Origin: Candidatus Zixiibacteriota bacterium
GTDB lineage: Bacteria > Zixibacteria > MSB-5A5 > SM23-73-2
Assembly: GCA_030615745.1 (NCBI GenBank)
Contig: JAUWYR010000006.1
Location: 11,014 to 75,013 of the forward strand
Length of the DNA stretch: 64,000 nt
Direction of reading: 5' to 3'
Shown in pieces: positions 1 to 64,000 of this stretch. The stretch's first letter is position 1, and each line of letters opens with the position of its first letter. The notes beneath the pieces are model-generated. The model ran no database searches. It was not told the DNA's origin and was given only the letters and a program-made list of their open reading frames with translations. The position numbers and the translations under genes are program-made.

Positions 1-641
1 ACCAAGCCAGTTATCTGTTTAGAGCTTAAATATGGATAATATGTGGTTGCCATCACCGCAGTGACCGCAATGGCTACTCTTTGATTATACCTTGCCTCTG
101 CGTAATTTATCCAGTAGGTTGGCAGATCACCATCAGCCAAAGATACAACCAGAGAAATATCCTCATAGTTTTTAATCTCTTTGGTAAGGTTTAATTTTGA
201 AGTGGAAATTCCCTTGTAATCCTCTGGAAATACACGATGTAGGTCTTCGCCTAAACCTAAGATCGCAGCAGTATATTGGGGTCTGAAACCTAAGAAAACG
301 TAATCTCTACCATATTTCCTATCATATTCATTCGCCACATTTCTCAAAATCTCATCCCCGATTGCAGTCCCCTCAGCAAGCAAAGCGAAGCTTACAACTT
401 TAAGATTTTTAGAAAAACAATGCCTTAAAATCGCTTGAGCCATTGGTTTTATCTCAGGCAAGGATGAAGCCTCGTGGTCGAATGATACTAAAACAACTTC
501 ACCCTGCTCCAACTCCTCAATAGAATCATAGACCATCTTCACTTCCTTGGTCACCTTATTGGGAAGACCTATCTTGAATATCAGAGGAATCGCAACAGAG
601 ATTGCGATTAAGACAAAAATTATTCTACGGTCTATTTTCAT
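1..641 (-). CDS. Membrane-anchored hypothetical protein, C-terminus cut by window edge
   Basis: I read this partial gene directly on the minus strand from the ATG at 641. It starts MKIDRRIIFVLIAISVAIPL, a single N-terminal membrane anchor or uncleaved signal, and then runs as a soluble domain to base 1 without a stop. The first codon lies 5 bases past the stop of the upstream gene (646-1266), so the two are probably translated together. The visible part includes SFDHEASSLPEIKPMAQAIL and GFRPQYTAAILGLGED. I do not recognise an enzyme family. The conserved-looking trio with the polytopic protein and the DUF6754-like protein suggests one membrane complex of unknown role (inference). Confidence 0.75.
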   Translation of the reverse strand, partial: MKIDRRIIFVLIAISVAIPLIFKIGLPNKVTKEVKMVYDSIEELEQGEVVLVSFDHEASSLPEIKPMAQAILRHCFSKNLKVVSFALLAEGTAIGDEILRNVANEYDRKYGRDYVFLGFRPQYTAAILGLGEDLHRVFPEDYKGISTSKLNLTKEIKNYEDISLVVSLADGDLPTYWINYAEARYNQRVAIAVTAVMATTYYPYLSSKQITGL

Positions 642-645
642 CTTT

Positions 646-1266
646 CTATTCTCTCCCCAGATAAGTCCTTTCAATCCCTAAAATGATTCTCAAAGAGGTC
701 GAAATCGTTCCCAATCCAATTCCGATTAGAATTCCTCTCCTTGCTGCCATCGAGGGGAAATTCAAAATCCAGTTGGCTAAATCAGGAACCGATGAATGGA
801 TCATCTCTCCTATCGGGACCCGACCCAACATAACTATGCCTGCGGACAGAAGAAGAATCGTCGCCTCTTTAGTCCTTGCCCTGAATCCTCTGTAAGCAGC
901 AGAAGCAACAAAGAATGCTAAGAGAGAAAACATCGTTGACTGCATGGGAACCTGGAGATTATTGAACATCCATAAAAAAGGTGAACCCTGATCTGTCCCT
1001 TTTGCAAATCCCAAAATTACCATTGAGAAAAGTCCTAAAAGAGCAATCAGATTGTATCCCCATCCCTTTGCTTTATCCGAAACTTTTTTGCTATTTATCT
1101 TTATGTAATTGGCTACCCCTACCAGTAATGTAAAAACATATATGATCTGCATCCAGTCTAAGACATTTTCATAAGCAAAGATAAATGATCTTTTAGGAAT
1201 GAAAAACTGAATCAGCATAAATGCGCCAAAACCAAAACAGACTATAATCGGTAACTGCCTTCTCAT
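646..1266 (-). CDS. Polytopic membrane protein, unknown function
   Basis: 206 residues with about six hydrophobic segments (roughly residues 5-25, 40-60, 70-90, 110-125, 135-150 and 175-195) and little soluble mass. It is the middle gene of a three-gene minus-strand operon: the DUF6754-like gene ends 51 bases upstream and the next gene starts 5 bases downstream. Loop signatures include FAKGTDQGSPFLWMFNNLQ and GRVPIGEMIHSSVPDL. I do not recognise a family with a known activity. Its constant partner genes argue for a structural role in the same inner-membrane assembly (inference). Confidence 0.75.
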   Translation of the reverse strand: MRRQLPIIVCFGFGAFMLIQFFIPKRSFIFAYENVLDWMQIIYVFTLLVGVANYIKINSKKVSDKAKGWGYNLIALLGLFSMVILGFAKGTDQGSPFLWMFNNLQVPMQSTMFSLLAFFVASAAYRGFRARTKEATILLLSAGIVMLGRVPIGEMIHSSVPDLANWILNFPSMAARRGILIGIGLGTISTSLRIILGIERTYLGRE

Positions 1267-1317
1267 CTTACTAAGATATTATGATAGACAGGGCACCTTG
1301 CCCTCTCTTTTTTCATC

Positions 1318-2202
1318 TTAAGGAAAAAGCTTTGTGAGAAATTCAGAATTAAACGTTGCCAAGATTCCACCAGCTAAAACCAAGATTATTATTAAAATCT
1401 TCAAAAAGTCCTGCCCTTTTATGCTTCCCAAGACCATAGGGTCTTTTGTCAAATATCCGCTGGCTGCAAAAAGCTCCTCCCCGATCAAGGTATAATCGCA
1501 GGCAACAATAAAAAATGAGAGCTGGATAGTGGAATCTGTCCCAGCTATCTGAATTGCTCCTATGGAGTTTCCGGTCTCAGCCAGAATCAAAGATTCTGCC
1601 TCGAATGTTCCTAAGAAAAGATTGGTCGCGGGCTTTTGCCTCACCATTATCCCATCGACCGCTGCCACGTAACCGAACTGGCTCTGGGTGACGAAGAAGA
1701 TATTATCCGGATTGTAAAACTCAGGATGCCCGGCTCTGGTAAAACTCTCCTTAACAACCTCCTGTGCAACAGCCATAACAACTGGGTCGTAATTAGGAAA
1801 GATCAAAGGAGTGTTATACTCGGCAACTTTTTCAGCGACAGTTCCTAATATGTTCATCGAAGCCATAGTAGCCACTCTATCCATTTTGCCCAGACCAGCA
1901 GAATATAGAATCGGCTTACCCATCTCAGTCGCTCTTCCTATAGCATCATCTATTGCCTGAAGACCAGCTATTTCACGGATAAAAAGCTTCCCCTTCTTTT
2001 TGCCATAGATTATAAAGAAAAATATCAAAACAATACAGGTAACTAATCCAGCAAGGACATTTGCTTTGTTAGGGTCAAACCACCTCTGTTTTAACTCTTC
2101 TACTTCATTTTTCTGGGCGAATGCAGGTGCAATCGAATTGAGAAGAAAAAAGAAAAGTAATAATAAAAACAATATGAAAATTCTTTTTTTAGGTTTCAGC
2201 AT
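1318..2202 (-). CDS. DUF6754-like membrane protein
   Basis: 294 residues. An N-terminal signal-like hydrophobic stretch (residues 8-29) ends in AFAQ. A membrane helix lies at about 49-66, a soluble domain at about 75-250 and a C-terminal helix at about 268-285. The soluble part carries GLQAIDDAIGRATEMGKPIL, FFVTQSQFGYVAAVDGIM and AGTDSTIQLSFFIVACDYTL. This pattern resembles the uncharacterised DUF6754 family from memory; no activity is known. It is the first gene of the minus-strand trio. A TTGACA lies upstream at about 2257-2262 on the minus strand, but its spacing to a -10 is poor. Confidence 0.75.
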   Translation of the reverse strand: MLKPKKRIFILFLLLLFFFLLNSIAPAFAQKNEVEELKQRWFDPNKANVLAGLVTCIVLIFFFIIYGKKKGKLFIREIAGLQAIDDAIGRATEMGKPILYSAGLGKMDRVATMASMNILGTVAEKVAEYNTPLIFPNYDPVVMAVAQEVVKESFTRAGHPEFYNPDNIFFVTQSQFGYVAAVDGIMVRQKPATNLFLGTFEAESLILAETGNSIGAIQIAGTDSTIQLSFFIVACDYTLIGEELFAASGYLTKDPMVLGSIKGQDFLKILIIILVLAGGILATFNSEFLTKLFP

Positions 2203-2289
2203 AGGAAGTATGAAAGCAAAAATTTGAGTATAAGCTAACCGAATCTTTTATGATGTCAAGCCAAAATTGATTTTTTGGAGTGTAAAGCT

Positions 2290-2308
2290 CCCCCGCATTT
2301 TGCGGGGG
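2290..2308. repeat. GC-rich hairpin in divergent intergenic region
   Basis: Stem CCCCCGCA / TGCGGGGG with a 3-base loop. It lies inside a degenerate copy of the TGGAGTGT repeat family between two divergent operons. No T-run follows on either strand, so it is not an obvious terminator. Confidence 0.6.
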
Positions 2309-2341
2309 AATCTACGACTTCAGCTTTACCTCAAACTTTAC

Positions 2342-2370
2342 TTGACAAAAAGCTCAGATTTAATTATTCA
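2342..2370 (+). promoter_or_regulatory. Sigma70-type promoter for the orphan sugar-binding lipoprotein
   Basis: TTGACA at 2342-2347, a 17-base spacer and TATTCA at 2365-2370. The predicted transcript start falls just before a GTCGGATTT/AAATCCGAC hairpin (about 2383-2402) and 50 bases before the coding start. Confidence 0.45.
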
Positions 2371-2426
2371 ATATCCGTAGGTCGGATTTCCAAATCCGAC
2401 TTAATATTCGAGAATAAAAAGACTTA

Positions 2427-3662
2427 ATGCCAATTATGAAAAAACTAATTTTAGTCACTTTTCTTTTCTTATCAATACTTTCCTGCTCTGATAGAAAAGA
2501 AGAGGTTCAAATCCACCTTTCCTTCTGGCAGTTCTGGACTGATCCTGAGGTCAGCCCAACAATTGCGAAGTTAGTATCTGAATTCGAAGAGGAGAATCCA
2601 GGGGTAAAAATAAATCTCACTGACCTGACCTGGTCAGATGGACATGAGAAGATAGTCGTTGCTTTCAGTTCGAAAACCGCACCCGATGTTTTGGAATTGG
2701 GCTCTGACTGGGTTTCTGAGTTCTCATCTGAAGGTGTTCTTATGGATATCACAGAACAGGCGGAAAAAATAAAAGAGAACCACCTTATGTGGGGGCCTGT
2801 TACCTACAAAGGGAAAATCTATGGATTCCCCTGGATTTTAGACACCAGGGTTTTGTTTTATAATAAACATTTGATGAAAGAAGTTGGATTGGACCCCGAA
2901 AATTTTCCCCAGACCTGGGATGAGCTTCTGGACTTCTGCAAAAAAATCAACACTTTAAAACCGAAAGCTTACGGTTTTGGAGCTAATTCTTTTGAACGAC
3001 ACAGGTTATACAAAAAGTTTTTGCCTTTCTTCTGGTCAAACGGAGGTAAAATATTAAATAAAGACTGGACTGAATCTCAAATCAACAGTTCTGAAGGGGT
3101 GCAAGCTTTAGAGTATTATAAAAAGTTAACAAAACAAGGTTTAATGGATACTCAAAGAAATTTAGATGAAAGGTTCAAAAAAAATCAAATTGGATTTTTG
3201 ATCTCAGGTGGATGGCTTCTACACAATATCGAAAAAAACCATCCAGAACTTAATTTTGGAGTCTGTCTTATGCCCAAACCGAAAAAGGATAAAGGAATTC
3301 CTGCATCATTTGCCGGAGGGGAGTATCTGGTGATAAGTAAGGATTCAAAACATAAAAAAGAGGCAATAAAATTTATAAAATTTTTTATAAAAAAAGAAAA
3401 CTGTTTAAAACTTTGCAAGACCATCGGAAGTGCATCTCCATCAGCAAAAGATGCTCATTTGGACCCATATTATCAAAACGACAAAAATCTTTCGGTTTTC
3501 CAGAATCAGCTAAGATATTCAATCTCTCCACCTGCTCATCCCAAATGGGTTTATATCGAAGAGATAATCGAGAAAGCAGTGGAAAATGTGATGTATGATA
3601 AGAAAACGCCTGAACAGGCTCTGGGTGAAGCGAAGATAAGAATAGATAGGCTATTAAAGTAG
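2427..3662 (+). CDS. Sugar ABC transporter substrate-binding lipoprotein (family 1), orphan
   Basis: 411 residues. From the second methionine (2436) it has a lipoprotein signal MKKLILVTFLFLSILSC, so the mature lipid-anchored cysteine follows LSIL. The rest matches the family 1 extracellular solute-binding fold (MalE/UgpB type): an opening FWQFWTDPEVSP strand, VKINLTDLTWSDG, APDVLELGSDW, YGFPWILDTRVLFYNK and a C-terminal PASFAGGEYLVISKDS region. Such proteins capture sugars or polyols and pass them to MalFGK-type permeases. No permease or ATPase adjoins it. The nearest set is the 35857-40238 transporter, which has its own binding protein, so this one may use that or a distant transporter (inference). 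Its stop codon lies inside a Y-shaped palindrome. Confidence 0.88.
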   Translation: MPIMKKLILVTFLFLSILSCSDRKEEVQIHLSFWQFWTDPEVSPTIAKLVSEFEEENPGVKINLTDLTWSDGHEKIVVAFSSKTAPDVLELGSDWVSEFSSEGVLMDITEQAEKIKENHLMWGPVTYKGKIYGFPWILDTRVLFYNKHLMKEVGLDPENFPQTWDELLDFCKKINTLKPKAYGFGANSFERHRLYKKFLPFFWSNGGKILNKDWTESQINSSEGVQALEYYKKLTKQGLMDTQRNLDERFKKNQIGFLISGGWLLHNIEKNHPELNFGVCLMPKPKKDKGIPASFAGGEYLVISKDSKHKKEAIKFIKFFIKKENCLKLCKTIGSASPSAKDAHLDPYYQNDKNLSVFQNQLRYSISPPAHPKWVYIEEIIEKAVENVMYDKKTPEQALGEAKIRIDRLLK

Positions 3663-3713
3663 GTCGAGATTCCGATCTCGACAATAAAATGTCGATTTTG
3701 AAAATCGACCTAC
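3659..3713. repeat. Y-shaped double-hairpin element at a gene 3' end
   Basis: Closing arms GTAG (3659-3662) and CTAC (3710-3713) enclose two hairpins: GTCGAGAT/ATCTCGAC and GTCGATTTT/AAAATCGAC. The first arm overlaps the stop codon of the upstream gene. It has the same layout as the other Y elements in this window. No T-run follows, so it is not a standard terminator. Confidence 0.75.
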
Positions 3714-4129
3714 AAAGATTTATGCTTGACAAAAAAAATTCTGTAGGAACAGCCCTTGTGGCTGTCCTTCAGGATATAAGGTATCTTGCTCTTGACTTCG
3801 TCTTACCAGTTTATATAGATTATGGGTCGGTTGCCGAGTCATCTATCTTATCTTTCAAGTAGCCTAAATTCCAAAATTCTATAAGTTGAGCCACAGACCC
3901 GAATTTTACCCCAAATGCTTGACATAATCGGGGGAATGCTCTCCCTACTTTTCCGTTGACAAAACTAAAGAATTTCTTATCCTTTTAATTAGTGATTTTA
4001 AAAAGAAAAGCTTTGTTCTTGACGGATGTTAGCCCAGACGAATCTTTGTTATCCGCCAATGTTTAAAGTTTCGGTGAAGATAACTGATAGGTATAATATC
4101 TCGTGAAAATAAAGTAATGATGTGATGTG
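3714..4129. other. Intergenic region with degenerate hairpins and a candidate promoter
   Basis: There is no plausible gene. A hairpin at about 3746-3767 pairs GGAACAGCC with GGCTGTCC. A candidate promoter for the 5'-nucleotidase gene has TTGACA at 3956-3961, a 16-base spacer and TATCCT. The rest looks like decayed repeat DNA. Confidence 0.4.
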
Positions 4130-5638
4130 ATGAAAAAAAGGAAAATTGTTCTCTATTTTATTTTTTGTGCTTTAATCTTCTTTTTTTGCTCCGATTGTGG
4201 AAAGCAACCTGAGGTTGAGAAGATTACGATTTTTTACTGGAACGATTTCCATGCGTCATTTCATCCTTACCGGTCCTCTTTTGACCCTGAATCACCTTTT
4301 GTCTCAGGTAGCGCTTATTTTTCTTCCTGGCTTGATTCCTTGAAGAAAAGAAGTGATAATTCGGTTTCAGTCTGTGCTGGGGATGAGTTGATGGGAACAC
4401 CACTTTCCACTTTGACTTCTGGTAAAGCTGAGTTTGAGATTTTGAATATTATACGACCTGATGTTTTTGAACTGGGCAACCATGAGTTCGATTATGGATT
4501 GGAGAACCTGAGAAGTTTAATAGATTTTGCTGAGTTTCCGATTATTTGTGCTAATGTAATCGATGAAGAAACCGACACTACTTTAGTTCCACCTTATTTG
4601 ATTTTGCAAAAAGGAAAAGCAAAACTTGCTTTTTTGGGATTGAATACTGAAACCCTGAAGCAGGTGGTAGTGGAAAAAGGGACTGTGGGACTGAAGGTAA
4701 AATCAGCGAAGAAGACTCTGGAAAAGTATTTGGACTCCTTAGATAAAGAAACTGACTTGATTGTTTTGGTCAGCCATATGGGGATCGAAAAAGATAAGAA
4801 GATAGCTAAAATGGTTAAAGGGATAGATATAATTATCGGCGGGCACAGCCATACTTTTCTTTTTTATCCAAAGGTAATTAACCAAACGGTAATATGTCAG
4901 GCGGGTTCCAAAGGCAGGTACATCGGAAAATTAGATCTGGTCGTTGATTTGGAGAAAGATAGGCTAATAAACTATGAGGGAAGACTAATTGAAACTTTGA
5001 ATGATAAAGTTTCCCCAAATCTTTTTATTCAGCAAAAAATCGATTCTTTAGAAAAAAGTCTTGCGCCTGATTTAGACAAAGTTATAGGTGAGCTTTTAAC
5101 TCCCTGGAAAAGAAAATCTGATGGTGAATCTAATTTAGGAAACTGGGAGGCGGATGTGATGAGGGAGCATACAAACTCTGATGTTGCTTTTATTAACTCA
5201 GGTGGAATGAGGAAAGACCTGCCAAAAGGACAAATAAAAGTTCGTGATATATGGGAGATAAATCCATTCTCAGACCATTTTGTCAGTTTTTATTTAACCG
5301 GAAAGCAGCTTCTAAATGTGTTAGAGCTTAACTCTTCTTTTGATTATGTGCTTATGCAGGTCTCTGGAGTCAAATATAGTTACGATCCCAGAAGACCTAA
5401 AGGGAAAAGGGTGATCGATTTGTGGATAGATGAAAAACCACTTTTGCCGAATAAAAGATATAAAGTAGCTATCAACGATTATATGCTGGACCATTTGGAA
5501 AAGTATATCGGAATTTCAAAAAAGAAAATAGATTACAGAATTTTTCCTGAACTTGACCGGGATGTATTTATTAAAGCAGTAAAAAAGCAAAAAATAATAG
5601 ATTCTAAAATTGAGGGCAGGATTAAAAAGAAAAGATAA
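4127..5638 (+). CDS. 5'-nucleotidase / UshA-family metallophosphatase lipoprotein
   Basis: 503 residues in the two-domain UshA layout. An N-terminal hydrophobic signal ends in a Cys-rich lipobox-like stretch (FFFCSDC). The calcineurin-like metallophosphatase domain has NDFH (39-42), GDELMG (85-90), GNHEFDYG (117-124), SHMG (216-219) and GGHSH (238-242), which supply the dinuclear metal ligands. The C-terminal 5_nucleotid_C domain (about 320-490) has NSGGMRKDL and an I-NPF motif. Family members hydrolyse extracellular nucleotides or cyclic nucleotides for nucleoside and phosphate scavenging. The exact substrate cannot be told from sequence. GTG at 4127 is followed directly by ATG at 4130, and the ATG is the likelier start. 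Confidence 0.9.
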   Translation: MMKKRKIVLYFIFCALIFFFCSDCGKQPEVEKITIFYWNDFHASFHPYRSSFDPESPFVSGSAYFSSWLDSLKKRSDNSVSVCAGDELMGTPLSTLTSGKAEFEILNIIRPDVFELGNHEFDYGLENLRSLIDFAEFPIICANVIDEETDTTLVPPYLILQKGKAKLAFLGLNTETLKQVVVEKGTVGLKVKSAKKTLEKYLDSLDKETDLIVLVSHMGIEKDKKIAKMVKGIDIIIGGHSHTFLFYPKVINQTVICQAGSKGRYIGKLDLVVDLEKDRLINYEGRLIETLNDKVSPNLFIQQKIDSLEKSLAPDLDKVIGELLTPWKRKSDGESNLGNWEADVMREHTNSDVAFINSGGMRKDLPKGQIKVRDIWEINPFSDHFVSFYLTGKQLLNVLELNSSFDYVLMQVSGVKYSYDPRRPKGKRVIDLWIDEKPLLPNKRYKVAINDYMLDHLEKYIGISKKKIDYRIFPELDRDVFIKAVKKQKIIDSKIEGRIKKKR

Positions 5639-5653
5639 ATCAAGGAGTTTTCT

Positions 5654-6040
5654 ATTAAAAAGAAATTCTTTTTCAATCGTTGGATATGGGTTATATCTTA
5701 TGCAGTCCTTATCTTCGTTTTGACCTCCTCACCTGGTCTTTCTTATCCAAAATTTGGCTTTGATCTTATGGATAAATTTTATCACTTTTTGGTCTATGCG
5801 GGTTTGTCCTATCTTTTGTTTTTAGCATTTTTTAAAACAAAAAATCTTTATTTTAAAGAGAAAGCTTATTTTTTCAGTATATTTTTAGGTACAATTCATG
5901 CTTTGACAAGTGAGCTTTATCAGAGTTTTGTTCCGGGAAAATATTGTGATTTTTTTGACTTTTTAGCCGACTTTATAGGTGTGATTTCGATTCAGTTTTT
6001 TCTTTTTATTCATCAAAGATTAAAAAAGGAAAGTGTATAA
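5654..6040 (+). CDS. VanZ-like membrane protein with a probable ATT start
   Basis: A small polytopic protein of the VanZ-like family: the first helix ends in SSPGL, then DKFYHFLVYAGLSYLLF, SELYQSFVPG and a DFLADFIGV motif. Only a TTG at 5720 offers a conventional start, and it would remove half of the first helix. The frame stays open upstream to a TAA at 5636. A good Shine-Dalgarno (AGGAG at 5643-5647) sits 6 bases before an ATT at 5654, giving IKKKFFFNRWIWVISYAVLI, the expected basic N-terminus plus helix. I therefore place the start at ATT 5654 (inference). The physiological role of these chromosomal VanZ homologues is unknown. It follows the nucleotidase gene by 15 bases and is likely in the same operon. 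Confidence 0.75.
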   Translation: MKKKFFFNRWIWVISYAVLIFVLTSSPGLSYPKFGFDLMDKFYHFLVYAGLSYLLFLAFFKTKNLYFKEKAYFFSIFLGTIHALTSELYQSFVPGKYCDFFDFLADFIGVISIQFFLFIHQRLKKESV

Positions 6041-6053
6041 ATCTGGATTTTTA

Positions 6054-6137
6054 TTGACAAGACTTTTTTAATTTTTATCATAATAGAAAGTAAAATGATT
6101 TAATTTCTCAAAAGCCCTGAAAAGTTTTGAGGGATTT
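6054..6137 (+). promoter_or_regulatory. hisS promoter with a terminator-like leader hairpin
   Basis: TTGACA at 6054-6059, a 16-base spacer and TATCAT at 6076-6081. About 20 bases after the predicted start is a hairpin with arms CTCAAAA (6107-6113) and TTTTGAG (6125-6131), followed by a T-run that reaches the ATG of hisS. This could act as an intrinsic attenuator or occlude initiation. No alternative antiterminator or T-box core was recognised. Confidence 0.45.
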
Positions 6138-6141
6138 TTTT

Positions 6142-7404
6142 ATGGAGTTTAGGTCGATATACGGAACTGGTGACATTTTACCTGAGGATAGTTTTAAATG
6201 GCAACACATCGAGGAGAAGGTAAAAAAGATTATGGCTTTTTATAATTATAAAGAGATAAGAACACCTATTTTTGAGAGCACCCAGCTTTTTTCCCGCTCA
6301 ATTGGTGAGGATACAGATATAGTGAGGAAAGAGATGTATACTTTTTTGGACCAGGGCAAAAGAAGCCTCACTTTGCGTCCTGAAGCTACAGCATCCGTGG
6401 TCAGGGCTTATCTTGAGCATAATCTGGGCAAGGTTTTTCCTTTTGTAAAACTATATTATATTGGTCCTATGTTCAGGCAGGAAAGACCACAGAAAGGGAG
6501 ATTGCGTCAGTTTCATCAATTCGGTGCAGAGGCAATTGGCTCTTTAGACCCTTTGGTGGATGCTGAGCTAATAGAGCTTTCAACAAGAATTCATCACGAT
6601 CTTGGAATAGAGGATTACACCTTACATTTGAACAGCATCGGATGCAAAAAATGCAGGTCAGCTCATCGTGATCTCTTTATCAAGTTTATAAAAGATAGAT
6701 TTGAAAATTTCTGTTCAGAATGCCAGCTCAGGCTGAATCGAAATCCATTGAGGATTTTTGATTGTAAAAAAGAAGGGTGTGTTAAGATTTTAGCTTTTGC
6801 ACCTAAAATGATTGATTTTTTATGTGAGGAGTGCAGAACACATTTTGAAAAGGTCAAAAGTTATTTGAAAAAATTAGGTATCGAGTATAAAGAGGATCCA
6901 TCATTGGTCAGGGGTTTGGATTACTATACAAAAACAGTATATGAGTTAAAATCCTCCCTTTTGGGCGCACAAGACACCCTATGTGGTGGTGGAAGATATG
7001 ACCTTTTAATAGAGGAATTAGGAGGAGAACAAACTCCTGCCATGGGTTTTTCCGCTGGGATGGAGAGGATACTTTTGGTTTTAGAGCTCAAGAAAAAAAA
7101 GTTTGGGGAGGATGAAAGATTAGATTTTTTTATCTGTCCTTTAGGACAGGGGGCGAAAGAAAAAGCATTGAAATTGATAAAAGATATAAGGAAGAAGAAT
7201 CTTAGATCCGATATGGACTATCTTAATCGTAGTCTGAAGTCCCAGATGAAGGAAGCCAACCGACAGAAGGCAAAAAAGGTGCTAATTATCGGAGAGGAAG
7301 AGTTAAAAAAAGGGGTTATAATATTAAAAGATATGGAGAGTGGAGAGCAAAAAGATGTTGGAATGAATGAGTTTTTAAATGAGATTTCTGCTTATGAAGA
7401 ATAA
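6142..7404 (+). CDS. hisS: Histidyl-tRNA synthetase
   Basis: A class II synthetase that charges tRNA-His. The start is ATG 6142 (MEFRSIYGTGDILPED). An upstream TTG at 6127 falls inside the leader hairpin and is unlikely. Motifs are LRPEATASVVRAYLE and FRQERPQKGRLRQFHQFGAE (motif 2), the histidine-specific LVRGLDYYTKTVYE and GGGRYD, and motif 3 GFSAGMERILLVLE. The C-terminal anticodon-binding domain starts at about residue 330. A Cys-rich insert (CKKC, CSEC, CKKEGC, CEEC, about residues 170-245) suggests a zinc-binding insertion domain, seen in some bacterial HisRS. The HEPN gene starts inside its last codons. Confidence 0.96.
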   Translation: MEFRSIYGTGDILPEDSFKWQHIEEKVKKIMAFYNYKEIRTPIFESTQLFSRSIGEDTDIVRKEMYTFLDQGKRSLTLRPEATASVVRAYLEHNLGKVFPFVKLYYIGPMFRQERPQKGRLRQFHQFGAEAIGSLDPLVDAELIELSTRIHHDLGIEDYTLHLNSIGCKKCRSAHRDLFIKFIKDRFENFCSECQLRLNRNPLRIFDCKKEGCVKILAFAPKMIDFLCEECRTHFEKVKSYLKKLGIEYKEDPSLVRGLDYYTKTVYELKSSLLGAQDTLCGGGRYDLLIEELGGEQTPAMGFSAGMERILLVLELKKKKFGEDERLDFFICPLGQGAKEKALKLIKDIRKKNLRSDMDYLNRSLKSQMKEANRQKAKKVLIIGEEELKKGVIILKDMESGEQKDVGMNEFLNEISAYEE

Positions 7405-7807
7405 ATCGACAAAAAGAACAAATCCTGAGAAGGTGGCTAAGCTCTGGTTCGATAAATCTAAGGAGGATTTGAAATCTGCCAAAGCAATGCTTGAAGCGCG
7501 TAGATATAGCTGGTGTGCTTTTATCTGCCAACAGGCGATAGAGAAATACTTAAAGGGAGCTTATGTGGAAAAGTTTAATCAGGTCCCTCCTTATATTCAC
7601 AGAATAGAAAGACTTTGCAAGGAGCTTGGACTGGATATTCCAGAAAAACATTTTGATTGGATTGTTAGGATCGATAAATATTATATAGCTACAAGGTATC
7701 CTGCTTATAAAGAGGCGATAAGTATCAAAAAGTATAGCCAGGCGGAAGAAATCTATAATAAAACTAGAGAGATTTTGAAATGGTTAAAAGAAACAATCAA
7801 AACTTGA
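7379..7807 (+). CDS. HEPN-domain protein, toxin half of a HEPN/MNT pair
   Basis: 142 residues (129 if started at ATG 7394). It fits the PF05168-type HEPN fold: LWFDKSKEDLKSAKAMLEAR helix, RYSWCAFICQQAIEKYLKGA core, a basic-histidine IHRIERL segment and TRYPAY. Members pair with a minimal nucleotidyltransferase; HEPN partners in characterised pairs act as RNases and the MNT partner neutralises them, often by AMPylation. I cannot see a clear canonical Rx4-6H RNase motif, so catalytic competence is uncertain. It overlaps the 3' end of hisS and the 5' end of the MNT gene by 28 bases, implying translational coupling. Confidence 0.88.
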   Translation: MRFLLMKNKSTKRTNPEKVAKLWFDKSKEDLKSAKAMLEARRYSWCAFICQQAIEKYLKGAYVEKFNQVPPYIHRIERLCKELGLDIPEKHFDWIVRIDKYYIATRYPAYKEAISIKKYSQAEEIYNKTREILKWLKETIKT

Positions 7808-8115
7808 AGATAATCAAAAGGTTTTTGAAAAAAGTAAGTGAAGAAATTGAGATTGATAAAGTCATACTTTTTGGATCAGTAAGTAAGGGCAAACAGAAAA
7901 GATGGAGCGATATCGATTTAGCTATCATCTCTGATGATTTCAAAGGGATTAACAATTTTGAAAGATTGGTGATATTAGGGAAGCTGGCTTGGTATGCTAA
8001 CGCAACGGAAATAGAGGCTATAGGGTATACAACGGATGAATATAAGAACGCAACTAAGTTAGATTTTTTAGGTGAGATAAAAAGGACCGGGAAGATTGTT
8101 TATCAGAAAAATTAG
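7780..8115 (+). CDS. Minimal nucleotidyltransferase (MNT), antitoxin half of the pair
   Basis: 111 residues with the nucleotidyltransferase signature GSVSKGKQKRWSDIDLAIIS (GS-x10-DxD), which carries the two metal-binding aspartates. It overlaps the HEPN gene by 28 bases and ends 19 bases before aspS. In known HEPN/MNT systems this protein blocks the HEPN toxin by binding or by adding AMP groups. The predicted metal ligands are intact, so an active enzyme is likely. Its position between two aminoacyl-tRNA synthetase genes places a tRNA-targeting-type module inside a translation operon. Whether the three are functionally linked is unknown. Confidence 0.88.
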   Translation: MVKRNNQNLKIIKRFLKKVSEEIEIDKVILFGSVSKGKQKRWSDIDLAIISDDFKGINNFERLVILGKLAWYANATEIEAIGYTTDEYKNATKLDFLGEIKRTGKIVYQKN

Positions 8116-8134
8116 TAAGAAATAATTTAACAAA

Positions 8135-9967
8135 ATGGCTAATTTCGAAGATTTAAAACGAACCCATACCTGCGGGGAATTACACAAAGGGGATGCAGGC
8201 AAAAAAGTGATTTTGAATGGGTGGGTGCACAGGTGGAGAAATCACGGCGGGGTTATATTTATTGACCTTCGTGATAGATATGGGTTAACCCAAGTCGTTT
8301 TCAAGCCGGATTCTTTGGATGAGGAGACAATAAAGAATGCTTCTCATCTTCGGGCAGAGTATGTGATAAGTGTTGAAGGAAAGGTTAACTTAAGACCTGA
8401 AGGGATGAGAAATCCCAATTTGGAAACAGGTGATATTGAACTTTTGGTAGAAAAACTTACAATTTTAAATCCATCCAAAACCCCTCCTTTTGAAATCGAG
8501 GACCATACTGATGCAAAAGAGGAGCTGAGATTAACATATAGATACTTAGACTTACGCAGAGCTCCTTTACAGGAAAAGATTAAAATCAGACACAAGGTAA
8601 CCAAAGCTGTGAGAGACTATTTGGATTCGCAAGGATTCTACGAGATAGAAACCCCTCTTTTGATAAGAAGCACACCCGAGGGAGCAAGGGATTTTATTGT
8701 TCCTTCGAGGACAAATCCAGGCAAATTCTTTGCCCTTCCCCAATCACCCCAGCTTTTAAAACAGATTCTGATAGTCTCAGGGTTTGATAAGTATTTTCAG
8801 ATAGCACGCTGCTTAAGGGATGAGGACTTAAGAGCAGATAGACAGCCCGAGCACACACAGATAGATATGGAGATGGCATTTGTTACAGAGGATGACGTTT
8901 TTAGTGTGGTCGAAGGGATGATGGCTTATGTCTTTAAAAAAGTCTTAGATGTTGAGGTCAAAACTCCTTTTCCCAGACTAAGATTTGTTGAAGCGATGAA
9001 AAGATATGGGACAGACAAACCAGATACCAGATTCGAGCTAAAGATAGAGGATTTAACAGATATTTTGGCTTCGTCTGGATATAAGGTATTTTCTGAGACG
9101 ATTAAAAATGAAGGGAAAGTTCAGGGAATAAATTTCAAAAGGGGTGGATTTTTGTCGAGAAAAAAAATAGAACAGTTAGAGCAATTTGTCAAAGAATCTG
9201 GTGCCAAAGGACTTCTATGGATTGCAAAGACAAAAGATGGTTTAAAATCTCCTTTTATCAAATTTATCAGCCAAGACGAAAAAGAGATTATCTGTGAGAA
9301 ATTGGGAGTTGAGGAGGGTGACATCGGCTTTATAATAGCGGATAAAGAGGAGATTGTCTTAACATCCTTGGGTAAATTGAGAAAAGAGATAGCAGAAAGA
9401 TATAATCTTATCGAGGGCTCTAAATGGAATTTTGTCTGGATAACAGAGTTTCCTTTGTTCGAGTATAATCCTTTTGAGAAAAGACTGGTGGCGATGCACA
9501 ATATAGTGACTATGCCCTATGAGGAGGATATTTATAAGTTAGATGAAGGATTCAAATCAGATCTTTCAGTAGATAATCCTTCCCATCCCTGGCGCAATAT
9601 AAAAGCAAGACAATACGATTTAGTCTTAAATGGGGTGGAGATTGCCTCAGGTGGAATCAGAAATCATAAAAAAAATATTCAGCAAAAGATTTTAAACATC
9701 CTGGGGTGGGATAATAAAAAAGCAGAAAAAGCCTTTGGCTTTCTTTTAAAAGCCTTAGAATACGGTGCTCCTCCTCATGGAGGGATAGCCCCTGGATTGG
9801 ACAGGATTGTTGCTTTGATGACCGGCTCCGATTCCATCAGAGATGTGATCGTATTTCCCAAGACCACTCAGGCACTATCTTTGATGGATGGTGCTCCAGC
9901 AGAGGTGGAAAAGAACCAACTGGAGAAGTTAGGTATTAAATTAGATTTAGAAAAAGACAAAAACTAA
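8135..9967 (+). CDS. aspS: Aspartyl-tRNA synthetase, bacterial GAD-containing type
   Basis: 610 residues, the usual length for the bacterial enzyme. An N-terminal OB-fold anticodon-binding domain (GWVHRWRNHGGVIFIDLRDR) is followed by the class II catalytic core: FALPQSPQLLKQILI, motif 2 CLRDEDLRADRQPEHTQIDM, and motif 3 HGGIAPGLDRIVALM. The GAD insertion lies at about residues 300-410, which marks the bacterial rather than the archaeal form. It charges tRNA-Asp; whether it is also able to charge tRNA-Asn cannot be judged reliably here. hisS and aspS are often neighbours, but here the HEPN/MNT pair separates them. Confidence 0.97.
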   Translation: MANFEDLKRTHTCGELHKGDAGKKVILNGWVHRWRNHGGVIFIDLRDRYGLTQVVFKPDSLDEETIKNASHLRAEYVISVEGKVNLRPEGMRNPNLETGDIELLVEKLTILNPSKTPPFEIEDHTDAKEELRLTYRYLDLRRAPLQEKIKIRHKVTKAVRDYLDSQGFYEIETPLLIRSTPEGARDFIVPSRTNPGKFFALPQSPQLLKQILIVSGFDKYFQIARCLRDEDLRADRQPEHTQIDMEMAFVTEDDVFSVVEGMMAYVFKKVLDVEVKTPFPRLRFVEAMKRYGTDKPDTRFELKIEDLTDILASSGYKVFSETIKNEGKVQGINFKRGGFLSRKKIEQLEQFVKESGAKGLLWIAKTKDGLKSPFIKFISQDEKEIICEKLGVEEGDIGFIIADKEEIVLTSLGKLRKEIAERYNLIEGSKWNFVWITEFPLFEYNPFEKRLVAMHNIVTMPYEEDIYKLDEGFKSDLSVDNPSHPWRNIKARQYDLVLNGVEIASGGIRNHKKNIQQKILNILGWDNKKAEKAFGFLLKALEYGAPPHGGIAPGLDRIVALMTGSDSIRDVIVFPKTTQALSLMDGAPAEVEKNQLEKLGIKLDLEKDKN

Positions 9968-9977
9968 AAGGAAAAAC

Positions 9978-10955
9978 TTGGCAAAACAAATTACTAAAAA
10001 AATCGATTTGACTGGTGTTGACCAGAGAATCCTATTTGGTCAGAGCGATGCTTTTTTGCGCTTGATTCAGGGAGAGTTCGATGCTAAAATCGTTGCTCGA
10101 GGGGATGGGATAAGGTTAGAAGGTGAAGAAAAAGAGGTGGAGAAGATAGAAAAGCTTTTCTCTGATTTGGTCTTTTATGTTAAGAAAAATCAAGAGCTGA
10201 ATGAAAAATATCTTCTTTACACTATCTCAATGATAAAGGAAGGGGAAAAAGGACCTTTCGAAGATCTTCAGACCCAGACTTTAGTAACTTCACTTACAAC
10301 CAAGAAGGGCATTAAGCCTCGAACTTTAGGTCAGAAAGATTATCTTAAAGCTATGGAGGAATATGATATAGTTTTAGTTATAGGTCCTGCAGGAACAGGG
10401 AAGACCTATTTAGCTGTAGCTATGGCAGTTTCCGCATTGAAGCAAAAAAGGGTGGGAAGGCTTGTTTTGGTCAGGCCTGCAGTAGAAGCTGGTGAAAGCT
10501 TAGGCTTTTTACCGGGAGATATAAAGGCTAAAGTTGACCCATATCTGAGGCCAGTATACGATGCTTTACATGATATGCTATCTGCTGAAAAGATGAGAAG
10601 ACTTTTGGAATTGGGGATAATTGAGATATCCCCTTTAGCTTTTATGAGGGGAAGGACTTTGAACAATTGCTTTGTTATCTTAGATGAGGCTCAGAACACA
10701 ACCTCTGACCAGATGAAGATGTTTTTAACCAGATTAGGGGAGGACTCTAAGGCTGTTGTTACCGGGGATATTACCCAGATCGATTTGACCAATAAATCCG
10801 CTTCTGGACTTGTGAGGTCGCAAAGAATTTTATCTGGAATTAAAGGGATAAAGTTCGTATATCTTACTGAGAAAGATGTGGTAAGACACAGATTGGTTCA
10901 GGATGTGATCAAAGCCTACGAGAGGTCCGAAGCACGACAAAAAGGAGGAAGTTAG
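9978..10955 (+). CDS. PhoH-like ATPase (YbeZ type)
   Basis: 325 residues from a TTG start at 9978, supported by an AAAAGGA ribosome binding site. An N-terminal KH-like region (1-75) precedes the ATPase core with Walker A GPAGTGKT (136-143), a GESLGFLPGD motif and Walker B LDEAQNTT. It is the YbeZ-type PhoH family, which works near YbeY and the ribosome or RNA decay in other bacteria. The gene order phoH-like, pgpH, ybeY, corC is a widely conserved operon, and all four genes here are tightly spaced on the same strand 10 bases after aspS. Confidence 0.93.
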   Translation: MAKQITKKIDLTGVDQRILFGQSDAFLRLIQGEFDAKIVARGDGIRLEGEEKEVEKIEKLFSDLVFYVKKNQELNEKYLLYTISMIKEGEKGPFEDLQTQTLVTSLTTKKGIKPRTLGQKDYLKAMEEYDIVLVIGPAGTGKTYLAVAMAVSALKQKRVGRLVLVRPAVEAGESLGFLPGDIKAKVDPYLRPVYDALHDMLSAEKMRRLLELGIIEISPLAFMRGRTLNNCFVILDEAQNTTSDQMKMFLTRLGEDSKAVVTGDITQIDLTNKSASGLVRSQRILSGIKGIKFVYLTEKDVVRHRLVQDVIKAYERSEARQKGGS

Positions 10956-10966
10956 AGGCAAGAATT

Positions 10967-13213
10967 TTGCCTCGATTTATGTTTAAATTGCCTTTTTTAA
11001 GGTGGAAAGTAAGGTTAAGAAAGCTTTTCTTCCCCCAAAAAGATAATAACAAAAAGCCACAAAAAAAGACTTTAAATAAAATTTTAAGGCTTTTTTTAGC
11101 TTTAGCCTCCCTTTTGTTTATCTCCTTTATATATCCGTTAGAATCGATGTATCAGCCTCCTCAACTTCCTCAAGAGGGTGAGATCGCCAAAGAGGAGATA
11201 ATTGCACCATTCGCCTTTCCAATTCTTAAAGACTCAGAGGAGTTGGAGAAGGATAAAAAGCTCGCTTTGTCCAATCTCTCCATTATCTTGAAACGCAAAA
11301 AAAATATCACTGATTCTGCTTTTAACTCAGTTGAGCTGTTTTTTTCTAAACTTGACAGCTTGAACAAGAATACTAAAAGTATAGCCCAGCGAAAAGAGAA
11401 GCTCACCCTGGTCTTTCCTTTCTTAAGTGGCGAGATCATAAGGCTTTTGGCTGATGAAAAATCTTTTGAAAGGCTTAAATCAAATTGCTTACAGATTCTT
11501 TCTAAGATATATAAAATAGGGGTGGTAAGCGATTTTCAGAATCGGTCTTTTGATAATCTCAACTCTATTCTGATCTTGGATGGGAACAAAGAGATTTTGA
11601 TAACCACTAAGGATAAGATTTTAACCCTATCCAAAGCCAAAGAAGAAAGGCTTTTATCTTTAGCCTGGAGAAGCTTTAAAAACGATGGTCTTTATGCAAA
11701 GACAGCCTATGAGATTTTATCCAATTTTTTAGCTCCGAATCTTGAGTTGGATCTTGAGGAGACCAATAAACGTAAAGAGGAGCTTTTAGCCTCAATACCC
11801 AAGCATAAGGGATTGGTTTTGAAAGGTGAAAAGATTGTCGAAAAAGACCAAAAAGTAACCCGCAGTGAGCTGGAGAAACTTTCCTCTTTAGCCTCCTCTA
11901 AGGTGAAATGGAGCTTTGAGGATAATCGCTGGGAATTTGTCCTTTTAATTTTAGGAAGGATGGTCTTTGTATTCTCGATTATTTTAATTTTGGTAATATT
12001 TTTATATCTTTTTAAAAGGGATGTTCTTTTTGACTCTTCCAAACTATTGATGATCACCATATTGATCTTATCCGGGGTTTTTTTAGCATATCTTATCGGA
12101 TTTAAGTGGCAACTTTCAGAATATCTGGTTCCAGTAGCATTGACCTCCCTTCTTTTGACTATTCTTTTAGGGGTGGAGGTTGGGCTGATAGCAACCTTCA
12201 CCTTATCTATTCTTCTGGGGATGATGCACAACTTTAATTTCAACTTCACCCTGGTCTCTTTAGTTGCGGGGAGTGTAGGAGCTTATAGTGTGAAGGAGGT
12301 TTCTCATAGATATAAGTTTTACCGCCCCATGCTTTATGTTTGCTTTGTATACGTGGTCATGATTTTTCTGATGGAGTCTTTAAAATTTTCTCCAACATCT
12401 AAAGTTATAGAATATTGTGGTTATGGAATATTCAATGGATTTATTTCCACTGTTTTAACTATGGGACTTTTGCCATTGTTCGAATCCCTCTTTAACATAA
12501 CCACGGATATAACCCTTCTGGAGCTCTCTGATTTGAACAACCCGCTTTTGAAAAGGTTAGCTCTGGTTGCTCCTGGAACCTATCATCATTCGATCGTTGT
12601 TGGTAATTTAGCTGAGGCAGCTGCTAAAGATTTAGGAGCTAATACTCTTTTAGCAAGAGTAAGTGCTTATTATCATGACATAGGAAAAATGGAGAAGCCT
12701 GAATATTTTGTGGAAAATCAGATGGGGTTCAAAAGCAAACATAAGAAGCTAAGCCCATCGATGAGCGCTTTGATTTTAGAGTCCCATGTTAAGGAGGGAG
12801 CTGAAATGGCGAAAAAAGCAAAGCTCCCTAAAAAGATAATAGACATCATAAAAGAGCATCACGGCACCACAGTGATGAGTTACTTTTACAATAAGGCATT
12901 GGAGCAGGGTGCTTCTGAGGAGGTAAAGGACGAATACCGATATCCAGGTCCCAAGCCCCGTTCAAAGGAAGCAGGTATTTTAATGCTCGCAGATGCAGTA
13001 GAGGCAGCATCGCGCACCCTCGAGGACCCTAAAGCTTCAAGGATAAAAGGAGTTATCAAAAAGATCATAATGGATAAGTTAGAGTTGGGTGAGTTAGATG
13101 AATGTGACCTGACATTAAAAGACCTCCATGCTATAGAGGAAAGCTTTGTGCCAATCCTGATAGGGGTTTTCCACCCGAGAGTTGACTATCCCCAGCTGGT
13201 AGAGGAAAAATGA
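10967..13213 (+). CDS. 7TM-HD phosphohydrolase, PgpH-type cyclic-di-AMP phosphodiesterase
   Basis: 748 residues. An N-terminal membrane helix is followed by a large extracytoplasmic 7TMR-HDED domain (about 80-310), seven membrane helices (about 325-515) and a cytoplasmic HD domain. HD metal ligands are visible in GTYHHSIVVGNL, YYHDIGKMEKPEYF and KEHHGTTV. The family is known from Listeria PgpH to cleave c-di-AMP, which links membrane sensing to osmotic and cell-wall control; the exact nucleotide here is inferred. It starts with TTG 10967 or the in-frame ATG 10979. The c-di-AMP link fits the osmolyte island further along. Confidence 0.92.
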   Translation: MPRFMFKLPFLRWKVRLRKLFFPQKDNNKKPQKKTLNKILRLFLALASLLFISFIYPLESMYQPPQLPQEGEIAKEEIIAPFAFPILKDSEELEKDKKLALSNLSIILKRKKNITDSAFNSVELFFSKLDSLNKNTKSIAQRKEKLTLVFPFLSGEIIRLLADEKSFERLKSNCLQILSKIYKIGVVSDFQNRSFDNLNSILILDGNKEILITTKDKILTLSKAKEERLLSLAWRSFKNDGLYAKTAYEILSNFLAPNLELDLEETNKRKEELLASIPKHKGLVLKGEKIVEKDQKVTRSELEKLSSLASSKVKWSFEDNRWEFVLLILGRMVFVFSIILILVIFLYLFKRDVLFDSSKLLMITILILSGVFLAYLIGFKWQLSEYLVPVALTSLLLTILLGVEVGLIATFTLSILLGMMHNFNFNFTLVSLVAGSVGAYSVKEVSHRYKFYRPMLYVCFVYVVMIFLMESLKFSPTSKVIEYCGYGIFNGFISTVLTMGLLPLFESLFNITTDITLLELSDLNNPLLKRLALVAPGTYHHSIVVGNLAEAAAKDLGANTLLARVSAYYHDIGKMEKPEYFVENQMGFKSKHKKLSPSMSALILESHVKEGAEMAKKAKLPKKIIDIIKEHHGTTVMSYFYNKALEQGASEEVKDEYRYPGPKPRSKEAGILMLADAVEAASRTLEDPKASRIKGVIKKIIMDKLELGELDECDLTLKDLHAIEESFVPILIGVFHPRVDYPQLVEEK

Positions 13214-13228
13214 TCTGGTAAGTTTTTG

Positions 13229-13684
13229 ATGAAGAAAGCAGTTTATCATAATAATATCGAGGTAGCTAATCTCCATCCAAGACAAAAAGTTTTTTTAACC
13301 GGGATAAAAAAGTTAGTCCAAAAAATATTAGAGGGCGAAAAAAGATCCGAGAAGTTAAATATTGTTTTTGTGGACGATAAATTTATAAGAAGATTAAATC
13401 GAAAATTTACCAAAAGGAACTTATCTACCGATGTCTTGTCATTTGGGATGAAAGAGGGTAAAAAGATAAGAGCCGAATTTGATATTCTTGGGGATGTTTA
13501 TGTTAACTTGGATCAGGCAAAAAAAAATGCTAAAAGTTTCGGTCAAAGATTTGAAGATGAGGTTAAACTTTTAGTAACTCATGGGATTTTGCATCTTTTG
13601 GGATATGAGCATAAAAGTAAAAAAAAGGCTTTGTTTATGAGGAAAAAAGAGGATTTTTATCTCAATTTCAAAAAAGGGAATTAG
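13229..13684 (+). CDS. ybeY: Endoribonuclease YbeY, 16S rRNA maturation factor
   Basis: 151 residues from ATG 13229 (a TTG directly precedes it). The zinc-binding signature H-x3-H-x5-H is intact in HGILHLLGYEH near the C-terminus, preceded by STDVLSFGM and GDVYVNLDQA. It is a single-strand-specific RNase for 16S rRNA 3'-end processing and ribosome quality control. It begins 15 bases after the pgpH-like stop and ends directly before the corC-like ATG, in the expected conserved operon. Confidence 0.95.
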   Translation: MKKAVYHNNIEVANLHPRQKVFLTGIKKLVQKILEGEKRSEKLNIVFVDDKFIRRLNRKFTKRNLSTDVLSFGMKEGKKIRAEFDILGDVYVNLDQAKKNAKSFGQRFEDEVKLLVTHGILHLLGYEHKSKKKALFMRKKEDFYLNFKKGN

Positions 13685-14578
13685 ATGAGTTTAGTAAAAG
13701 ATTTTTTAAAAAAAGTTAGGGGAAATTTGAGTCGGCTATCCCCTGTTTCTGATGAAAAAAGATTTCGGAATCGATCAAGAGATAAAAAAAAGGGAGTGGA
13801 AAAAGAGCTTAGTTCGATTGAAGAGGTAAAGAGGCTTGAAGAGGATGAGAAGAGGATGGTTAGCCGAATTATCGAATTCGGAAAGACCTCGGTTAAGGAG
13901 ATTATGCTTCCCAGGATCGATATTGTCTGTGCTTCGTTTGACACACCTTTGCGTAAGGTAAAGGAGCTTATTCGAAAACATGGTCATTCAAGAATCCCTA
14001 TTTACAAGGACAGCATCGACAATATAATAGGAATTTTGTATGCTAAAGATCTTCTTTTAGTCGAGGATAAGGGAGGACTTGATATATCTAAGCTTGTTCG
14101 GAAACCCTATTTCATTCCAGAATCCAAAAAGATCGACGAGCTTTTAAAAGAGATGAAAAAAGAAAAAATACATTTAGCAGTGGTGGTGGATGAATACGGA
14201 GGAACTGCAGGGCTGGTTACTATGGAGGATATTCTGGAGGAGATCGTGGGGGAGATCCAGGATGAGTACGATATGGAAGAGGAGAAGATAAAAAAGATTG
14301 ACGAGCAAAACTTTCGTGTCTCAGCCGGTATCTCGATTGAGGATTTAAACGAAGCTTTGGGTACAGATATACCGGAAAAAGAGTTTGAGACAGTAGGAGG
14401 GTATATCTACGATTTAGTTGGAAGCGTACCCAAGGAAGGGGAGATCTTAGAATCCTCTGGTCTGAAATTCTTAGTTGAGAAGGTTGTTGGTCAGAGGATA
14501 AAGACAGTGAAGGTGACTAAATTGAAAAAGCCTGAGGGGCTTAAAGAAGAGGATAAAAATTCTCCGAACAAGACTTAG
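13685..14578 (+). CDS. CorC-like CBS-domain protein (short, no DUF21)
   Basis: 297 residues: a charged N-terminal linker, then TSVKEIMLPRIDIVCASFDT leading into a CBS pair (about 75-195) and a CorC_HlyC domain (about 210-285; TVGGYIYDLVGSVPKEGE). It lacks the membrane DUF21 domain of HlyC/CorC transporters, so it matches the short CorC form, thought to aid magnesium or cobalt efflux or to bind adenine nucleotides. It overlaps no gene and begins 1 base after the ybeY stop. Confidence 0.9.
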   Translation: MSLVKDFLKKVRGNLSRLSPVSDEKRFRNRSRDKKKGVEKELSSIEEVKRLEEDEKRMVSRIIEFGKTSVKEIMLPRIDIVCASFDTPLRKVKELIRKHGHSRIPIYKDSIDNIIGILYAKDLLLVEDKGGLDISKLVRKPYFIPESKKIDELLKEMKKEKIHLAVVVDEYGGTAGLVTMEDILEEIVGEIQDEYDMEEEKIKKIDEQNFRVSAGISIEDLNEALGTDIPEKEFETVGGYIYDLVGSVPKEGEILESSGLKFLVEKVVGQRIKTVKVTKLKKPEGLKEEDKNSPNKT

Positions 14579-14617
14579 AACCGTTCTCTGAATTCCTACT
14601 GAAATCAAAATCTCTTG

Positions 14618-15763
14618 ATGCGTCCGCAAATGCCAAAAAAAAGCAAGGTTTTCATCACCAGATGTAAGGATTACCATTTAGACAATGTAAGAGAGACACT
14701 TAGGCTTTCCTTACAACATCTTGGCGGATTGCAAAGATTTGTAAAAAAAAATGACAGGGTCTTAATAAAGCCAAATCTTTTATCTTCAAGAGAGCCTGAA
14801 AAGGCAGTAACTACACATCCATCCCTGGTTTTTGCTGTTGTAGAAGAGGTTAAAAAAATTGGTGGGATTCCTTTTATCGGAGACAGCCCAGGAGGGACCG
14901 AGAAGGGTATTGAAAGGCTGTGGAGAAATACCGGGATGGCAGATGTCTCTGAAAAAACTGGTGCAGAGCTTCTGTCATTTGAGAAAGCTGGTGTTTATAA
15001 GAAAGAGGCTTTATCCGGCAAAACATATTTTATCTCCAGGCAAGCTATAGACTTTAATGTTATAATAAATCTTCCCAAGCTAAAGACACATACCCTAACA
15101 CTTTTTACCTGTGCGGTTAAGAACATGTTCGGGGTTATACCTGGATTCAGAAAAGGTGAGTATCATAAAGAGGCGCCAAAGCCAAAAGATTTCGCCGAAG
15201 TTATTGTGGATATCTTCTCTCTGGTTAAGCCGCAGATAACTATAGCAGATGCGATAGTATGTATGGCTGGAGATGGTCCCTCCTCTGGTGAACCTCAATA
15301 CTTAGGAGTTATTTTAGCTTCAGAGGACCCTGTGGCTTTGGATGCTGTAGCTGCTAAGATAATGGGGTTTAAGGATAATGAGATCGATACCACTAATATT
15401 GCAAAAGAAAGAGGATTAGGAGCTGGAGAACTTTCGGAGATTGAAATTATAGGTGAAAACTTACCCGATCTCTTTGGATTTGATATTAAACTTCCCTCAA
15501 ACAGATTTTTAAGACTAATCCCGAAATTCTTAGTTAAGCTTTTAGCTCCCTATATCTGGGTGAGACCTGCGATATTAGATGGCAATTGCACCAATTGTAA
15601 CATATGCGTAGAAAACTGTCCGGTTAAAACCATTCATCCAGGAGATCCAATACCGGTTTATGATTATTCGAATTGTATCAACTGTATGTGCTGTCATGAG
15701 CTTTGTCCACATCGGGCGATTTATTTAGAGAAATCTTGGTTGTCGAAGATGATAGGGAGGTAA
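14618..15763 (+). CDS. DUF362 protein with C-terminal bis-4Fe-4S ferredoxin
   Basis: About 381 residues from ATG 14618. Residues 1-300 are the DUF362 fold (RVLIKPNLLSS, INLPKLKTHTLTLFTCAVKN, GVIPGFRKGEYHKE, VALDAVAAKIMGF). The C-terminus holds two 4Fe-4S motifs: CTNCNICVENC and CINCMCCHELC. Function is unknown; the family is common in anaerobes and is presumed to do electron transfer. The last 30 codons are duplicated perfectly at 17533-17628, beyond the dockerin gene. The stop at 15761-15763 is inside that repeat. Confidence 0.9.
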   Translation: MRPQMPKKSKVFITRCKDYHLDNVRETLRLSLQHLGGLQRFVKKNDRVLIKPNLLSSREPEKAVTTHPSLVFAVVEEVKKIGGIPFIGDSPGGTEKGIERLWRNTGMADVSEKTGAELLSFEKAGVYKKEALSGKTYFISRQAIDFNVIINLPKLKTHTLTLFTCAVKNMFGVIPGFRKGEYHKEAPKPKDFAEVIVDIFSLVKPQITIADAIVCMAGDGPSSGEPQYLGVILASEDPVALDAVAAKIMGFKDNEIDTTNIAKERGLGAGELSEIEIIGENLPDLFGFDIKLPSNRFLRLIPKFLVKLLAPYIWVRPAILDGNCTNCNICVENCPVKTIHPGDPIPVYDYSNCINCMCCHELCPHRAIYLEKSWLSKMIGR

Positions 15764-15766
15764 AAA
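15671..15766 (+). repeat. 96-bp perfect direct repeat, left copy
   Basis: Bases 15671-15766 are identical to 17533-17628. This copy is the 3' end of the DUF362/ferredoxin gene, with second ferredoxin motif and stop. The two copies bracket a 1.77-kb segment with the GC-rich dockerin gene. Confidence 0.95.
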
Positions 15767-15773
15767 TTGAAAG

Positions 15774-15807
15774 GAAACCCCAGCTTCTCAGTAAGAACTG
15801 GGGTTTC
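15774..15807. terminator. Hairpin between convergent genes
   Basis: Arms GAAACCCCAG (15774-15783) and CTGGGGTTTC (15798-15807). It lies between the convergent DUF362 and dockerin genes, right after the left 96-bp repeat. T-runs are weak on both strands, so termination strength is uncertain. Confidence 0.55.
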
Positions 15808-15870
15808 ATGGAATTCTGCTCAATTGTCAATATCACGATGAGAAGCTTAGTCCCACCATTGCAGTTAATA

Positions 15871-17115
15871 TCAAATGCCTGACGAACAATCCGGAGCAGG
15901 GCCGCCCTTCAGAAGATAATTAGCCAAATAAATGACGTCTGCCAAGTTACAGGAGTCATCGTTGTTCACATCAGCGCAGGCTGAGAATGGACTTGGCGGA
16001 CATACTGGCTCTGGACCTCCTTTTAGCAGATAGTTGGCAAGGTATATGACATCTCCTAAGTTTATGCTTTGATCGCCGTTGACATCACCACAGATGAAAG
16101 GACAAGCGTCGCCAGTGCCGTCGCAGTCGGAGTCTTCTTGTAGCGGGTTGTAAGTGTAAGGGCAGTTGTCTGCCAGATCATGAATCCCGTCGCTGTCGTA
16201 GTCAGGTCCCTCCTCCTCTGGCGGAAGAACTCCGTGGGCAGCCAGCAGGGCCTGCTCGCGAGTCATACGCTTGTAATGCGTGTCCGCAGGGTTAATACAA
16301 TCGCAGGGTATCGGCCACACCCCGGGGAAGAAATTGCTGCTGGCAGCAACCGGCACTTCAGAAGTGAGGGGATTACAATCGTGATCCACCGAATCCCCGC
16401 CGGGCGAGGTGACTATACCAAAACCAGGATCAAAGTATGTCCAGCGTCCACAGAGCGTTTGGAAAGAAATCACCATTGGATCATAACCGAGGTCCAATAC
16501 CTGCACCTGATGTGGATCCCCCACCTTGGTGAAAATAAACCGCGGAGTTACAGGGAGGGTGGCGTCGAATGTGCCCCCGTCAGAACACTCATGGCGGATG
16601 GTCATCGAGCCAATATGCTGGGTGTCCACGCTCGACAGGCACACCTTTACGTCCCACAGTTCGGGGTCTTGGCCGCCATCCCAGGTCACCGTGATCGGGT
16701 TGATACTTTTCAAAGAGAGCGCTATGATTTCGATCGGAATCATGTCCGAGTCACCGCACGCTGGCAAAAACGCCGTGTCCAGCCGCTCGACGATCACGTC
16801 AGCCGGCCATATCTGGGGAATTGGATCCCCCTCTAAGGTAATGGGTTGGTCAAACGGATCCGACCCGGGGCCAAAAAAGTCTGCAGGTATCGGCATGACG
16901 GTGAAGTGGGAGTCGACAGTAGCACCACCCGAGGGTGTAGACCACAAGTCCACACCAGGAAGAACATTGTCGGCTGATGTGGGTAGGGTCGCGAAGACGC
17001 CAAACATCACAACTGTAACCACCAGCCCCACAACGTGCCTTAAACCAAAGTTCCTAACAGAAGATTTTTTGGAACGAGCAGAATTACTGAAACTATTTTT
17101 TCTTAAACTTCTCAT
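15871..17115 (-). CDS. Secreted protein with thrombospondin-3-like and dockerin repeats, GC-rich
   Basis: 414 residues. An N-terminal basic stretch and hydrophobic segment (about 25-48, ending TSADN) suggest export. The central region (50-300) is beta-rich with no family that I recognise. From about 300 come a calcium-binding TSP3-like stretch (DSDGIHDLADNCPYTYNP, DSDCDGTGDACPF) and then two dockerin-type repeats (GDVNGDQSINLGDVIYLANY and DVNNDDSCNLADVIYLANY). Base composition is clearly richer in G and C than neighbouring genes, and the gene sits between perfect 96-bp repeats, so recent gain or assembly joining is likely. The dockerin tail matches that of three other genes here. Confidence 0.85.
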   Translation of the reverse strand: MRSLRKNSFSNSARSKKSSVRNFGLRHVVGLVVTVVMFGVFATLPTSADNVLPGVDLWSTPSGGATVDSHFTVMPIPADFFGPGSDPFDQPITLEGDPIPQIWPADVIVERLDTAFLPACGDSDMIPIEIIALSLKSINPITVTWDGGQDPELWDVKVCLSSVDTQHIGSMTIRHECSDGGTFDATLPVTPRFIFTKVGDPHQVQVLDLGYDPMVISFQTLCGRWTYFDPGFGIVTSPGGDSVDHDCNPLTSEVPVAASSNFFPGVWPIPCDCINPADTHYKRMTREQALLAAHGVLPPEEEGPDYDSDGIHDLADNCPYTYNPLQEDSDCDGTGDACPFICGDVNGDQSINLGDVIYLANYLLKGGPEPVCPPSPFSACADVNNDDSCNLADVIYLANYLLKGGPAPDCSSGI

Positions 17116-17336
17116 GACTTACCTCCACTTTCCAGACCAGCTATTTGTTCTTAGTTCAGACAGCACCTTAGAACAATGGAAGTCAGTTTTTTGTGAATGT
17201 TGCTTGAAACAGATTATCTACATCCAATCAAATTAATATTCATAGGCATCCTCCTTCCTGATAAGACAGCTTGCAGGTCGGATATGATCGCAGACTTTTC
17301 CAACACTTTCTCTTTGTAACTTCTACTTATTTGTTA

Positions 17337-17365
17337 AATATAAGCCTTTTCTGCTATTTTGTCAA
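17337..17365 (-). promoter_or_regulatory. Sigma70-type promoter for the GC-rich dockerin gene
   Basis: On the minus strand, TTGACA (17360-17365), a 17-base spacer and TATATT (17337-17342). The match is near consensus. The leader to the coding start is about 220 bases and contains no ORF I would support. Confidence 0.65.
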
Positions 17366-17532
17366 GCGAAATCTGTGTTTATCACCTTATAGTTAAGAGA
17401 GGTATAGCTATATAGACCTCGAGTTTAGAGCGAGCTACTCATTTTTGAAGAGGATTTCAGTTCATCTTTTGATGCTTCGGGAATGGGAAGGACTCTTCGA
17501 GCTTCGCATAGGTATTTACCAACGGTAGCCCA

Positions 17533-17628
17533 AATTGTATCAACTGTATGTGCTGTCATGAGCTTTGTCCACATCGGGCGATTTATTTAGAGAAATCTTG
17601 GTTGTCGAAGATGATAGGGAGGTAAAAA
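17533..17628 (+). repeat. 96-bp perfect direct repeat, right copy
   Basis: Identical to 15671-15766. Here it is an isolated fragment of the DUF362/ferredoxin gene 3' end with no coding sequence upstream, so it is a gene remnant or an assembly junction. Confidence 0.95.
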
Positions 17629-17638
17629 GTAAAAATCC

Positions 17639-17672
17639 TGTTCTCTGTTGGTCTTAAGACCAACAGAGAACA
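17639..17672. repeat. 34-bp perfect palindrome
   Basis: A perfect inverted repeat centred on TTAA, arms GTTCTCTGTTGGTC and its complement. It lies 10 bases after the right 96-bp repeat. It could be a protein operator, a hairpin of a non-coding RNA or the end of a mobile element. No gene adjoins it. Confidence 0.85.
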
Positions 17673-17741
17673 ACGAGGACCAATTTATAATTTTTTTGAT
17701 GGCTCAAGCTCAGATCATAGAGCGCTCAGCCCTGACCAACG

Positions 17742-17803
17742 GTAACCCAGGTTGCCCCCAACCTGGGCAAAAAAAGACCCACCTTGAGGCAAGGTGGGTT
17801 TAC
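17742..17803. repeat. Y-shaped double-hairpin element
   Basis: Closing arms GTAA (17742-17745) and TTAC (17800-17803) enclose hairpins CCAGGTTG/CCAACCTGG and CCCACCTT/AAGGTGGG, separated by an A-rich linker. The region 17629-17931 has no gene. An approximate direct repeat of about 40 bases around TTTTTTGATGGC occurs near 17670-17708 and 17824-17862. Confidence 0.7.
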
Positions 17804-17931
17804 GATTAACTATAAAGTAGTGGACGAATTTAGAACTTTTTTGATGGCAGAAGACTCAGATTCTCCTCTGTGTGAAGATATTCAAAAGCTGATTGCTCAC
17901 ATTCAGATATAGCAAGCGGAGGGTAGTTTCA

Positions 17932-18420
17932 TCAGAATAAAACCCTCCAGACAAAAATACCAATCATTGTACAACCTAAGATAAACTTAATTAATCCACC
18001 GAACAACAGACCTAAAAAAGCCCCACTGCCTGCTTTCAAGGCTGGGATTCCCTTTTTGCCAGCTATTAACTCAAATAAAACAGCAAATAAAAAAGGTAGA
18101 ATAACAATTCCTACTAATCCGAAAAAAATCCCAATAATCAATCCGATCACCGCACCAATTGCTCCGGTTCCTCCTCCTCCCATTTTCTTTACTCCTAAAT
18201 AATTGGCTAAATAATCAATGATAAAACTAAATACAGTCAAACCAGCAAAAATAAATATTAAATTAACAGTAATTTTCTTAAATCCGGATAAAACTCCATA
18301 TAAAAGAGCCCCTCCAAAAATAAGAGGAACGCCAGGAATAATTGGTAGAAAGACACCTGTTAATCCAACTAACATTATTATTAGTATACCTATGAATATC
18401 AGGATTTCTGAAAAGCTCAT
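17932..18420 (-). CDS. DUF456 family membrane protein
   Basis: 162 residues, almost entirely hydrophobic, with glycine-rich helices: LVGLTGVFLPIIPGVPLIF at the N-terminus, then DYLANYLGVKKMGGGGTGA and a second repeat-like half GLIIGIFFGLVGIVILPFL. The proline and glycine pattern is that of DUF456, a small membrane family of unknown function found across bacteria. It stands alone between repeat-rich regions. The gene is intact and in the AT-rich native composition. Confidence 0.88.
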   Translation of the reverse strand: MSFSEILIFIGILIIMLVGLTGVFLPIIPGVPLIFGGALLYGVLSGFKKITVNLIFIFAGLTVFSFIIDYLANYLGVKKMGGGGTGAIGAVIGLIIGIFFGLVGIVILPFLFAVLFELIAGKKGIPALKAGSGAFLGLLFGGLIKFILGCTMIGIFVWRVLF

Positions 18421-18477
18421 TTAAGTTTCCTTTTAACAACTATTTAAAATGGTTTTAAAGGAAATGCAAGACCTACT

Positions 18478-18541
18478 TGATGCATCGGCAAAAGGATTTG
18501 CCGATGATCGAGCTTCGGTAATTCCTATTACCAAAGCATCA
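18478..18541. repeat. Y-shaped double-hairpin element
   Basis: Closing arms TGATGC (18478-18483) and GCATCA (18536-18541) enclose ATCGGCAAA/TTTGCCGAT and GGTAAT/ATTACC hairpins. The rest of 18421-18809 has no gene. It has another hairpin AATTCAATCC/GGATTGAGTT (about 18608-18631) and CGCCACAAT/ATTGTGGC (about 18711-18729). Confidence 0.7.
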
Positions 18542-18751
18542 TATAATTCAATTACATTTTTCCCGAAGCTAATTGGCATCCCGCAATTAGAGGGAAGCAT
18601 CATAAAATTCAATCCTGAAGGATTGAGTTACATTTTTTGAATTTTCGCCTATCGTAAAGATGTTCACACATAGATCACTTATTTGGAATGCAAAAGTTAT
18701 GATTTTGGACGCCACAATAAATTGTGGCACTCCAGAAATAAAAAAAATAAA

Positions 18752-18780
18752 AAATCCTGCGATCCCCCCGCAGGATTTTC
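18752..18780 (-). terminator. Intrinsic terminator of the C25 protease gene
   Basis: Arms AAAATCCTGC and GCAGGATTTT with a C-rich loop. On the minus strand it is followed by a long T-run (A-run on the plus strand at 18742-18755), the standard layout, 30 bases past the stop of the protease gene. Confidence 0.8.
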
Positions 18781-18809
18781 CCCATTTAGGATAGCGGACT
18801 CTGAGATAG

Positions 18810-21083
18810 CTAAAAGCTACATGGGGCAGGCCCTCCTTTTAAACAATAATTGGCTATAAGGATTGCATCAGCTAAATCTATGATGTCGTTGCAGTCAGCA
18901 TCTGCTAACTCTAAAGGATCAGGTTCCGGTCCATTTTTGAGAATATAATTGGCTATAAAGATGACATCTGCAAGATTTAAAAGACTATCACCATTTGCAT
19001 CACCGGGTTGATAGTTTACGACCTCGATTGGATACTGGAAAGGGATAAAATTCTGAGAGGTTATGACCAAAGATATCTCTGAGGTATCAGAGACACAGAA
19101 GCTGAAATCAACTTGACCTGCTGAACCAGTAGTATCTCTCAGATAAATCTCCGGAGCTTTGTTTAAACAAACCATAGCACCGGATAAAGGAAATCCTTCA
19201 TTGGTAACCTCAACGTTGATCTGGTGAGTTCCTAATTTGAGTTTTTTAGGATGGGAGACTATAAGTTCAGATAATGAGTCAGTCCAGATACAAAGCTCAG
19301 GGTCTCCTAACAGGTTCAAAGCATACAGAGCCCACCTTAAATATCTGCCGCTGTTTTTTCTGGCTAAGGGAACATAGAACGCTTTAGCATCTGCTAAGGT
19401 TTTTCCAGCGTTAAAACTATTTTCTGCAAAAAGATACCTGAAGAACTGAATATCTAACTGTGGTCCAGACCCATGGGTGGGCTCTCCTGGAACGCCCCAG
19501 CCGTAACGGCTGTTTCCTATATAAGCTATGCATCCTCCATTCGGGTTATTTATGGAATGTTCCCCCAGACAATCATAGTCAAAAGCATTGGAAAAACATG
19601 AGATAGTATAAAGAACAGATAGTCTGGAAGAATTGGTTAATGCGTCCATATCTGAACGATACCAATAATCGGGTCCCAAGCTAAAGCCGGTTACACTCCC
19701 ATGAGCATAATGGTTAATTAAGTTTTTGCCAGAGTTGAAATTTAATCTGAAAGAGGTTTTGCTTAAATTTTCCAGGCTTTCATATAATTTTGTTATATCA
19801 AATTGAGGAGGAATGTAGAAATTCTCGATCAAATCTTTCAGTTCCCCTCCATCAGTATAGGGGGGATCCCATAGAATCTCACCTACTAAGAGAATCTTGG
19901 TTGTGTAATCGGTTGAGGGATTTGCTTCATAGGTAAGGACTTTATTCACAAAAGTCTGAGCGTGAGTTGTTGTGATCGCTGGTGCTCTTCCCACAAAGAC
20001 ATCAGGATAAAGATCAACCAAATCCTCGTATTCTCCGAAAATGGTATCACCATCCCAGTTCCAGTCTCCATCCAGATCAGAATAATAAAGGTCAGCTGGA
20101 ATTTCATCTCTCCAATCCCCTTCGTATTCAAAAGCCCAGGCTATTCTATGAGGAATGTGCTGGGTATCTCCCCCTAATAATACCCAGATAGTTCCGTAGT
20201 TTTGATAGGCATGGCGGATGAAGTTTCTGATCTTTTCCGGCTCATCTGCTCCGGAAAAATTGGCTGTTATCCATTCCACTGTTTTAATCTCTGATAAAAT
20301 TCCTTTTCTGGTTTTCCAGTCTACCAGGGGTTGAAAAGCTAAGACAAAAGAGGTTGGTGCGATTATTAGATACTCTATCAGGGTATCTTGTGCTGAAAAT
20401 TTTGTCTGGGGTAAAACCACTTCTTCAGGGTTTATCACCACTTTTTTAATAACATCTGAATGGAATTTAGCTCCCACAAAAGACCTATTATAAATGGGTA
20501 AAGGCCTTTTCTCTGATTCCTTATATACAAACTTCAGCTCGAAGTCAGTATAAAAAATAAGTTTTTTTTGATCAGGGATGTATTGTAGAGGATACAAAAA
20601 GATCTCAGCTGTTTTCTGCCCACATAAAAATCCAAAAGACCCCAATTCTACAAGCTTTCCGGGAAACTCTTTGTTAGATTGATATATCAAAGGATCCGGG
20701 GGGATAAATTCAATTCCAGTATTCATCTCAGATAGTGGAACCTCCGGTTGAACAGGGAAGATTTTATATTCTTTAGAGAGTATATTTTTTTCTGCGGAGA
20801 CCAAAAATACATCCTTAATCTCTAAATCTTCTGGAACAGCAACTCGCAAAATCTTTACTGGCAAATCAGGAGCTCCAATAGGAGCAAAGCTATGAGCATC
20901 TTTTAAAATAACTTTATCAAACCGATCTTTTTCTACCAATCCTTCGGATTTTTCAATCCTGAGCTCAGATAGGTTAAATTTTAACTTAACCTCATCTGTT
21001 TTGGAAAATATTTTGGATGCTGAAAATAAAAAAACGAAAAATATTAAAGTCGAAAAAGGGCTAAAAATTAAGATCTTCCGCAT
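18810..21083 (-). CDS. Secreted C25 (gingipain-type) cysteine protease with dockerin tail
   Basis: 757 residues. A signal peptide (7-25), a C25-type propeptide and beta region (30-230), then the caspase-like C25 catalytic domain: LLGGDTQHIPHRIAWAFEY, a DLYYSDLDGDWNWDGDTIFG calcium-like loop, FVGRAPA, catalytic His in NHYAHGS (His461) and catalytic Cys in TISCFSN (Cys496). An Ig-like segment (about 620-690) precedes two dockerin-type repeats (GDANGDSLLNLADVIFIANY, DADCNDIIDLADAILIANY). Gingipain-family enzymes are extracellular endopeptidases; this one is probably surface-attached or assembled through its tail (inference). It has its own strong promoter. Confidence 0.92.
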   Translation of the reverse strand: MRKILIFSPFSTLIFFVFLFSASKIFSKTDEVKLKFNLSELRIEKSEGLVEKDRFDKVILKDAHSFAPIGAPDLPVKILRVAVPEDLEIKDVFLVSAEKNILSKEYKIFPVQPEVPLSEMNTGIEFIPPDPLIYQSNKEFPGKLVELGSFGFLCGQKTAEIFLYPLQYIPDQKKLIFYTDFELKFVYKESEKRPLPIYNRSFVGAKFHSDVIKKVVINPEEVVLPQTKFSAQDTLIEYLIIAPTSFVLAFQPLVDWKTRKGILSEIKTVEWITANFSGADEPEKIRNFIRHAYQNYGTIWVLLGGDTQHIPHRIAWAFEYEGDWRDEIPADLYYSDLDGDWNWDGDTIFGEYEDLVDLYPDVFVGRAPAITTTHAQTFVNKVLTYEANPSTDYTTKILLVGEILWDPPYTDGGELKDLIENFYIPPQFDITKLYESLENLSKTSFRLNFNSGKNLINHYAHGSVTGFSLGPDYWYRSDMDALTNSSRLSVLYTISCFSNAFDYDCLGEHSINNPNGGCIAYIGNSRYGWGVPGEPTHGSGPQLDIQFFRYLFAENSFNAGKTLADAKAFYVPLARKNSGRYLRWALYALNLLGDPELCIWTDSLSELIVSHPKKLKLGTHQINVEVTNEGFPLSGAMVCLNKAPEIYLRDTTGSAGQVDFSFCVSDTSEISLVITSQNFIPFQYPIEVVNYQPGDANGDSLLNLADVIFIANYILKNGPEPDPLELADADCNDIIDLADAILIANYCLKGGPAPCSF

Positions 21084-21121
21084 CTTATCAACTCTGCTAA
21101 AATTAATATAGCTTTTAATTT

Positions 21122-21149
21122 ATTATAATAAAAAATGCTTTTTTGTCAA
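21122..21149 (-). promoter_or_regulatory. Sigma70-type promoter of the C25 protease gene
   Basis: On the minus strand, TTGACA (21144-21149), a 16-base spacer and TATAAT (21122-21127), an almost perfect consensus pair, 39 bases before the coding start. It is back-to-back with the plus-strand promoter at 21170. Confidence 0.75.
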
Positions 21150-21169
21150 GGTCGTTTTATGGTTTTTGT

Positions 21170-21199
21170 TTGACAAAAAAGTCTTTTTTTAGCTATATT
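21170..21199 (+). promoter_or_regulatory. Sigma70-type promoter of the LeuD-like gene
   Basis: TTGACA (21170-21175), an 18-base spacer and TATATT (21194-21199). A purine-rich AAAAAAAGGGAGAAAAAG ribosome-binding region directly precedes the ATG at 21284. Confidence 0.65.
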
Positions 21200-21283
21200 T
21201 ATTTGTTTATATGCATAGATGAATATATTAAAAAATAGAATCGATTTTTTCATTAAAAAGTTAAAAAAAAAAGGGAGAAAAAG

Positions 21284-21781
21284 ATGCTAAAAAAAGGCAG
21301 AGCCTGGGTCACAGATGATAATATCGACACAGATCAGATCTATCACGGGCAATATCTTCCCTTAACCGACCCTGAAGAGATGGCAAAGCATGCTATGGAG
21401 TTTGTTCCCGGTTTCGAAGACTTTGCTCAAATTATGAAATCAGGGGATATAATTGTAGCTGGGAAAAATTTCGGGTGTGGAAGCTCAAGAGAACATGCGG
21501 TTATTTGTCTGAAGGAGGCAGGTGTAAGCTGTGTTATGGCTGAGTCATTTTCAAGGATTTTTTATCGTAACTCCATAAATTTAGGATTTCCACTTTTGGA
21601 ATGTGAGGGGATATCAAAAAGAGTTAAAACCGGTGATAAGTTGGAGATAGATACCCAGACCGGATTTATCAAGAATTTGACCACTTCAGAAAAGATAAAG
21701 GGGAAACCACTCTCAGGTCTTGAGTTAGAGATAACCCAAAAGGGTGGGCTTTTGAATTATCTTTTGAGTCTAAAAAGTTAA
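21284..21781 (+). CDS. LeuD-like small subunit of isopropylmalate dehydratase family, orphan
   Basis: 165 residues, the length of the archaeal/thermophile LeuD-type small subunit. Motifs: [35 protein letters not shown] and a [20 protein letters not shown] substrate-domain loop. It pairs with a LeuC-type Fe-S large subunit to form 3-isopropylmalate or homoaconitate/dimethylmalate dehydratase. No large subunit or leucine gene lies in the window, so the substrate cannot be assigned. It has its own promoter and a good ribosome binding site, and is followed by a gene remnant. Confidence 0.85.
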
Positions 21782-21829
21782 AAGCCTAAAAAAAGGAATC
21801 TGGTTAGCTTAGAAATTTTTGACCTATCC

Positions 21830-22012
21830 TCTTGTGATAAAATATTTTTTAGATTTAAAGCCTCAAAAAATAATCTACGTTTCCTGTAATCCTTCTACTT
21901 TAGATCGTGCTCTTAAGCTTTTGTGTGAGAGATACTGTTTTTTAGAAGTTATCTGTCCCATAGATATTTTTCCCCACACTTATCATATAGAGTCGGTGGC
22001 CAAATTTCACGA
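21830..22012 (+). pseudogene. Remnant of an RNA m5U methyltransferase (TrmA/RlmD type) C-terminus
   Basis: About 60 codons read IIYVSCNPSTLDRALKLL and then IDIFPHTYHIESVAKFH. This is the C-terminal signature of the RlmD/TrmA family: the catalytic-loop SCNP and the FPHT-HIES motif. No start, SAM-binding or catalytic upstream parts are present, and the frame then runs as meaningless codons into the 3' end of the next gene. It is a decayed fragment, not a working enzyme. Confidence 0.75.
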
Positions 22013-22097
22013 AAATAAAAACTTTAAATTCTTCTTCTCCTATTTTAATTTCTACAATAGATGCGAGCATCAGCTAATAAAGCTTCCTCGGGCTTTA

Positions 22098-23720
22098 TTA
22101 AGGTGCTGGTCCTGCGAGAAAGAGATATTTGACGATATAGATCACGTCAGCTAAGTTTATTTTTGAATTTGAATTAGCATCTCCCGACTCTTTGGGATAG
22201 GGAGGGGGTCCACTTTTTATAAGATATTTTGCTAAATATATAGCATCGAGTATATCTATAACCCCATCATGATTGGTGTCTCCTCTTTTGAAGATCAAGC
22301 CAAACTCGGTGTTGTTGGTATTGTAGTTGTCGTGATTCTGTTCACCCCATAAAATTAGATAAGGGTTGTAAGGGGTGTGCATATTTAAAAGATGAACATA
22401 ATAGACGGTGCCATCAGGACTTAGTGATGGTATGTCGGTGGACATAGCCAGATCAAGGGTGTCATCTAAGTTTACATCCGCTAAGGTAGGGGGGCTAGCA
22501 AACCCTTGAATTTCTTTAGGGTAGTCGGGCAATAAGTTGCCAAATCGGTCATAAGCATAATATCTTCCCATACCGTTGTAGAGCGCGTTGTCAGTCAGAA
22601 TAATTTCCACCCAGCCGTCATTGTTTATATCCGCAACAACAGGGTCGCGGAAATGGTGGTTCCATTCAAAAATAATGGGCCAGCCGGGCTGGTAGGTTCC
22701 ATCATATCTGAAAACGTGGATGTTGGGATAGGGTTCACCTGCATAATCGGTTGTATAATAGGTGCACCAGATTATCTCCTTATAACCGTCCTTATCGATA
22801 TCGCAAGCCACCGGGGAAGCAGTAGGCTCAACATCATAAAATATCGGAAATCCGGGCATCGGCTCCCCATTTGACCTCCAGACACCGAGCATCCCCCCCC
22901 AGTCAGGCCAATTGTCTGCGCTCTCCAGAACTTCGAGCTTTCCATCCAGGTCTAAATCGCTCAATACTAAATGAGTGATCGATCCAGCTCCCAGATGCCA
23001 ACCCTCAGGTCCCTCCACCGGAAAACCCGGTAGAGGAGTTCCGTCCGAGCTCCAGGCCCAAAGGTGGAAGCTTGATACTGCCACAATATCCAGATTTCCA
23101 TCTAAGTCCAGGTCACCTGTTGCTGCAGGTCCGGTAAGTATCTCATATTTTATCCCTATGGGGAGCTGTTTGGGCCAGCCAGAAAGTGGCTCACCATCAT
23201 CATCGATAACATATATGGATGAGTCATGGGCAGGAACAATCACAGTTTCCAATTTTCCGTCTTTATCCAGGTCCGATATTGCGGGGTCAAAGCAGGGGGT
23301 ATACTGAGTAACTATAGCAGGAAAACCATCGTGGATAGTTCCGTTCTGGTGGTAGACAAAGAGTTTGTAGATGTGAGTGGTGCGCTCTAACTCGAGTGAT
23401 ACCACATCATTCTGCCCGTCACCGTCAACGTCCCCTATGGCAGACCCGTAAGAAAAGATTCCATAAGGGTTGGAGAGCAGGGGCCACCCGGGTAAACGGG
23501 AGCTGTCATATTTCCACACGTAGATGCTGTCAAAATCAGAAGGGAATAATATCTCCAAATCCGGATTAGAATCCAGATTACTGGCTATAGGCCTGTTAGG
23601 ATGTCTGAACAGAGCTTCATCGTAAACCACCGTCTGAGGCCAGCCAGGGAATTCGGTCTGGGCATAAGAGAGGTTAAGCAGAAATAGGATAAAAATCAGA
23701 AATATTTTAAAAAATTTCAT
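22098..23720 (-). CDS. Secreted FG-GAP/VCBS-repeat protein with dockerin tail
   Basis: About 540 residues from the internal start MKFFKIFLIFILFLLNLSYA (23720), which gives a clean signal peptide cut near SYAQ; the frame opens at 23744. The body is a beta-propeller made of FG-GAP-like repeats with calcium loops: SDLDKDGKLETVIVPA, GDLDLDGNLDIVAVSS, SDLDLDGKLEVLESAD, CDIDKDGYKEIIWC and ADINNDGWVEIILTD. The C-terminus carries the dockerin pair (GDTNHDGVIDILDAIYLAKY, GDANSNSKINLADVIYIVKY). Such proteins are extracellular or surface adhesins or scaffolds. The gene ends inside a small AATAAAGC/GCTTTATT hairpin at 22076-22099. Confidence 0.9.
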   Translation of the reverse strand: MKFFKIFLIFILFLLNLSYAQTEFPGWPQTVVYDEALFRHPNRPIASNLDSNPDLEILFPSDFDSIYVWKYDSSRLPGWPLLSNPYGIFSYGSAIGDVDGDGQNDVVSLELERTTHIYKLFVYHQNGTIHDGFPAIVTQYTPCFDPAISDLDKDGKLETVIVPAHDSSIYVIDDDGEPLSGWPKQLPIGIKYEILTGPAATGDLDLDGNLDIVAVSSFHLWAWSSDGTPLPGFPVEGPEGWHLGAGSITHLVLSDLDLDGKLEVLESADNWPDWGGMLGVWRSNGEPMPGFPIFYDVEPTASPVACDIDKDGYKEIIWCTYYTTDYAGEPYPNIHVFRYDGTYQPGWPIIFEWNHHFRDPVVADINNDGWVEIILTDNALYNGMGRYYAYDRFGNLLPDYPKEIQGFASPPTLADVNLDDTLDLAMSTDIPSLSPDGTVYYVHLLNMHTPYNPYLILWGEQNHDNYNTNNTEFGLIFKRGDTNHDGVIDILDAIYLAKYLIKSGPPPYPKESGDANSNSKINLADVIYIVKYLFLAGPAP

Positions 23721-23783
23721 CTTATTTTCTCTTTTTTTGAGCAAAGCTAAAAGTTCTGCTCTGCCGATAAAGTGATAAATATT

Positions 23784-23816
23784 TTCGCTGAGCAGGGATT
23801 GAACCTGCCCAGCGAA
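23784..23816 (-). other. tRNA acceptor/T-arm-like minihelix between genes
   Basis: On the minus strand: TTCGCTG, one base, GCAGG, the T-loop heptamer TTCAATC, CCTGC, one base, CAGCGAA. This forms one stacked helix of about 13 pairs capped by a canonical TTCAANY T-loop. No D or anticodon arm is present, so it is a tRNA remnant or mimic, or a coincidental hairpin between the 23842 and 22098 genes. Confidence 0.45.
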
Positions 23817-23841
23817 CAGCTTATCTTTTCATCGCCTGTAT

Positions 23842-24240
23842 TTATTTCTGTGGCTCATAGGGCAACATAACCAGATCCACACGTTCGTCGGGAAAACCCC
23901 AGGTAAAGTATACATAGTGCCACTCGGAATTAGTTAATCGGCCTCTTCCCTGCACCCAATACCAACCCTCCGGCATTTGGGGAGGAAATAAATACTTATA
24001 GTCATAGGAGGGTCCAGGACGCTCTTCGATACGAACATATCTCAGTGAATCCTCTTCCCGATCTTCCCAAATGGCTACATAATCATCATCGTCACGATTA
24101 CCTTCGTAGGTGACATACCCCCAGATATGCCATCTGGGCCTTGGAGCTGCCTCGGTTTGTGGTCTTACCCAAAAGGCTATGACCAGAAAAGATGTAATTA
24201 GGCAAAAAGATAACAGCAAAATTATTCTCTTCCTTGACAT
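23842..24240 (-). CDS. Small secreted hypothetical protein
   Basis: 132 residues. It has a signal peptide (IILLLSFCLITSFLVIAFWV) and a small tryptophan- and tyrosine-rich mature domain: PRPRWHIWGYVTYEGNRDDD and MPEGWYWVQGRGRLTNSEWH. It resembles a compact beta-sandwich, but I do not recognise a family. It has a TTGACA (24467-24472) and TATATT promoter on the minus strand and lies upstream of the FG-GAP gene, with the minihelix in between. Confidence 0.7.
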   Translation of the reverse strand: MSRKRIILLLSFCLITSFLVIAFWVRPQTEAAPRPRWHIWGYVTYEGNRDDDDYVAIWEDREEDSLRYVRIEERPGPSYDYKYLFPPQMPEGWYWVQGRGRLTNSEWHYVYFTWGFPDERVDLVMLPYEPQK

Positions 24241-24627
24241 CTTATTAACTCCTGTAAAAAAATTTTAACTTCGAGTTGTTTTTATCAATATCTTTTAAAG
24301 TAATAAAGCCCCAGCCCCGCCACAGGCGGGGCTGGATAGACTCTTCCCCATCCAGATACTATAAACTCGAGAGAGAGAGAGAGTTTTAAAATAGGCATAA
24401 GCCCACCTATTTCGTGAAAATTGTTTTAATCTCTATTCCTAATCTTAATATAATTCTAACTTATTATTTGTCAAGGAATTTTTAAATAGTCTCGTCAGAA
24501 GCTTTGCTCCTGACACAACCCATAAAATGGAGTGCAATCCCGCCATAGGCTATATCCAAATTAGTTTCGGGAATTCCTGTTCCTGAAGCATCTGAAAAAG
24601 TGGATACAAATTCATTGATTTCACCTA
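24241..24627. other. Intergenic region with hairpins and a GA microsatellite
   Basis: No gene. It holds a CCAGCCCCGCC/GGCGGGGCTGG hairpin (24311-24335), a short GA repeat (about 24369-24383), a minus-strand promoter for the 23842 gene (TTGACA and TATATT near 24450-24472) and a GTCAGAAGC/GCTCCTGAC hairpin (about 24491-24516). Confidence 0.5.
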
Positions 24628-24691
24628 TTGACAATCAGAAAGTTTATATTAAATTAAAAATATGGGCTAATCTTCAGGGGTTAGCCTTTTT
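24628..24691 (+). promoter_or_regulatory. Promoter plus terminator-like leader hairpin of the M1 peptidase gene
   Basis: TTGACA (24628-24633), 16-base spacer and TAAATT (24650-24655). The predicted start is near 24662, directly followed by a hairpin GGCTAA (24665-24670)/TTAGCC (24681-24686) and TTTTT. The coding start is 35 bases on. This resembles an attenuator or a stabilising 5' hairpin, similar to that before hisS. Confidence 0.5.
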
Positions 24692-24725
24692 GTTAGAATA
24701 ATATCTAAAAAACTGGAGGTCTAAA

Positions 24726-26942
24726 ATGAAGTGTCTTAAAAGGATTTTAATCTTAGGAGTTATCCTTGTTGTATCAGGATTTATAATTATCTGGGCTCAA
24801 TCTCAACCCAAAGAAGAGAAAAAGGTGGTAACAGATTTGACTCCCTCAGAACTTCATAAGCTATTAGGAGAGATGAAAGCCAGAAAACTTTTGAAGCAAA
24901 GGGAGGCGATGAAAAAGGTGGGATTGAAGGCACCGGCTAATCAGGATGATTACGATGCTTTATACTATGGCTTGAATTTGACTATCAATGATACAAATCA
25001 GACTATTTTTGGCTGGGTGAATATGGAAGCGGAAAGCAGAATCGATGGATTAACCTTAGTTTCGCTTGATTTAATCAATTCCTTAACTGTTGACTCGGTC
25101 AAGCTCGGCAGCACTTCCCTTTCCTTTGACCATATTAACAACTTAATCGACATTACACTGGATAAAGCATATAATACCGGTGAGAAGTTTGTGCTCTCAG
25201 TTTTTTATTATGGACATCCAGAACCAGGAGGATTTCTGGCTTTTACCTTCGAGACCTATAACGGATACCCAATGATCTCAAGCTTAAGCGAACCCTTTTT
25301 CGCCCGAAACTGGTGGCCCTGTAAGGATTTTCCACACGATAAGGCTGATTCAGCTGATATCAACATAACAGTAAGACCTGACCTTGTGGTCGCTTCCAAT
25401 GGGACATTGAGGGATACCCTCACCAATCCAGATGGAACCAAGACATTTAAGTGGCACGAATCTTATCCCATAACTACCTATCTCATATCAGTTGCAATTT
25501 ATCCCTATTCTATTTTTTCCCACTATTATCTTTATTCCCCTACTGACTCGATGGAAGTGAGATATTTCGTTTTCCCTGATTACCTGGGAACTGCTCAAGT
25601 CTATTATCAGATAACCGTCCCTGCAATAGAATATTATGCTGAAACTTTTGGAGAATATCCCTTTTTATCGGAAAAATATGGGATGGCACATTTTAAATGG
25701 GGTGGAGCAATGGAGCATCAGACCTGTACCACCATTAGGTGCTGGTATTATGGTTGGGCTATTATCGTGCATGAGCTGGCTCATCAGTGGTGGGGGGATC
25801 TGATAACCTGCAGGGACTGGCATCATATCTGGCTAAACGAGGGATTCGCTTCCTATTGTGAGCCACTATTTCGAGAACATACTTCAGGTCAATCCGCTTA
25901 TCACGATTATATGGAGGGTATGGATTATCCTTATGGCGGAACAATTTATGTCGTTGATACTACAGATGTTTATGAGATCTTCAGCCTCAGAGTCTATCAT
26001 AAGGGAGCCTGGGTTCTGCATATGCTCAGGCATGTAGTTGGAGATTCGACATTTTTCGATATTCTAAGAGCTTATTATTCTGATCCTCGTTATGCTCACG
26101 GAACAGCGGTTACCGAGGATTTTCAGGGTATTTGTGAAAATGTTTATGGATATGATCTAGACTGGTTTTTTCAGGAGTGGATTTATGGCGAGTATCGACC
26201 GAATTATCATTATTCCTGGATCTATGAGCCCTCGCCTGAAAGCTACGATGTGTATCTGCACATAGATCAAATACAGACCACTGATCCTGAGGTTTTTACT
26301 ATGCCTATTGATATAACTATAAAAGATACTACAAGTGTTGAAGAGACCACTCTGGTGGTTTTTAACAATTTACGTTTTCAGGATTTTAAATTAACTGTTG
26401 AGATTCTTCCTCAAAAATTGGAATTTGACAAGGATAACTGGATCTTAAAATATTCAACAAAGACTAGCTATGGATTAAATATTGTCACAACCTCTTTACC
26501 TGATGGAAAAACTTTTTGGACTTATTACGATACCTTAGAAGCAAAAGGAGGAACCCCTCCTTATGAGTGGGCAGTTATATCCGGTGATTTTCCGGATGGA
26601 TTGAGCTTAAGCTCTTCCACAGGAATAATCTCCGGTGCTCCCTTTGTAGCGGATACATTCGATTTCACTGTTCAGGTAGAGGATTTGAGTAGTCTTACCG
26701 ATACACAGGATTTCACTATAGTGGTTGAGTATGATACAACTGCGCAATGCGATTTAGTTTATGATGATAAGGTGAATTTATCAGATGTGGTCTTTTTAGC
26801 CAACTATCTTTTCAAATCAGGTCCTGCGCCAAATCCTTTGAAGTGCGGGGATGTGGACTGTGATGGTTCTACTGAGGTATCTGATGTTATTTACATCGCT
26901 AATTATCTTTTGAAAGGTGGACTGGATCCGTGCTGGTGGTAA
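24726..26942 (+). CDS. Secreted M1-family zinc aminopeptidase with Ig-like and dockerin domains
   Basis: 738 residues. A signal anchor (5-24), the N-terminal M1 beta-saddle (75-255), then the catalytic domain: GGAMEH (326-331, replacing the usual GAMEN exopeptidase motif), HELAH (349-353) and the third zinc ligand in NEGFASY (Glu372). A putative cadherin/Ig-like He_PIG module (about 585-670; GGTPPYEWAVISGDFPDGLS) and two dockerin repeats (DLVYDDKVNLSDVVFLANY, GDVDCDGSTEVSDVIYIANY) end the protein. M1 enzymes remove N-terminal residues from peptides, so with the C25 protease it could form an extracellular protein-degradation set (inference). It has its own promoter and terminator. Confidence 0.93.
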   Translation: MKCLKRILILGVILVVSGFIIIWAQSQPKEEKKVVTDLTPSELHKLLGEMKARKLLKQREAMKKVGLKAPANQDDYDALYYGLNLTINDTNQTIFGWVNMEAESRIDGLTLVSLDLINSLTVDSVKLGSTSLSFDHINNLIDITLDKAYNTGEKFVLSVFYYGHPEPGGFLAFTFETYNGYPMISSLSEPFFARNWWPCKDFPHDKADSADINITVRPDLVVASNGTLRDTLTNPDGTKTFKWHESYPITTYLISVAIYPYSIFSHYYLYSPTDSMEVRYFVFPDYLGTAQVYYQITVPAIEYYAETFGEYPFLSEKYGMAHFKWGGAMEHQTCTTIRCWYYGWAIIVHELAHQWWGDLITCRDWHHIWLNEGFASYCEPLFREHTSGQSAYHDYMEGMDYPYGGTIYVVDTTDVYEIFSLRVYHKGAWVLHMLRHVVGDSTFFDILRAYYSDPRYAHGTAVTEDFQGICENVYGYDLDWFFQEWIYGEYRPNYHYSWIYEPSPESYDVYLHIDQIQTTDPEVFTMPIDITIKDTTSVEETTLVVFNNLRFQDFKLTVEILPQKLEFDKDNWILKYSTKTSYGLNIVTTSLPDGKTFWTYYDTLEAKGGTPPYEWAVISGDFPDGLSLSSSTGIISGAPFVADTFDFTVQVEDLSSLTDTQDFTIVVEYDTTAQCDLVYDDKVNLSDVVFLANYLFKSGPAPNPLKCGDVDCDGSTEVSDVIYIANYLLKGGLDPCWW

Positions 26943-26962
26943 AAGTGTAATTTGTTGGTAAG

Positions 26963-26987
26963 GGCGGAACTTGTTTCCGCCTTTTTT
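26963..26987 (+). terminator. Intrinsic terminator of the M1 peptidase gene
   Basis: Arms GGCGGAA (26963-26969) and TTCCGCC (26975-26981) with a T-run directly after, 20 bases past the stop. Confidence 0.88.
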
Positions 26988-27078
26988 ATTTTTTGGTTGC
27001 AATTTTGTCGAAAGAGGTTATATTTTCGTAAAATTTAAAGTGAAATAGTCTTTTTTAAAAAGAGGTGATTAAATATAA

Positions 27079-27252
27079 GTTACTAACAACCATTAACTAT
27101 CTACTAACCACCAATAGGTCGGAGGGCTAGACCTAACTGGTAAGGCAGTGGACTTGAAATCCACCGTCCGTAAGGACTTGCGGGTTCGAATCCTGCGCCC
27201 TCCGCTTTTAAAAGTTTTTAGTGGTTAGTTTATAGCTGTTAGTTTTGTTGCT
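27079..27252. repeat. Imperfect inverted repeat flanking the tRNA
   Basis: About 32 bases at 27081-27112 (ending CTACTAACCACC) are roughly complementary to 27220-27252 (starting AGTGGTTAGT), with about three-quarters pairing. They would bring the ends of the pre-tRNA together. Confidence 0.5.
27121..27204 (+). tRNA. tRNA-Ser (anticodon TGA)
   Basis: 84 bases with acceptor GGAGGGC/GCCCTCC and discriminator G. The anticodon stem GTGGA/TCCAC has loop CTTGAAA, so the anticodon is TGA (27155-27157), reading UCN serine codons. A long variable arm (GTCC/GGAC) marks a class II tRNA, and the T-arm is GCGGG TTCGAAT CCTGC. CCA is not encoded. Confidence 0.95.
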
Positions 27253-27364
27253 GGAAGTTTTTGAGAGCCTCACCCTTATATAGCTATAAACATTTTCTCC
27301 CTTAAAAAATTTCAGGGTATTCCGATAAAAAGTATAGATAAATTTGTTAAAGAGTGCCTGCCTT

Positions 27365-27434
27365 GAGGATAGCTGGTTGAACTAAGGGAACTTCGGTTCT
27401 CACCTCCTTTGCTTCAACCAAGCTATCCTCTTTT
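27365..27434 (+). ncRNA. Long hairpin with T-run: structured terminator or small RNA end
   Basis: Arms GAGGATAGCT plus GGTTGAA (27365-27381) pair with TTCAACC plus AGCTATCCTC (27413-27430), followed by TTTT. An inner stem GGGAAC/GTTCTC with a ttcg-type tetraloop tops it. There is no gene just upstream, so it may end a small RNA starting after the tRNA, possibly from TTGAGA/TATAGCT near 27260-27290. No Rfam family recognised. Confidence 0.45.
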
Positions 27435-27526
27435 ACTGTAAAGGTTAAAAAAGAAATGAAAGTAATTAAGCTAAGTTGAGTTAACACCCAAAGTCTTTTA
27501 TTAAATTCTTCTTAGAAATTTTAAGA

Positions 27527-28285
27527 TTAGAATTGTCTAAACATCACTTTTTGGGTCTCTGTATCCACAAAAGCATAAAATCTATCTTTTAAAGCACCTG
27601 GATTCACCACTTTTGTCTGTTCAATTTTCTCCTCTCCTTGTGCCTTATGTGCATGCCCGCAAAAAGCCAAAGATGGTTTGTATTTTTGGATAATATCATT
27701 TATCACAGCAGAACCTTTGTGTTTCCCATTATCCGAATCGAGCTTTCCCACAGGTGGAGTGTGGAACAATAAAATCTTTTGCTGATTAAAGTTAGACAAA
27801 AATTTAAGCCCGTAATCTGCCTCCCACCTTGGATATTGCAGAACAAAGAAATCCTCTTTATCTTCTTCTGTTATCTCACCTCCGAATCCAGCTATAACTG
27901 AATCGTTAAAAACGAAAAAGGAATGATGGACTATATGAATGTTCGGGTTTTTCATAGCCTCTGTTGCCACTTTCAGATACTGGCTTATTGGAGAATCAAC
28001 ATTTCCAGGTATCAAAACTGTTGGTCTGTTCGACTTGGCTATCTGGAGATAGAATTTCCAGTAAATGTTTGTATTTTCCTCGATCTCCTCTTTTATTTTT
28101 GGCTTATTTTTATCAGGCATTCTTTTCTCTTTTTTCGCCTCTGCCCATTCGGTACATTTTATTCTCCATTTTAAGATATCGCCGGTGAAGATCACCAGGT
28201 CGAAATTTGAATTTTTAACAGCATCAAAAAAATCAGTCCAGATTTCTTCTTTTCCGTGAAAATCAGACAAAGATAGTATTTTCAT
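27527..28285 (-). CDS. Calcineurin-like metallophosphoesterase
   Basis: 252 residues. Metallophosphoesterase motifs in order: LSDFHG (1-10 region), FTGDILKW, LIPGNVDSP (GN-D motif), LLFHTPP and FCGHAHKAQG. The metal-binding Asp, Asn and His residues all appear intact. These are small cytoplasmic phosphoesterases of the YfcE/MJ0936 kind with varied substrates, so the substrate cannot be named. It follows no operon; its 5' side faces a large multi-hairpin repeat. Confidence 0.88.
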   Translation of the reverse strand: MKILSLSDFHGKEEIWTDFFDAVKNSNFDLVIFTGDILKWRIKCTEWAEAKKEKRMPDKNKPKIKEEIEENTNIYWKFYLQIAKSNRPTVLIPGNVDSPISQYLKVATEAMKNPNIHIVHHSFFVFNDSVIAGFGGEITEEDKEDFFVLQYPRWEADYGLKFLSNFNQQKILLFHTPPVGKLDSDNGKHKGSAVINDIIQKYKPSLAFCGHAHKAQGEEKIEQTKVVNPGALKDRFYAFVDTETQKVMFRQF

Positions 28286-28315
28286 TTTTTTCTCCTTTCA
28301 GACCTAAGCTCTTCC

Positions 28316-28446
28316 GTAGCGTCGGGGTTTATCCCCGACGTTAATCAAATTACATAGGTAATTCTCTGGTTAGTGCTGGAATTGGATTTCCAGCACTGTT
28401 TAAAATCTGGAAAATTCAATTCCTAACTAAAAAGAGCCTTAGCTAC
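28316..28446. repeat. Large Y-type multi-hairpin element
   Basis: Closing arms GTAGC (28316-28320) and GCTAC (28442-28446) enclose GTCGGGG/CCCCGAC and a TGCTGGAA/TTCCAGCA hairpin, itself inside GGTTAG/CTAAC arms. It sits between two minus-strand genes and could form several nested stems. Same GTAG...CTAC bounding as the elements at 3659 and 47407. Confidence 0.65.
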
Positions 28447-28473
28447 AATTTTTTCGTAGTGTTAAATTTATCC

Positions 28474-29244
28474 TTAAGACCTATTCCTCTTATGAAATAT
28501 CTTAAAACCTGCTTTTTCTAATCTTGCAACTGAAGTGAAATATGGATCGCAAAACTCCTCCTCTAAATAATCAAAATAACCAAGCTTTTTGAGTTTTCTT
28601 TTCATAATTTTGTCTTCCACTTGGGGCATCAAAATTGGGTCGTTCATACAGGCAATATGAAATTTTAGATTTGCAGAAATTAAATTTTTTATCCCCAGAT
28701 AAGGAAGCTCAAAAAACTCTGATTTTGCCCCAGTCCTTTTTTCAAACCCTTTCGGTGTTCCCGCTTTTAAACAGAGTCTTATATACACATTTTTGTATTT
28801 TTTTAATTTGGAAACATAATCTTTATCATCTCCAAAAAGGATACCATTGGTCTCTAAGATGAAAAGATAATCTGTGGTATTTACTAAATCCAAAACTTTT
28901 AAAAGGTGTTCTTTACCCAGTGTTGGTTCACCACCGGAGATTCGGAGTCGTGGAACATTTTTCTTTTTCGCATTATAGACCAGTCTGTCAAACACCTGTT
29001 CAGGAGAATAAAAATCTTTTTCTTTTTCAGGGAAGTCCCTTGACCAGTTAACCCAGCAAAAGATGCATCTGAGGCAGCATCCCACTGTATACCCGGTTGA
29101 GATTCCACGATAAACACCGGTGCAGTAGAATTTGGTATATTTTTTCAAACCCCCTTTGCAAACGATATTTTCTGTTCGTTTAGCCAGTTCCAAAGGGTCA
29201 AATGGTTTGAAATTTTGAGTTATGTACCTTGGATAGGATTCCAT
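28474..29244 (-). CDS. Radical SAM protein, unknown reaction
   Basis: 256 residues. The 4Fe-4S/SAM cysteines are in CCLRCIFCWVNWSRDF (CxxxCxxC), with the downstream GGEP motif (LRISGGEPTLGKEHL) for SAM methionine binding and a LETNG strand. The layout is a short single-domain enzyme without a SPASM or TRAM extension. From memory it fits radical SAM proteins of the AmmeMemoRadiSam/PFL-activase-like size class, but the substrate cannot be assigned. It is separated from the phosphoesterase by a Y-type element and is upstream of a glycosylase gene in the same orientation. Confidence 0.82.
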   Translation of the reverse strand: MESYPRYITQNFKPFDPLELAKRTENIVCKGGLKKYTKFYCTGVYRGISTGYTVGCCLRCIFCWVNWSRDFPEKEKDFYSPEQVFDRLVYNAKKKNVPRLRISGGEPTLGKEHLLKVLDLVNTTDYLFILETNGILFGDDKDYVSKLKKYKNVYIRLCLKAGTPKGFEKRTGAKSEFFELPYLGIKNLISANLKFHIACMNDPILMPQVEDKIMKRKLKKLGYFDYLEEEFCDPYFTSVARLEKAGFKIFHKRNRS

Positions 29245-29409
29245 TTAAGTTTTTCAAAGCAACATTTTCGTCCCATCTGAAAGGGACGGCTACCATTATT
29301 TTAATTCTCTTACACTCTCCTAACAAAGCCTTTCTGACCTTTTTTGCTAAAACGAATAGAGAAACACATCAGGATGAACCTTTAGGATAAACCTTCTCTA
29401 ACTGGTTTG

Positions 29410-30117
29410 TTATTTTTTTAAACAGAAATCCTTTACCACACAAATCTCGCACTTTTTCTTCCGACAGAAATCCTTAGTTAATCTTAGCAAAGCTGCTTCG
29501 AAATCGGCAAAATCTTTTCCTTTTACCTTATTTTCTTCCCACACCCTTTTCAGTTCAACTAAGATTTTGTCTTTTTTAATAACTTTGGGCAAAAGCCCTA
29601 AACTTCTTGCTCCTTCGATTACCAGAGCACCGGGCAAAGGTTCTGCTTTTTCCCAGATTTCTCTTAGTTCCCTTAAAAATATATTACAAGTTACATCCCC
29701 GATCCCTTTGCCCAAATCCTTTATTTTTTGCTCTAAATCTTTCTGGTCTTTTGCGAAGGAATGGAGTTTGTTCAAATCTTTTTGATATTTGTCTTTTAAA
29801 TCTTTTGTTATCTCCAAAAGTTTAGTCGCAGTTTTGAAATCATACCTAACATATCCTCCGTTATCCAAAATTCTTACCAGTCCATCCCAGCCAGTTTTTA
29901 AAATATCAGATGGGGTTAAAACATCCTCTTTTTTAAATTCGGCAAAGGTTCGAAGCACAATTGTCTCAGATATCCTTGCACCAAAAAGGATGGAGCCTAA
30001 AAACCATTTGAATATCTCCTCAGCTTCTTTTTTTGAAAGATCAATATCTAAGCTAACTGAGAACTTTTCGCCTAAATTATTTAACAAAAGTTTTATAGCC
30101 TTATTTTTACCCATCAT
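29410..30117 (-). CDS. Endonuclease III-like HhH-GPD DNA glycosylase with Fe-S motif
   Basis: 235 residues. A helix-hairpin-helix segment (KDLGKGIGDVTCNIFLRE) and a C-terminal Cys-rich patch (CRKKKCEICVVKDFC, C-x4-C-x2-C-x5-C) match the EndoIII family, although the first spacing is 4 where EndoIII has 6. Family members excise damaged bases, with EndoIII and related enzymes using a 4Fe-4S cluster in binding. I do not see the canonical catalytic Lys/Asp pair clearly, so the specificity is open and the protein may be a divergent subfamily. Confidence 0.72.
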   Translation of the reverse strand: MMGKNKAIKLLLNNLGEKFSVSLDIDLSKKEAEEIFKWFLGSILFGARISETIVLRTFAEFKKEDVLTPSDILKTGWDGLVRILDNGGYVRYDFKTATKLLEITKDLKDKYQKDLNKLHSFAKDQKDLEQKIKDLGKGIGDVTCNIFLRELREIWEKAEPLPGALVIEGARSLGLLPKVIKKDKILVELKRVWEENKVKGKDFADFEAALLRLTKDFCRKKKCEICVVKDFCLKK

Positions 30118-30417
30118 ATCTCACTTTTTAATTTTAATTATAAAGAATTTCTTTTTTTTCACAAGAGTTGTTTTGAAAAATTGAAATTGATTTCCAGCCT
30201 GAGAGGTCTTATGATTAGGAAAAGATTTTTTTATTAAGAAACAAAAAATAAGTTAAAAGAATTCAGTTAAAAAAAATCTATATGAGAAAAGAATATAAGT
30301 TTTTCACTTAACTTAAATATGGATCAAAAGCTTGAAAAAATAAGAACAAAAAATTAGTCCAAAAGTTTAAAAATTTTTTTTATAGTTTTGAAAATTTAGT
30401 CAAAATTTAGTTTTTCC
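30118..30417. other. AT-rich intergenic region between divergent genes
   Basis: Mostly A and T tracts, with no ORF or hairpin that I would support. It separates the minus-strand glycosylase from the plus-strand osmolyte island. Confidence 0.6.
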
Positions 30418-30445
30418 TTGACTTTTAAGAATGGAACACTAAAAT
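30418..30445 (+). promoter_or_regulatory. Sigma70-type promoter of the osmolyte island
   Basis: TTGACT (30418-30423), 16-base spacer and TAAAAT (30440-30445). The leader is short (about 12 bases), with a GAGGT ribosome-binding site just before ATG 30464. No operator was recognised. Confidence 0.6.
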
Positions 30446-30463
30446 TAAGAAATGAGGTAAAAG

Positions 30464-31672
30464 ATGGGAGATTTTTTTCAACAAGGAGCAATTTCCACAT
30501 TACATAGATTAGGGCACAGGGTTCTTGAGTCTTTAGAAGCGGAGTTAAAAGAGCACGGAACTCACAGACCTTTAGCTTTAATTCTACCTGCTGTTTATGC
30601 TGAGTTTGAAAGGAAAGCTTTGCCTAATATCCTCAGGCAATTAAAAGAAGTCGACTATTTAAATGAAATAGTGTTGGTGATGAACAAGACCGATGCGATG
30701 GAGTTCAAAAGAGCTAAAAAGACTTTGAAAAATTTTGGTCTTGATATAAATATCGTCTGGAGCTCAGGTCCCAGAATAGGTGAGCTTTATAAACTCCTGG
30801 AGAAAAACGACCTCCATTTAGGGGAGGATGGTAAAGGGAGGTCAGTCTGGATTGCTTTCGGGTATGTGATAGCAAATGATAAAAGCGAAGTCATTGCCTT
30901 GCACGATTGCGATATAATAAACTATAATCGCGAGCTTTTAGCCAGGCTTTGCTATCCTCTGGCTAATCCTAATTTGGGGTACGAGTTCTGCAAGGGTTAT
31001 TATTCGAGAGTTACTGACAGAATGTATGGAAGGGTCACCAGACTTTACTTCACTCCTCTTGTTCGTGCTTTGCAGAAGATCGTGGGTTATCATCCATTTT
31101 TAGTCTATTTGGATAGTTTTCGTTATCCTTTAGCTGGTGAGTTCAGCTTAGATGTTGATTTAGCAAGAGTTACAAGAATCCCAAGTGACTGGGGCTTAGA
31201 AGTGGGGATGTTGGCTGAGGTTTATAGAAACTGTGTTTCTAAAAGAATCTGCCAGGTTGACTTAGTGGAAACCTACGAACATAAACACCAAGAGCTTTCT
31301 CCAACAGATCCCACAAGGGGGCTTATGAAAATGTGCATTGATATAACCAAATCTCTTTTCAGAACTCTTTCCCAGGAAGGTGTTATCATATCAGCCGGTC
31401 TTCTGCGCACCTTAGCAGGAACCTGTCTGAGAACCGCTCAGGATGCTATAAAAAAATATGAAGATGATGCTTTTATCAACAAACTATTTTTTGATCGTCA
31501 TGCTGAGGTGACTGCAGTTGAAGCCTTTTTAGAGGGTATTCAGATCGCTGGGAACGAATTTCTATCCGAGCCTCTGGGAGTCCCTGAGATCCCTAACTGG
31601 AACCGGATTACTTCAGCTATTCCAGATTTCTTAGAGAGGCTTAAAGAAGCGGTGGCAGAGGATAACAGATAA
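30464..31672 (+). CDS. Glucosyl-3-phosphoglycerate synthase-like glycosyltransferase (GT81)
   Basis: 402 residues. The GT-A fold of the GpgS/GT81 group: nucleotide-sugar binding at LILPAVYAEFERKALPNIL, the metal-binding HDCDI (147-151), RVTRLYFTPLVRAL, and the acceptor loop PLAGEFSLDVDLARV followed by DWGLEVGML. GpgS transfers glucose from NDP-glucose to 3-phosphoglycerate, giving glucosyl-3-phosphoglycerate, which a phosphatase turns into glucosylglycerate. It heads the operon containing a glycerate kinase, a second glycosyltransferase and the phosphatase gene, which supports this role. Whether glucose or mannose is the donor cannot be settled. Confidence 0.82.
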   Translation: MGDFFQQGAISTLHRLGHRVLESLEAELKEHGTHRPLALILPAVYAEFERKALPNILRQLKEVDYLNEIVLVMNKTDAMEFKRAKKTLKNFGLDINIVWSSGPRIGELYKLLEKNDLHLGEDGKGRSVWIAFGYVIANDKSEVIALHDCDIINYNRELLARLCYPLANPNLGYEFCKGYYSRVTDRMYGRVTRLYFTPLVRALQKIVGYHPFLVYLDSFRYPLAGEFSLDVDLARVTRIPSDWGLEVGMLAEVYRNCVSKRICQVDLVETYEHKHQELSPTDPTRGLMKMCIDITKSLFRTLSQEGVIISAGLLRTLAGTCLRTAQDAIKKYEDDAFINKLFFDRHAEVTAVEAFLEGIQIAGNEFLSEPLGVPEIPNWNRITSAIPDFLERLKEAVAEDNR

Positions 31673-31698
31673 GCCTACCCTTAAAACAAACTAAATTT

Positions 31699-33024
31699 AT
31701 GGAATCATACTTGAGGGAAAAGGCTAAATCAATATTTTTTGCATCCTTAAAAGGTGCAGACCCAAAACTTTGCGTAAAAAGATTCTTAATGGTTGAAAAC
31801 GGTTATATTTTAGCCGGGGATTTAAGAAAAAAATTAAATGGGATTAATAAAATCTTGGTTGTGGGAGCTGGAAAAGCTTCAGCTTTGATGGCTCAAGCTA
31901 CAGAGGAGGTTTTAGGGGATGAAATCGATTCTGGAGCAGTGGTCTCTAAAACAGGGTATCAAGCTCCCCTGAAAAAAATAAAGCTTTATTTTGGAGGACA
32001 TCCATACCCTGACGAAAACGGAGTTAAAGGGACGCAGACGATAATTCAAACCGTTTCTGAAGCTGGTGAGAACGACCTGATCATCTCTCTTTTCTCAGGA
32101 GGGGGATCATCTCTTCTGGTTTCTCCTTTTGATGGAATAAGTTTAGAGGATAAAAAAAGGATCACCCGGCTTCTTCTGGAATGTGGTGCTAATATCGATG
32201 AAATAAATACTATTAGAAAACATATATCTAAAGTAAAAGGTGGAAGATTGGCTAAGTTAGCTTACCCTGCTCAAATAGTATCTTTAATTTTATCAGATGT
32301 TATCGGAGATAGATTGGATTCCATTGCTTCCGGACCAACTGCTCCTGATCCAACTACTTTCAAAGACTGTCTTGAGGTTCTTTTTAAATACAAATTGATG
32401 GACAAAATCCCCAAATCAATAAAAGTTTTTTTAGAGAACAATCAGAACAAAAAAGATTGTGAGACCTTAAAACCAGAGGATTTAGTCTTTGAAAAAGTGA
32501 AAAATATAATAGTGGGCTCAAATCTTTCAGCCTTAAAGGAAGCGCAGAGAAAAGCAAAAGAGCTGGATTTCAATACCCTTATGTTATCTTCCACCATCTC
32601 AGGTGACACCAGAAAAGCTGCCTTAGAACATGCTGAGTTAGCCAGAAGAATAAAGGTTGAGAAAAAAATCGTTCCTCCTCCTGCCTGCGTTATCTCTGGA
32701 GGTGAAACCACAGTGGAAGTCAAGGGGAAGGGATTAGGCGGAAGGAACCAGGAGTTCGTATTGGTTTCAGCTATCGAGATCGATGGGCTTAAGAATGTTG
32801 TGATTGCCAGTTTGAATACTGACGGAACTGATGGACCAACAGATGCTGCTGGTGCTATCTGCGATGGATTCACAGTTTCTCGTGCGAAAAAAAAGAATTT
32901 GGATCCAAGAGAATATCTGGATCAAAATGATTCCTATCATTTCTTTCAACAATTAGGTGATTTGATAAAGACCGGTCCAACCAATACCAATGTTATGGAT
33001 ATCCATATAATTTTAGTGGGTTAG
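31699..33024 (+). CDS. Glycerate 2-kinase, MOFRL/GckA type
   Basis: 441 residues. Two-domain type 2 glycerate kinase: the N-terminal DUF4147 part has ILVVGAGKASALMAQA and FSGGGSSLLVSPFDGI, and the C-terminal MOFRL domain has GKGLGGRNQEFVLVSA and TDGTDGPTDAAGAICDG. It phosphorylates D-glycerate at C2 with ATP, giving 2-phosphoglycerate, the link to glycolysis. It lies 26 bases after the GpgS-like gene and 5 bases before the Ggs-like one. In an osmolyte setting it may return glycerate freed from the solute to metabolism or lower the glycerate available to Ggs (inference). Confidence 0.93.
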   Translation: MESYLREKAKSIFFASLKGADPKLCVKRFLMVENGYILAGDLRKKLNGINKILVVGAGKASALMAQATEEVLGDEIDSGAVVSKTGYQAPLKKIKLYFGGHPYPDENGVKGTQTIIQTVSEAGENDLIISLFSGGGSSLLVSPFDGISLEDKKRITRLLLECGANIDEINTIRKHISKVKGGRLAKLAYPAQIVSLILSDVIGDRLDSIASGPTAPDPTTFKDCLEVLFKYKLMDKIPKSIKVFLENNQNKKDCETLKPEDLVFEKVKNIIVGSNLSALKEAQRKAKELDFNTLMLSSTISGDTRKAALEHAELARRIKVEKKIVPPPACVISGGETTVEVKGKGLGGRNQEFVLVSAIEIDGLKNVVIASLNTDGTDGPTDAAGAICDGFTVSRAKKKNLDPREYLDQNDSYHFFQQLGDLIKTGPTNTNVMDIHIILVG

Positions 33025-33029
33025 AAGTT

Positions 33030-34295
33030 ATGCCAAAAAGCATCTTAATCAAAGAGGCAAAAGAAAAAGTAAAAGAATACAATAAGGCTGACATTGTGAT
33101 CGGAATACCGAGCTACAACAATGCTCGAACAATATCCCATGTGGTAAGAGCGGTATCAGCTGGATTGGCTAAATATTTTTCAAAATACAATTGTATAATT
33201 GTCAACTCAGATGGTGGGTCCAAGGACGGAACTCCAGATCTGTTTAAAGAGACGATGGTGGAGGATTTTGATACTATCTTGATGGAGCATCCGGTCTATC
33301 CGGTGCATAAGATAGTTACTCCCTACCATGGTATTCCTGGAAAGGGGAGTGCTTTTCGCACCATCTTCGAGATTGGACATCTTCTTCAGGCTAAAGTCTG
33401 TGCGGTTGTGGATTCAGATCTCAGAAGCATCACTCCTGAATGGCTGGAGGCATTGATCGAGCCGGTTTTGTTCCATGGTTTCGATTTTGTAGCCCCCCTA
33501 TATCAACGTCATAAATATGACGGAACCATCACCAACTCCATTGTCTACCCCCTTACCAGGGCTTTGTATGGGAAAAGAATAAGACAGCCGATCGGAGGTG
33601 AATTCGGCATCTCCGGGAATTTGGTCTCTTTCTTTTTGAAAAACAAGAAGATTTATTACACGGATGTTGCGAGATTTGGGATAGACATTTGGATGACTAC
33701 TACCGCGGTGGCTTGTGGTTTTAAGGTATGCCAATCTTTTTTAGGCGCAAAAATACACGATCCCAAAGACCCCGGAACTGACCTTGTCTCGATGCTTTCT
33801 CAGGTGGTAGGTCCGGTTTTTAATTTAATGGAGACATATAATGACAGTTGGTCTGAGGTCGCAAGCTCGGTTCCGGTTCCGGAGTTTGGATTCAAATTCG
33901 AGGTAGCAACTGATCCGGTGAGAGTGAATCTGGAGAGGATGGTGGAAAGCTTCAAGCAGGGAGTATCCGATTTAGTCTCGGTCTGGGAGAAATTTTTATC
34001 AGGCGATGTCCTTTCTGAACTGAGGAGGATATCCTCCTATAACGTATTAGAATTCAGGTTTCCTAAAGAACTTTGGGTAAGGATAATCTATGATTTTTCT
34101 TTAGCTTACTACAAAAAAGTTCTGGCTAAAGACCACATCTTAAAGTCTTTAACTCCCCTTTATTTAGGTAGAACTGCATCTTTTGTCAACGAAACCATGG
34201 AAAGCACTTCTTCTGAGGTGGAGGAAAGAATAGAAAGCTTGTGTCAGGAATTTGAAAAACAAAAAAGTTATCTTTTATCTAAATGGGAAAAATAA
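33030..34295 (+). CDS. Glycosyltransferase, glucosylglycerate/mannosylglycerate synthase-like (Ggs/MGS)
   Basis: 421 residues. A GT-A glycosyltransferase: IGIPSYNNARTISHVVRAV, NSDGGSKDGT, metal-binding VDSDLRSITPEWL (128-130), RQPIGGEFGISGN and RFGIDIWMTTTAVACGF. The acceptor and donor loops resemble Persephonella glucosylglycerate synthase and Rhodothermus mannosylglycerate synthase, which join an NDP-sugar directly to D-glycerate. It is the single-step route to the same type of solute that GpgS plus phosphatase makes in two steps. The same operon thus has both routes. The donor sugar cannot be fixed from sequence. Confidence 0.8.
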   Translation: MPKSILIKEAKEKVKEYNKADIVIGIPSYNNARTISHVVRAVSAGLAKYFSKYNCIIVNSDGGSKDGTPDLFKETMVEDFDTILMEHPVYPVHKIVTPYHGIPGKGSAFRTIFEIGHLLQAKVCAVVDSDLRSITPEWLEALIEPVLFHGFDFVAPLYQRHKYDGTITNSIVYPLTRALYGKRIRQPIGGEFGISGNLVSFFLKNKKIYYTDVARFGIDIWMTTTAVACGFKVCQSFLGAKIHDPKDPGTDLVSMLSQVVGPVFNLMETYNDSWSEVASSVPVPEFGFKFEVATDPVRVNLERMVESFKQGVSDLVSVWEKFLSGDVLSELRRISSYNVLEFRFPKELWVRIIYDFSLAYYKKVLAKDHILKSLTPLYLGRTASFVNETMESTSSEVEERIESLCQEFEKQKSYLLSKWEK

Positions 34296-34307
34296 AAAGG
34301 AGTGATT

Positions 34308-35009
34308 ATGAGTTTTATATTGATATCAAGTTTTTTTGTTCAATTTTGGGAAAGGCTTAAGATCTTAAGTCCTAAAGTGCTTGAGTTTTTGCTTATCATC
34401 GTGTTGGGATTTGTCCTTGCTTGGATTCTAAAAGTGGTAGTCCGTGAAATCTTAAAGACGGTGAAATTCGATAGCTTATGCTATCGCATCGGTTTGTCCA
34501 GTGCCTTAGCCAGAGCAAATGTCATAAGAACTCCTTCGGAAATCATCGGGTTGATTGTCTACTGTGTAGTGATCTTTTTGATTCTTTTGGTCAGCTTAAG
34601 CACTTTGAATATTCGGGCAGTTGATCAAATGGCTTCGTCATTTTTAGTTTATCTCCCCCGTTTTCTCATTGCGGTTTTAGTCTTGATCTTCGGATATCTT
34701 TTAGCTGGATTTGTGGGAAGAGCTATATTGATCGCCTTAGTGAATGCCCAGGTAAAGTCAGCTAAACCGATTTCGATTGCGGTGCATGTTTTGATTTTAA
34801 TTCTATTTTTGGCAATGGGAATCGAGCAACTCGGTATTGCAAAAGGAGTGGTTGTTGCTACCTTTTCTATACTTTTCGGAGGTGTGGTCTTGGCTTTAGC
34901 TATTGCTTTTGGTCTGGGTGGAAAGGACATGGCTAAAGACTTTTTGGAAAAAAGAGCTAAATCCTCCCGTGAACCAAAAAAGAAACCGGATGAGTTCTCC
35001 CACATCTAA
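34308..35009 (+). CDS. MscS-related conserved TM-helix protein (PF05552 type), lacks MscS domain
   Basis: About 233 residues from ATG 34308 with an AAAAAGGAG site (GTG 34302 precedes it). Five hydrophobic segments include LLIIVLGFVLAWILKVVVRE, VYLPRFLIAVLVLIFGYLLA and VVVATFSILFGGVVLALAIA, ending in FGLGGKDMAKDFLEKRAK. The latter is the conserved TM-helix motif of the MscS-related CmpX-type family. It lacks the cytoplasmic beta domain of a full MscS channel. In this operon it is plausibly a tension- or osmotic-release or sensing membrane protein (inference from context). Its C-terminal tail is basic and cytoplasmic. Confidence 0.78.
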   Translation: MSFILISSFFVQFWERLKILSPKVLEFLLIIVLGFVLAWILKVVVREILKTVKFDSLCYRIGLSSALARANVIRTPSEIIGLIVYCVVIFLILLVSLSTLNIRAVDQMASSFLVYLPRFLIAVLVLIFGYLLAGFVGRAILIALVNAQVKSAKPISIAVHVLILILFLAMGIEQLGIAKGVVVATFSILFGGVVLALAIAFGLGGKDMAKDFLEKRAKSSREPKKKPDEFSHI

Positions 35010-35014
35010 AAAGG

Positions 35015-35876
35015 ATGAAAAAAAAGATATTGATATTCACCGACTTAGATGGAACCCTTCTCGATTACCACACCTACTCTTTTAAGCCAGCACTTTCAGC
35101 TTTAAAAAGGATAAAAAAAAGGAAAATCCCACTTATAATCTGCACCAGCAAGACCAGGGCTGAGATAGAAATTTATCAAAAAAAAATTAGAAAATCATCA
35201 TCCCTTCATCTCAGAGAATGGAGGAGCAATCTTTTTACCAGAAGATTATTTTAAAAAAACCTCTTTAGGTTTGAAAAAATGCGAATGCATCAAGAGAAAG
35301 GATGGATATAAAGTAAAAGAACTCGGCACTCCTTATAATATCTTGAGAGAAAAACTCTTTGAGATAACAGAAAAATTTGGTCAGAAAGTCAAAGGGTTCG
35401 GAGATATGAGTGTAAAAGAGATAAGAAAAAATTATGGGTTGAATTCAAAGGAGGCAACTTTAGCTAAAAAAAGGGAATATGATGAGCCTTTTTATTTTGT
35501 CACTTCACCAGATGAGGACACTTTAAAAAGAATTCAAGAAAAGTTTTATAAGATTGGATTGAATATGGTGAAGGGTGGAAGACTTTTTCATCTAACAGGA
35601 GGAAATGATAAGGGGAAGGCTACAAAGATACTTAAAAAGATGTATGAAAAAGAGTGGGAAACGAAAATAAAATCTATTGGATTAGGGGATAGCTTGAATG
35701 ATTTGCCAATGCTTTCAGAAGTTGATTTTCCTGTTTTAGTCAAACTGCACAATGGGAGATATGAGGAAAAGATTATAAAAAAGCTTAATCCCTTTTTGGC
35801 TAAAGGGATTGGAGCAAAGGGATGGAATGAGGCTATTATAAAAATATTAGAAAGGATTGATGAAGATGAAAAATAA
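35015..35876 (+). pseudogene. Mannosyl/glucosyl-3-phosphoglycerate phosphatase, interrupted by a frameshift
   Basis: A HAD-IIB phosphatase of the MpgP/GpgP group broken into two frames. The first part (35015-35254) has FTDLDGTLLDYHTYSF (catalytic Asp pair), IPLIICTSKTRAEIE and then loses its frame at a run of nine A (35178-35186). Removing one A restores IYQKKLENHHPFISENGG and the continuing frame (from about 35190), with GGNDKGKATKIL and GLGDSLNDLPML to the end. The full protein would then be about 286 residues. The enzyme would dephosphorylate glucosyl- or mannosyl-3-phosphoglycerate. Whether the shift is a sequencing error, a phase-variable tract or programmed slippage cannot be told. Confidence 0.85.
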
Positions 35877-37335
35877 AAGCATAATAAGGCTTAGTTTTTT
35901 TATTTTGATTTTTTTTGTGGTTTTTTCCTTGTTTTTTTGTGAAGAGAAACCAAAAAACGAGATGACAGTCTTAATCCGGATGATGGATATTCAGGATTTA
36001 TGGTTTAGAGAGAAGATGAAGGAGTTTGAAAAGGAAAACGATGTTAAACTTAATATCGTTACTTTTGATAAAGTTGAAGATGTTAAAAAGATGATCGAAC
36101 TTGAGCTAAAATCCGGGAAAAAAAATATCGGTCTGGTCAAGACCGCCTATGAGATGGTCTATCCTTTGGCTAAGGGGGATTATTTAATCCCCTTAAAAGA
36201 AATTATTGATACTCTTCAACTAAAAGATGACCTTTCCGAGTATCTTCCCCTGTCTTTAGAGATCGGGACTATCGATGGAGAGGTCTTCTACATTCCAAGA
36301 AAACTTGAGACTTATCTTATGTTCTATTTGAAATCCAAGGTGGAGGATGTTTTAAACAACTGGGAAAAGGACAGGGCAAAAATCGATGAGATGCTGAAAC
36401 AGGTAAATGGCTATGGATTGCCCAAAGGTTATATTCTGGAAAAGGACCCAAACTTGTGGGACTTTTATGATTTAGTGGTCTTATCCTACTTTTGGGCAAA
36501 TCATCCTTATTTTGGGCTAAAACTTCCCCGGATGGCTCATCGGGGCAAAAAATATGCTGGGACAACAAATGAGCTTTACACCAGAATATTCGAGTTAGGA
36601 GGAGATCAAAAAGATATCATCGAGATGGACACAGATCCAGTGGTGGATATGTTCTGGTGGGAGGGGTTTTTTGTAAAAAATAATCTCTACAATCCAGGGA
36701 TGTGGGAGCAGAGCTGGTCAGGAGGAGGGATATGGAAAGCGATATCCGAGGGACAGGTGTTTTTAGCTTTTATGCATCAGATAGATCTTTTTTTTATTCA
36801 CGGTGGTTCAGACCCGACTATGACCGGATATTTAAAAGAACCAGAAGATTTAGGGATTGCAATTATGCCTGTGGGTGTCTCTTTGGAGATAGGAAGTTCT
36901 GGGATCCCCAAAAGAAAAGGAGAGCATAAGTCAAATCTATATGGCTGGTGGTGGGGGATTCCAAAAACATCTCCTTCACCTGAGCTTTCCTACAAATTAG
37001 CTCGATTTATCACCAACAAAGTTAACCAGATAGAGGAGTGCTCCCGTTTCGGTATGTTTCCTGTAAGGGTCGATGTTACAAAGGAGATTTCAAAAACATT
37101 TTTTAAGGACTGGAAAAGAGAAGTCTTCGAAGTTTCTCAAAAGCAGTTTGAAAAAGGAACAAAGCCGTCACCTTCCCTTTTCTCCTTGCCACTTTTGAAC
37201 AAAAACTATCTTGACGCCTGGTATGAGATAGCAGTTGAAAAAAAACTTACAGACAGGAAAGAAATAAAATCTGTGTTAAAAAAGTATGCTCAAAAAAATA
37301 AAGAAATACTCAACCTGGGAAAAACTGAAAGATAA
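35860..37335 (+). CDS. Sugar ABC transporter substrate-binding lipoprotein
   Basis: About 491 residues. The start is ATG 35860, overlapping the end of the phosphatase gene by 17 bases. A lipoprotein signal ends FSLFFCEEK (mature Cys). The body is a family 1-type solute-binding protein (MDIQDLWFREKMKEFEKEND, IPLKEIIDTL, FYIPRKLETYLMFYL, FWWEGFFVKNNLYNPGMWEQ), somewhat longer than average. It pairs with the two permeases and the ATPase that follow. The substrate is probably a sugar, polyol or glycoside; given the operon, uptake of compatible solute or precursor is possible (inference). Confidence 0.88.
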   Translation: MKMKNKSIIRLSFFILIFFVVFSLFFCEEKPKNEMTVLIRMMDIQDLWFREKMKEFEKENDVKLNIVTFDKVEDVKKMIELELKSGKKNIGLVKTAYEMVYPLAKGDYLIPLKEIIDTLQLKDDLSEYLPLSLEIGTIDGEVFYIPRKLETYLMFYLKSKVEDVLNNWEKDRAKIDEMLKQVNGYGLPKGYILEKDPNLWDFYDLVVLSYFWANHPYFGLKLPRMAHRGKKYAGTTNELYTRIFELGGDQKDIIEMDTDPVVDMFWWEGFFVKNNLYNPGMWEQSWSGGGIWKAISEGQVFLAFMHQIDLFFIHGGSDPTMTGYLKEPEDLGIAIMPVGVSLEIGSSGIPKRKGEHKSNLYGWWWGIPKTSPSPELSYKLARFITNKVNQIEECSRFGMFPVRVDVTKEISKTFFKDWKREVFEVSQKQFEKGTKPSPSLFSLPLLNKNYLDAWYEIAVEKKLTDRKEIKSVLKKYAQKNKEILNLGKTER

Positions 37336-38170
37336 CCTGTTTATTATCGGGATCACTGTTCCTTCATTTCTTTACCTTTTTGCCTTCTTAGTAATTGTCC
37401 TTTTTTACCTGTTTAAATTCTCTTTTGGGGAGGGTTTGCCCATATTATCTGTTTTCTCAGAGGGTGAATTCAGAAAAGCTTTGTTCAGGACTTTCTGGTT
37501 TATGCTTGTGGGCACTCCTCTTCAGCTTGTGGTGGGGATAATTTTAGCTTTGTTGGTCTATGAGAGTTTTAAAGGAGTAGGGTTGGTAAGAAGTTTGTTT
37601 TTGGTTCCCATTGCTATACCTGCTTTAGTAACTGCGGTGATTTTGAATCTTTTATTTTCCTATCCTTTTGGTCATATCAATGATCTTTTTTTAGGAAAAC
37701 ATTTTTTCTTTCCGAAAATTTTTACAGCTCCTTTGAATTTCAGTGGCTCTGAGTTTTTTTCCATAAGTCTCGCTATGCTCGGAAAGGTATGGAGGGATAT
37801 GCCGATTGCGATGCTTATTATCTTAGCCGGGCTTCAGACCATAGAGAAGGAGGGGTATGAAGCAGCTCAGATTATGGGCGCAAGCTTTTGGCAGAGGTTT
37901 AAATATATCACCCTCCCACTTCTAACCCCGGCAATCTCCACTGTTTTGATCTTAAGGTCTATCGAGAACTGGAAGGAGTTTATTTTCCCTTTTATCGTTG
38001 CTCCAGCCTATCCTCTCTTAGGAGTATTAATCGAGAGATTATATCATGTTGAACAGAATCCTCAGCTTGCTTGCGCCTGTGCCTTGTGGTTAGTGATATT
38101 TATTGGAGCAAGTGTTTTTCTTTTTACTTTTTTAACTAAAGCTGTAAGAACATATTTGGTCAAAGTTTAA
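37286..38170 (+). CDS. Sugar ABC transporter permease, MalF/UgpA type
   Basis: 294 residues with six membrane helices and the inner-membrane permease signature: PALVTAVILNLLFSYPFG, and EAAQIMGASFWQRFKYITLP (the EAA loop that docks the ATPase). It starts 50 bases inside the binding-protein gene, which shows tight coupling. With the MalG-type partner 13 bases downstream it forms the membrane channel of the importer. Confidence 0.93.
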   Translation: MLKKIKKYSTWEKLKDNLFIIGITVPSFLYLFAFLVIVLFYLFKFSFGEGLPILSVFSEGEFRKALFRTFWFMLVGTPLQLVVGIILALLVYESFKGVGLVRSLFLVPIAIPALVTAVILNLLFSYPFGHINDLFLGKHFFFPKIFTAPLNFSGSEFFSISLAMLGKVWRDMPIAMLIILAGLQTIEKEGYEAAQIMGASFWQRFKYITLPLLTPAISTVLILRSIENWKEFIFPFIVAPAYPLLGVLIERLYHVEQNPQLACACALWLVIFIGASVFLFTFLTKAVRTYLVKV

Positions 38171-38182
38171 AAAAAAGCAAAT

Positions 38183-39007
38183 ATGGGAAGTTTAGTTAAA
38201 ATAATTCTTATTGGAATAATAATCTTTTTCATAATCTTTCCCATCTTTATCCTTTTTAAATATTCTATATCAGACAAAGATAGCGTTGTTACTGGAGGAA
38301 AATATCCTGAACCTTTCTGGCCCTTTAACCCGAATTTCAAGATGTTTGAATCCCTTTCTGTTAGAGGTGATTTTTTATACTCTGGAATGGTCAGCTTAGA
38401 AGTTGGTCTTTTGACTGTGATTTTTTGTCTTTTTTTAGGTGTTCCCACTGCTTATGCCTTAGCCCGATTCAAAATTCCAGGGGTGGGGGTTTTGCTTTTC
38501 TTTCTTTTGTCAATCAGGTTATTTCCGGACATATCAGCAGTGATACCTGTTGCAGAGCAGTTTTTTAAACCCCCGTTTTCCTATTTGCCTCCTTTGGTTT
38601 TGGTAGCCTTAGCTCACACCCTCCTATCATTGCCTTACACTATTTATATTGCGGAAGGTGTTTTCGAGTCCATACCAAAAGACTTAGAAGAACAATCTCA
38701 GGTGTTGGGAGCTTCCAGAGCTTATTCTTTTTTAAGGATTTTAACACCTTTAGCTTTGCCAGGATTAGGAGCAGCTGCAATCTATACATTTCTTTTATCC
38801 TGGAACGAATTTGTATTTGCCTATTTTCTTTTGTTTCAGGGAACCGAGAGCACCCTGCCGGTTTACCTTTTAAGAATTTTGACCTGGTCACCTCAGAAGA
38901 ATTTCATAGCTGCTATATCTCTTTTAATATGTATTCCTGTTATAATATTTACATTTGCAGTTCAGAGGTATATGAGAACTGGACTGACCGCAGGAGCGGT
39001 AAAATGA
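38183..39007 (+). CDS. Sugar ABC transporter permease, MalG/UgpE type
   Basis: 274 residues with six helices. An N-terminal helix (LVKIILIGIIIFFIIFPIFI), a periplasmic loop, and the EAA motif DLEEQSQVLGASRAYSFLRI place it in the MalG group. It follows the MalF-type permease by 12 bases. The C-terminal MRTGLTAGAVK is typical of sugar-permease ends. It completes the transmembrane domain of the importer. Confidence 0.93.
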   Translation: MGSLVKIILIGIIIFFIIFPIFILFKYSISDKDSVVTGGKYPEPFWPFNPNFKMFESLSVRGDFLYSGMVSLEVGLLTVIFCLFLGVPTAYALARFKIPGVGVLLFFLLSIRLFPDISAVIPVAEQFFKPPFSYLPPLVLVALAHTLLSLPYTIYIAEGVFESIPKDLEEQSQVLGASRAYSFLRILTPLALPGLGAAAIYTFLLSWNEFVFAYFLLFQGTESTLPVYLLRILTWSPQKNFIAAISLLICIPVIIFTFAVQRYMRTGLTAGAVK

Positions 39008-39064
39008 TATAAGATCACCTTGTAACTTTTGATTATGATTCTTAATGATTAATAACACTAAAAG

Positions 39065-39126
39065 GTGCCTGTTGGGTCCCCTGACCCAACAGGGTTCTCC
39101 AGTCAGGTCGGGGACCTGACTGGCAC
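39065..39126. repeat. Y-shaped double-hairpin element
   Basis: Closing arms GTG/CAC enclose CCTGTTGGGT/ACCCAACAGG and CCAGTCAGGT/ACCTGACTGG hairpins. A further structure follows at 39135-39184, with outer arms GTAGTTGC/GCAACTAC and inner GCTCGAT/ATCGAGC. Both lie between the permease genes and the ATPase gene. Confidence 0.75.
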
Positions 39127-39227
39127 AGATAAATGTAGTTGCTCGATTTATCGAGCTATAGTGTCTTTTGAATCAGGCAACTACGAAGGAAAAACACTAA
39201 AAGATTTGCAAATAAAAAAGGATTGTT

Positions 39228-40238
39228 GTGGCTGAAGTAAAATTAGAGAATTTAAGCAAATTTTTCGGAGAAGTTAAGGCTGTGGATAACATAGACTTAA
39301 AAGTTGAGGATGGAGAATTTTTGACTCTGGTTGGTCCATCCGGTTGTGGTAAATCTACCACTTTAAGACTGGTAGCTGGATTAGAAAAGGTAACCAAAGG
39401 AAAAATCTATATTGATAACCTGATGGTCAATGATATTCCTCCTCAGAAAAGGAATATCTCCATGGTTTTTCAGAGCTATGCCCTTTTTCCACATATGTCG
39501 GTTGAAGCTAATATTGGATTTGGTTTGAAAATAAGAAGAATGGATAAGGATAAAAAAAATAAAAAGATAGAGTGGGCTTTAGAGCTTTTAAGTTTAGATG
39601 GATTAGAAAAAAGGTTACCTAAAGAGCTTTCAGGTGGTCAACGACAGAGAGTAGCATTGGGAAGAGCATTGGTCTTGGAGCCTGATGTTCTACTTTTAGA
39701 TGAGCCCTTGTCAAATCTCGATGCGAAATTAAGGATGAGGATGAGAACTGAACTGAAAAGGCTTCATAAAAAGGTAAAAGCGACTATAATTTACGTTACC
39801 CATGACCAGGCAGAGGCGATGACCCTCTCTGACAGGTTAGCTGTGATGAAGGATGGAAAGATATTACAGGTGGGCACACCTGAGGATGTATATGAAAAAC
39901 CGAAGGAGGTATTCACCGCAGGCTTTATCGGCTCTCCCACGATGAATTTTCTGGATGGAGAGTTTTTTCCTTTTGTTAAAGATAAAAATATAATCGTTGG
40001 AATAAGGGCTGAAGACTTAAAATTATCTCGAAAAGAAGTGCCAAATTCTATAAAAGGGAGGTCAATTGTAATTGAGACCTTAGGCTCGGATAATTATCTT
40101 TATGTTGAGGTCTCAGACACTCTGGTTTCAGTCAGACTTAAGCCTGAGGAGAAAGTTCTTGAAGGGGAGGAGGTTTGGTTGGTTTTTGAAGAGAAGAGGA
40201 TACATAGGTTTGATAAAAATTCGGGGCAAAGAATTTGA
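39228..40238 (+). CDS. Sugar ABC transporter ATPase, MalK/UgpC type
   Basis: 336 residues from a GTG start at 39228. Walker A GPSGCGKST (36-44), Q-loop MVFQSYALFPHMSVE, signature LSGGQRQRVALGRALVLEP, Walker B LLLDEPLSNLDAKLR and the switch His in IYVTHDQAEAMTL. A C-terminal TOBE-like regulatory domain (about 235-330) follows. It powers the two permeases. A Y element separates it from them by about 220 bases, so it may be transcribed separately. Confidence 0.95.
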   Translation: MAEVKLENLSKFFGEVKAVDNIDLKVEDGEFLTLVGPSGCGKSTTLRLVAGLEKVTKGKIYIDNLMVNDIPPQKRNISMVFQSYALFPHMSVEANIGFGLKIRRMDKDKKNKKIEWALELLSLDGLEKRLPKELSGGQRQRVALGRALVLEPDVLLLDEPLSNLDAKLRMRMRTELKRLHKKVKATIIYVTHDQAEAMTLSDRLAVMKDGKILQVGTPEDVYEKPKEVFTAGFIGSPTMNFLDGEFFPFVKDKNIIVGIRAEDLKLSRKEVPNSIKGRSIVIETLGSDNYLYVEVSDTLVSVRLKPEEKVLEGEEVWLVFEEKRIHRFDKNSGQRI

Positions 40239-40350
40239 AATCACAAGAGAGTTAAATAGTTGCGTCAGGACTGGGGACCTGACATAATACTAAATTAACG
40301 GAGCCTTCATGGCTCCGATACCATCGAATCTGCGTAGAGACTGTATTTTT

Positions 40351-40409
40351 GTTGTTGCCGAATTTCTAATTCGGCAATACCTTGCTGTATTTAAAATGCA
40401 GCAACAACA
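40351..40409. repeat. Y-shaped double-hairpin element (GTTG/CAAC type)
   Basis: Closing arms GTTG/CAAC enclose TTGCCGAATT/AATTCGGCAA and TTGCTGTATTT/AAATGCAGCAA hairpins. Very similar to copies at 55466 and 55715, and to a single-hairpin half at 60626-60656. A GTCAGG/CCTGAC hairpin (about 40265-40284) and CGGAGCC/GGCTCCG (about 40300-40318) lie nearby. Confidence 0.85.
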
Positions 40410-40442
40410 TTCGATATAAAAATTTTTGGTAGTTTTTTAATC

Positions 40443-40865
40443 CTAATCCTCGTAGTAGAATATTTTCCATCTACCCTCTTTTAAATATAAACGCACATTG
40501 GTATATCTGTAAATCCCTGTTTTTAAATGCATAAAGGTTAGCTCAACAGTTGCAGTATCACCCTCAAATTTTGCATCCCCAATAACTTTACGATAGTTTT
40601 CCCATTTCACCCTAATAGTGCCATCCTTTAAAAAGTGTCTTTTAAGCTGATTTTTCGCCTGATCTAATTTTTCTTCAGGTAAATATGGGAATTTTTTTTG
40701 GGTTAACATATCGAAATCAACCAACATTTGCAGAGCTAAAGAGTCAGATTTTGCCACAGCTTTTATGAATTTTATCACCGTTTGTCTTGGATCAGGCCTT
40801 CCTCCACACTGGATAACAATAGAAAATAGCGTCGTAAAGACCCCTATATAAAATACTTTTTTCAT
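40443..40865 (-). CDS. Small NTF2-like lipoprotein, unknown function
   Basis: 140 residues. Lipoprotein signal MKKVFYIGVFTTLFSIVIQC, then an NTF2-like/DUF4878-type fold by pattern: PRQTVIKFIKAVAKSDSLAL at the start, a GDAKFEGDTATVELTF strand and a KEGRWKIFYYED C-terminus. Such cone-shaped domains bind small ligands, but no role can be assigned. It is a lone minus-strand gene between the Y elements and the TGGAGTGT repeats. Confidence 0.78.
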   Translation of the reverse strand: MKKVFYIGVFTTLFSIVIQCGGRPDPRQTVIKFIKAVAKSDSLALQMLVDFDMLTQKKFPYLPEEKLDQAKNQLKRHFLKDGTIRVKWENYRKVIGDAKFEGDTATVELTFMHLKTGIYRYTNVRLYLKEGRWKIFYYED

Positions 40866-40960
40866 TCAGACCTTCCTTTTTTATTTAGTTTTCTTTACAG
40901 GTTAATCTAAATTGAGGATATTGTCAATAATTTTTTGAATTGTGTCTGGAAAGATGTTAA

Positions 40961-41062
40961 TGGAGTGTGCAAAGCATCTTGACGATAAACCTTCAGGTTT
41001 ACTTAGAAAAGATTCTATTTATCTTTAAAATTTAATAGATCAAGCTAAAGCTTGATACTCCA
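40961..41062. repeat. MITE-like element 1 (TGGAGTGT ends)
   Basis: Starts TGGAGTGTGCAAAGC, ends AGCTTGATACTCCA: near-perfect terminal inverted repeats (TGGAGT). It contains CATCTTGACGATAAACC, a motif also seen at 47353, 50764 and (reverse) near 54237. The 40866-41287 region has no gene. Confidence 0.75.
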
Positions 41063-41073
41063 AAAAGAAAAAA

Positions 41074-41195
41074 TGGAGTGTGCAAAGCTCGAAGAGTCTT
41101 GACGACATCTCCGTATGGATCAAGAGATTGACGATAAACCTTCAGGGTTACAGGAAAAAACTATATTATAAGTCAAGCTGAAGCTTGACACTCCA
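41074..41195. repeat. MITE-like element 2 (TGGAGTGT ends)
   Basis: A second copy directly after the first, 11 bases away: same orientation, starting TGGAGTGTGCAAAGC and ending AAGCTTGACACTCCA (TGGAGTGT inverted ends). Slightly longer, with an inserted stretch. Confidence 0.75.
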
Positions 41196-41247
41196 ATATA
41201 GTTACTCTAAGCTTGCACTTTAATTTTTTGCTTCGATTGGTAGAAAT

Positions 41248-41276
41248 AAAAAAGCCATCCAGAGGATGGCTTTTTT
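41248..41276. terminator. Bidirectional intrinsic terminator
   Basis: Arms AAAAAAGCCATCC and GGATGGCTTTTTT with a 3-base loop. It ends the minus-strand regulator gene (stop at 41288) and would stop plus-strand read-through. Confidence 0.92.
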
Positions 41277-41287
41277 AAATTAAATCT

Positions 41288-44155
41288 TTATTTTTTCTTT
41301 GGCGAAACTAAGTTATATCGCTTCATCTTGAACCTTAAGGATGACTCAGGGATAGAAAGGGCACAAGCAGTTGTTTTTTTAACCCAGTTGTTGTCGCTTA
41401 AAGCCTTAAGGATATATTGTTTTTCTAATAAAGCCATGCGCTCATACAAGGAAAGCTTATCTTTTTTTAACTCCTCAGGAATTGTGAATTTGTCAGATAG
41501 AGCATCGAGCTGGGTTGTCCCTTTACCTTTATCGAAAGTTAAAACCCTTCTAACCTCGTTCTCCAGTTCCCTTACATTTCCTGGCCAGTCGTAGTTGGTG
41601 AAAAGTTCCAAAATTAAAGGAACTAAATTGGAGAAAAGAGAAGGATTTTGTGAATAACTTTTGATAAAGTGATCTACCAGAAGAGGAATATCCTCCCTTC
41701 TTTCCTTCAAAGGCGGAATTTTGATATGAACTGCATTCAAACGATAGAACAAATCCTTGCGGAAGTTCCCTTTTTCAACCTCATCTTCCATGTCTTTATT
41801 AGTTGAGGACATTATCCTTATGTCTACTTTTCTGAGCTTTGTCTCACCTAAGCGGGTGAACTCTTTGTCTTCCAAAACCCGCAGAAGTTTGATCTGGGAG
41901 GATAGCTTTATATCTGCTATCTCATCCAGATACAAAGTTCCTCTGTCAGCCTCCTCTAAAAGACCTCTTTTATCAAAAGTAGCTCCGGTATAAGCGCCCT
42001 TTTTGTGTCCGAAAAGCTCCGACTCGAAAAGGGATTCAGGCAGAGCAGCGCAATTTATCGCAATGAATTTTCCTTCTTTTCTTCCGCTCGAATAATGGAT
42101 AGCTTTTGCAATCAGGTCTTTGCCAGTTCCTGTCTCACCTTCAAACAAAATAGGAAGATCGGAATCTTTGACCTGCAAAAGCTTCCACAAGATCTTCAAC
42201 ATCTTTGGATTCTGAGTTATAACAGTTGGGAAACAGGAGGTTAACTCAAGCTGTTGCCTTAATTTAAGATTGTCCTGTTCAAGTCTTTTCTTCTCAAACT
42301 CAACCAATTTCAATCCGATCACATCTGCAAAAGCAACAGCAAAATTAAATTGGTTTTGAGTGAAAAAAGATCTTGGCAATAAATCCCCATTCCTGTCGAG
42401 GTATAAATATCCCTCCACTTTTTCTTGTGATTTAAGAGGAATAAAAAGAAGGCTTTGGACTTGTTCTCCATTCAGTTTTAAACCGTTTGTGCTAATTATG
42501 GGTTGTTCTCTTTTCTTTTGAGAATCAGGTAGTTCGAAAAATATTTTGTGAGCGCCCTCAGGTCCAATATTTAAACACGAGATGACTTTAAAATTATTTT
42601 CATCATTTTTCAAAAGTATAAATCCCCTATCCGCCTCGATTCTTTTTGCCAAAATATCCAAGATTTCCTTTAAGCTTCCTCCTTTAAGTCCCCTGTATTC
42701 ACCCTCTGATAGATATCTTCGAAACAACCTGTATTCGTTCTCAAAAGATAATGATTTTTCCGAGATCAAGTTTTCGATACCCTCCCTTAAACTCTTTATC
42801 TTTTGAAGCTTTCCCTCATCTAAAAGTTGAGTAAAAAGAATTTGAGCTAAATCTAAGGATTGTAGCGCTTGGTCTAACTCCTTTTTCTCCAAAAATAAAT
42901 AAGCCTTTGAAAGTTGAGCTTCTGCAGAAAAGTGGGGTATTTTTATTTCCGAGAAAAGTTTTTGGCTTTTTTCCAAAAAGCTTAAAGACTTCTGATAATC
43001 AAAACAGCCTTCTTTTCCTGCTTTAAGAAAGGTTTTAGCTAATTCATATTTTGCCCCTAAATTCTGAAAAAGGTCGATACTTTTGGAAAAATATGTTAAA
43101 GATTTTTCCTTTTGTGCCTTTTTTGACCATATCTCTCCTAAGATACGATAGATTGCTCCTTGTTCTGTTCTCTCATTCAAAGATAGGGATATGTTCAAAG
43201 ACCTCTCGCAATAAGCTAAAGCGGTATCGAGTTCATCTTTGGCAGTTTTCAATTCAGCTAAAATCCTAAAGGTCTGCGAAGCTATATCCCCTTCAGGAGC
43301 ATTCTTTTCTATTATCTTAAGTGTTTTGTTGCAACAATCCTCTGTTTTTTCATAATCCCCTTTTGCTAAAGAAAGCTCCGCAGAATATTCATAATAGATG
43401 GCTAAATCCCTGGTGAGATTGTTTTTTTGTATCAGCTTTTTTGCTTTTTGATAAAAGGAGAAAGACTGGACAAAGTCTTTTTTCAAAAATTTAATATATC
43501 CTAAGGATAGATAACCATGGGCTAAAAAGACCTCGTCTTTTTGTTTTTGGTTAATCAAAATGCTTTTTGAGAGATTCTTTTCAGCCTCATAGATTTTACC
43601 CTGTAAGATATTAACCCTTGCTAAATTAGCTAAAAGCCCACCTTTTTTTTGCTTATAATCTATTTCCTCAGATAGTCTAATAGATTCTTTCAGATATTCC
43701 TCTGATTTAGGGAAGTCTGATTGAATAAAATATATCTGGGCTATCTTGTTATATCCGGCTATAATTCCCTTAATATCATCTATCCTTCTGTAGGTAGCAA
43801 TCGCATCTCTAATCTGGATTTCTGCTTCTTTGAGTCTACCAGTGGAAAGATAAATATTGCCCAAAATCCATAAGAGCTCTGCTATTCTTTTGTTCTCCAG
43901 AGTATTTTTGAAAAAATGATAGGCAATTTTGGCTTCAGGTAAAGCCTCCTTATACCTACCTTGATTAGATAAGACTTCAGCCAAAAGATAAGATAAAGTA
44001 GCAGAGTCTTGAGTGAAGGGGAAAAGCTTTTGGTTTAGCTTTAACTCCCTTATCTCTGCTAAGGCTTGGTTGTAAGCCTTCTTCCGGATTAACTCTTCTA
44101 TAGCCTCAAGTTTTAAAGAAAAACTTAAGACTTTTTCATTAGCTTTGGTTTTCAT
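41288..44155 (-). CDS. Sigma-54-dependent transcriptional activator with TPR and GAF domains
   Basis: 955 residues. An N-terminal array of about ten TPR-like repeats (1-460; AYHFFKNTLENKRIAELLW and similar), a GAF-like sensor (about 490-635), the AAA+ sigma-54 domain (about 655-885) and a C-terminal Fis-type HTH. Motifs: Walker A GETGTGKDLIAK, the sigma-54 contact loop GAYTGA (a GAFTGA variant), Walker B LYLDEIADI and an arginine-finger region. Such enhancer-binding proteins act when a signal reaches the sensor and drive sigma-54 promoters. TPRs point to protein or peptide sensing. It follows the small secreted protein by 1 base; no sigma-54 promoter was identified nearby. Confidence 0.93.
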   Translation of the reverse strand: MKTKANEKVLSFSLKLEAIEELIRKKAYNQALAEIRELKLNQKLFPFTQDSATLSYLLAEVLSNQGRYKEALPEAKIAYHFFKNTLENKRIAELLWILGNIYLSTGRLKEAEIQIRDAIATYRRIDDIKGIIAGYNKIAQIYFIQSDFPKSEEYLKESIRLSEEIDYKQKKGGLLANLARVNILQGKIYEAEKNLSKSILINQKQKDEVFLAHGYLSLGYIKFLKKDFVQSFSFYQKAKKLIQKNNLTRDLAIYYEYSAELSLAKGDYEKTEDCCNKTLKIIEKNAPEGDIASQTFRILAELKTAKDELDTALAYCERSLNISLSLNERTEQGAIYRILGEIWSKKAQKEKSLTYFSKSIDLFQNLGAKYELAKTFLKAGKEGCFDYQKSLSFLEKSQKLFSEIKIPHFSAEAQLSKAYLFLEKKELDQALQSLDLAQILFTQLLDEGKLQKIKSLREGIENLISEKSLSFENEYRLFRRYLSEGEYRGLKGGSLKEILDILAKRIEADRGFILLKNDENNFKVISCLNIGPEGAHKIFFELPDSQKKREQPIISTNGLKLNGEQVQSLLFIPLKSQEKVEGYLYLDRNGDLLPRSFFTQNQFNFAVAFADVIGLKLVEFEKKRLEQDNLKLRQQLELTSCFPTVITQNPKMLKILWKLLQVKDSDLPILFEGETGTGKDLIAKAIHYSSGRKEGKFIAINCAALPESLFESELFGHKKGAYTGATFDKRGLLEEADRGTLYLDEIADIKLSSQIKLLRVLEDKEFTRLGETKLRKVDIRIMSSTNKDMEDEVEKGNFRKDLFYRLNAVHIKIPPLKERREDIPLLVDHFIKSYSQNPSLFSNLVPLILELFTNYDWPGNVRELENEVRRVLTFDKGKGTTQLDALSDKFTIPEELKKDKLSLYERMALLEKQYILKALSDNNWVKKTTACALSIPESSLRFKMKRYNLVSPKKK

Positions 44156-44479
44156 TTACCTTTCTTTTTCAGAGTTAGGCTTTTGAAAACTTTTGGCTTC
44201 GCCTTTTCTAACCTCTTTTTTTGTCCTCTCCTGGACTTGCCCTAAGGACTGAGAATGGGTTTTGTAAACCAATACTGTGAAATAAGGTGCCCAGTTAAAG
44301 TTCCAGTCAATAATCAGAAAAATACCATCATTTCCTGGCACAGGTTGTATCCCTTTTATATCATCCCAGGGGTGACCTCTTGGGTCAGGTTCATCATCTC
44401 CGGATCCAGGATAAGCTGAAAAAGTTAAGGAAAAGATGAAAAGAAAGAGGATTAGGAGGCTTAAAATCTTTTTTAACAT
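44156..44479 (-). CDS. Small secreted protein co-transcribed with the sigma-54 activator
   Basis: 107 residues. Signal peptide (LSLLILFLFIFSLTFSAYPG), then an acidic and Pro-rich mature part DDEPDPRGHPWDDIKGIQPV and a short hydrophobic stretch (FLIIDWNFNWAPYFTVLVYK), ending in a basic tail. No family recognised. It stops directly before the activator's start, so both are made from one promoter (44574-44602). Its role might be as a signal or ligand for the activator (inference only). Confidence 0.65.
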   Translation of the reverse strand: MLKKILSLLILFLFIFSLTFSAYPGSGDDEPDPRGHPWDDIKGIQPVPGNDGIFLIIDWNFNWAPYFTVLVYKTHSQSLGQVQERTKKEVRKGEAKSFQKPNSEKER

Positions 44480-44573
44480 TTTATCTCCTCCAAATCAAAG
44501 GATGAAAGTTCAAAAAAACAATAATTTCAGAAAATTCAAATTAAAAAAAACTTAATTATTTTTTACCATTTAA

Positions 44574-44602
44574 AATTTAACAAAAAATCCAGTTTTTGTC
44601 AA
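44574..44602 (-). promoter_or_regulatory. Sigma70-type promoter of the small secreted protein/activator operon
   Basis: On the minus strand, TTGACA (44597-44602), 17-base spacer and TAAATT (44574-44579). The leader is about 87 bases and ends in GGAGGAGATAAA before the ATG. Confidence 0.7.
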
Positions 44603-44734
44603 GTATTATTATCTAAATCTTTCCAATAAATTATACGGGTTGATTAATTTTTGATTAGAGGGTTTTTATTAAGCTAAAAAGCCTTCATTGGCAATTCCAG
44701 CTTTATCGTCTAACATTCCCTTTTCACAAAGGTT

Positions 44735-44949
44735 TTAGGCAGGATAAATTCCTTCCTCTATTGAAATATTAATAAGTTCTAAATTATAGCACTGAGCATC
44801 TAACTCTCCAGTGATTTTTTGGAGATTTATTCGACAATCTTTTAAGAATTCGAAAGGGTTAAAAGATGAAAAAGTCTGAGTTAAATCGGATAAAAAGAAT
44901 TTCTTAGAGTGATTCTAAAAAACTCAATTTCTAAAACAGATTTAATAAT
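44735..44949 (-). pseudogene. Open 71-codon stretch with no start, in frame after the M50-HlyD stop
   Basis: Directly downstream of the TAA of the M50/HlyD gene, the same frame stays open for 71 codons and looks protein-like (NPFEFLKDCRINLQKITGEL, NLELINISIEEGIYPA). No ATG, GTG or TTG start was found in it. It could be a decayed gene end or a separate ORF with a rare start. The rest of 44603-44734 shows nothing. Confidence 0.35.
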
Positions 44950-47283
44950 TTACCACCAGGACCAAATCTCCACTCTGAGGTAGCGAATTATCCTTCTGGT
45001 TAAAATGTAGAGCAAACTTTTTTTCCCACAGTAGATTTTGGCGTGTCCTGTCATTCCAGATCTTAGGAGGCTATTTTTATTTTCGATTTTGCTTGTTACC
45101 AAAAATATCCTTTTTTTCCCAGAATACTCTGATTTAAAAGCTACCCTTGAGACTTTTCCATAAAATGACTCAAAAGGATAAGATCTAACCTTTGCCTTAA
45201 CCTCAAGATCCGGCTTGACCACATCCATATCTTTTTCTGATACTTTGATCAAAACTCTGACTGTATCCAAATTCTCTATTTTTAAAAAAGTTGAATCCGC
45301 TCTTGCGGAGGTGACAATTCCTGAGATAGGACTTTTTATCCTTGACGCTTCTATTTGGGATTCTAAAGCTTCCTTTTCTGCTATTAAACTCTTCAGCTCT
45401 GCTTGAGCCATCTTTATCTGTTCTGGCTCTGCCCCAGATTTTAAAATCAGAAGTTCATTCTGTGCAATCTCCTTTTCCTTTTTGAGAACTGAATAATCTG
45501 TCTCGATTTTTTCGAGCTCTTCATCTGAAATCAGATTTTTTTTATGTAGATTTTTGGCTCTTTTTAGCTCTTTTTCTTTTGCGGATAATCTGATCTCGGT
45601 TTGCTTAACTTTATCCTTTGCCTTTTCCAGCTCCTCTTTTTTGGGCAAGTTCAAAAGGAATTCCAAATACGCTTTTGCCTTCTCTATTCTGGCATTTATC
45701 TCTTTTAACTTGGTTTGGTATTGAGCTGAGGCAAAAGTGGCGATAACTCTACCCTTTTTAACCCTATCTCCCTCCTTTAAATTCGATTTGAGATTAACCA
45801 CCCCATAATCCCCGGACATAAGCTTCAAGAAATTAGTCTCCTTTCTCTGCTCAGACCCGGAGACAAAAAGGTTCTCCTGAAGATAACCATCAGGCTGAGT
45901 TACAAGTGTGTATGATTCTAAGGGCTGAATCTCGCATTCTGATGAAATCCTCAACTCGATCGGAAAAAGGAACAAAAATAAAAAAAGTGCAAAAATTATT
46001 ATGCTGTAAGTTAAGATTTTTCTCGGTTTTTTCATTTCCTCTTTCTTAAAAAGCAAAAATTTGAATGTTCCTGCAAGAAAAATCTGAGCTGGATTTTTAA
46101 AGATAACATATAAAATCAACAAAAACAAGACCAGTCCATAACCTTGAAACTGTGAGACCAAAAACTTTTCCACTTTAAAGAAAATATAGCCTAACAGGAG
46201 AACAGAATAGACAACAGAAAAAAAACCGTATACCAAAAAAGTTTTTTTCTGTTTTTTTGGTAAATCGATTTGCGGAAGGTCCAATTTGAGGATTTTTCTT
46301 TTGAAAACGGAATTTAAAAATCCAAAAGCTTTTTTTCTTAAATTTGGAATCTCTAAATAATCTGATAAAATATAGTAGCCATCGAGTTTTATCAAAGGAT
46401 TGAAGTTGAACAAAAGTAAGATCCCCGAGGCGATCATAAAAACCAAAAGAAAACTATTTAGTTGGGTATCGAGTGCGGTTATTCTCCAGAGTATGGTTGC
46501 TGTTGCCCACATCACAAGATGAATAAAAGGACCAGCTAAAGAGACCAGAAGCTTTTTTTTCTTCTCACCAAACATCCAGGCATCGGAGACATTGGTGAAA
46601 AAAGCTGGTTGAAGATAAATTAACAAAAACCCCATCTCATGGACATCTCCGCCAAAATGCTTACAGGTCAGGGCATGTCCGAGCTCGTGGAAAAAGCCCA
46701 TAAAAAATACTGCAACCCAAAGTTTCAGAATAGTAGATGGGTGATATAATCTTTTGAGACTATATCCTAAATCCTCCCAGTTCGAGATGGTTATGACAAA
46801 GGCTAAAAATATTGCTAATAAGGATAAAAATACAAATTTTTTAGTATAAAAGAATCTTGATTTTTTCAGAAGTTTAGTTAAAAACCTATCCGGATCAAAG
46901 GCTTTGACTTTAATAAAAAGGATTTTCTTTAAAAGATTTTTCTCTTTTTCTGCCTCATATCTAAGCTTTGAAAGCTCTCTTGTTAAGCTCTCTGTTTCCA
47001 AAAATCGAGATTTATCCAACTGAGAAATGAATTTATTTAAAACTTCCTCTTTTAATTTTATTTTGAAATGGTCTTCGAAAATTTCTTTTATTTTTTCTCT
47101 GGAATTTTTGCCATCCAGATTCTTAATAATGAAATATTCGTGTTCTTTTACCCTGAAGAATTTTTTAGTGAGGGGGTCTTTTATAACATAATAGATTTCC
47201 CCCTCGAATTTTTGTTGGCTTATGATTAAATCTTTTCTTATCTTGGGATACTCTTCTGTCATTTTTTTAAAGATATTTTTCAT
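44950..47283 (-). CDS. PqqD-like / M50 metalloprotease / HlyD adaptor fusion membrane protein
   Basis: 777 residues with three parts. Residues 1-100 resemble a PqqD-type peptide-binding fold (VIKDPLTKKFFRVKEHEYFI). The central M50 site-2-protease-like membrane domain has the zinc motif HELGHA (199-204), a distal LIKLDGYYILSDYLEI and several helices to about 450. From 450 a HlyD/MFP periplasmic adaptor has a coiled-coil hairpin (about 520-640) and a barrel, ending in WSWW. Fusions of this kind are linked to export or processing of peptides together with ABC transporters. No ABC partner lies here. Confidence 0.85.
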   Translation of the reverse strand: MKNIFKKMTEEYPKIRKDLIISQQKFEGEIYYVIKDPLTKKFFRVKEHEYFIIKNLDGKNSREKIKEIFEDHFKIKLKEEVLNKFISQLDKSRFLETESLTRELSKLRYEAEKEKNLLKKILFIKVKAFDPDRFLTKLLKKSRFFYTKKFVFLSLLAIFLAFVITISNWEDLGYSLKRLYHPSTILKLWVAVFFMGFFHELGHALTCKHFGGDVHEMGFLLIYLQPAFFTNVSDAWMFGEKKKKLLVSLAGPFIHLVMWATATILWRITALDTQLNSFLLVFMIASGILLLFNFNPLIKLDGYYILSDYLEIPNLRKKAFGFLNSVFKRKILKLDLPQIDLPKKQKKTFLVYGFFSVVYSVLLLGYIFFKVEKFLVSQFQGYGLVLFLLILYVIFKNPAQIFLAGTFKFLLFKKEEMKKPRKILTYSIIIFALFLFLFLFPIELRISSECEIQPLESYTLVTQPDGYLQENLFVSGSEQRKETNFLKLMSGDYGVVNLKSNLKEGDRVKKGRVIATFASAQYQTKLKEINARIEKAKAYLEFLLNLPKKEELEKAKDKVKQTEIRLSAKEKELKRAKNLHKKNLISDEELEKIETDYSVLKKEKEIAQNELLILKSGAEPEQIKMAQAELKSLIAEKEALESQIEASRIKSPISGIVTSARADSTFLKIENLDTVRVLIKVSEKDMDVVKPDLEVKAKVRSYPFESFYGKVSRVAFKSEYSGKKRIFLVTSKIENKNSLLRSGMTGHAKIYCGKKSLLYILTRRIIRYLRVEIWSWW

Positions 47284-47406
47284 AATTTACCAAAATAACA
47301 CAAAATAAGTCAAGGGAAAAATGCTTGATGTTTTGTGGGCTGTTTTTTGTGGAGTATGCGAAGCATCTTGACGATAAATCTTTAGATTTCTTCTGTGGTC
47401 TATTTT

Positions 47407-47477
47407 GGTAGCCGGAGGCTTCAGCCTACGGATGAGGGTGATGATTTTCAGAATATTCACCCATATGGGCGGCTACC
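47407..47477. repeat. Y-shaped double-hairpin element
   Basis: Closing arms GGTAGCC (47407-47413) and GGCTACC (47471-47477) enclose GGAGGC/GCCT and GGGTG/CACCC hairpins. The region 47284-47621 also holds the CCTCACCCC palindrome and a partial TGGAGTATGCGAAGC repeat. Confidence 0.7.
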
Positions 47478-47516
47478 GACTTCCTACACATTATGGGATG
47501 CGGAAGTTTGCCAATC

Positions 47517-47571
47517 ACCTCACCCCTGACCCCTCTCCTCTTAAGGAGAGGGGAACAAAAAGGGGTGAGGT
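47517..47571. repeat. CCTCACCCC nested palindrome, copy 1
   Basis: Outer arms CCTCACCCC/GGGGTGAGG enclose CCCCTCTCCT/AGGAGAGGGG. This is a type of intergenic repeat found in many bacterial genomes. A second copy is at 48283-48336. A GTCAGGAG-type hairpin (about 47582-47600) follows. Confidence 0.85.
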
Positions 47572-47621
47572 TTTCTAACTATCAGGAGTAGCTCCTGACC
47601 GAACAGTAAAAAGGGGTGATT

Positions 47622-48125
47622 TTATTTTTTGTTTTTGCGTTTTACTCTACTGTAGCCATTGGATGCTTTTTTATTGGTGGGGTCTAATGACAAAGCTGAA
47701 AGGTATTGGGCTTTAGCTTTTTCAAAATTTCCTAAAGACTCATAAGATCGACCCAAGCAGACTCTGATTTCCGAGATCCAGACTTTGTTACCTTTGTTTA
47801 ATTCTATAGCCATTTCAAAGCTTGAGATTGACTTTTTATAATAGCCCATTTTCTGGTAAGTTAATCCCAGATAATAGAAAGCCTCCCAATTGCTGGGATC
47901 TTCATCCACTGCCTTTTTAAATTCCTGCAATGCCTTGCTAAATTTCTCTTTACGAAAGAATTTCATTCCGTTTTGTAAATGATTGCCTGACGCCACCTTT
48001 TGTCCATAATTTTTTGCACTTGGAGGGTGAGGTGATTTACCAATCACTACCACTTTTCTACTTGTGCATGATAGAAAAGTCAGTAACAAAGAGATGATAA
48101 TTAAAAATTTAACTTTCTCTCTCAT
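47622..48125 (-). CDS. TPR-repeat lipoprotein
   Basis: About 167 residues from MREKVKFLIIISLLLTFLSC (start 48125; the frame opens at 48137). The lipobox LTFLSC marks a lipoprotein. Three TPR motifs follow: LQNGMKFFRKEKFSKALQEF, EAFYYLGLTYQKMGYYKKSI and VCLGRSYESLGNFEKAKAQY. TPR lipoproteins act as scaffolds in envelope complexes. The gene lies alone on the minus strand upstream of the M50-HlyD gene. Confidence 0.85.
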   Translation of the reverse strand: MREKVKFLIIISLLLTFLSCTSRKVVVIGKSPHPPSAKNYGQKVASGNHLQNGMKFFRKEKFSKALQEFKKAVDEDPSNWEAFYYLGLTYQKMGYYKKSISSFEMAIELNKGNKVWISEIRVCLGRSYESLGNFEKAKAQYLSALSLDPTNKKASNGYSRVKRKNKK

Positions 48126-48240
48126 AAATATACCCACCTTTACATTTTTTGGTATTCTTTTTTATTATCGGAATTAGCTTAAACTATATTTAGTTAAAAT
48201 AAAATCAATAAAATGCTCTTAAAACATGAATAAGATGGTG

Positions 48241-48336
48241 TGGTCGGATTTGGAAATCCGACCTACGGGAGCTTACTCATCCACCTTACCCCTAACCCCT
48301 CTCCTCTTAAGGAGAGGGGAACAAAAGGGGTGAGGT
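48241..48336. repeat. Two intergenic repeats: GTCGGATTT hairpin and CCTCACCCC palindrome copy 2
   Basis: 48241-48266 has GTCGGATTT/AAATCCGAC followed by CTAC, the same half-element as near 2380-2403. 48283-48336 has the second nested palindrome (ACCTT..CCCCTCTCCTC..GGGGTGAGG), about 95 percent like 47517-47571. Confidence 0.8.
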
Positions 48337-48421
48337 TTTTTAAAATTTTTGGGAACCTTAAGAAAGCCGGCGTAGAGTGGAATTTACCTTCACCCATTAT
48401 GGGCGTACACAAGCTTCGCCT

Positions 48422-49576
48422 CTATGCACTTTTCTTTAATACAGCTATCAGCGCCTCTATCTCCTCTTCGGTGTTATAAAAATGAGGAGAAACTCTTATA
48501 CCTCTTTCCCGATATGAGACAAAGATATTCTTTTTAGTCAGTTTTTTATAAAGTTTTTGAGTGTTTTTGCTTGAGAAACTTAAAATTGAAGATCTGTGTT
48601 TCGGATTAAGGTCTGTTCTTATCTTATAAGGAGAATCTTTCAAATACTCTATTAGTCGATCTAAAAGTCTTCTGTTGTGTTGTTCGATATTTTTTATTCC
48701 TATTTCCAATAAAAGCCCCAAGGATGAGTGCATTGTCATAATAGAGCTGAAAGGATAGGAGCCGGTTGCAAACCTGCGGGCATCAGGAAAGGGTTTTAAA
48801 TCGTATCTTAAAAGGTCGGTGAAATTGGTTTTCCAGTCAACTCCCATCCAGCCGGAAAAAGAGGGCTTTAATTTTCTTTTGGCTTTTTTAGAATAGTAAA
48901 AAAATCCGCAAGCATCGCCGGAAAGAAGCCATTTCTGCCCACCACAACTTAAAAAATCTATTTTGAGCTTTTTGACATCCAAATTTAGATTTCCAATCCC
49001 TTGGATTCCGTCCACCACAAAAAATATATCATTTTTCTCACAGATTTTGCCGATTATTTCAAGATCATTTTTGAATCCGTTGAAAAACTGAATATAGCTT
49101 AAGGATAAAACCTTTGTTTTTGAATCGATCGATTTGATAAAATTTTCGATATCGAAAAACCTATCTTTGTTAGGAATAAATTTTATTTTGACCCTTTTGC
49201 TTTTTAGACTAAGCCAGGGATAAACATTTGCTGGGAACTCAACATCTGATAAAAGGACTTTATCATTTGGTCTTAAATCTAATCCACAGACTGCAAAGTT
49301 CAACCCGAAAGAAGTATTAAAACAAAAGCCTATCTCCTCAACTTTCGCATTTATTAATTTAGCTTGTTTTTTGCGGGTTTTATCCAAAAGAGCAAACCAG
49401 ATCTTGTCAGTATCACCGGTTTTTTGCAAGGTTGCATATTTGTTGAACTCCTCTTTTGCTTTTAAAGAACACAAAGGTATTGGTCCAAAAGAAGCATGGT
49501 TTAAGTAGTTAATTCTCTTATGAGTAAATGGAAACTCTTTTCTATATTTTTTCAAATCGATTCTTGGCTTTTTCAT
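48422..49576 (-). CDS. Class V PLP aminotransferase-like enzyme
   Basis: 384 residues. PLP fold of the aminotransferase class V group (cysteine desulfurase or isopenicillin N epimerase-like): NHASFGPIPLCSLKA, FFVVDGIQGIGNLN (Asp contact), and PLP lysine in SCGGQKWLLSGDACGFFY. Substrate unknown. It is not near isc or suf genes; function may be a desulfurase, deaminase or epimerase, and I would not choose. The next gene upstream is the NAD-dependent epimerase, on the same strand, with 105 bases between. Confidence 0.85.
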   Translation of the reverse strand: MKKPRIDLKKYRKEFPFTHKRINYLNHASFGPIPLCSLKAKEEFNKYATLQKTGDTDKIWFALLDKTRKKQAKLINAKVEEIGFCFNTSFGLNFAVCGLDLRPNDKVLLSDVEFPANVYPWLSLKSKRVKIKFIPNKDRFFDIENFIKSIDSKTKVLSLSYIQFFNGFKNDLEIIGKICEKNDIFFVVDGIQGIGNLNLDVKKLKIDFLSCGGQKWLLSGDACGFFYYSKKAKRKLKPSFSGWMGVDWKTNFTDLLRYDLKPFPDARRFATGSYPFSSIMTMHSSLGLLLEIGIKNIEQHNRRLLDRLIEYLKDSPYKIRTDLNPKHRSSILSFSSKNTQKLYKKLTKKNIFVSYRERGIRVSPHFYNTEEEIEALIAVLKKSA

Positions 49577-49681
49577 AATTTATTTGTTTAAAATATTGCA
49601 AAAATAAATTTTTGCACTCCAGTAGGTAGATTTTCTCATTTGAGTCATTTCTGACCAAAATCGACTTCCCTTTACCCGCAT

Positions 49682-50683
49682 CTACAACCAACCATTGCTT
49701 TTATACCATTCGACACTCTCCTTTACTCCTTTTTCAAAAGTATATTTGGGGAAAAATCCAAGCTCATCTTTAGCCTTGGATGAACTACATAGCCAGTATT
49801 TTTGGGTTATCTCCTTTGCTTTTTCCGAGTTCAAAGCAGATGTTTTTCCTTTTAGTTTTCCCAAAAGCTCTGAGAAGAAGGCAACTATCATAAATATAAA
49901 AACAGGTATCCTTAAATATATAGCTTTTACCTTCAGTGCATCCTGAATAACTTTTTCTGTCTCCCTTAAAGAATAAGGTCTGTCATCTGCTAAAAAATAG
50001 ATTTGTCCAATCCCTTTTTCTGATTCTGCAGATAAGATAATCCCTTCTACTAAATCTTTTACATATATTAAACTTATGTAGCTTTCTTTTTTTCCGAATA
50101 GAGGCTTTAAGCCTTTATTAATAAATTTGAAGAAAAGATATATATCCTTATCTCTGGGTCCATAAACAGATGGTGGCCTGATTACAGTTATTGGAAGCTT
50201 TCCCTTATATTTTAAAACCTCCACCTCAGCTAAAAGCTTGCTTTTACCATACTCAGATATTGGATTAAAAGGAGATTTTTCATCTACTGAGCTGAAATCT
50301 TTACTAGGTCCTACAACCGACTGGGTGCTTATATACAAAAACCTTTTTATATGAGAATTTTTTTCATAACAGGTCTCGATCAAATTTTTAGTCCCTTGAT
50401 AATTGACATTGTAAAAATCTTTTCTGCTTTTAGCTTTGGTTAAAGCTGCAACGTGAAATATAAAATCAACTTCTGAAACAACCTTTTCCAAAAAGCTTTT
50501 ATCAAAAAGACTGCCAAAGAAAAGCTCAACATCCAAATCTGAAAGCCATCTTAAATCACTTGTTTTTCTTACCAGGCATTTAACTTTATACCCTTTTTTT
50601 AATAAAGCCTCTGTGAGATGGCTTCCAATAAAGCCATTGGCGCCTGTAACCAATACTTTCTTTTGTCGAACTTCTTGATTCAT
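49682..50683 (-). CDS. NAD-dependent epimerase/dehydratase-family (SDR) protein, CerR-like candidate
   Basis: 333 residues. Rossmann VTGANGFIGSH (12-22) for NAD(P) and the catalytic Tyr-x3-Lys SEYGKSK (Tyr145, Lys149) mark an extended SDR. The C-terminus has a hydrophobic helix (about 255-275; YLRIPVFIFMIVAFFSELLG), which suggests membrane association, as for sterol- and sphingolipid-type reductases. It lies back-to-back with the SPT-like gene at 50848. In Caulobacter a member of this superfamily reduces 3-oxo-ceramide; the same role here is an inference from gene context. Confidence 0.8.
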   Translation of the reverse strand: MNQEVRQKKVLVTGANGFIGSHLTEALLKKGYKVKCLVRKTSDLRWLSDLDVELFFGSLFDKSFLEKVVSEVDFIFHVAALTKAKSRKDFYNVNYQGTKNLIETCYEKNSHIKRFLYISTQSVVGPSKDFSSVDEKSPFNPISEYGKSKLLAEVEVLKYKGKLPITVIRPPSVYGPRDKDIYLFFKFINKGLKPLFGKKESYISLIYVKDLVEGIILSAESEKGIGQIYFLADDRPYSLRETEKVIQDALKVKAIYLRIPVFIFMIVAFFSELLGKLKGKTSALNSEKAKEITQKYWLCSSSKAKDELGFFPKYTFEKGVKESVEWYKSNGWL

Positions 50684-50718
50684 CTAAATAAAAGATTTAA
50701 AATACTCAGCAATTTTGC

Positions 50719-50747
50719 TTGACAAAACTTGCTTTATTTCATACCAT
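50719..50747 (+). promoter_or_regulatory. Sigma70-type promoter of the SPT-like gene
   Basis: TTGACA (50719-50724), 17-base spacer and TACCAT (50742-50747). The leader contains an ATATGCGAAGCATCTTGACGAT fragment of the TGGAGTGT repeat family at about 50759. Confidence 0.5.
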
Positions 50748-50847
50748 AAAAATTCAAAATATGCGAAGCATCTTGACGATTTCGCTAATTTTTTAAAGTA
50801 TCAATTTTTTAAAGTTTAGCAACAATAATTTGAAGAAGGTTTAAAAA

Positions 50848-52029
50848 GTGGACATTTTCGAAAAATGCAGAAACTTTGTAGATGCCAAAGAGGTGATGGC
50901 AAAGGGTTTTTATCCCTATTTTAATCCCATCTCCTCTGGCGCAGATACTGAGGTCATAATCAACGGCAGAAAGATAATAATGATTGGGTCTAACAATTAT
51001 CTGGGTTTGACCTCTCATCCCAAGGTTAAACAAGCGGCTATTGATGCTGTTGAAAAATATGGTTCCGGCTGCACCGGGTCGAGATTTTTGAATGGGACTT
51101 TAGATATCCACGAGGAGCTGGAAAGAAGACTGGCAAAATTTATGAAAAAAGAGTCAGCTTTAGTATTTTCCACTGGATTTCAGACCAATTTGGGCACTAT
51201 CTCATCATTGGTGAGTAAAAGGGACTATATGATAACAGATCGCTCAGACCACGCAAGCATTGTTGATGGATGCAGGTTATCTTTTGGAAAGGTTTTGAAA
51301 TTCAAACACAATGATATGTCAGATCTGGAAAGAGTATTATCAAATCATGACCAAGAGGGCGGAAAGATAATTATTGTGGATGGGGTTTTCAGCATGGAGG
51401 GTGATATTGCTAATCTTTTAGAGATTGTGAGATTGGCAAAAAAGTATGATGCGAGAGTGATGGTGGACGATGCCCATGCTATTGGTGTTTTAGGTGAGAA
51501 TGGAATTGGAACAACAGAGCATTTTGGATTGGAGGATGAGGTGGATTTAGTGATGGGGACCTTCTCCAAGTCTTTTGCCTCATTGGGTGGTTTTATAGCC
51601 GGACCTGAGGATGTGATTCACTATATCAAGCATTTTGCAAGGTCTTTGATCTTCTCCGCCTCAATGCCACCTTCAGCAGTGGCTTCCTGTTTAGCAGCTC
51701 TGGATATAATCGAGACTGAGCCTGAAAGGAGAAAAAGGTTATGGGAGATAACCCATAGGATGCAAAAGGAATTCAAGAAGATGGGATTTAACATTGGAAA
51801 AACTCAGACTCCGATAACTCCAATATATGTTGGTGATGATATGAAGTGCTTCCAATTCTGGAAGATGCTTTTCGACGAGGGGATATTCACCAATCCGATA
51901 ATTTCTCCAGCAGTTTCACCAGGCTCTCAGCTTTTGAGAACAAGCTATACCGCCACCCACACCGATGAGCAGATGGACAGGGTTTTGGAGGTTTTCTCAA
52001 GGGTGGGGAAAAAGATGGGGGTGATTTAG
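50848..52029 (+). CDS. Alpha-oxoamine synthase, serine palmitoyltransferase-like
   Basis: 393 residues. PLP-dependent oxoamine synthase fold: NNYLGLTSHPKV, GSGCTGSRFLNGTLDIHEEL, DRSDHASIVDG (PLP-stacking His), VMVDDAHAIGVLG and PLP Lys241 in MGTFSKSFASLGGFIAG. The TFSKSFAS lysine loop and IFSASMPP segment fit the serine palmitoyltransferase (SPT) branch better than KBL (glycine acetyltransferase) or BioF by eye. SPT condenses serine with an acyl-CoA or acyl-ACP to 3-ketosphinganine. Its divergent neighbour is an SDR and a bCerS-like gene lies downstream. KBL or BioF remain alternatives. Confidence 0.82.
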   Translation: MDIFEKCRNFVDAKEVMAKGFYPYFNPISSGADTEVIINGRKIIMIGSNNYLGLTSHPKVKQAAIDAVEKYGSGCTGSRFLNGTLDIHEELERRLAKFMKKESALVFSTGFQTNLGTISSLVSKRDYMITDRSDHASIVDGCRLSFGKVLKFKHNDMSDLERVLSNHDQEGGKIIIVDGVFSMEGDIANLLEIVRLAKKYDARVMVDDAHAIGVLGENGIGTTEHFGLEDEVDLVMGTFSKSFASLGGFIAGPEDVIHYIKHFARSLIFSASMPPSAVASCLAALDIIETEPERRKRLWEITHRMQKEFKKMGFNIGKTQTPITPIYVGDDMKCFQFWKMLFDEGIFTNPIISPAVSPGSQLLRTSYTATHTDEQMDRVLEVFSRVGKKMGVI

Positions 52030-52232
52030 TTTTTCAAGAAATTGTACTAGGTATATCATTCTGCCATACAAGTTATAGCGGGGTACCTTACACCGACAGA
52101 TAAAAGGAAGTAAGAGGGATAGTTTAACCAGAGGGATGTATATCTGAAACGATTATGAAATGCTCAAAAAGTAGGAAGATATCAGTTCTACATCGGATAT
52201 AAACAACATGGTTGAACTTTTTGCATAATCGA

Positions 52233-53411
52233 ATGAACGAAAGTAGAATTTCTGTTTTAAGTTGTCCAAATTGTCGATCGTGGCTAGTTATAGATTACCG
52301 AGATCAAAAGTTTTACCAAAAAGGTATAAATGTTTTGGTATATGAGTGCCCCTTTCTTGTATGCAAAAAATGTGGTTTTGAAAAATTAGTAGATATTGCT
52401 TCAAGGACAATTGAACATCGTTTGAATAAGGCTTTGAGTGAGGGAGCCAAACAGATTGAAATTCAGGGTCCTCCAAAGCGTCTTCGATTTGATTATTCAG
52501 AAGATATACCTTTCGAGTATGATGGGAGGGATTGGTGGGCAATTCCAGGACTCCATCGTCCATGGGACGAAGGTTTTTTGACGCCTGTATTCTTTCGACG
52601 TAAGGTTTTGACCAAATATATGACGCAACCAGGATATTTCTTAGGAATGTCTTCTGCAACTGGTGGTGCGATAGGTTTTCACGAGCGTTGGTCTATTCGC
52701 TTTGGTATAAATCAACGAAATGAAGTGGCTATATGGCTTGGTTACATAGCTAGACTACCGGAAGAGGAAAGGTATTATTTGCGCTCTGAGAATATTCCAT
52801 CTTCACACGATGTTGGCTCAGATTTTTTCACTGCATCCATTGAGGTAATAGCTCCGAGTCCTTCGCCTGAACTAAAGATTCTGGAAGCCAGAGACCGTTT
52901 CTACAAATCAGTTTTTCAGAAATGGGAAGTCTCCATCTCACATTTTGATAATGAAGCGATAGATAGCATGGAAAATATAGTAAGACCACCGGTTTGGACT
53001 GAAGAGATCGTAAGAACGGTAATTGATGCTTTAAACAAAGTCTGTATTGAGACACTTGATTCTTCTAATATAAAAAGCCATTTGATAACTGAAAACAAAG
53101 CAAAAGCAGACGATTTAAAGGATTTAAGGAGTTTGAAATTGTTCAATCTGTGGATTAAGATTTTTCTACGTGTAGCCAATAGTGAAGAAATACTACGTCC
53201 TCTGTTCATTCTGTATGACCTTAGAGTATTATTATTACATCTTTTCCCAAAAGAGAAGCGGCGAGAAGAAATCAAATCGATTGCAAATCGTTTATCTATT
53301 GATAAAGACAACTTGGATTTGGAAAGTATTTATGCTGAGCTAATTGATCGACTTGCAAAAATGTGGGAGAAATTATGTGAGTTTGCTGATCAATGGAAAG
53401 ACTTTTCATAA
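52233..53411 (+). CDS. Hypothetical protein with N-terminal zinc ribbon
   Basis: About 392 residues from ATG 52233 (frame opens at TTG 52212). A four-Cys zinc ribbon is near the N-terminus (CPNC and, about 30 residues on, CKKCGF). The central region (about 90-215) has PWDEGFLTPVFFRRKVLTKY and EVAIWLGYIARLPEEERYYL; the C-terminal half is helical. No family recognised. It stands alone with no obvious operon partner and lies between the SPT-like and bCerS-like genes. Codon choice looks different from its neighbours (more CGT/CGA), so it may be acquired. Confidence 0.7.
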   Translation: MNESRISVLSCPNCRSWLVIDYRDQKFYQKGINVLVYECPFLVCKKCGFEKLVDIASRTIEHRLNKALSEGAKQIEIQGPPKRLRFDYSEDIPFEYDGRDWWAIPGLHRPWDEGFLTPVFFRRKVLTKYMTQPGYFLGMSSATGGAIGFHERWSIRFGINQRNEVAIWLGYIARLPEEERYYLRSENIPSSHDVGSDFFTASIEVIAPSPSPELKILEARDRFYKSVFQKWEVSISHFDNEAIDSMENIVRPPVWTEEIVRTVIDALNKVCIETLDSSNIKSHLITENKAKADDLKDLRSLKLFNLWIKIFLRVANSEEILRPLFILYDLRVLLLHLFPKEKRREEIKSIANRLSIDKDNLDLESIYAELIDRLAKMWEKLCEFADQWKDFS

Positions 53412-53561
53412 GAAATGATAGAGTTCAGTCACTAGCCTGTTTGCGGTTCGCTTTCCCAAATGCTTTAGGGGCTTCGCACAAACACCTAAGACATTTTCTA
53501 TTGGTGCAACGTCAGGCGAAATTCCTAAAAAGAAAATACAGGAAAAAGGAGGAAACCAATT

Positions 53562-54119
53562 ATGCCATGGATTAAGGTCATAGATGAGTCGGAAGCTAAA
53601 GGAGAGTTAAAGGAGATCTATGAAAAGGTAAGAAAGCAACGTGGTAAGCTCTCAAATATTATGAAGGTCCACAGTTTGAATCCGCCTGCAATGAAGACGC
53701 ATCTGGACCTTTATATCACACTTATGTTTGGAGAGTCCGGCTTAACTCGTGAGGAATGTGAACTTATCGCCACGGTTGTTTCTGCTGTAAACGGTTGTGA
53801 ATATTGCATCGATCATCATGGGGAAGCATTAAATTATTATTGGAAAGACAAACCTCGGGTGCAACAGTTGATTCAGGACTTTCATAAAATCATTTTGCCT
53901 GAAAAGACACGCAAGATGCTCGAATACGTGGTTAAATTGACAAAGACACCTTCTGCAGTTAATCAAGACGATATTAAGATTTTGCGTCAATATGGTTTTT
54001 CAGATGAGGATATCTTGAGCATAAACCTGATCACCAGCTATTTTAACTTGGTAAACCGTATTGCGTCGGGTTTAGGAGTGGAATTTACCCCTGATGAAGT
54101 ACGCGGGTATAAATATTAA
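53562..54119 (+). CDS. AhpD-like peroxidase-related protein (CMD family)
   Basis: 185 residues. Carboxymuconolactone decarboxylase-like fold with the redox motif CEYCIDHHGEAL (CxxC-x3-H), preceded by LTREECELIATVVSAVNG. It matches the uncharacterised peroxidase-related subfamily, which uses the Cys pair for peroxide or hydroperoxide chemistry; the partner lipoyl protein of true AhpD is not seen. It is 150 bases after the zinc-ribbon gene, with its own GGAGG-type ribosome-binding site. Confidence 0.9.
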   Translation: MPWIKVIDESEAKGELKEIYEKVRKQRGKLSNIMKVHSLNPPAMKTHLDLYITLMFGESGLTREECELIATVVSAVNGCEYCIDHHGEALNYYWKDKPRVQQLIQDFHKIILPEKTRKMLEYVVKLTKTPSAVNQDDIKILRQYGFSDEDILSINLITSYFNLVNRIASGLGVEFTPDEVRGYKY

Positions 54120-54313
54120 AAAAAGCTTAAAGTTGCTTTGGCTTAGCAAGTCGTTGGCGAGAATTTTAGAAGGTTGAGCATGCGACATACGTCATTTCAC
54201 CTAACAGAGGATAACCTCGAGCTCTCCTAAATGGATTTATCGTCAAGATGCATAAGCATAGTTGCATTTTCTTTCTCAAGATGGTATATTATCGATAAGA
54301 TTCGAGTCGAAAA

Positions 54314-55435
54314 GTGTTAAAAATAAAGCAAGCACAGACCAAAAAAGATTTGACAGGTTTCATCAAATTCCCCTGGAAAATCTATAAAGATGACCCCAAC
54401 TGGGTTGCTCCTTTAATCTCAGAAAGAAAGGAGTTTTTTACCCCAGAAAAAAATCCATTTTTCAAACACTCTGATGTGGAATTCTTTTTAGCAAAAAGGA
54501 ATTCAGAAATTGTTGGGAGAATCTGCGGGATTGTCAATTATAATCATATCGATTTTCATAATGAGAAGACTGGATTTTTTGGATTTTTCGAATGTATCGA
54601 TGATTTCAATGTTGCTAAACTCCTTTTAGATACTGTCAGAAATTGGCTTAAATCAAAAGGTATGGAGATAATGAGGGGTCCTGCGAATTTCTCCACCAAT
54701 GATGAGGTTGGATTTTTGTTAGAAGGATTTGAATCTCCTCCGGTCTTTATGATGACCTATAATCCTGAATATTATCTTGATTTTATGGAAAGATATGGGA
54801 TGCAAAAGGCAAAGGATTTGTTCGCCTGGTATTTTGACAAAGATATCAAAATTCCGGAAAGGATTGCAAGAATCGCTGAAAAAATTGAAAAAAAGGAGAA
54901 TTTAAAAGTTAGAACAGTTCATCTAAAAGATTTTGAGAATGAGATTAAAAGGATAAAAAAGATTTACAATTCTGCCTGGAGCAGAAACTGGGGATTTGTT
55001 CCGATGACCGATGAGGAGTTTGATCATCTGTGTAAGAATTTAAAACAGATTATCGACCCTCAAATGGTTTTTATAGCTGAGATTGATTCTGAGCCAGTTG
55101 GATTCTCTGTGGCTTTGCCTAATATAAATCCGGTTTTGAAGAAATTGAATGGGAGGCTCTATCCTTTTGGCATTTTGAAACTCCTGTGGTTTACAAAAAT
55201 TAAAAACATTGTTAAAGGGGTAAGGATAATCACCATGGGGGTTGTGGATACACACAGAAAAAAGGGGATAGAGACCCTCTTTTACATAAGAACAATTAAA
55301 GATGGGATAGAAAGAGGTTACAGTTGGGCGGAGATGTCCTGGGTATTGGAGGATAATATCTTGATGAATAAAGCCTTAGAAACTTTAGGGGCGAAGCTTT
55401 ATAAGAAATATAGGATATATGAGATGAGGATATAA
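54314..55435 (+). CDS. GNAT-fold acyltransferase, bacterial ceramide synthase-like (bCerS) candidate
   Basis: 373 residues. An N-terminal IKFPWKIYKDDPNWVAPLIS, the SDVEFFLAKRNSEIVGRICG strand, and NEKTGFFGFFECIDDFNVAK, which match the large family annotated as GNAT or dATP pyrophosphohydrolase-like. The C-terminal half is a second GNAT-like unit (VFIAEIDSEPVGFSVALPNI, VVDTHRKKGIETLFYIRTIK). From memory, Caulobacter bCerS, which N-acylates 3-ketosphinganine, belongs to this family; the functional match here is an inference. The gene is 194 bases after the AhpD-like gene on the same strand and has a TTG start (54314). Confidence 0.78.
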   Translation: MLKIKQAQTKKDLTGFIKFPWKIYKDDPNWVAPLISERKEFFTPEKNPFFKHSDVEFFLAKRNSEIVGRICGIVNYNHIDFHNEKTGFFGFFECIDDFNVAKLLLDTVRNWLKSKGMEIMRGPANFSTNDEVGFLLEGFESPPVFMMTYNPEYYLDFMERYGMQKAKDLFAWYFDKDIKIPERIARIAEKIEKKENLKVRTVHLKDFENEIKRIKKIYNSAWSRNWGFVPMTDEEFDHLCKNLKQIIDPQMVFIAEIDSEPVGFSVALPNINPVLKKLNGRLYPFGILKLLWFTKIKNIVKGVRIITMGVVDTHRKKGIETLFYIRTIKDGIERGYSWAEMSWVLEDNILMNKALETLGAKLYKKYRIYEMRI

Positions 55436-55465
55436 CTCTGCTGGGTTGCCTCCTTTCAACTTATA

Positions 55466-55906
55466 GTTGTTGCCGAATTTGTAATTCGGCAATTCACTGC
55501 TGCATTTCAAATGCAGCAACAACACTTGGAGCAACTTCACAGTAGCGTCAGGAGTTTCCTCCTGACGTTTTTTTTTCTTTTGGTAGGTAACTCCCGATAG
55601 CACATTGAATATAGAATTATCGATTTTAGAAGATCGAGCTACTTGTTATGGCGGGGTACCCTTACCCCGCTCATATAGGTCAAGGGTGAGGGCACCCTGG
55701 ATAAACTTATCTTTGTTGTTGCCGAATTTATAATTCGGCAATTCCTTGCTGCATTAGAAATGCAGCAACAACACGGAGATCAATCTTCCTGTGGCGTCAG
55801 GAGTTTTTTCTGACGCTTTTTGTTCTTTTGGTAGGTAACTCCCGATAGCATATTAGGTAAAGAATTGTCGATTTTGGAAAATCGACCTACATGTTAGGGC
55901 GGGGTA
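55466..55906. repeat. Tandem 193-bp multi-hairpin module (two copies)
   Basis: Copy A is 55466-55658, copy B 55715-55906; about 80 percent identical by eye. Each has a GTTG/CAAC Y element (55466-55523; 55715-55772), a GTCAGGAG/CTGAC hairpin with a T-run (about 55546-55569; 55796-55822), GGTAGGTAACTCCCGATAGCA, an ATCGATTTT-type hairpin with CTAC and a GGCGGGGTA end. Copy B runs into the final codons and stop of mutM, so that mutM ends within the repeat. Confidence 0.85.
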
Positions 55907-56724
55907 ATAAGTTTCTGGCATCTCGGGCAGAAAAAACTTGACCTCTGGCTTATTCTTATCCTTTTTATCTTAGTCCTACATCTTTTGCAAGGTTTTCCTT
56001 CTCTCCGGTATACCCTATGCTGAAATTGAAAAAGACCTTTTTCTCCATCGATTTTCAAATAATCATTCATTGATGAGCCACCGGCTTTGATGGCTTTTTT
56101 TAAGATTTTCTGTATAGATCGATGAAGCTTTAAAAGCCTTTTTTCTTTTAACTTGTCTGCTTTGGTTAAAGGGTGAATCTTGGCATCAAACAAAGCTTCG
56201 TCCGAATAGATGTTTCCCAATCCAGCTAATACCCTCTGATTTAAAAGAGCTGTTTTTATTCTACCTTTCCTTTTTTTTAAAATTTCGACAAACTCTCTTG
56301 GGGATATTTCAAAAACTTCAGGTCCCAATTTGGCTATCTCAGAGATTTTATCTATTTTGGATGAATCAAGCCTTTTTACCTTTCCAAATTTTCTGGGGTC
56401 GTGATAGCAGATTTGAGTTCCATCGGCAAATTCCATTATAAGATGGTCGTGTTTTTCAGGTAAGTGATTTTTTCTTGAATAGAAAATACCACCGGTCATT
56501 CCTAAGTGGATTAAAAGAGATTGACCTTGGGAAAAATTGATTATTATGAATTTCCCTCTCCTTTTTATATCTGTAATTTTCTGTCTTTTAAGTCCTTTTT
56601 TAAGAAAGATCGTATTTTGTGAGAAGACTCTGGAAGAATCGATTTTTACCAATTTGATTTTTTTACCTACAATAGTCTTTTTCAGTGCGTCAACTATGGT
56701 CTGAACTTCAGGGAGCTCGGGCAT
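55894..56724 (-). CDS. mutM: Formamidopyrimidine-DNA glycosylase
   Basis: 276 residues from MPELPEVQTIV (start 56724; the frame opens 9 bases earlier). Pro2 is the catalytic nucleophile, followed by Glu3. It has the LLIHLGMTGG strand, LNQRVLAGLGNIYSDEALF for the helix-2-turn-helix, and a C-terminal four-Cys zinc finger CKRCRTKIKRIRISQRSSFF-CPRC. It removes 8-oxoguanine and other oxidised purines and nicks the abasic site. The last codons (ITPP-stop) are encoded by the tandem repeat, so the extreme C-terminus is repeat-derived. Confidence 0.95.
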   Translation of the reverse strand: MPELPEVQTIVDALKKTIVGKKIKLVKIDSSRVFSQNTIFLKKGLKRQKITDIKRRGKFIIINFSQGQSLLIHLGMTGGIFYSRKNHLPEKHDHLIMEFADGTQICYHDPRKFGKVKRLDSSKIDKISEIAKLGPEVFEISPREFVEILKKRKGRIKTALLNQRVLAGLGNIYSDEALFDAKIHPLTKADKLKEKRLLKLHRSIQKILKKAIKAGGSSMNDYLKIDGEKGLFQFQHRVYRREGKPCKRCRTKIKRIRISQRSSFFCPRCQKLITPP

Positions 56725-56773
56725 ATCAAACAAATGGGGCGGAGATAGACTCCGCCGTTAAGAAAGTTTTTTG

Positions 56774-56844
56774 AGATGCTTCGATACGCTCAGCATGACA
56801 CTGCCCCTTGGTCTGTCATTCTGAGCCCTTGGGGCGAAGAATCT
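56774..56844. repeat. Direct repeat D1, left flank of the GIY-YIG gene
   Basis: Starts AGATGCTTCG, contains CTCAGCATGACAC and TGTCATTCTGA, and ends CGAAGAATCT. It is much like D2 at 57141-57222, in the same orientation. A widespread GAAGAATCT/TGTCATTCTGA type of intergenic repeat. Confidence 0.8.
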
Positions 56845-56850
56845 CTATAA

Positions 56851-57126
56851 TTACGTACTTAAATCCTTCCATTGCGGATTCATAGATTCAATCAACCGAA
56901 TTTTTTTACTTCTCAACTACCCTTTAATTTGTTTCTCTCTGGTAATTGCACTTCTCACATCTTCAGCTATCTCATAATAGACCAATTTAGTAAGATTATA
57001 CTTCTTGGTAAACCCATCAATTAACTTATGCTTATGTTCATACATCCGCCGTTCTAAGTTGTTAGTAACGCCAATGTATAATGTTTTCGATTTATTGGTC
57101 AAAATGTAAACATAATACTGTTTCAT
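56851..57126 (-). pseudogene. GIY-YIG nuclease gene with an internal TAG stop
   Basis: The opening 69 codons encode a standalone GIY-YIG domain: YYVYILTNKSKTLYIGVTNN (GIY-YIG as VYI...YIG), ERRMYEHKHKLIDGFTKKYN and TREKQIKG. At 56917-56919 a TAG replaces a codon that is tryptophan (TGG) in most relatives. The frame then continues LRSKKIRLIESMNPQWKDLST to a TAA at 56851. One base change would restore a normal 91-residue YhbQ-type protein. It is a nonsense-mutated gene or the stop is real and the protein is shortened. Confidence 0.8.
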
Positions 57127-57140
57127 AATTTTATTTTTTA

Positions 57141-57222
57141 AGATGCTTTGCTACACTCAGCATGACACTCTGTCCGTCCTCTTGTGTCATTCTGAATCCC
57201 GTCACAGGTAGGTCGAAGAATT
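57141..57222. repeat. Direct repeat D2, right flank of the GIY-YIG gene
   Basis: Starts AGATGCTTTG, contains CTCAGCATGACAC, TGTCATTCTGAATCCC and ends CGAAGAATTT. A third, shorter piece (AGATTCTTCGCTGCGCTCAG) at 57242-57269 is in inverted orientation to the TGTCATTCTGA half. A GGGAGGGG/CCCCTCCC hairpin follows (about 57277-57297). Confidence 0.8.
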
Positions 57223-57317
57223 TAATATCCTTTTCATTCTTAGATTCTTCGCTGCGCTCAGAATGACAGAGGAAAGGGAGGGGATAAACCCCTCCCCTAC
57301 GAAAAAAATTGATTTTA

Positions 57318-58232
57318 TTAAGTTATCTCAAGCATTCGGTCTATTGATTTTTTTGCCCTTTTAGCTATATCTTCAGGAACTGTTATCGGATAGACCATAT
57401 CCTCCAAAGACCAGAGGATTTTTTCTAAATTGTTCAGTTTCATATTAGAGCAGTCAGATAGTTCAGATGCAGGATAGAATTTTTTTTCTGGATTTTCCTT
57501 TTTTAATCTATGTAAAATCCCAACTTCTGTGCCGATTATAAATTCCTCTGAATTTGACTCTTTAGCGTATCTGCATATTCCAGAGGTCGATAAGACCTTG
57601 TCCGCCATGGCTATCACTTCAGGAGTGCACTCCGGATGAACTAAAACCTCTGCTTTTGGATAGGCTGCTTTCTTTTTTAGTATATCCTCGGGTAGTATTC
57701 TCCTGTGAGTGGGGCAATACCCATCCCATAATATAAGCTCCCTTTTGGTCTGGGAGATCACCCAGCTGCCCAAGTATTTATCCGGAATGAATACGATCTT
57801 TTTCTCTTTAGGAACAGCCTGAACCACTTTGATTGAGTTAGCTGAGGTACAGCAATAGTCGCACTCCGCTTTTGTCTGTGCGGTGCAGTTGATATAGCAC
57901 ACATATACAGCATCAGGATGCTTCTTCTTAAGCTCAGAAAACTCTCTCGGGGTTATCATATTCGCCATAGCACATCCAGCATTCAGATCAGGCATCAAAA
58001 CAGTCTTTTCTGGAGCCAGAATGGCAGCAGTCTCTGCCATAAAATGCACCCCACAGAAAACGATAACATCCGCATTTGTCCGAGCTGACTTTTGAGATAA
58101 ATCAAGGGAATCACCAACAAAATCAGCTATATCCTGAACCTCTCCAATCTGATAATTATGAGCTAAGATTATTGCGTTTCTTTGCTTTTTCAAGTTCAGG
58201 ATATCATCTCTTAGTTTCTCATTTTGGTTCAT
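57318..58232 (-). CDS. nadA: Quinolinate synthase
   Basis: 304 residues. NadA fold with the three cysteines that hold the 4Fe-4S cluster: NAGC (Cys87), the CTAQTKAECDYCCTSAN segment plus HPECTPEV, and SDCSNMK near residue 265. HNYQIGEVQDIADFVGDSLD is the classical first motif. It condenses iminoaspartate with dihydroxyacetone phosphate to quinolinate for NAD. No nadB or nadC is adjacent. It begins 14 bases inside the DUF1858-type gene, so the two are translationally coupled. Confidence 0.95.
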   Translation of the reverse strand: MNQNEKLRDDILNLKKQRNAIILAHNYQIGEVQDIADFVGDSLDLSQKSARTNADVIVFCGVHFMAETAAILAPEKTVLMPDLNAGCAMANMITPREFSELKKKHPDAVYVCYINCTAQTKAECDYCCTSANSIKVVQAVPKEKKIVFIPDKYLGSWVISQTKRELILWDGYCPTHRRILPEDILKKKAAYPKAEVLVHPECTPEVIAMADKVLSTSGICRYAKESNSEEFIIGTEVGILHRLKKENPEKKFYPASELSDCSNMKLNNLEKILWSLEDMVYPITVPEDIAKRAKKSIDRMLEIT

Positions 58233-58458
58233 CTTTTTTCTTTTCCTCGGAACTTTCTTCTGAGACCTTTTGGTTCAGATCATTGATCAATTGATCAACA
58301 TCCACTCCATGAGCCAAAGCCCCCTGCTCGATAGTCTCATCAACCGCCAAGTGACAGCCGAAACAGTGCATCCCATACTTGAAAAAAGTCTCCACGGTTT
58401 GAGGATATTCCTTTAAGACCTTACCAAAAGTCATATCCTTTGTTATCTTTTTTTCCAT
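58219..58458 (-). CDS. DUF1858-type redox-disulfide domain protein
   Basis: 79 residues. Matches the small hybrid-cluster-protein-associated disulfide domain: ITKDMTFGKVLKEYPQTVET, then a CxxC pair in YGMHCFGCHLAVDETIEQGA. Such proteins bind or shuttle redox equivalents near Fe-S enzymes. It overlaps nadA by 14 bases and directly precedes it, so it may help with the Fe-S cluster or redox state of NadA (inference). Confidence 0.85.
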   Translation of the reverse strand: MEKKITKDMTFGKVLKEYPQTVETFFKYGMHCFGCHLAVDETIEQGALAHGVDVDQLINDLNQKVSEESSEEKKKDEPK

Positions 58459-58590
58459 TAAAACACCTCAGGTTTAAAGTTTTTGGTCTATCCTTCTCAA
58501 TTTGAAACGTAAAAGTTCAACTCTTTATTTAGGTTTAATTTTTTAAAGGATACCTATTTTTCGAAAAGATGTCAAGCATTGAGAAATTTT

Positions 58591-60597
58591 TCACAATAGG
58601 GAAGCGACCAGTTCGGCTATATCTTTGGTTTCCAGTTTTTCCTCCAATCCCTTTTCTTTTATCCCGTCAGAAAGCATTGTTAGACAATAGGGGCAGGCGG
58701 AAGCAATTGTTTTCGCATCTGTCTTTTCTGCTTCCATAACTCTTAGTTGATTAATTCTTTTGCCTAAATTTTCCTCCATCCACATCCTTCCACCACCAGC
58801 ACCACAGCAGAAGCTTTTTTCTCTTTTCCTTTCCATCTCTTTTATTTTTCCATCTGAGATATGTTTCAATATCTCTCGTGGTGAATCATATATGTCGTTA
58901 TATCGTCCGAGATAGCAGGAATCGTGATAGGTGAGATCTCCATTTATCTTTTTTTCTATTTTAAGTCTCCCTTTTTGAATTAAGTCCAATATGAAATCTG
59001 TGTGATGAAAAACCTCGAACTCACCCCCGAATTGGGGGTACTCATTTTTGAAGGTGTTATATCCGTGAGGACAGGTGAAAAGAATCTTTTTTACACCATA
59101 ATTTTTCAAAACCTCAATATTTTGTTGGATAAGGATTTGCCCTAAGTATTCGTTTCCAATCCTTCTTGCTGGCTCACCACAACATTTCTCTTCATTGCCT
59201 AATATCCCAAAATTTATATTGGCTTTTCGTAAGATTTTCACCAAAGCCTTTGACACTTTTTTGCTTCTGTCATCGAATGACCCGGAACATCCCACCCAGA
59301 AAAGAATTTCTACATCATTATCCTCCGATAACGATTTAACTTCAAGACCCTTAGTCCAATCAGCTCTTGTGGCAAAACCAAAAGCCCAAGGATTATAATT
59401 GGTCTCCAGGTTCTTGAACATCGGGGTGAGCTCCTGAGGAAATTTTGCTTCCATCAAAACCAGATACCTTCTTAAATCAATCACTTTCTGTAAATGTTCA
59501 ACAAATACAGGACAGGTCTCCTGACAGGCAAAGCAGGTAGTGCAAGACCAGAGCTCATCTTCCGAGATCGATTGGCCAACAAGATGTGGTCTTTTTTCTT
59601 CAGGATTTTCTTTTTTAAGGGATTTTGAGGATAGTAAAAGATTTGTTTTCAAATCCTGGATTAGCTTTTTTGGTGAGAGGGGCTTTTCTGAAAGATAAGC
59701 AGGGCAAATGTCCTGGCATCTTCCACACCTGGTGCAGGCATCTGCGTCCAGAAGCTGTCTCCAGGAAAACTCCTCAACCTTTGAGACTCCAAAACTCTCC
59801 TGATTTTCAATATCCAAAATCGGCTTTAATTTTCCTTTGGGCTCAAATGACCTGAAAAACAAAGATAAAGAGGAGGAGAAGATATGCAAAAGCTTTGAAT
59901 AGCCAAGATACCCGATGAGAAGAAAAGCCAATCCTAAATGAACCCACCAGAATATTTTGTGCCAAACTAAAAGGGAGGCAACCTCTATCCATGAAGGGTT
60001 GAAAAGCAAAGCTATGTGCCAGCCGAAAAAAGACCACCTTTCAAAATCTGGTCTGGTTGCTGCAATCCTTGCTCCCTCAGTTAAAAAGCCGGTGACTAAA
60101 ACCAATAATATCAAAATCAAAGAAAAGAAATCATCGAATATATTATCCAATCTGTCAGGCTTTATTACATATCTCCGATAAAGGGCTAAAAGGACTCCGA
60201 TTATGGCCAGTGCTCCGGAGAAATCTAAGATTAAGGAAAACCATAAATAGAAATTTCCGTGAAGGAAAAAAAGATTAAAAATAGGTGAGAAGACATCCTC
60301 CTGCAAAAAGATAATTAAAGTTCCTAAAAAGAGTATTACAAATCCCCAGAAAAGGATAAAGTGGGATATACCCGGGTAGGTTTCATTTAAGGTTTTTTTA
60401 TGACCAAATCCAAAAAGTAGGACAGATTTTACCCTTTCCCAGATAAAATCACCTCTTTTTTCCTCTTTTCCTACCCTCCAGAGTTTTACTCTTTTGTAAA
60501 ACCCGTAGACCAAAATAAAGACAACAATAGCTGATAGTATGTAAACTATAAGTGCGACATTCCCTACGTTCCAGAATATCTCTCGAGTTACATCCAT
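58591..60597 (-). CDS. Membrane Fe-S oxidoreductase, EtfD-like ETF:quinone oxidoreductase
   Basis: 668 residues. The N-terminus has about six helices of a nitrate-reductase-gamma-like cytochrome b fold (about 10-255), followed by two 4Fe-4S motifs (CTRCGRCQDICPAY and CTTCFACQETCPVF) and two CCG domains of the HdrB/D type (EKCCGEPARRIG; DSCYLGRYNDIY with FCCGAGGGRMWMEE). The layout is that of the EtfD family, which passes electrons from ETF to the quinone pool. It is followed in the operon by etfA and etfB, supporting ETF:menaquinone oxidoreductase activity. Confidence 0.9.
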   Translation of the reverse strand: MDVTREIFWNVGNVALIVYILSAIVVFILVYGFYKRVKLWRVGKEEKRGDFIWERVKSVLLFGFGHKKTLNETYPGISHFILFWGFVILFLGTLIIFLQEDVFSPIFNLFFLHGNFYLWFSLILDFSGALAIIGVLLALYRRYVIKPDRLDNIFDDFFSLILILLVLVTGFLTEGARIAATRPDFERWSFFGWHIALLFNPSWIEVASLLVWHKIFWWVHLGLAFLLIGYLGYSKLLHIFSSSLSLFFRSFEPKGKLKPILDIENQESFGVSKVEEFSWRQLLDADACTRCGRCQDICPAYLSEKPLSPKKLIQDLKTNLLLSSKSLKKENPEEKRPHLVGQSISEDELWSCTTCFACQETCPVFVEHLQKVIDLRRYLVLMEAKFPQELTPMFKNLETNYNPWAFGFATRADWTKGLEVKSLSEDNDVEILFWVGCSGSFDDRSKKVSKALVKILRKANINFGILGNEEKCCGEPARRIGNEYLGQILIQQNIEVLKNYGVKKILFTCPHGYNTFKNEYPQFGGEFEVFHHTDFILDLIQKGRLKIEKKINGDLTYHDSCYLGRYNDIYDSPREILKHISDGKIKEMERKREKSFCCGAGGGRMWMEENLGKRINQLRVMEAEKTDAKTIASACPYCLTMLSDGIKEKGLEEKLETKDIAELVASLL

Positions 60598-60625
60598 TGT
60601 TCTAATATTAAATGTGATTTCAAAC

Positions 60626-60656
60626 GTTGTTGCTGTATTTAAAATACAGCAACAAC
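60626..60656. repeat. Single-hairpin half of the GTTG/CAAC element
   Basis: GTTGTTGCTGTATTT pairs perfectly with AAATACAGCAACAAC around a single A. It is the same right-hand hairpin as at 40351, without the left one. It sits between EtfD-like and etfA. Confidence 0.85.
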
Positions 60657-60670
60657 ACTCATAGGGTTTT

Positions 60671-61669
60671 TTATTCCTGAGCTTTGAGTTTTTTAATAAT
60701 CCCAGTTAAAACCGGGAGAATCTTGTAAAGGTCTCCAACTATTCCATAATCTGCCTTCTGAAAAATAGGCGCTTCCGGGTCCTTGTTTATTGCTACTATA
60801 CATTTGGAGGTTATCATACCAGCCAGATGTTGGATAGCTCCTGAGATTCCGCAAGCTACATACAGATTGGGATTTACCACTTTACCTGTTTGTCCCACCT
60901 GTATATCATGAGGGACATAACCAGCATCAACTGCTGCTCTGGATGCACCAACAGTTGTTCCCTCTCCTAAAGCCTCAGCTAAGTCTTCTAAGAGCTTGAA
61001 GTTCTCAGCAGATTTCATCGCCCTTCCACCAGATACTATGACATCAGCCTCGGTTAAATCGATTTTTCCTTTTTTCTCCTTTTTAACCTCAATTAATTTC
61101 ACCCTTAAATTATCTTGGTCAATCTCAGGCTTTACTTTAATCACCTCAGCTTTCTTGGATTTATCCGGAGGCAAAACCTCTAAGACATTTGGTCTTAAAG
61201 ATGCCATCTGTGGAAAAGATTCAAGGGTTGCAGTAACTTTTACTTTGCCCGCATACATTGGACGTGTGCAGATAAGTTTGCCACCTTCATCTATGTCAAC
61301 AGCTACGCAATCTGCGGCTAAACCGGTATTCAATTTTGCGGAAACCAAGGGAAGGAGGTCTTTCCCCTGCGCAGTTGCTCCACCCAGAAGGATTTTAGGG
61401 TTATGTTCTTTCACCAAGTCAGCGATCGCTTTGCTGTATGCGTCATTGGAATAGCTTTTCAAAATCTCATCCTCTGCCAAAAAGATTTTATCCGCACCAT
61501 ATTCACCCAAGATTTGAGCAAAGCTTTCCAGATTATATCCAACAAGCACACAACTTATCTCCTCCTTAAATTTCTCTTTTAACTTTTTACATAAACTCAA
61601 AAGCTCCAGGCTGACTTTTTTCAGCTTTCCATCCTTTTGTTCAGCTATCACCCATAAAGACATTTTCAA
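60671..61669 (-). CDS. etfA: Electron transfer flavoprotein alpha subunit
   Basis: 332 residues. N-terminal ETF domain and a C-terminal FAD-binding domain with [40 protein letters not shown] and HLAGM, the conserved FAD region. With EtfB it carries electrons from acyl-CoA or other dehydrogenases to the membrane oxidoreductase next to it. It starts 24 bases after the etfB stop. Confidence 0.96.
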
Positions 61670-61693
61670 TCCTTTCTTTTAATTTCAAAAAAA

Positions 61694-62491
61694 CTATATG
61701 ATTTTGGCTTCCTCCCTTAAGAGCTTGACCAAAATCTCACAGACCTCAGTGGGATCTTCACCTTGAATTATCTGACCTGCTTTTCTTTCAGGGGGGAGGC
61801 TATAATTTTTTACCTTGACCCTTGACCCTTTTTCACCTACTTCATCAGCTGAGAAGTCTAAATCGGATAAGGTGAGATTTTTTATTTCCTTCTTTTTGGC
61901 TTTCATTATTCCAGGAAGTGATGCATACCTGGGTTGGTTCAAATCCTTTTGTGCTGCAATTATTGCTGGAAGTGGTATCTGAATCATCTCCTTTTCTCCA
62001 CCCTCACCCTCCCTTTTTGCTGTGACGGATTTTAAATCAGAAGAGAGTTCCAAGTCCATCACAACCGAGACAAAGGGCAGATTCAAAAAATTAGCTAAAT
62101 AGGCAAAGACCTGGGAGTTGTCGAAATCGACTCCCTGCTTTCCAGTTAAGATAATATCAAAGGGGATTTCAGAGATCGCCTTAGCTAAGATTTTTGCGGT
62201 AACATAGCTATCCGACCCCTCGAAGGATGGGTCGTTTAAGTGTATTCCTTTATCAGCCCCAACAGCAAGACAGTTTCTTATAGCCTCCTTTGCCCTTTCC
62301 GGTCCCAAGGAGATAACAGTTACCTCCCCACCGAATTTCTCCTTTAATCTCACCCCCTCCTCAAGAGCATATTCATCGTAAGGATTAACCACATATTTTA
62401 TCCCTTCAGTAACTATTCCTGAGCCATCTGAGTTTATCTGGATTTTAGTCTCGGTATCAGGAACCTGTTTGATACAGACTACTATGTTCAC
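61694..62491 (-). CDS. etfB: Electron transfer flavoprotein beta subunit
   Basis: 265 residues. ETF beta features: VVCIKQVPDTETKIQIN at the start, VNPYDEYALEEGVRLKE, LTGKQGVDFDNSQVFAYLAN and the ETF beta signature REGEGGEKEMIQIPLPAIIAA region. It pairs with EtfA. A weak promoter (TTGATT, 17-base spacer, TAAAAT) lies upstream. As first gene of the etfB-etfA-EtfD operon it sets the order of electron flow: dehydrogenase to ETF to quinone. Confidence 0.96.
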   Translation of the reverse strand: MNIVVCIKQVPDTETKIQINSDGSGIVTEGIKYVVNPYDEYALEEGVRLKEKFGGEVTVISLGPERAKEAIRNCLAVGADKGIHLNDPSFEGSDSYVTAKILAKAISEIPFDIILTGKQGVDFDNSQVFAYLANFLNLPFVSVVMDLELSSDLKSVTAKREGEGGEKEMIQIPLPAIIAAQKDLNQPRYASLPGIMKAKKKEIKNLTLSDLDFSADEVGEKGSRVKVKNYSLPPERKAGQIIQGEDPTEVCEILVKLLREEAKII

Positions 62492-62645
62492 TTTCTCCTC
62501 CTTTCCAAAATAGTGTTTATTTTAACGTTATTTTAAAAGAAAATCAAGGATAATTTAGCGTTTTAATAAAATATTGTCTTTTTAGAACCCAGAAACTTAT
62601 TGCACTCAAATTGTTTTGAATTTAAAAAGATTTTCACGGAAAAAT

Positions 62646-62674
62646 TTGCTTAATTTTGGTTTAAGGTTTATAAT
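62646..62674 (+). promoter_or_regulatory. Sigma70-type promoter of the helicase gene
   Basis: TTGCTT (62646-62651), 17-base spacer and TATAAT (62669-62674), with a purine-rich ribosome-binding site (AAAGGAAAG) before the ATG at 62694. Confidence 0.65.
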
Positions 62675-62693
62675 TAAACAAAGGAAAGTTAAA

Positions 62694-64000
62694 ATGATAG
62701 ACTTTTTGAAAGACTTAAATCCACCTCAAAGAGAAGCAGCTACCCACAAAGATGGTCCACTTTTGATCTTAGCAGGTGCGGGTTCTGGAAAAACAAGGGT
62801 TTTAACCCACAGGATAGCCTATCTCATAGCTTTTGCCAAAGTTCTCCCTGAAAATATTTTAGCAGTTACCTTTACCAATAAAGCTGCAGAGGAGATGAAA
62901 AAAAGGGTGAAAAAACTTTTAGGAAAAATCTCCGGACCAGTATGGATAAGCACATTCCATTCATTATGCTCAAAGATTTTAAGAAGAGAGGCAAAGCTTT
63001 TAGGTTATAAGACCAACTTCTCCATCTATGATGAGGATGACCAGCTATCTTTGATAAAAAAATGTATGGAGGAGCTGGAAATCCCCACAAAGAATTTTTC
63101 TCCACCCGCTATTTTATCCAATATCTCAGGTGCTAAAAACCAATTAATTAATTGGGAAGATTATGCTTTTCATGCAAAAGATTTTTTCGGAAAAAATGTT
63201 TTCAGAGTTTACAAGCTTTATCAGCAAAAATTAGAAGAGTTTTCAGCATTTGATTTCGACGATTTAATTATGAAGATGGTTGAGATCTTCGATAAGTTTC
63301 CAGAAGTTTTGGAAAAATATCAGAGGCGGTTCAGATATGTCCTGGTGGATGAGTATCAGGACACCAATCATGCCCAATATGTTCTGGTAAAACATCTTTC
63401 CTCTTCTCACAGAAATTTATGTGTGGTAGGGGATGATGACCAGTCGATCTATGGATGGAGAGGGGCTGATTTAAATAACATCTTGGATTTTGAAAAAGAT
63501 TATCCTGATTGCAAGGTGATAAGACTGGAGCAGAACTATCGTTCAACCCGGGCGATCTTGGATGCTGCCTCAGCCGTGGTTGAGAATAACTTCGGGAGAA
63601 AGGGAAAAACCTTATGGACTGAGAAAGGAGGCGGGGAGAAGGTTGTTTTAACTTTAGTTGAAAATGAAACAGAGGAAGGTATCTCTTGCGTTCAAAAAGT
63701 CCAATATCTTATAAAAAATACCGATCTTTCCTTTTCCGATTTGGTGATACTCTACCGCATAAATGCGCAATCAAGAGTTTTAGAACAGAAGCTCAGGGAT
63801 TCAGCAATACCATATGTGATTGTGGGAGGTGTGAGATTCTATCAGAGAAAGGAGATCAAAGATATTTTAGCTTACATGAAAATTATTTCCAATCCGGAAG
63901 ATGTTGTTAGCACAAAAAGGATAATCAATATCCCTCCAAAAGGAATAGGATGGAAGACTATCATGAAAGTTGAAGAATTTGCCAGAAAAAACAAAGTAAG
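62694..64000 (+). CDS. UvrD/PcrA-type superfamily 1 DNA helicase, cut by window edge
   Basis: About 435 residues are visible and the frame runs off the end. Motifs in order: LNPPQREAATHKDGPLLILA (Q motif), AGAGSGKTRVLTHRIAYLI (Walker A), LAVTFTNKAAEEMKKRV, STFHSLCSKILRRE, VDEYQDTNHAQY (Walker B), VVGDDDQSIYGWRGADLNNI and LEQNYRSTRAIL. These assign it to UvrD/PcrA/Rep. Such helicases work in nucleotide excision repair, mismatch repair and clearing of stalled forks. The ATG follows a good promoter. The C-terminal motifs that would separate UvrD from PcrA or Rep are outside the window. Confidence 0.95.
   Translation, partial: MIDFLKDLNPPQREAATHKDGPLLILAGAGSGKTRVLTHRIAYLIAFAKVLPENILAVTFTNKAAEEMKKRVKKLLGKISGPVWISTFHSLCSKILRREAKLLGYKTNFSIYDEDDQLSLIKKCMEELEIPTKNFSPPAILSNISGAKNQLINWEDYAFHAKDFFGKNVFRVYKLYQQKLEEFSAFDFDDLIMKMVEIFDKFPEVLEKYQRRFRYVLVDEYQDTNHAQYVLVKHLSSSHRNLCVVGDDDQSIYGWRGADLNNILDFEKDYPDCKVIRLEQNYRSTRAILDAASAVVENNFGRKGKTLWTEKGGGEKVVLTLVENETEEGISCVQKVQYLIKNTDLSFSDLVILYRINAQSRVLEQKLRDSAIPYVIVGGVRFYQRKEIKDILAYMKIISNPEDVVSTKRIINIPPKGIGWKTIMKVEEFARKNKV

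Follow-up and report, generated by a model that had tools for sequence, protein, structure and literature searches.

The Y-shaped elements that lie between genes in the DNA analysed here are, with high confidence, REPINs, i.e. paired REP hairpins, and belong to several families within one genome. As REP/REPIN they represent a known kind of element that is new for the phylum Zixibacteria; what is unusual about them is that the tags GTTG, GTGC and TGAT lie outside the published GT[A/G]G consensus. The identification draws on what we observed of their anatomy, their sharp-ended repetition, covariation, the location of RAYT genes between matching REPs, and the presence or absence of copies in a sister species. 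The elements thereby receive a name (REPIN) and a likely agent (RAYT), and REPINs together with many RAYTs are placed in Zixibacteria, a phylum on which our literature search found no relevant REP/RAYT paper. The window, the whole stretch of 64,000 nucleotides under analysis (G000:C69:11014-75013), is part of a 2.28-Mb genome in 74 contigs, and the assembly is rated 98.6% complete. Among named relatives, candidate division Zixibacteria SM23_73_2 is the closest, with 79% identity.

Double-hairpin elements in the window

An earlier note on this DNA listed nine sites at which a short closing stem surrounds two strong hairpins. We read and folded all nine: seven are real, the one at 47407 is decayed, and the one at 28316-28446 joins unrelated hairpins. 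A repeat at ~55645-55708 and several single REPs had been missed. The elements are as follows:

3659..3713, + strand: REPIN of the GTAG-GTCGAGAT family, GTAG and hairpin followed by hairpin and CTAC (fold, strict scan)
17742..17803, + strand: REPIN of the GTA[A/G]-CCCAGGTTG / ACCCACCTTG family (fold, strict scan)
18478..18541, + strand: REPIN-like doublet with head TGAT and tail ATCA (fold, repetition)
28316..28340, + strand: single REP GTAG-CGTCGGGGTTTATCCCCGACG (fold, tag census)
39065..39126, + strand: REPIN of the GTGC family (strict scan, repetition)
40351..40409, + strand: REPIN of the GTTG-TTGCCGAATT / TTGCTGCATT-CAAC family (repetition)
47407..47477, + strand: decayed GTAG-CCG-type REPIN (weak second hairpin, outside the strict scan)
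55466..55523, + strand: REPIN of the GTTG family (strict scan; right arm matches the right flank of the C25 RAYT gene)
55542..55567, + strand: single REP GTAG-CGTCAGGAGTTTCCTCCTGACG with a 3' T-run, possibly a terminator (tag census)
~55645..55708, + strand: double-hairpin repeat GTTA... GCGGGGTACCCTTACCCCGC ... GGTCAAGGGTGAGGGCACCC (repeated some two dozen times in the sister genome G001)
55715..55772, + strand: REPIN of the GTTG family (strict scan; apart from the loop, right arm identical to the C25 RAYT flank)
55867..55890, - strand: single GTAG-GTCGATTTT REP, half of a 3659-type REPIN (tag census)

The strict scan required a 4-nt head, a perfect stem of at least 7, a gap of at most 25, a second perfect stem, and a tail that is the reverse complement of the head. 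In the window it recovers five doublets (3659, 17742, 39065, 55466 with a scan start at 55467, and 55715), and in 100 dinucleotide-preserving shuffles of the window none. The sites 40351 and 18478 narrowly miss the rule; both are repeated elements with sharp ends. Chance formation of the hairpins in an AT-rich genome could appeal to a looser scan, which also returns many weak double hairpins and whose output we discarded as mostly noise, but the strict result and the sharp-ended repetition reduce its probability to practically nil. For the seven sites chance is refuted; it could still account for the second half of 28316-28446. That remainder forms a hairpin of its own, GTGCTGGAA..TTCCAGCAC; the CTAC found 131 nt from the GTAG of 28316 is probably a coincidence.

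The elements had been taken for a single family with changing hairpin sequences. Instead, at least five separate families of dispersed repeats are present, each with between 13 and 36 matches in the genome. The left hairpin of the 3659 type (GTAG-GTC...ATTCC...) has 17 matches in its own genome, 18 in the sister genome G001 and three in G009. The 17742 family counts 13 own-genome matches, the 18478 family 16, and the 39065 family 20 (itself included in each case, and for the last some being both strands of one palindrome); all three have sharp ends and unrelated flanks, and further copies of the 17742 family occur in G001. The GTTG-TTGCCGAATT/TTGCTGCATT family is represented by 36 own-genome matches (some of them two strands of one palindrome), seven in G001 and none in 18 other relatives. 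Pairs related to the single REP at 28316 and to the decayed 47407 element are found at L005:19900-19957 (GTAG-CGTCGGGC / CGTCTGGG) and at L005:17547-17606 and L019:8931-8987, respectively. The left flanks are T-rich for GTTG elements and A-rich for GTAG-GTCGA elements, at too few independent sites to be used as an insertion preference.

The GTAG head of the 3659 REPIN provides the TAG stop of ORF 2427-3662 (overlap at 3659-3662); the orthologue of this ORF in G001 ends just ahead of its own copy of the element.

A probable tag rather than a closing stem

Throughout these families, palindromic hairpins with a tag directly 5' of the foot are repeated between genes, and in the doublets, including 40351 and 18478, two such REPs are inversely oriented with their tags outside. 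The two hairpins of one element have different inner stems. In a census of 368 kb of the own genome, the 4-mers directly 5' of perfect hairpins are heavily enriched for GTAG (34 observed vs 0.7 expected), GTTG (13 vs 1.2) and GTAA (6 vs 1.1), and many of the tagged hairpins have no partner.

This bears on the closing stem of the earlier note (GTAG/CTAC, GTTG/CAAC and others), which is not supported as such: the same 4-mers stand 5' of partnerless hairpins and also flank RAYT genes, there about 550 bp apart. Within the GTTG family the closing head/tail pairs exhibit no compensatory change, a count that is weak taken by itself, since these pairs hardly vary. Because tags sit at single hairpins and the closing pairs lack compensatory change, we interpret the complementarity of head and tail as two tagged hairpins in inverse orientation; what looked like a closing stem is probably a 4-nt tag instead, seen inverted when two hairpins pair up. 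The claim that pairing is conserved in the hairpins themselves is borne out in both families counted: compensatory changes occur in 3 of 8 pairs of the GTAG-GTC hairpin and in 3 of 24 pairs of the GTTG doublet, in sets that were collected by sequence patterns and are thus not selection-free.

Hairpin pairs with compensatory changes could also be kept mainly as RNA elements, i.e. as protectors of transcript 3' ends, attenuators or terminators in which the closing 4-mers pair. Their intergenic position, in some cases right behind a gene (3659 overlaps a stop codon), would suit such a role, and an influence of REPs on termination and on mRNA stability is known (PMC6006769). Yet most sites lack a T-run, as the earlier note had correctly stated, and an Rfam search of the window returned only tRNA, with no curated RNA family matching at the elements. 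The tags at single hairpins, the absence of compensatory change in the closing pairs, the similarity and dispersal of the copies, and the tags that bracket transposase genes likewise speak against it. We therefore consider a primary RNA function improbable, and prefer to read the elements as REPINs.

RAYT genes between matching REPs

The genome encodes three RAYTs, all of which pass the NCBIfam REP_Tyr_transpos cut-off (145, 103 and 129 bits vs 80); the HxH motif and the tyrosine are present, the catalytic tyrosine in every aligned row. The C17 RAYT matches E. coli TnpAREP (PDB 4ER8) with an E value of 3e-27. Against PDB sequences the C25 RAYT yields only a weak 4ER8 match (E 0.26) that ranks below chance matches, and hence its membership is based on NCBIfam. 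The C25 gene has GTTG-GTGCTGGATT... on one side and ...TTGCTGCATT...-CAAC on the other; the second of these is identical to the right arm of 55715 except for the loop. Comparable arrangements exist in relatives: a RAYT gene on C113 of G001 carries complete 3659-type REPINs on both sides, GTGC hairpins of the kind seen at 39065 enclose a RAYT of G004 (same order; L243), and a hairpin similar to the 55645 repeat, GTTG-GTGCGGGGTACCC...CCGCAC, adjoins a RAYT in G007.

For the TGAT and GTA[A/G] families, no cognate RAYT was found in the own genome or in the relatives examined, and for the GTGC and 3659-type families none in the own genome. Because the assembly is 98.6% complete, families without a cognate in their own genome may be orphans or may be served in trans. 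RAYTs are widespread in the class, with 122 of 132 genomes containing them and up to 21 genes per genome. A long divergent RAYT in G001 (C12; L209) has similar GTCAAGC/GTCAGCC hairpin arrays on both sides, an arrangement unlike that of the REPIN-flanked RAYTs.

The suspicion that the elements are relics of mobile elements with fold-back ends came near the truth: the elements are doublets of REPs, and the transposases associated with them are RAYTs (HUH/Y1). Miniatures of another sort, either MITEs of an ordinary terminal-inverted-repeat DNA transposon or of IS200/IS605, would share the short inverted ends, and hairpin ends resemble those of IS200/IS605. This origin is very improbable: the associated proteins pass the REP_Tyr_transpos cut-off but match IS200 only weakly (29.3 and 27.8 bits vs a cut-off of 55), and the REP signature, a tag immediately 5' of every hairpin, is present.

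The REPIN model, in analogy to E. coli and Stenotrophomonas, can be sketched as follows. A REPIN pairs two REP hairpins, the foot of each preceded on its 5' side by a tetranucleotide tag, in an inverse orientation that makes the tags outermost as inverted repeats. The RAYT, an HUH/Y1 single-strand endonuclease, would bind tag and hairpin in ssDNA, possibly the lagging-strand template; its tyrosine would cut beside them, and the strand would be rejoined elsewhere. REPINs would consequently be scattered into intergenic DNA, with the RAYT gene remaining between its own REPs. Recognition of tag and hairpin in ssDNA, a nearby cut and strand transfer are established RAYT biochemistry (PMC8266576), and the spreading unit is taken to be the REPIN (PMC3116915). 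For the elements of the window we infer the biochemical activity, the strand and the cut site, and likewise any further role that the elements may have in transcription or RNA stability.

Gain and loss between sister species

A colinear comparison with G001 reveals copies gained or lost between relatives. The 3659 REPIN is common to both species as an orthologous copy. At the orthologous gap of 40351 the outer flanks are recognisable and the REPIN is absent; the gaps corresponding to 28316, 39065 and 47407 contain different sequence, and the GTTG REPINs of the 55466-55772 gap are absent from the sister contig. The GTTG family as a whole shows the same disparity (36 vs 7).

Comparison with known systems

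Contrary to the earlier note, which knew of no named family with this architecture, REPs, BIMEs and REPINs are described (PMC2817692, PMC3116915, PMC3733652, PMC6006769). With REPINs (Bertels and Rainey, PMC3116915) and E. coli BIMEs our elements share two inverse hairpins, outside tags, a short spacer, dispersed intergenic copies and a cognate RAYT. They differ in that several families occur in one 2.3-Mb genome, with GTTG, GTGC, TGAT and GTAA tags beside GTAG, and in that partner hairpins have a common foot and a differing inner stem. The portion of the GTAG REP superfamily survey considered here (PMC3733652) also describes heterodimer REPs, and gives dimers with tags outside as the commonest type. 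The GT[A/G]G tag that would link our elements to this superfamily is present at 3659, 28316, 47407 and, with variation, in part of the 17742 family. The survey covers eight phyla; Proteobacteria, Cyanobacteria, Chloroflexi, the PVC group and Thermotogae are named in that portion, and Zixibacteria is not among these. The tag is GTTG at 40351, 55466 and 55715, GTGC at 39065 and TGAT at 18478; because these depart from GT[A/G]G, we refer to the respective elements as a REPIN variant.

Like RAYT/TnpAREP proteins (PMC2817692, PMC8266576; PDB 4ER8), ours have HxH and a catalytic tyrosine, and the genes lie between inverted REPs; unlike them, the C25 protein, C24 of G001 and their relatives lack Q95 and R104 of the E. 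coli enzyme, and their flanking tags are not GTAG. Non-canonical tags are not an entirely new idea. Judged by its description, TnpAREP subclass 2.6 (PMC6006769) similarly has no GT[AG]G consensus, and its guide-contact region is not conserved; its structures are weaker, atypical and mostly from Bacteroidetes, whereas ours are long near-perfect palindromes.

Tags and residues of the RAYT lineage

RAYT-associated REPs are known to carry GT[A/G]G (PMC2817692, PMC6006769), and in the Stenotrophomonas enzyme a change from GTAG to GTTG abolishes cleavage (PMC8266576). Within the class, RAYT genes are flanked by GTTG, GTGC, TGCT and other tags. Usable flanks are available for 83 RAYTs, of which about 50 have no tag at all or one at a single flank. 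The search for single-sided tags covered just four 4-mers, beginning with GTAG; row L144 was reassigned to GTTG by hand, its GTAG belonging to a neighbouring 3659-type REP. The same non-GTAG tag is found on both flanks of 12 of 65 RAYT genes, compared with a mean of 2.5 when flanks are mispaired, and GTAG on both flanks of 18 genes, compared with 7.7.

In the RAYT tree all non-GTAG rows fall into one half, including a clade of 26 rows with 100/98 support, and the other half holds 33 of the 35 GTAG rows. Q95 and R104 (with K allowed for R) are kept in 34 of 35 GTAG RAYTs vs none of 23 others. Tag and residue state agree in 57 of 58 rows; the agreement goes back to no more than one or two independent changes, which is why we treat it as a correlation. 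The Fisher p value computed for it takes no account of the kinship among rows. It is suggestive, rather than proof, of a tie between non-GTAG tags and RAYTs without the two GTAG-contact residues. At about even chances, we hypothesize that a Zixibacteria RAYT lineage switched its tag from GTAG to GTTG, GTGC, TGCT and others and lost the GTAG-reading residues, tag and enzyme changing together, and that every branch gave rise to a REPIN population of its own. The field has yet to settle how the cut site is selected by the tag (PMC8266576), a question that natural RAYT/tag pairs departing from GTAG make testable.

A 15-bp insert

A precise 15-bp sequence, CCTGCCCGGCCAGGG, preceded by G in all copies listed, was observed in the own genome (L013:7586, L031:1582, L036:1424, L004:2237, L156:2299 and others, none in the window), in many cases within REP hairpins. 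With at most one mismatch in a 14-mer, 19 copies are present in 368 kb of the own genome, vs none for the reversed control; 155 kb of G001 contain one. For 19 of 32 distinct copies a related copy without the 15 bp was matched (about two being self-matches from a tandem array at L015), and the sequence appears to insert precisely into other repeats. Very small mobile repeats known from cyanobacteria are similar to it, but longer. Two relatives with one mismatch lie inside long ORFs (L029:1023 and L027:356), where 15 bp would keep the frame.

Follow-up and report, generated by a model that had tools for sequence, protein, structure and literature searches.

The 64,000-nucleotide stretch of Candidatus Zixiibacteriota DNA analysed here (the window) carries the 3′ end of a conserved operon twice, and the second, orphan copy is probably the scar of an additive integration at the end of that operon. 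Positions 15671 to 15766 and 17533 to 17628, both read on the plus strand, agree in 96/96 bases on sequence comparison, and the match breaks off at both ends; a wider alignment of 102 nt, which runs through an A-rich flank, is 98% identical. An exact match of 96 bases is far beyond what chance would produce. A whole-genome search (2.28 Mb in 74 contigs) recovered these two copies only. Furthermore, in a 456-kb sample of genome stretches, which included the window and served for the surveys of local repeats and GC ranks, the pair was the sole exact local repeat of at least 90 bp; the remaining ones were mostly dispersed intergenic hairpins, together with within-gene repeats of one large protein gene. 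The left copy is the native end of a 382-aa DUF362 and 4Fe-4S ferredoxin gene (14615 to 15763, plus strand; Pfam PF04015, E = 2.6e-58, and Fer4), the last gene of the operon, and comprises its codons 352 to 382, the stop and 3 bases past it. The right copy holds no gene, only an open frame of 37 aa. These results confirm the preliminary description in three respects, namely that the direct repeat is exact over 96 bp, that its left copy is the real DUF362/ferredoxin 3′ end and that its right copy is an orphan fragment.

Short repeats of other kinds were also seen. In contig C17 of G000 (L114), a 43-bp pair at 23373 to 23415 and 25071 to 25113 (98% identical, 1.7 kb apart) has one copy overlapping an ORF end and the other intergenic, and is possibly a second small gene-segment duplication. 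The window itself contains near-tandem intergenic repeats of about 97 to 115 bp at 55466 to 55906 (77 to 87% identical); a further, diverged copy stands at 40351.

The operon upstream of the repeat is conserved, and the DNA behind it is not. The genes before DUF362 presumably encode PhoH, an HD-domain membrane protein, YbeY and a CorC-type CBS protein, as named from their translations. The order CorC-DUF362 is maintained in relatives of the same order, and YbeY keeps its place too in several of them. The DNA past the DUF362 stop differs between lineages among these relatives; in three genomes of one genus (G002, G006 and G008), the first bases after the stop are common to all three. In a same-genus relative (G001), whose DUF362 gene is 82% identical, nucleotide similarity ends at most 12 bp past the stop and returns near 18605, ahead of a C25-peptidase dockerin gene. 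These borders delimit a variable interval (15776 to 18604) from the DUF362 end to the conserved 3′ flank of that dockerin gene. In the window, the interval spans 2.8 kb, with a dockerin unit first, then the orphan 96-bp copy and finally, beyond this scar, a unit with a 162-aa DUF456 gene (17932 to 18420, minus strand; PF04306, E = 1.3e-31). In G001, the interval holds an unrelated 408-aa gene, the DUF362 tail is present in single copy and DUF456 lies on a different contig. Thus, G001 presents a third arrangement, neither the empty site nor the donor. Within the bounds of a between-species comparison, the 3′ edge of the repeat (3 bases past the stop) agrees with the point where similarity between the relatives ends (at most 12 bases past it). 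A search of relatives for older or diverged scars of the DUF362 gene end, in which several of the stretches were short, found none.

The end of this operon also breaks the assembly in another relative, G003. There, contigs C1 and C58 (L018 and L019) end in or just past DUF362 and overlap by about 396 bp with 94% identity. What had looked like a second DUF362 tail in G003 proved to be these two overlapping contig ends, which are probably strain variants.

According to the explanation that we favour, an incoming fragment from a close relative would have carried the 3′ end of DUF362 and, behind it, a complete dockerin transcription unit, and the recipient chromosome would have had the DUF456 unit directly after DUF362. 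On one side, the common DUF362 sequence would have paired and undergone a normal crossover. On the other side (the joint 17532/17533), the end of the fragment would have been joined illegitimately 96 bp before the end of the homology, either directly or via trimming and recircularisation of the fragment before a single crossover. The product would have the order DUF362-R-(dockerin unit)-R-(DUF456 unit), where R is the repeat. Since the right end of the repeat falls on the border where chromosomes diverge, no special breakpoint is needed there, and one new joint suffices. The anatomy is consistent with this scheme, as the insert is flanked by direct copies of the target segment, one of which completes the DUF362 gene. 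The variation of the interval across relatives and the single tail copy in the sister genome also speak for additive integration. Against it, neither parental arrangement was seen, and the scheme would rest on a single genome. The donor, the crossover and the sequence of events are inferred. Either allele may have been the resident one, as a comparison of the flanks for the ancestral side of the scar gave no significant answer.

The position of the repeat edge also weighs on two explanations that use resident DNA. A short ectopic duplication, in which 96 bp of the DUF362 end were copied 1.8 kb downstream by template switching during repair or replication with the dockerin gene already present, is rather unlikely in our estimate. 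The orphan copy does lie among dispersed hairpin repeats, which are plausible sites of fork trouble, and the left-flank sequence TTGAAAGGA resembles TTGACAGGA after the stop in G001, a likeness that would make the dockerin side native although the test was not significant. However, it would then be a coincidence that the copied piece ends no more than 3 bases from the stop, which is also where conserved DNA gives way to variable DNA. A tandem duplication of 15671 to 17532, with the second dockerin copy then deleted so that a gene-end fragment remained, would produce the same first joint and would likewise suffice with resident DNA alone. The preliminary description had proposed a tandem duplication followed by replacement, which is formally possible but needs two events. 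Moreover, the deletion would have to begin within 3 bases of the gene end, and the DNA from the orphan copy to DUF456 showed no remnant of a second dockerin unit; this course is therefore distinctly improbable.

The DNA immediately left of the orphan copy contains dispersed repeats that occur elsewhere in the genome. Positions 17518 to 17532 (plus strand) are the cut-off start of a dispersed double-hairpin repeat, which ends at the new joint 17532/17533. A full copy of this element, with the pattern GGTA.CCCAGGTTGCCCCCAACCTGGG...CCCACCTTGAGGCAAGGTGGG, lies at 17730 to 17807, and further copies occur elsewhere in the genome (L118, 8250 to 8325; L105, 18983 to 19054; and other contigs); a loose pattern search for the element gave noise only. 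The joint reads ACCAACGGTAGCCCA on its left and AATTG on its right. The full copies read ..CCCAGGTTG and ..CCAAGTTG, in which GGTTG or AGTTG takes the place of the AATTG of the repeat; TTG is common to all. Judged from these other copies of the element, TTG may have guided the join, in which case the microhomology would amount to at most 3 to 4 bases.

Hairpins also appear to mark the ends of the transcription units on both sides of the scar. The convergent DUF362 and dockerin genes are separated by a hairpin at 15774 to 15808 (fold −21.6 kcal/mol, z −2.76), probably a shared terminator. A promoter-like site (17337 to 17365, minus strand; 11/12 consensus matches, a pattern match only) is located 5′ of the dockerin gene and inside the bracket. 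Terminator-like hairpins of dispersed families follow the DUF456 gene on its 3′ side (17638 to 17799, minus strand), with a 34-bp palindrome at 17639 to 17672 and a hairpin at 17777 to 17799. Given the promoter-like site and hairpin in the bracket and the terminator-like hairpins after DUF456, the scar appears to separate two complete transcription units, which, like the cut-off repeat at the joint, counts in favour of additive integration. The 34-bp palindrome is near-perfect with the core TGTTGGTCTTAAGACCAACA, and is dispersed between genes, with no fewer than 11 distinct copies among the genome stretches examined. Besides the window, it was seen in L066, L075, L082, L105, L116, L117, L118 and L122, and it may act as a terminator or represent a REP-like element.

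The combination of one homologous side with one illegitimate joint, possibly at a microhomology of a few bases, resembles the homology-facilitated illegitimate recombination known from Acinetobacter, Pseudomonas stutzeri and Streptococcus pneumoniae (PMC3240628). In that process, recipient DNA is usually deleted, whereas the present event would have added DNA and duplicated 96 bp. For this reason, the scheme has to assume the additive or recircularised form. Such a form has been described in E. coli, where conjugation of DNA with one homologous end gave gene-end duplication rather than deletion in 56/60 clones examined by PCR, and the duplications were put down to trimmed DNA that had recircularised and entered by a single crossover (PMC3240628). 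The 14 duplications sequenced in those lacZ experiments measured 109 to 950 bp (PMC3240628), compared with 96 bp here. In both cases, foreign DNA lies within a direct duplication of the target 3′ end. The E. coli system, in contrast, was a laboratory plasmid under selection, and ours would be a natural event read from one genome in which the parental forms are lacking. As ComEC is present in the genome, DNA uptake is possible, and with it natural transformation by this bacterium.

The preliminary description had also raised an assembly artefact, on the ground that 96 bp is close to a k-mer length. Such an artefact, a second copy created when contigs were joined at an overlap of k-mer length, would suit a genome that was assembled piecewise into 74 contigs, and 96 bp is within the range of common k values. 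Among 20 contig ends compared within this genome, however, four independent pairs of ends, one of them involving the window's own contig, showed exact terminal overlaps of 141 bp each. That all four overlaps are exactly 141 bp points to a last assembly k of about 141; k = 141 is a default of the MEGAHIT assembler. The repeat matches neither k nor k-1 and is 45 bp shorter than 141. With k larger than 96, an assembler can place the repeat twice in one contig only where the data contained both contexts, so we regard an artefact as very unlikely, and the earlier suspicion is disfavoured.

The bracketed DNA offers little to support integration by a dedicated element. Its dockerin gene (15871 to 17115, minus strand) encodes a secreted-type protein of 414 aa with a body that was assigned no family in the Pfam search, a TSP3 repeat (PF02412) and a dockerin (PF00404). 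It is the only recognisable gene of the 1,766-bp insert, where two antisense ORFs had no NCBIfam family match; no integrase gene was found in 15767 to 17532. Site-specific integration at the DUF362 gene end, restoring the gene and leaving a copy of the attachment site at the far side, would fit the anatomy, with an insertion at a gene 3′ end, the gene kept whole and an orphan fragment opposite. The poor gene content argues against it; moreover, no other instance of the site occurs in the genome, and the relatives searched showed no scar at their DUF362 orthologue. We give this explanation hardly any weight. A transposon with a target-site duplication is not supported, since there is no inverted repeat pair at the ends of the bracket and the dockerin gene is the only one recognised in the insert. 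The proposal of the preliminary description that an insertion had duplicated its target stands in amended form: the bracket yielded nothing transposon-like, and what was duplicated is best taken for the homologous segment that closes the operon.

The dockerin gene was also described as GC-rich, and this is borne out, as its GC content of 53.1% ranks second among 294 ORFs of at least 150 aa in the 456-kb sample (mean 38.9%, sd 4.1%). The body (about 16102 to 17040) reaches 56.3%, with 62.6% at third positions, the dockerin tail has 47.4%, and the 417 bp from the gene to the right copy have 38.6%. Eight further genomes of the class, members of two other families, gave strong matches to the body (best 52% identical), against 0/10 other genomes of the same order; no solved structure resembling it was found. 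The tail is 79% identical to a tail elsewhere in the same genome. The claim that the bracket as a whole is GC-rich foreign DNA is not supported, for part of the bracket is low-GC intergenic DNA containing dispersed repeats that are native to this genome. A foreign island bounded by the repeat was rejected likewise, because the GC-rich body falls short of the repeat and the tail resembles the genome's own. The GC-rich body is probably a separate, older acquisition that the repeat does not delimit. In GC content, the sample's most extreme outlier is a 748-aa open frame at the end of contig C48 of G000 (1 to 2244; L116), with 57% GC and 71% at third positions.

Scars of this type are already described in cultured bacteria. 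In the T6SS immunity-gene arrays of Vibrio cholerae, orphan 3′ ends have been proposed to stem from successive additions of this type (PMC5361080). There, as here, a conserved upstream anchor is followed by a new module, and older material and gene ends are displaced downstream. Those arrays, however, carry toxin and immunity genes and a series of scars, whereas the present locus has neither gene type and a single scar. Short variable segments between backbone genes are common in well-sampled species, and direct repeats flank 10 to 18% of them, mostly shorter than 30 bp (PMC2884548). Our interval is alike in that differing DNA occupies one place between backbone genes with direct-repeat flanks; it differs in that the repeat has 96 bp and is a gene end.

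Since the two copies of the repeat are identical, the dockerin unit is predicted to be losable in one recombination step. A wider idea, which we consider quite doubtful, is that the operon end acts as a standing landing pad, where dockerin and other units are repeatedly added and looped out by recombination through the DUF362 end; if true, it would mean a reversible change of gene content within the population. Our findings suggest that orphan gene ends beside conserved operons are usable for finding recent additions. The scar would be a fresh footprint of how a dockerin-rich bacterium stacks accessory genes behind a conserved operon.
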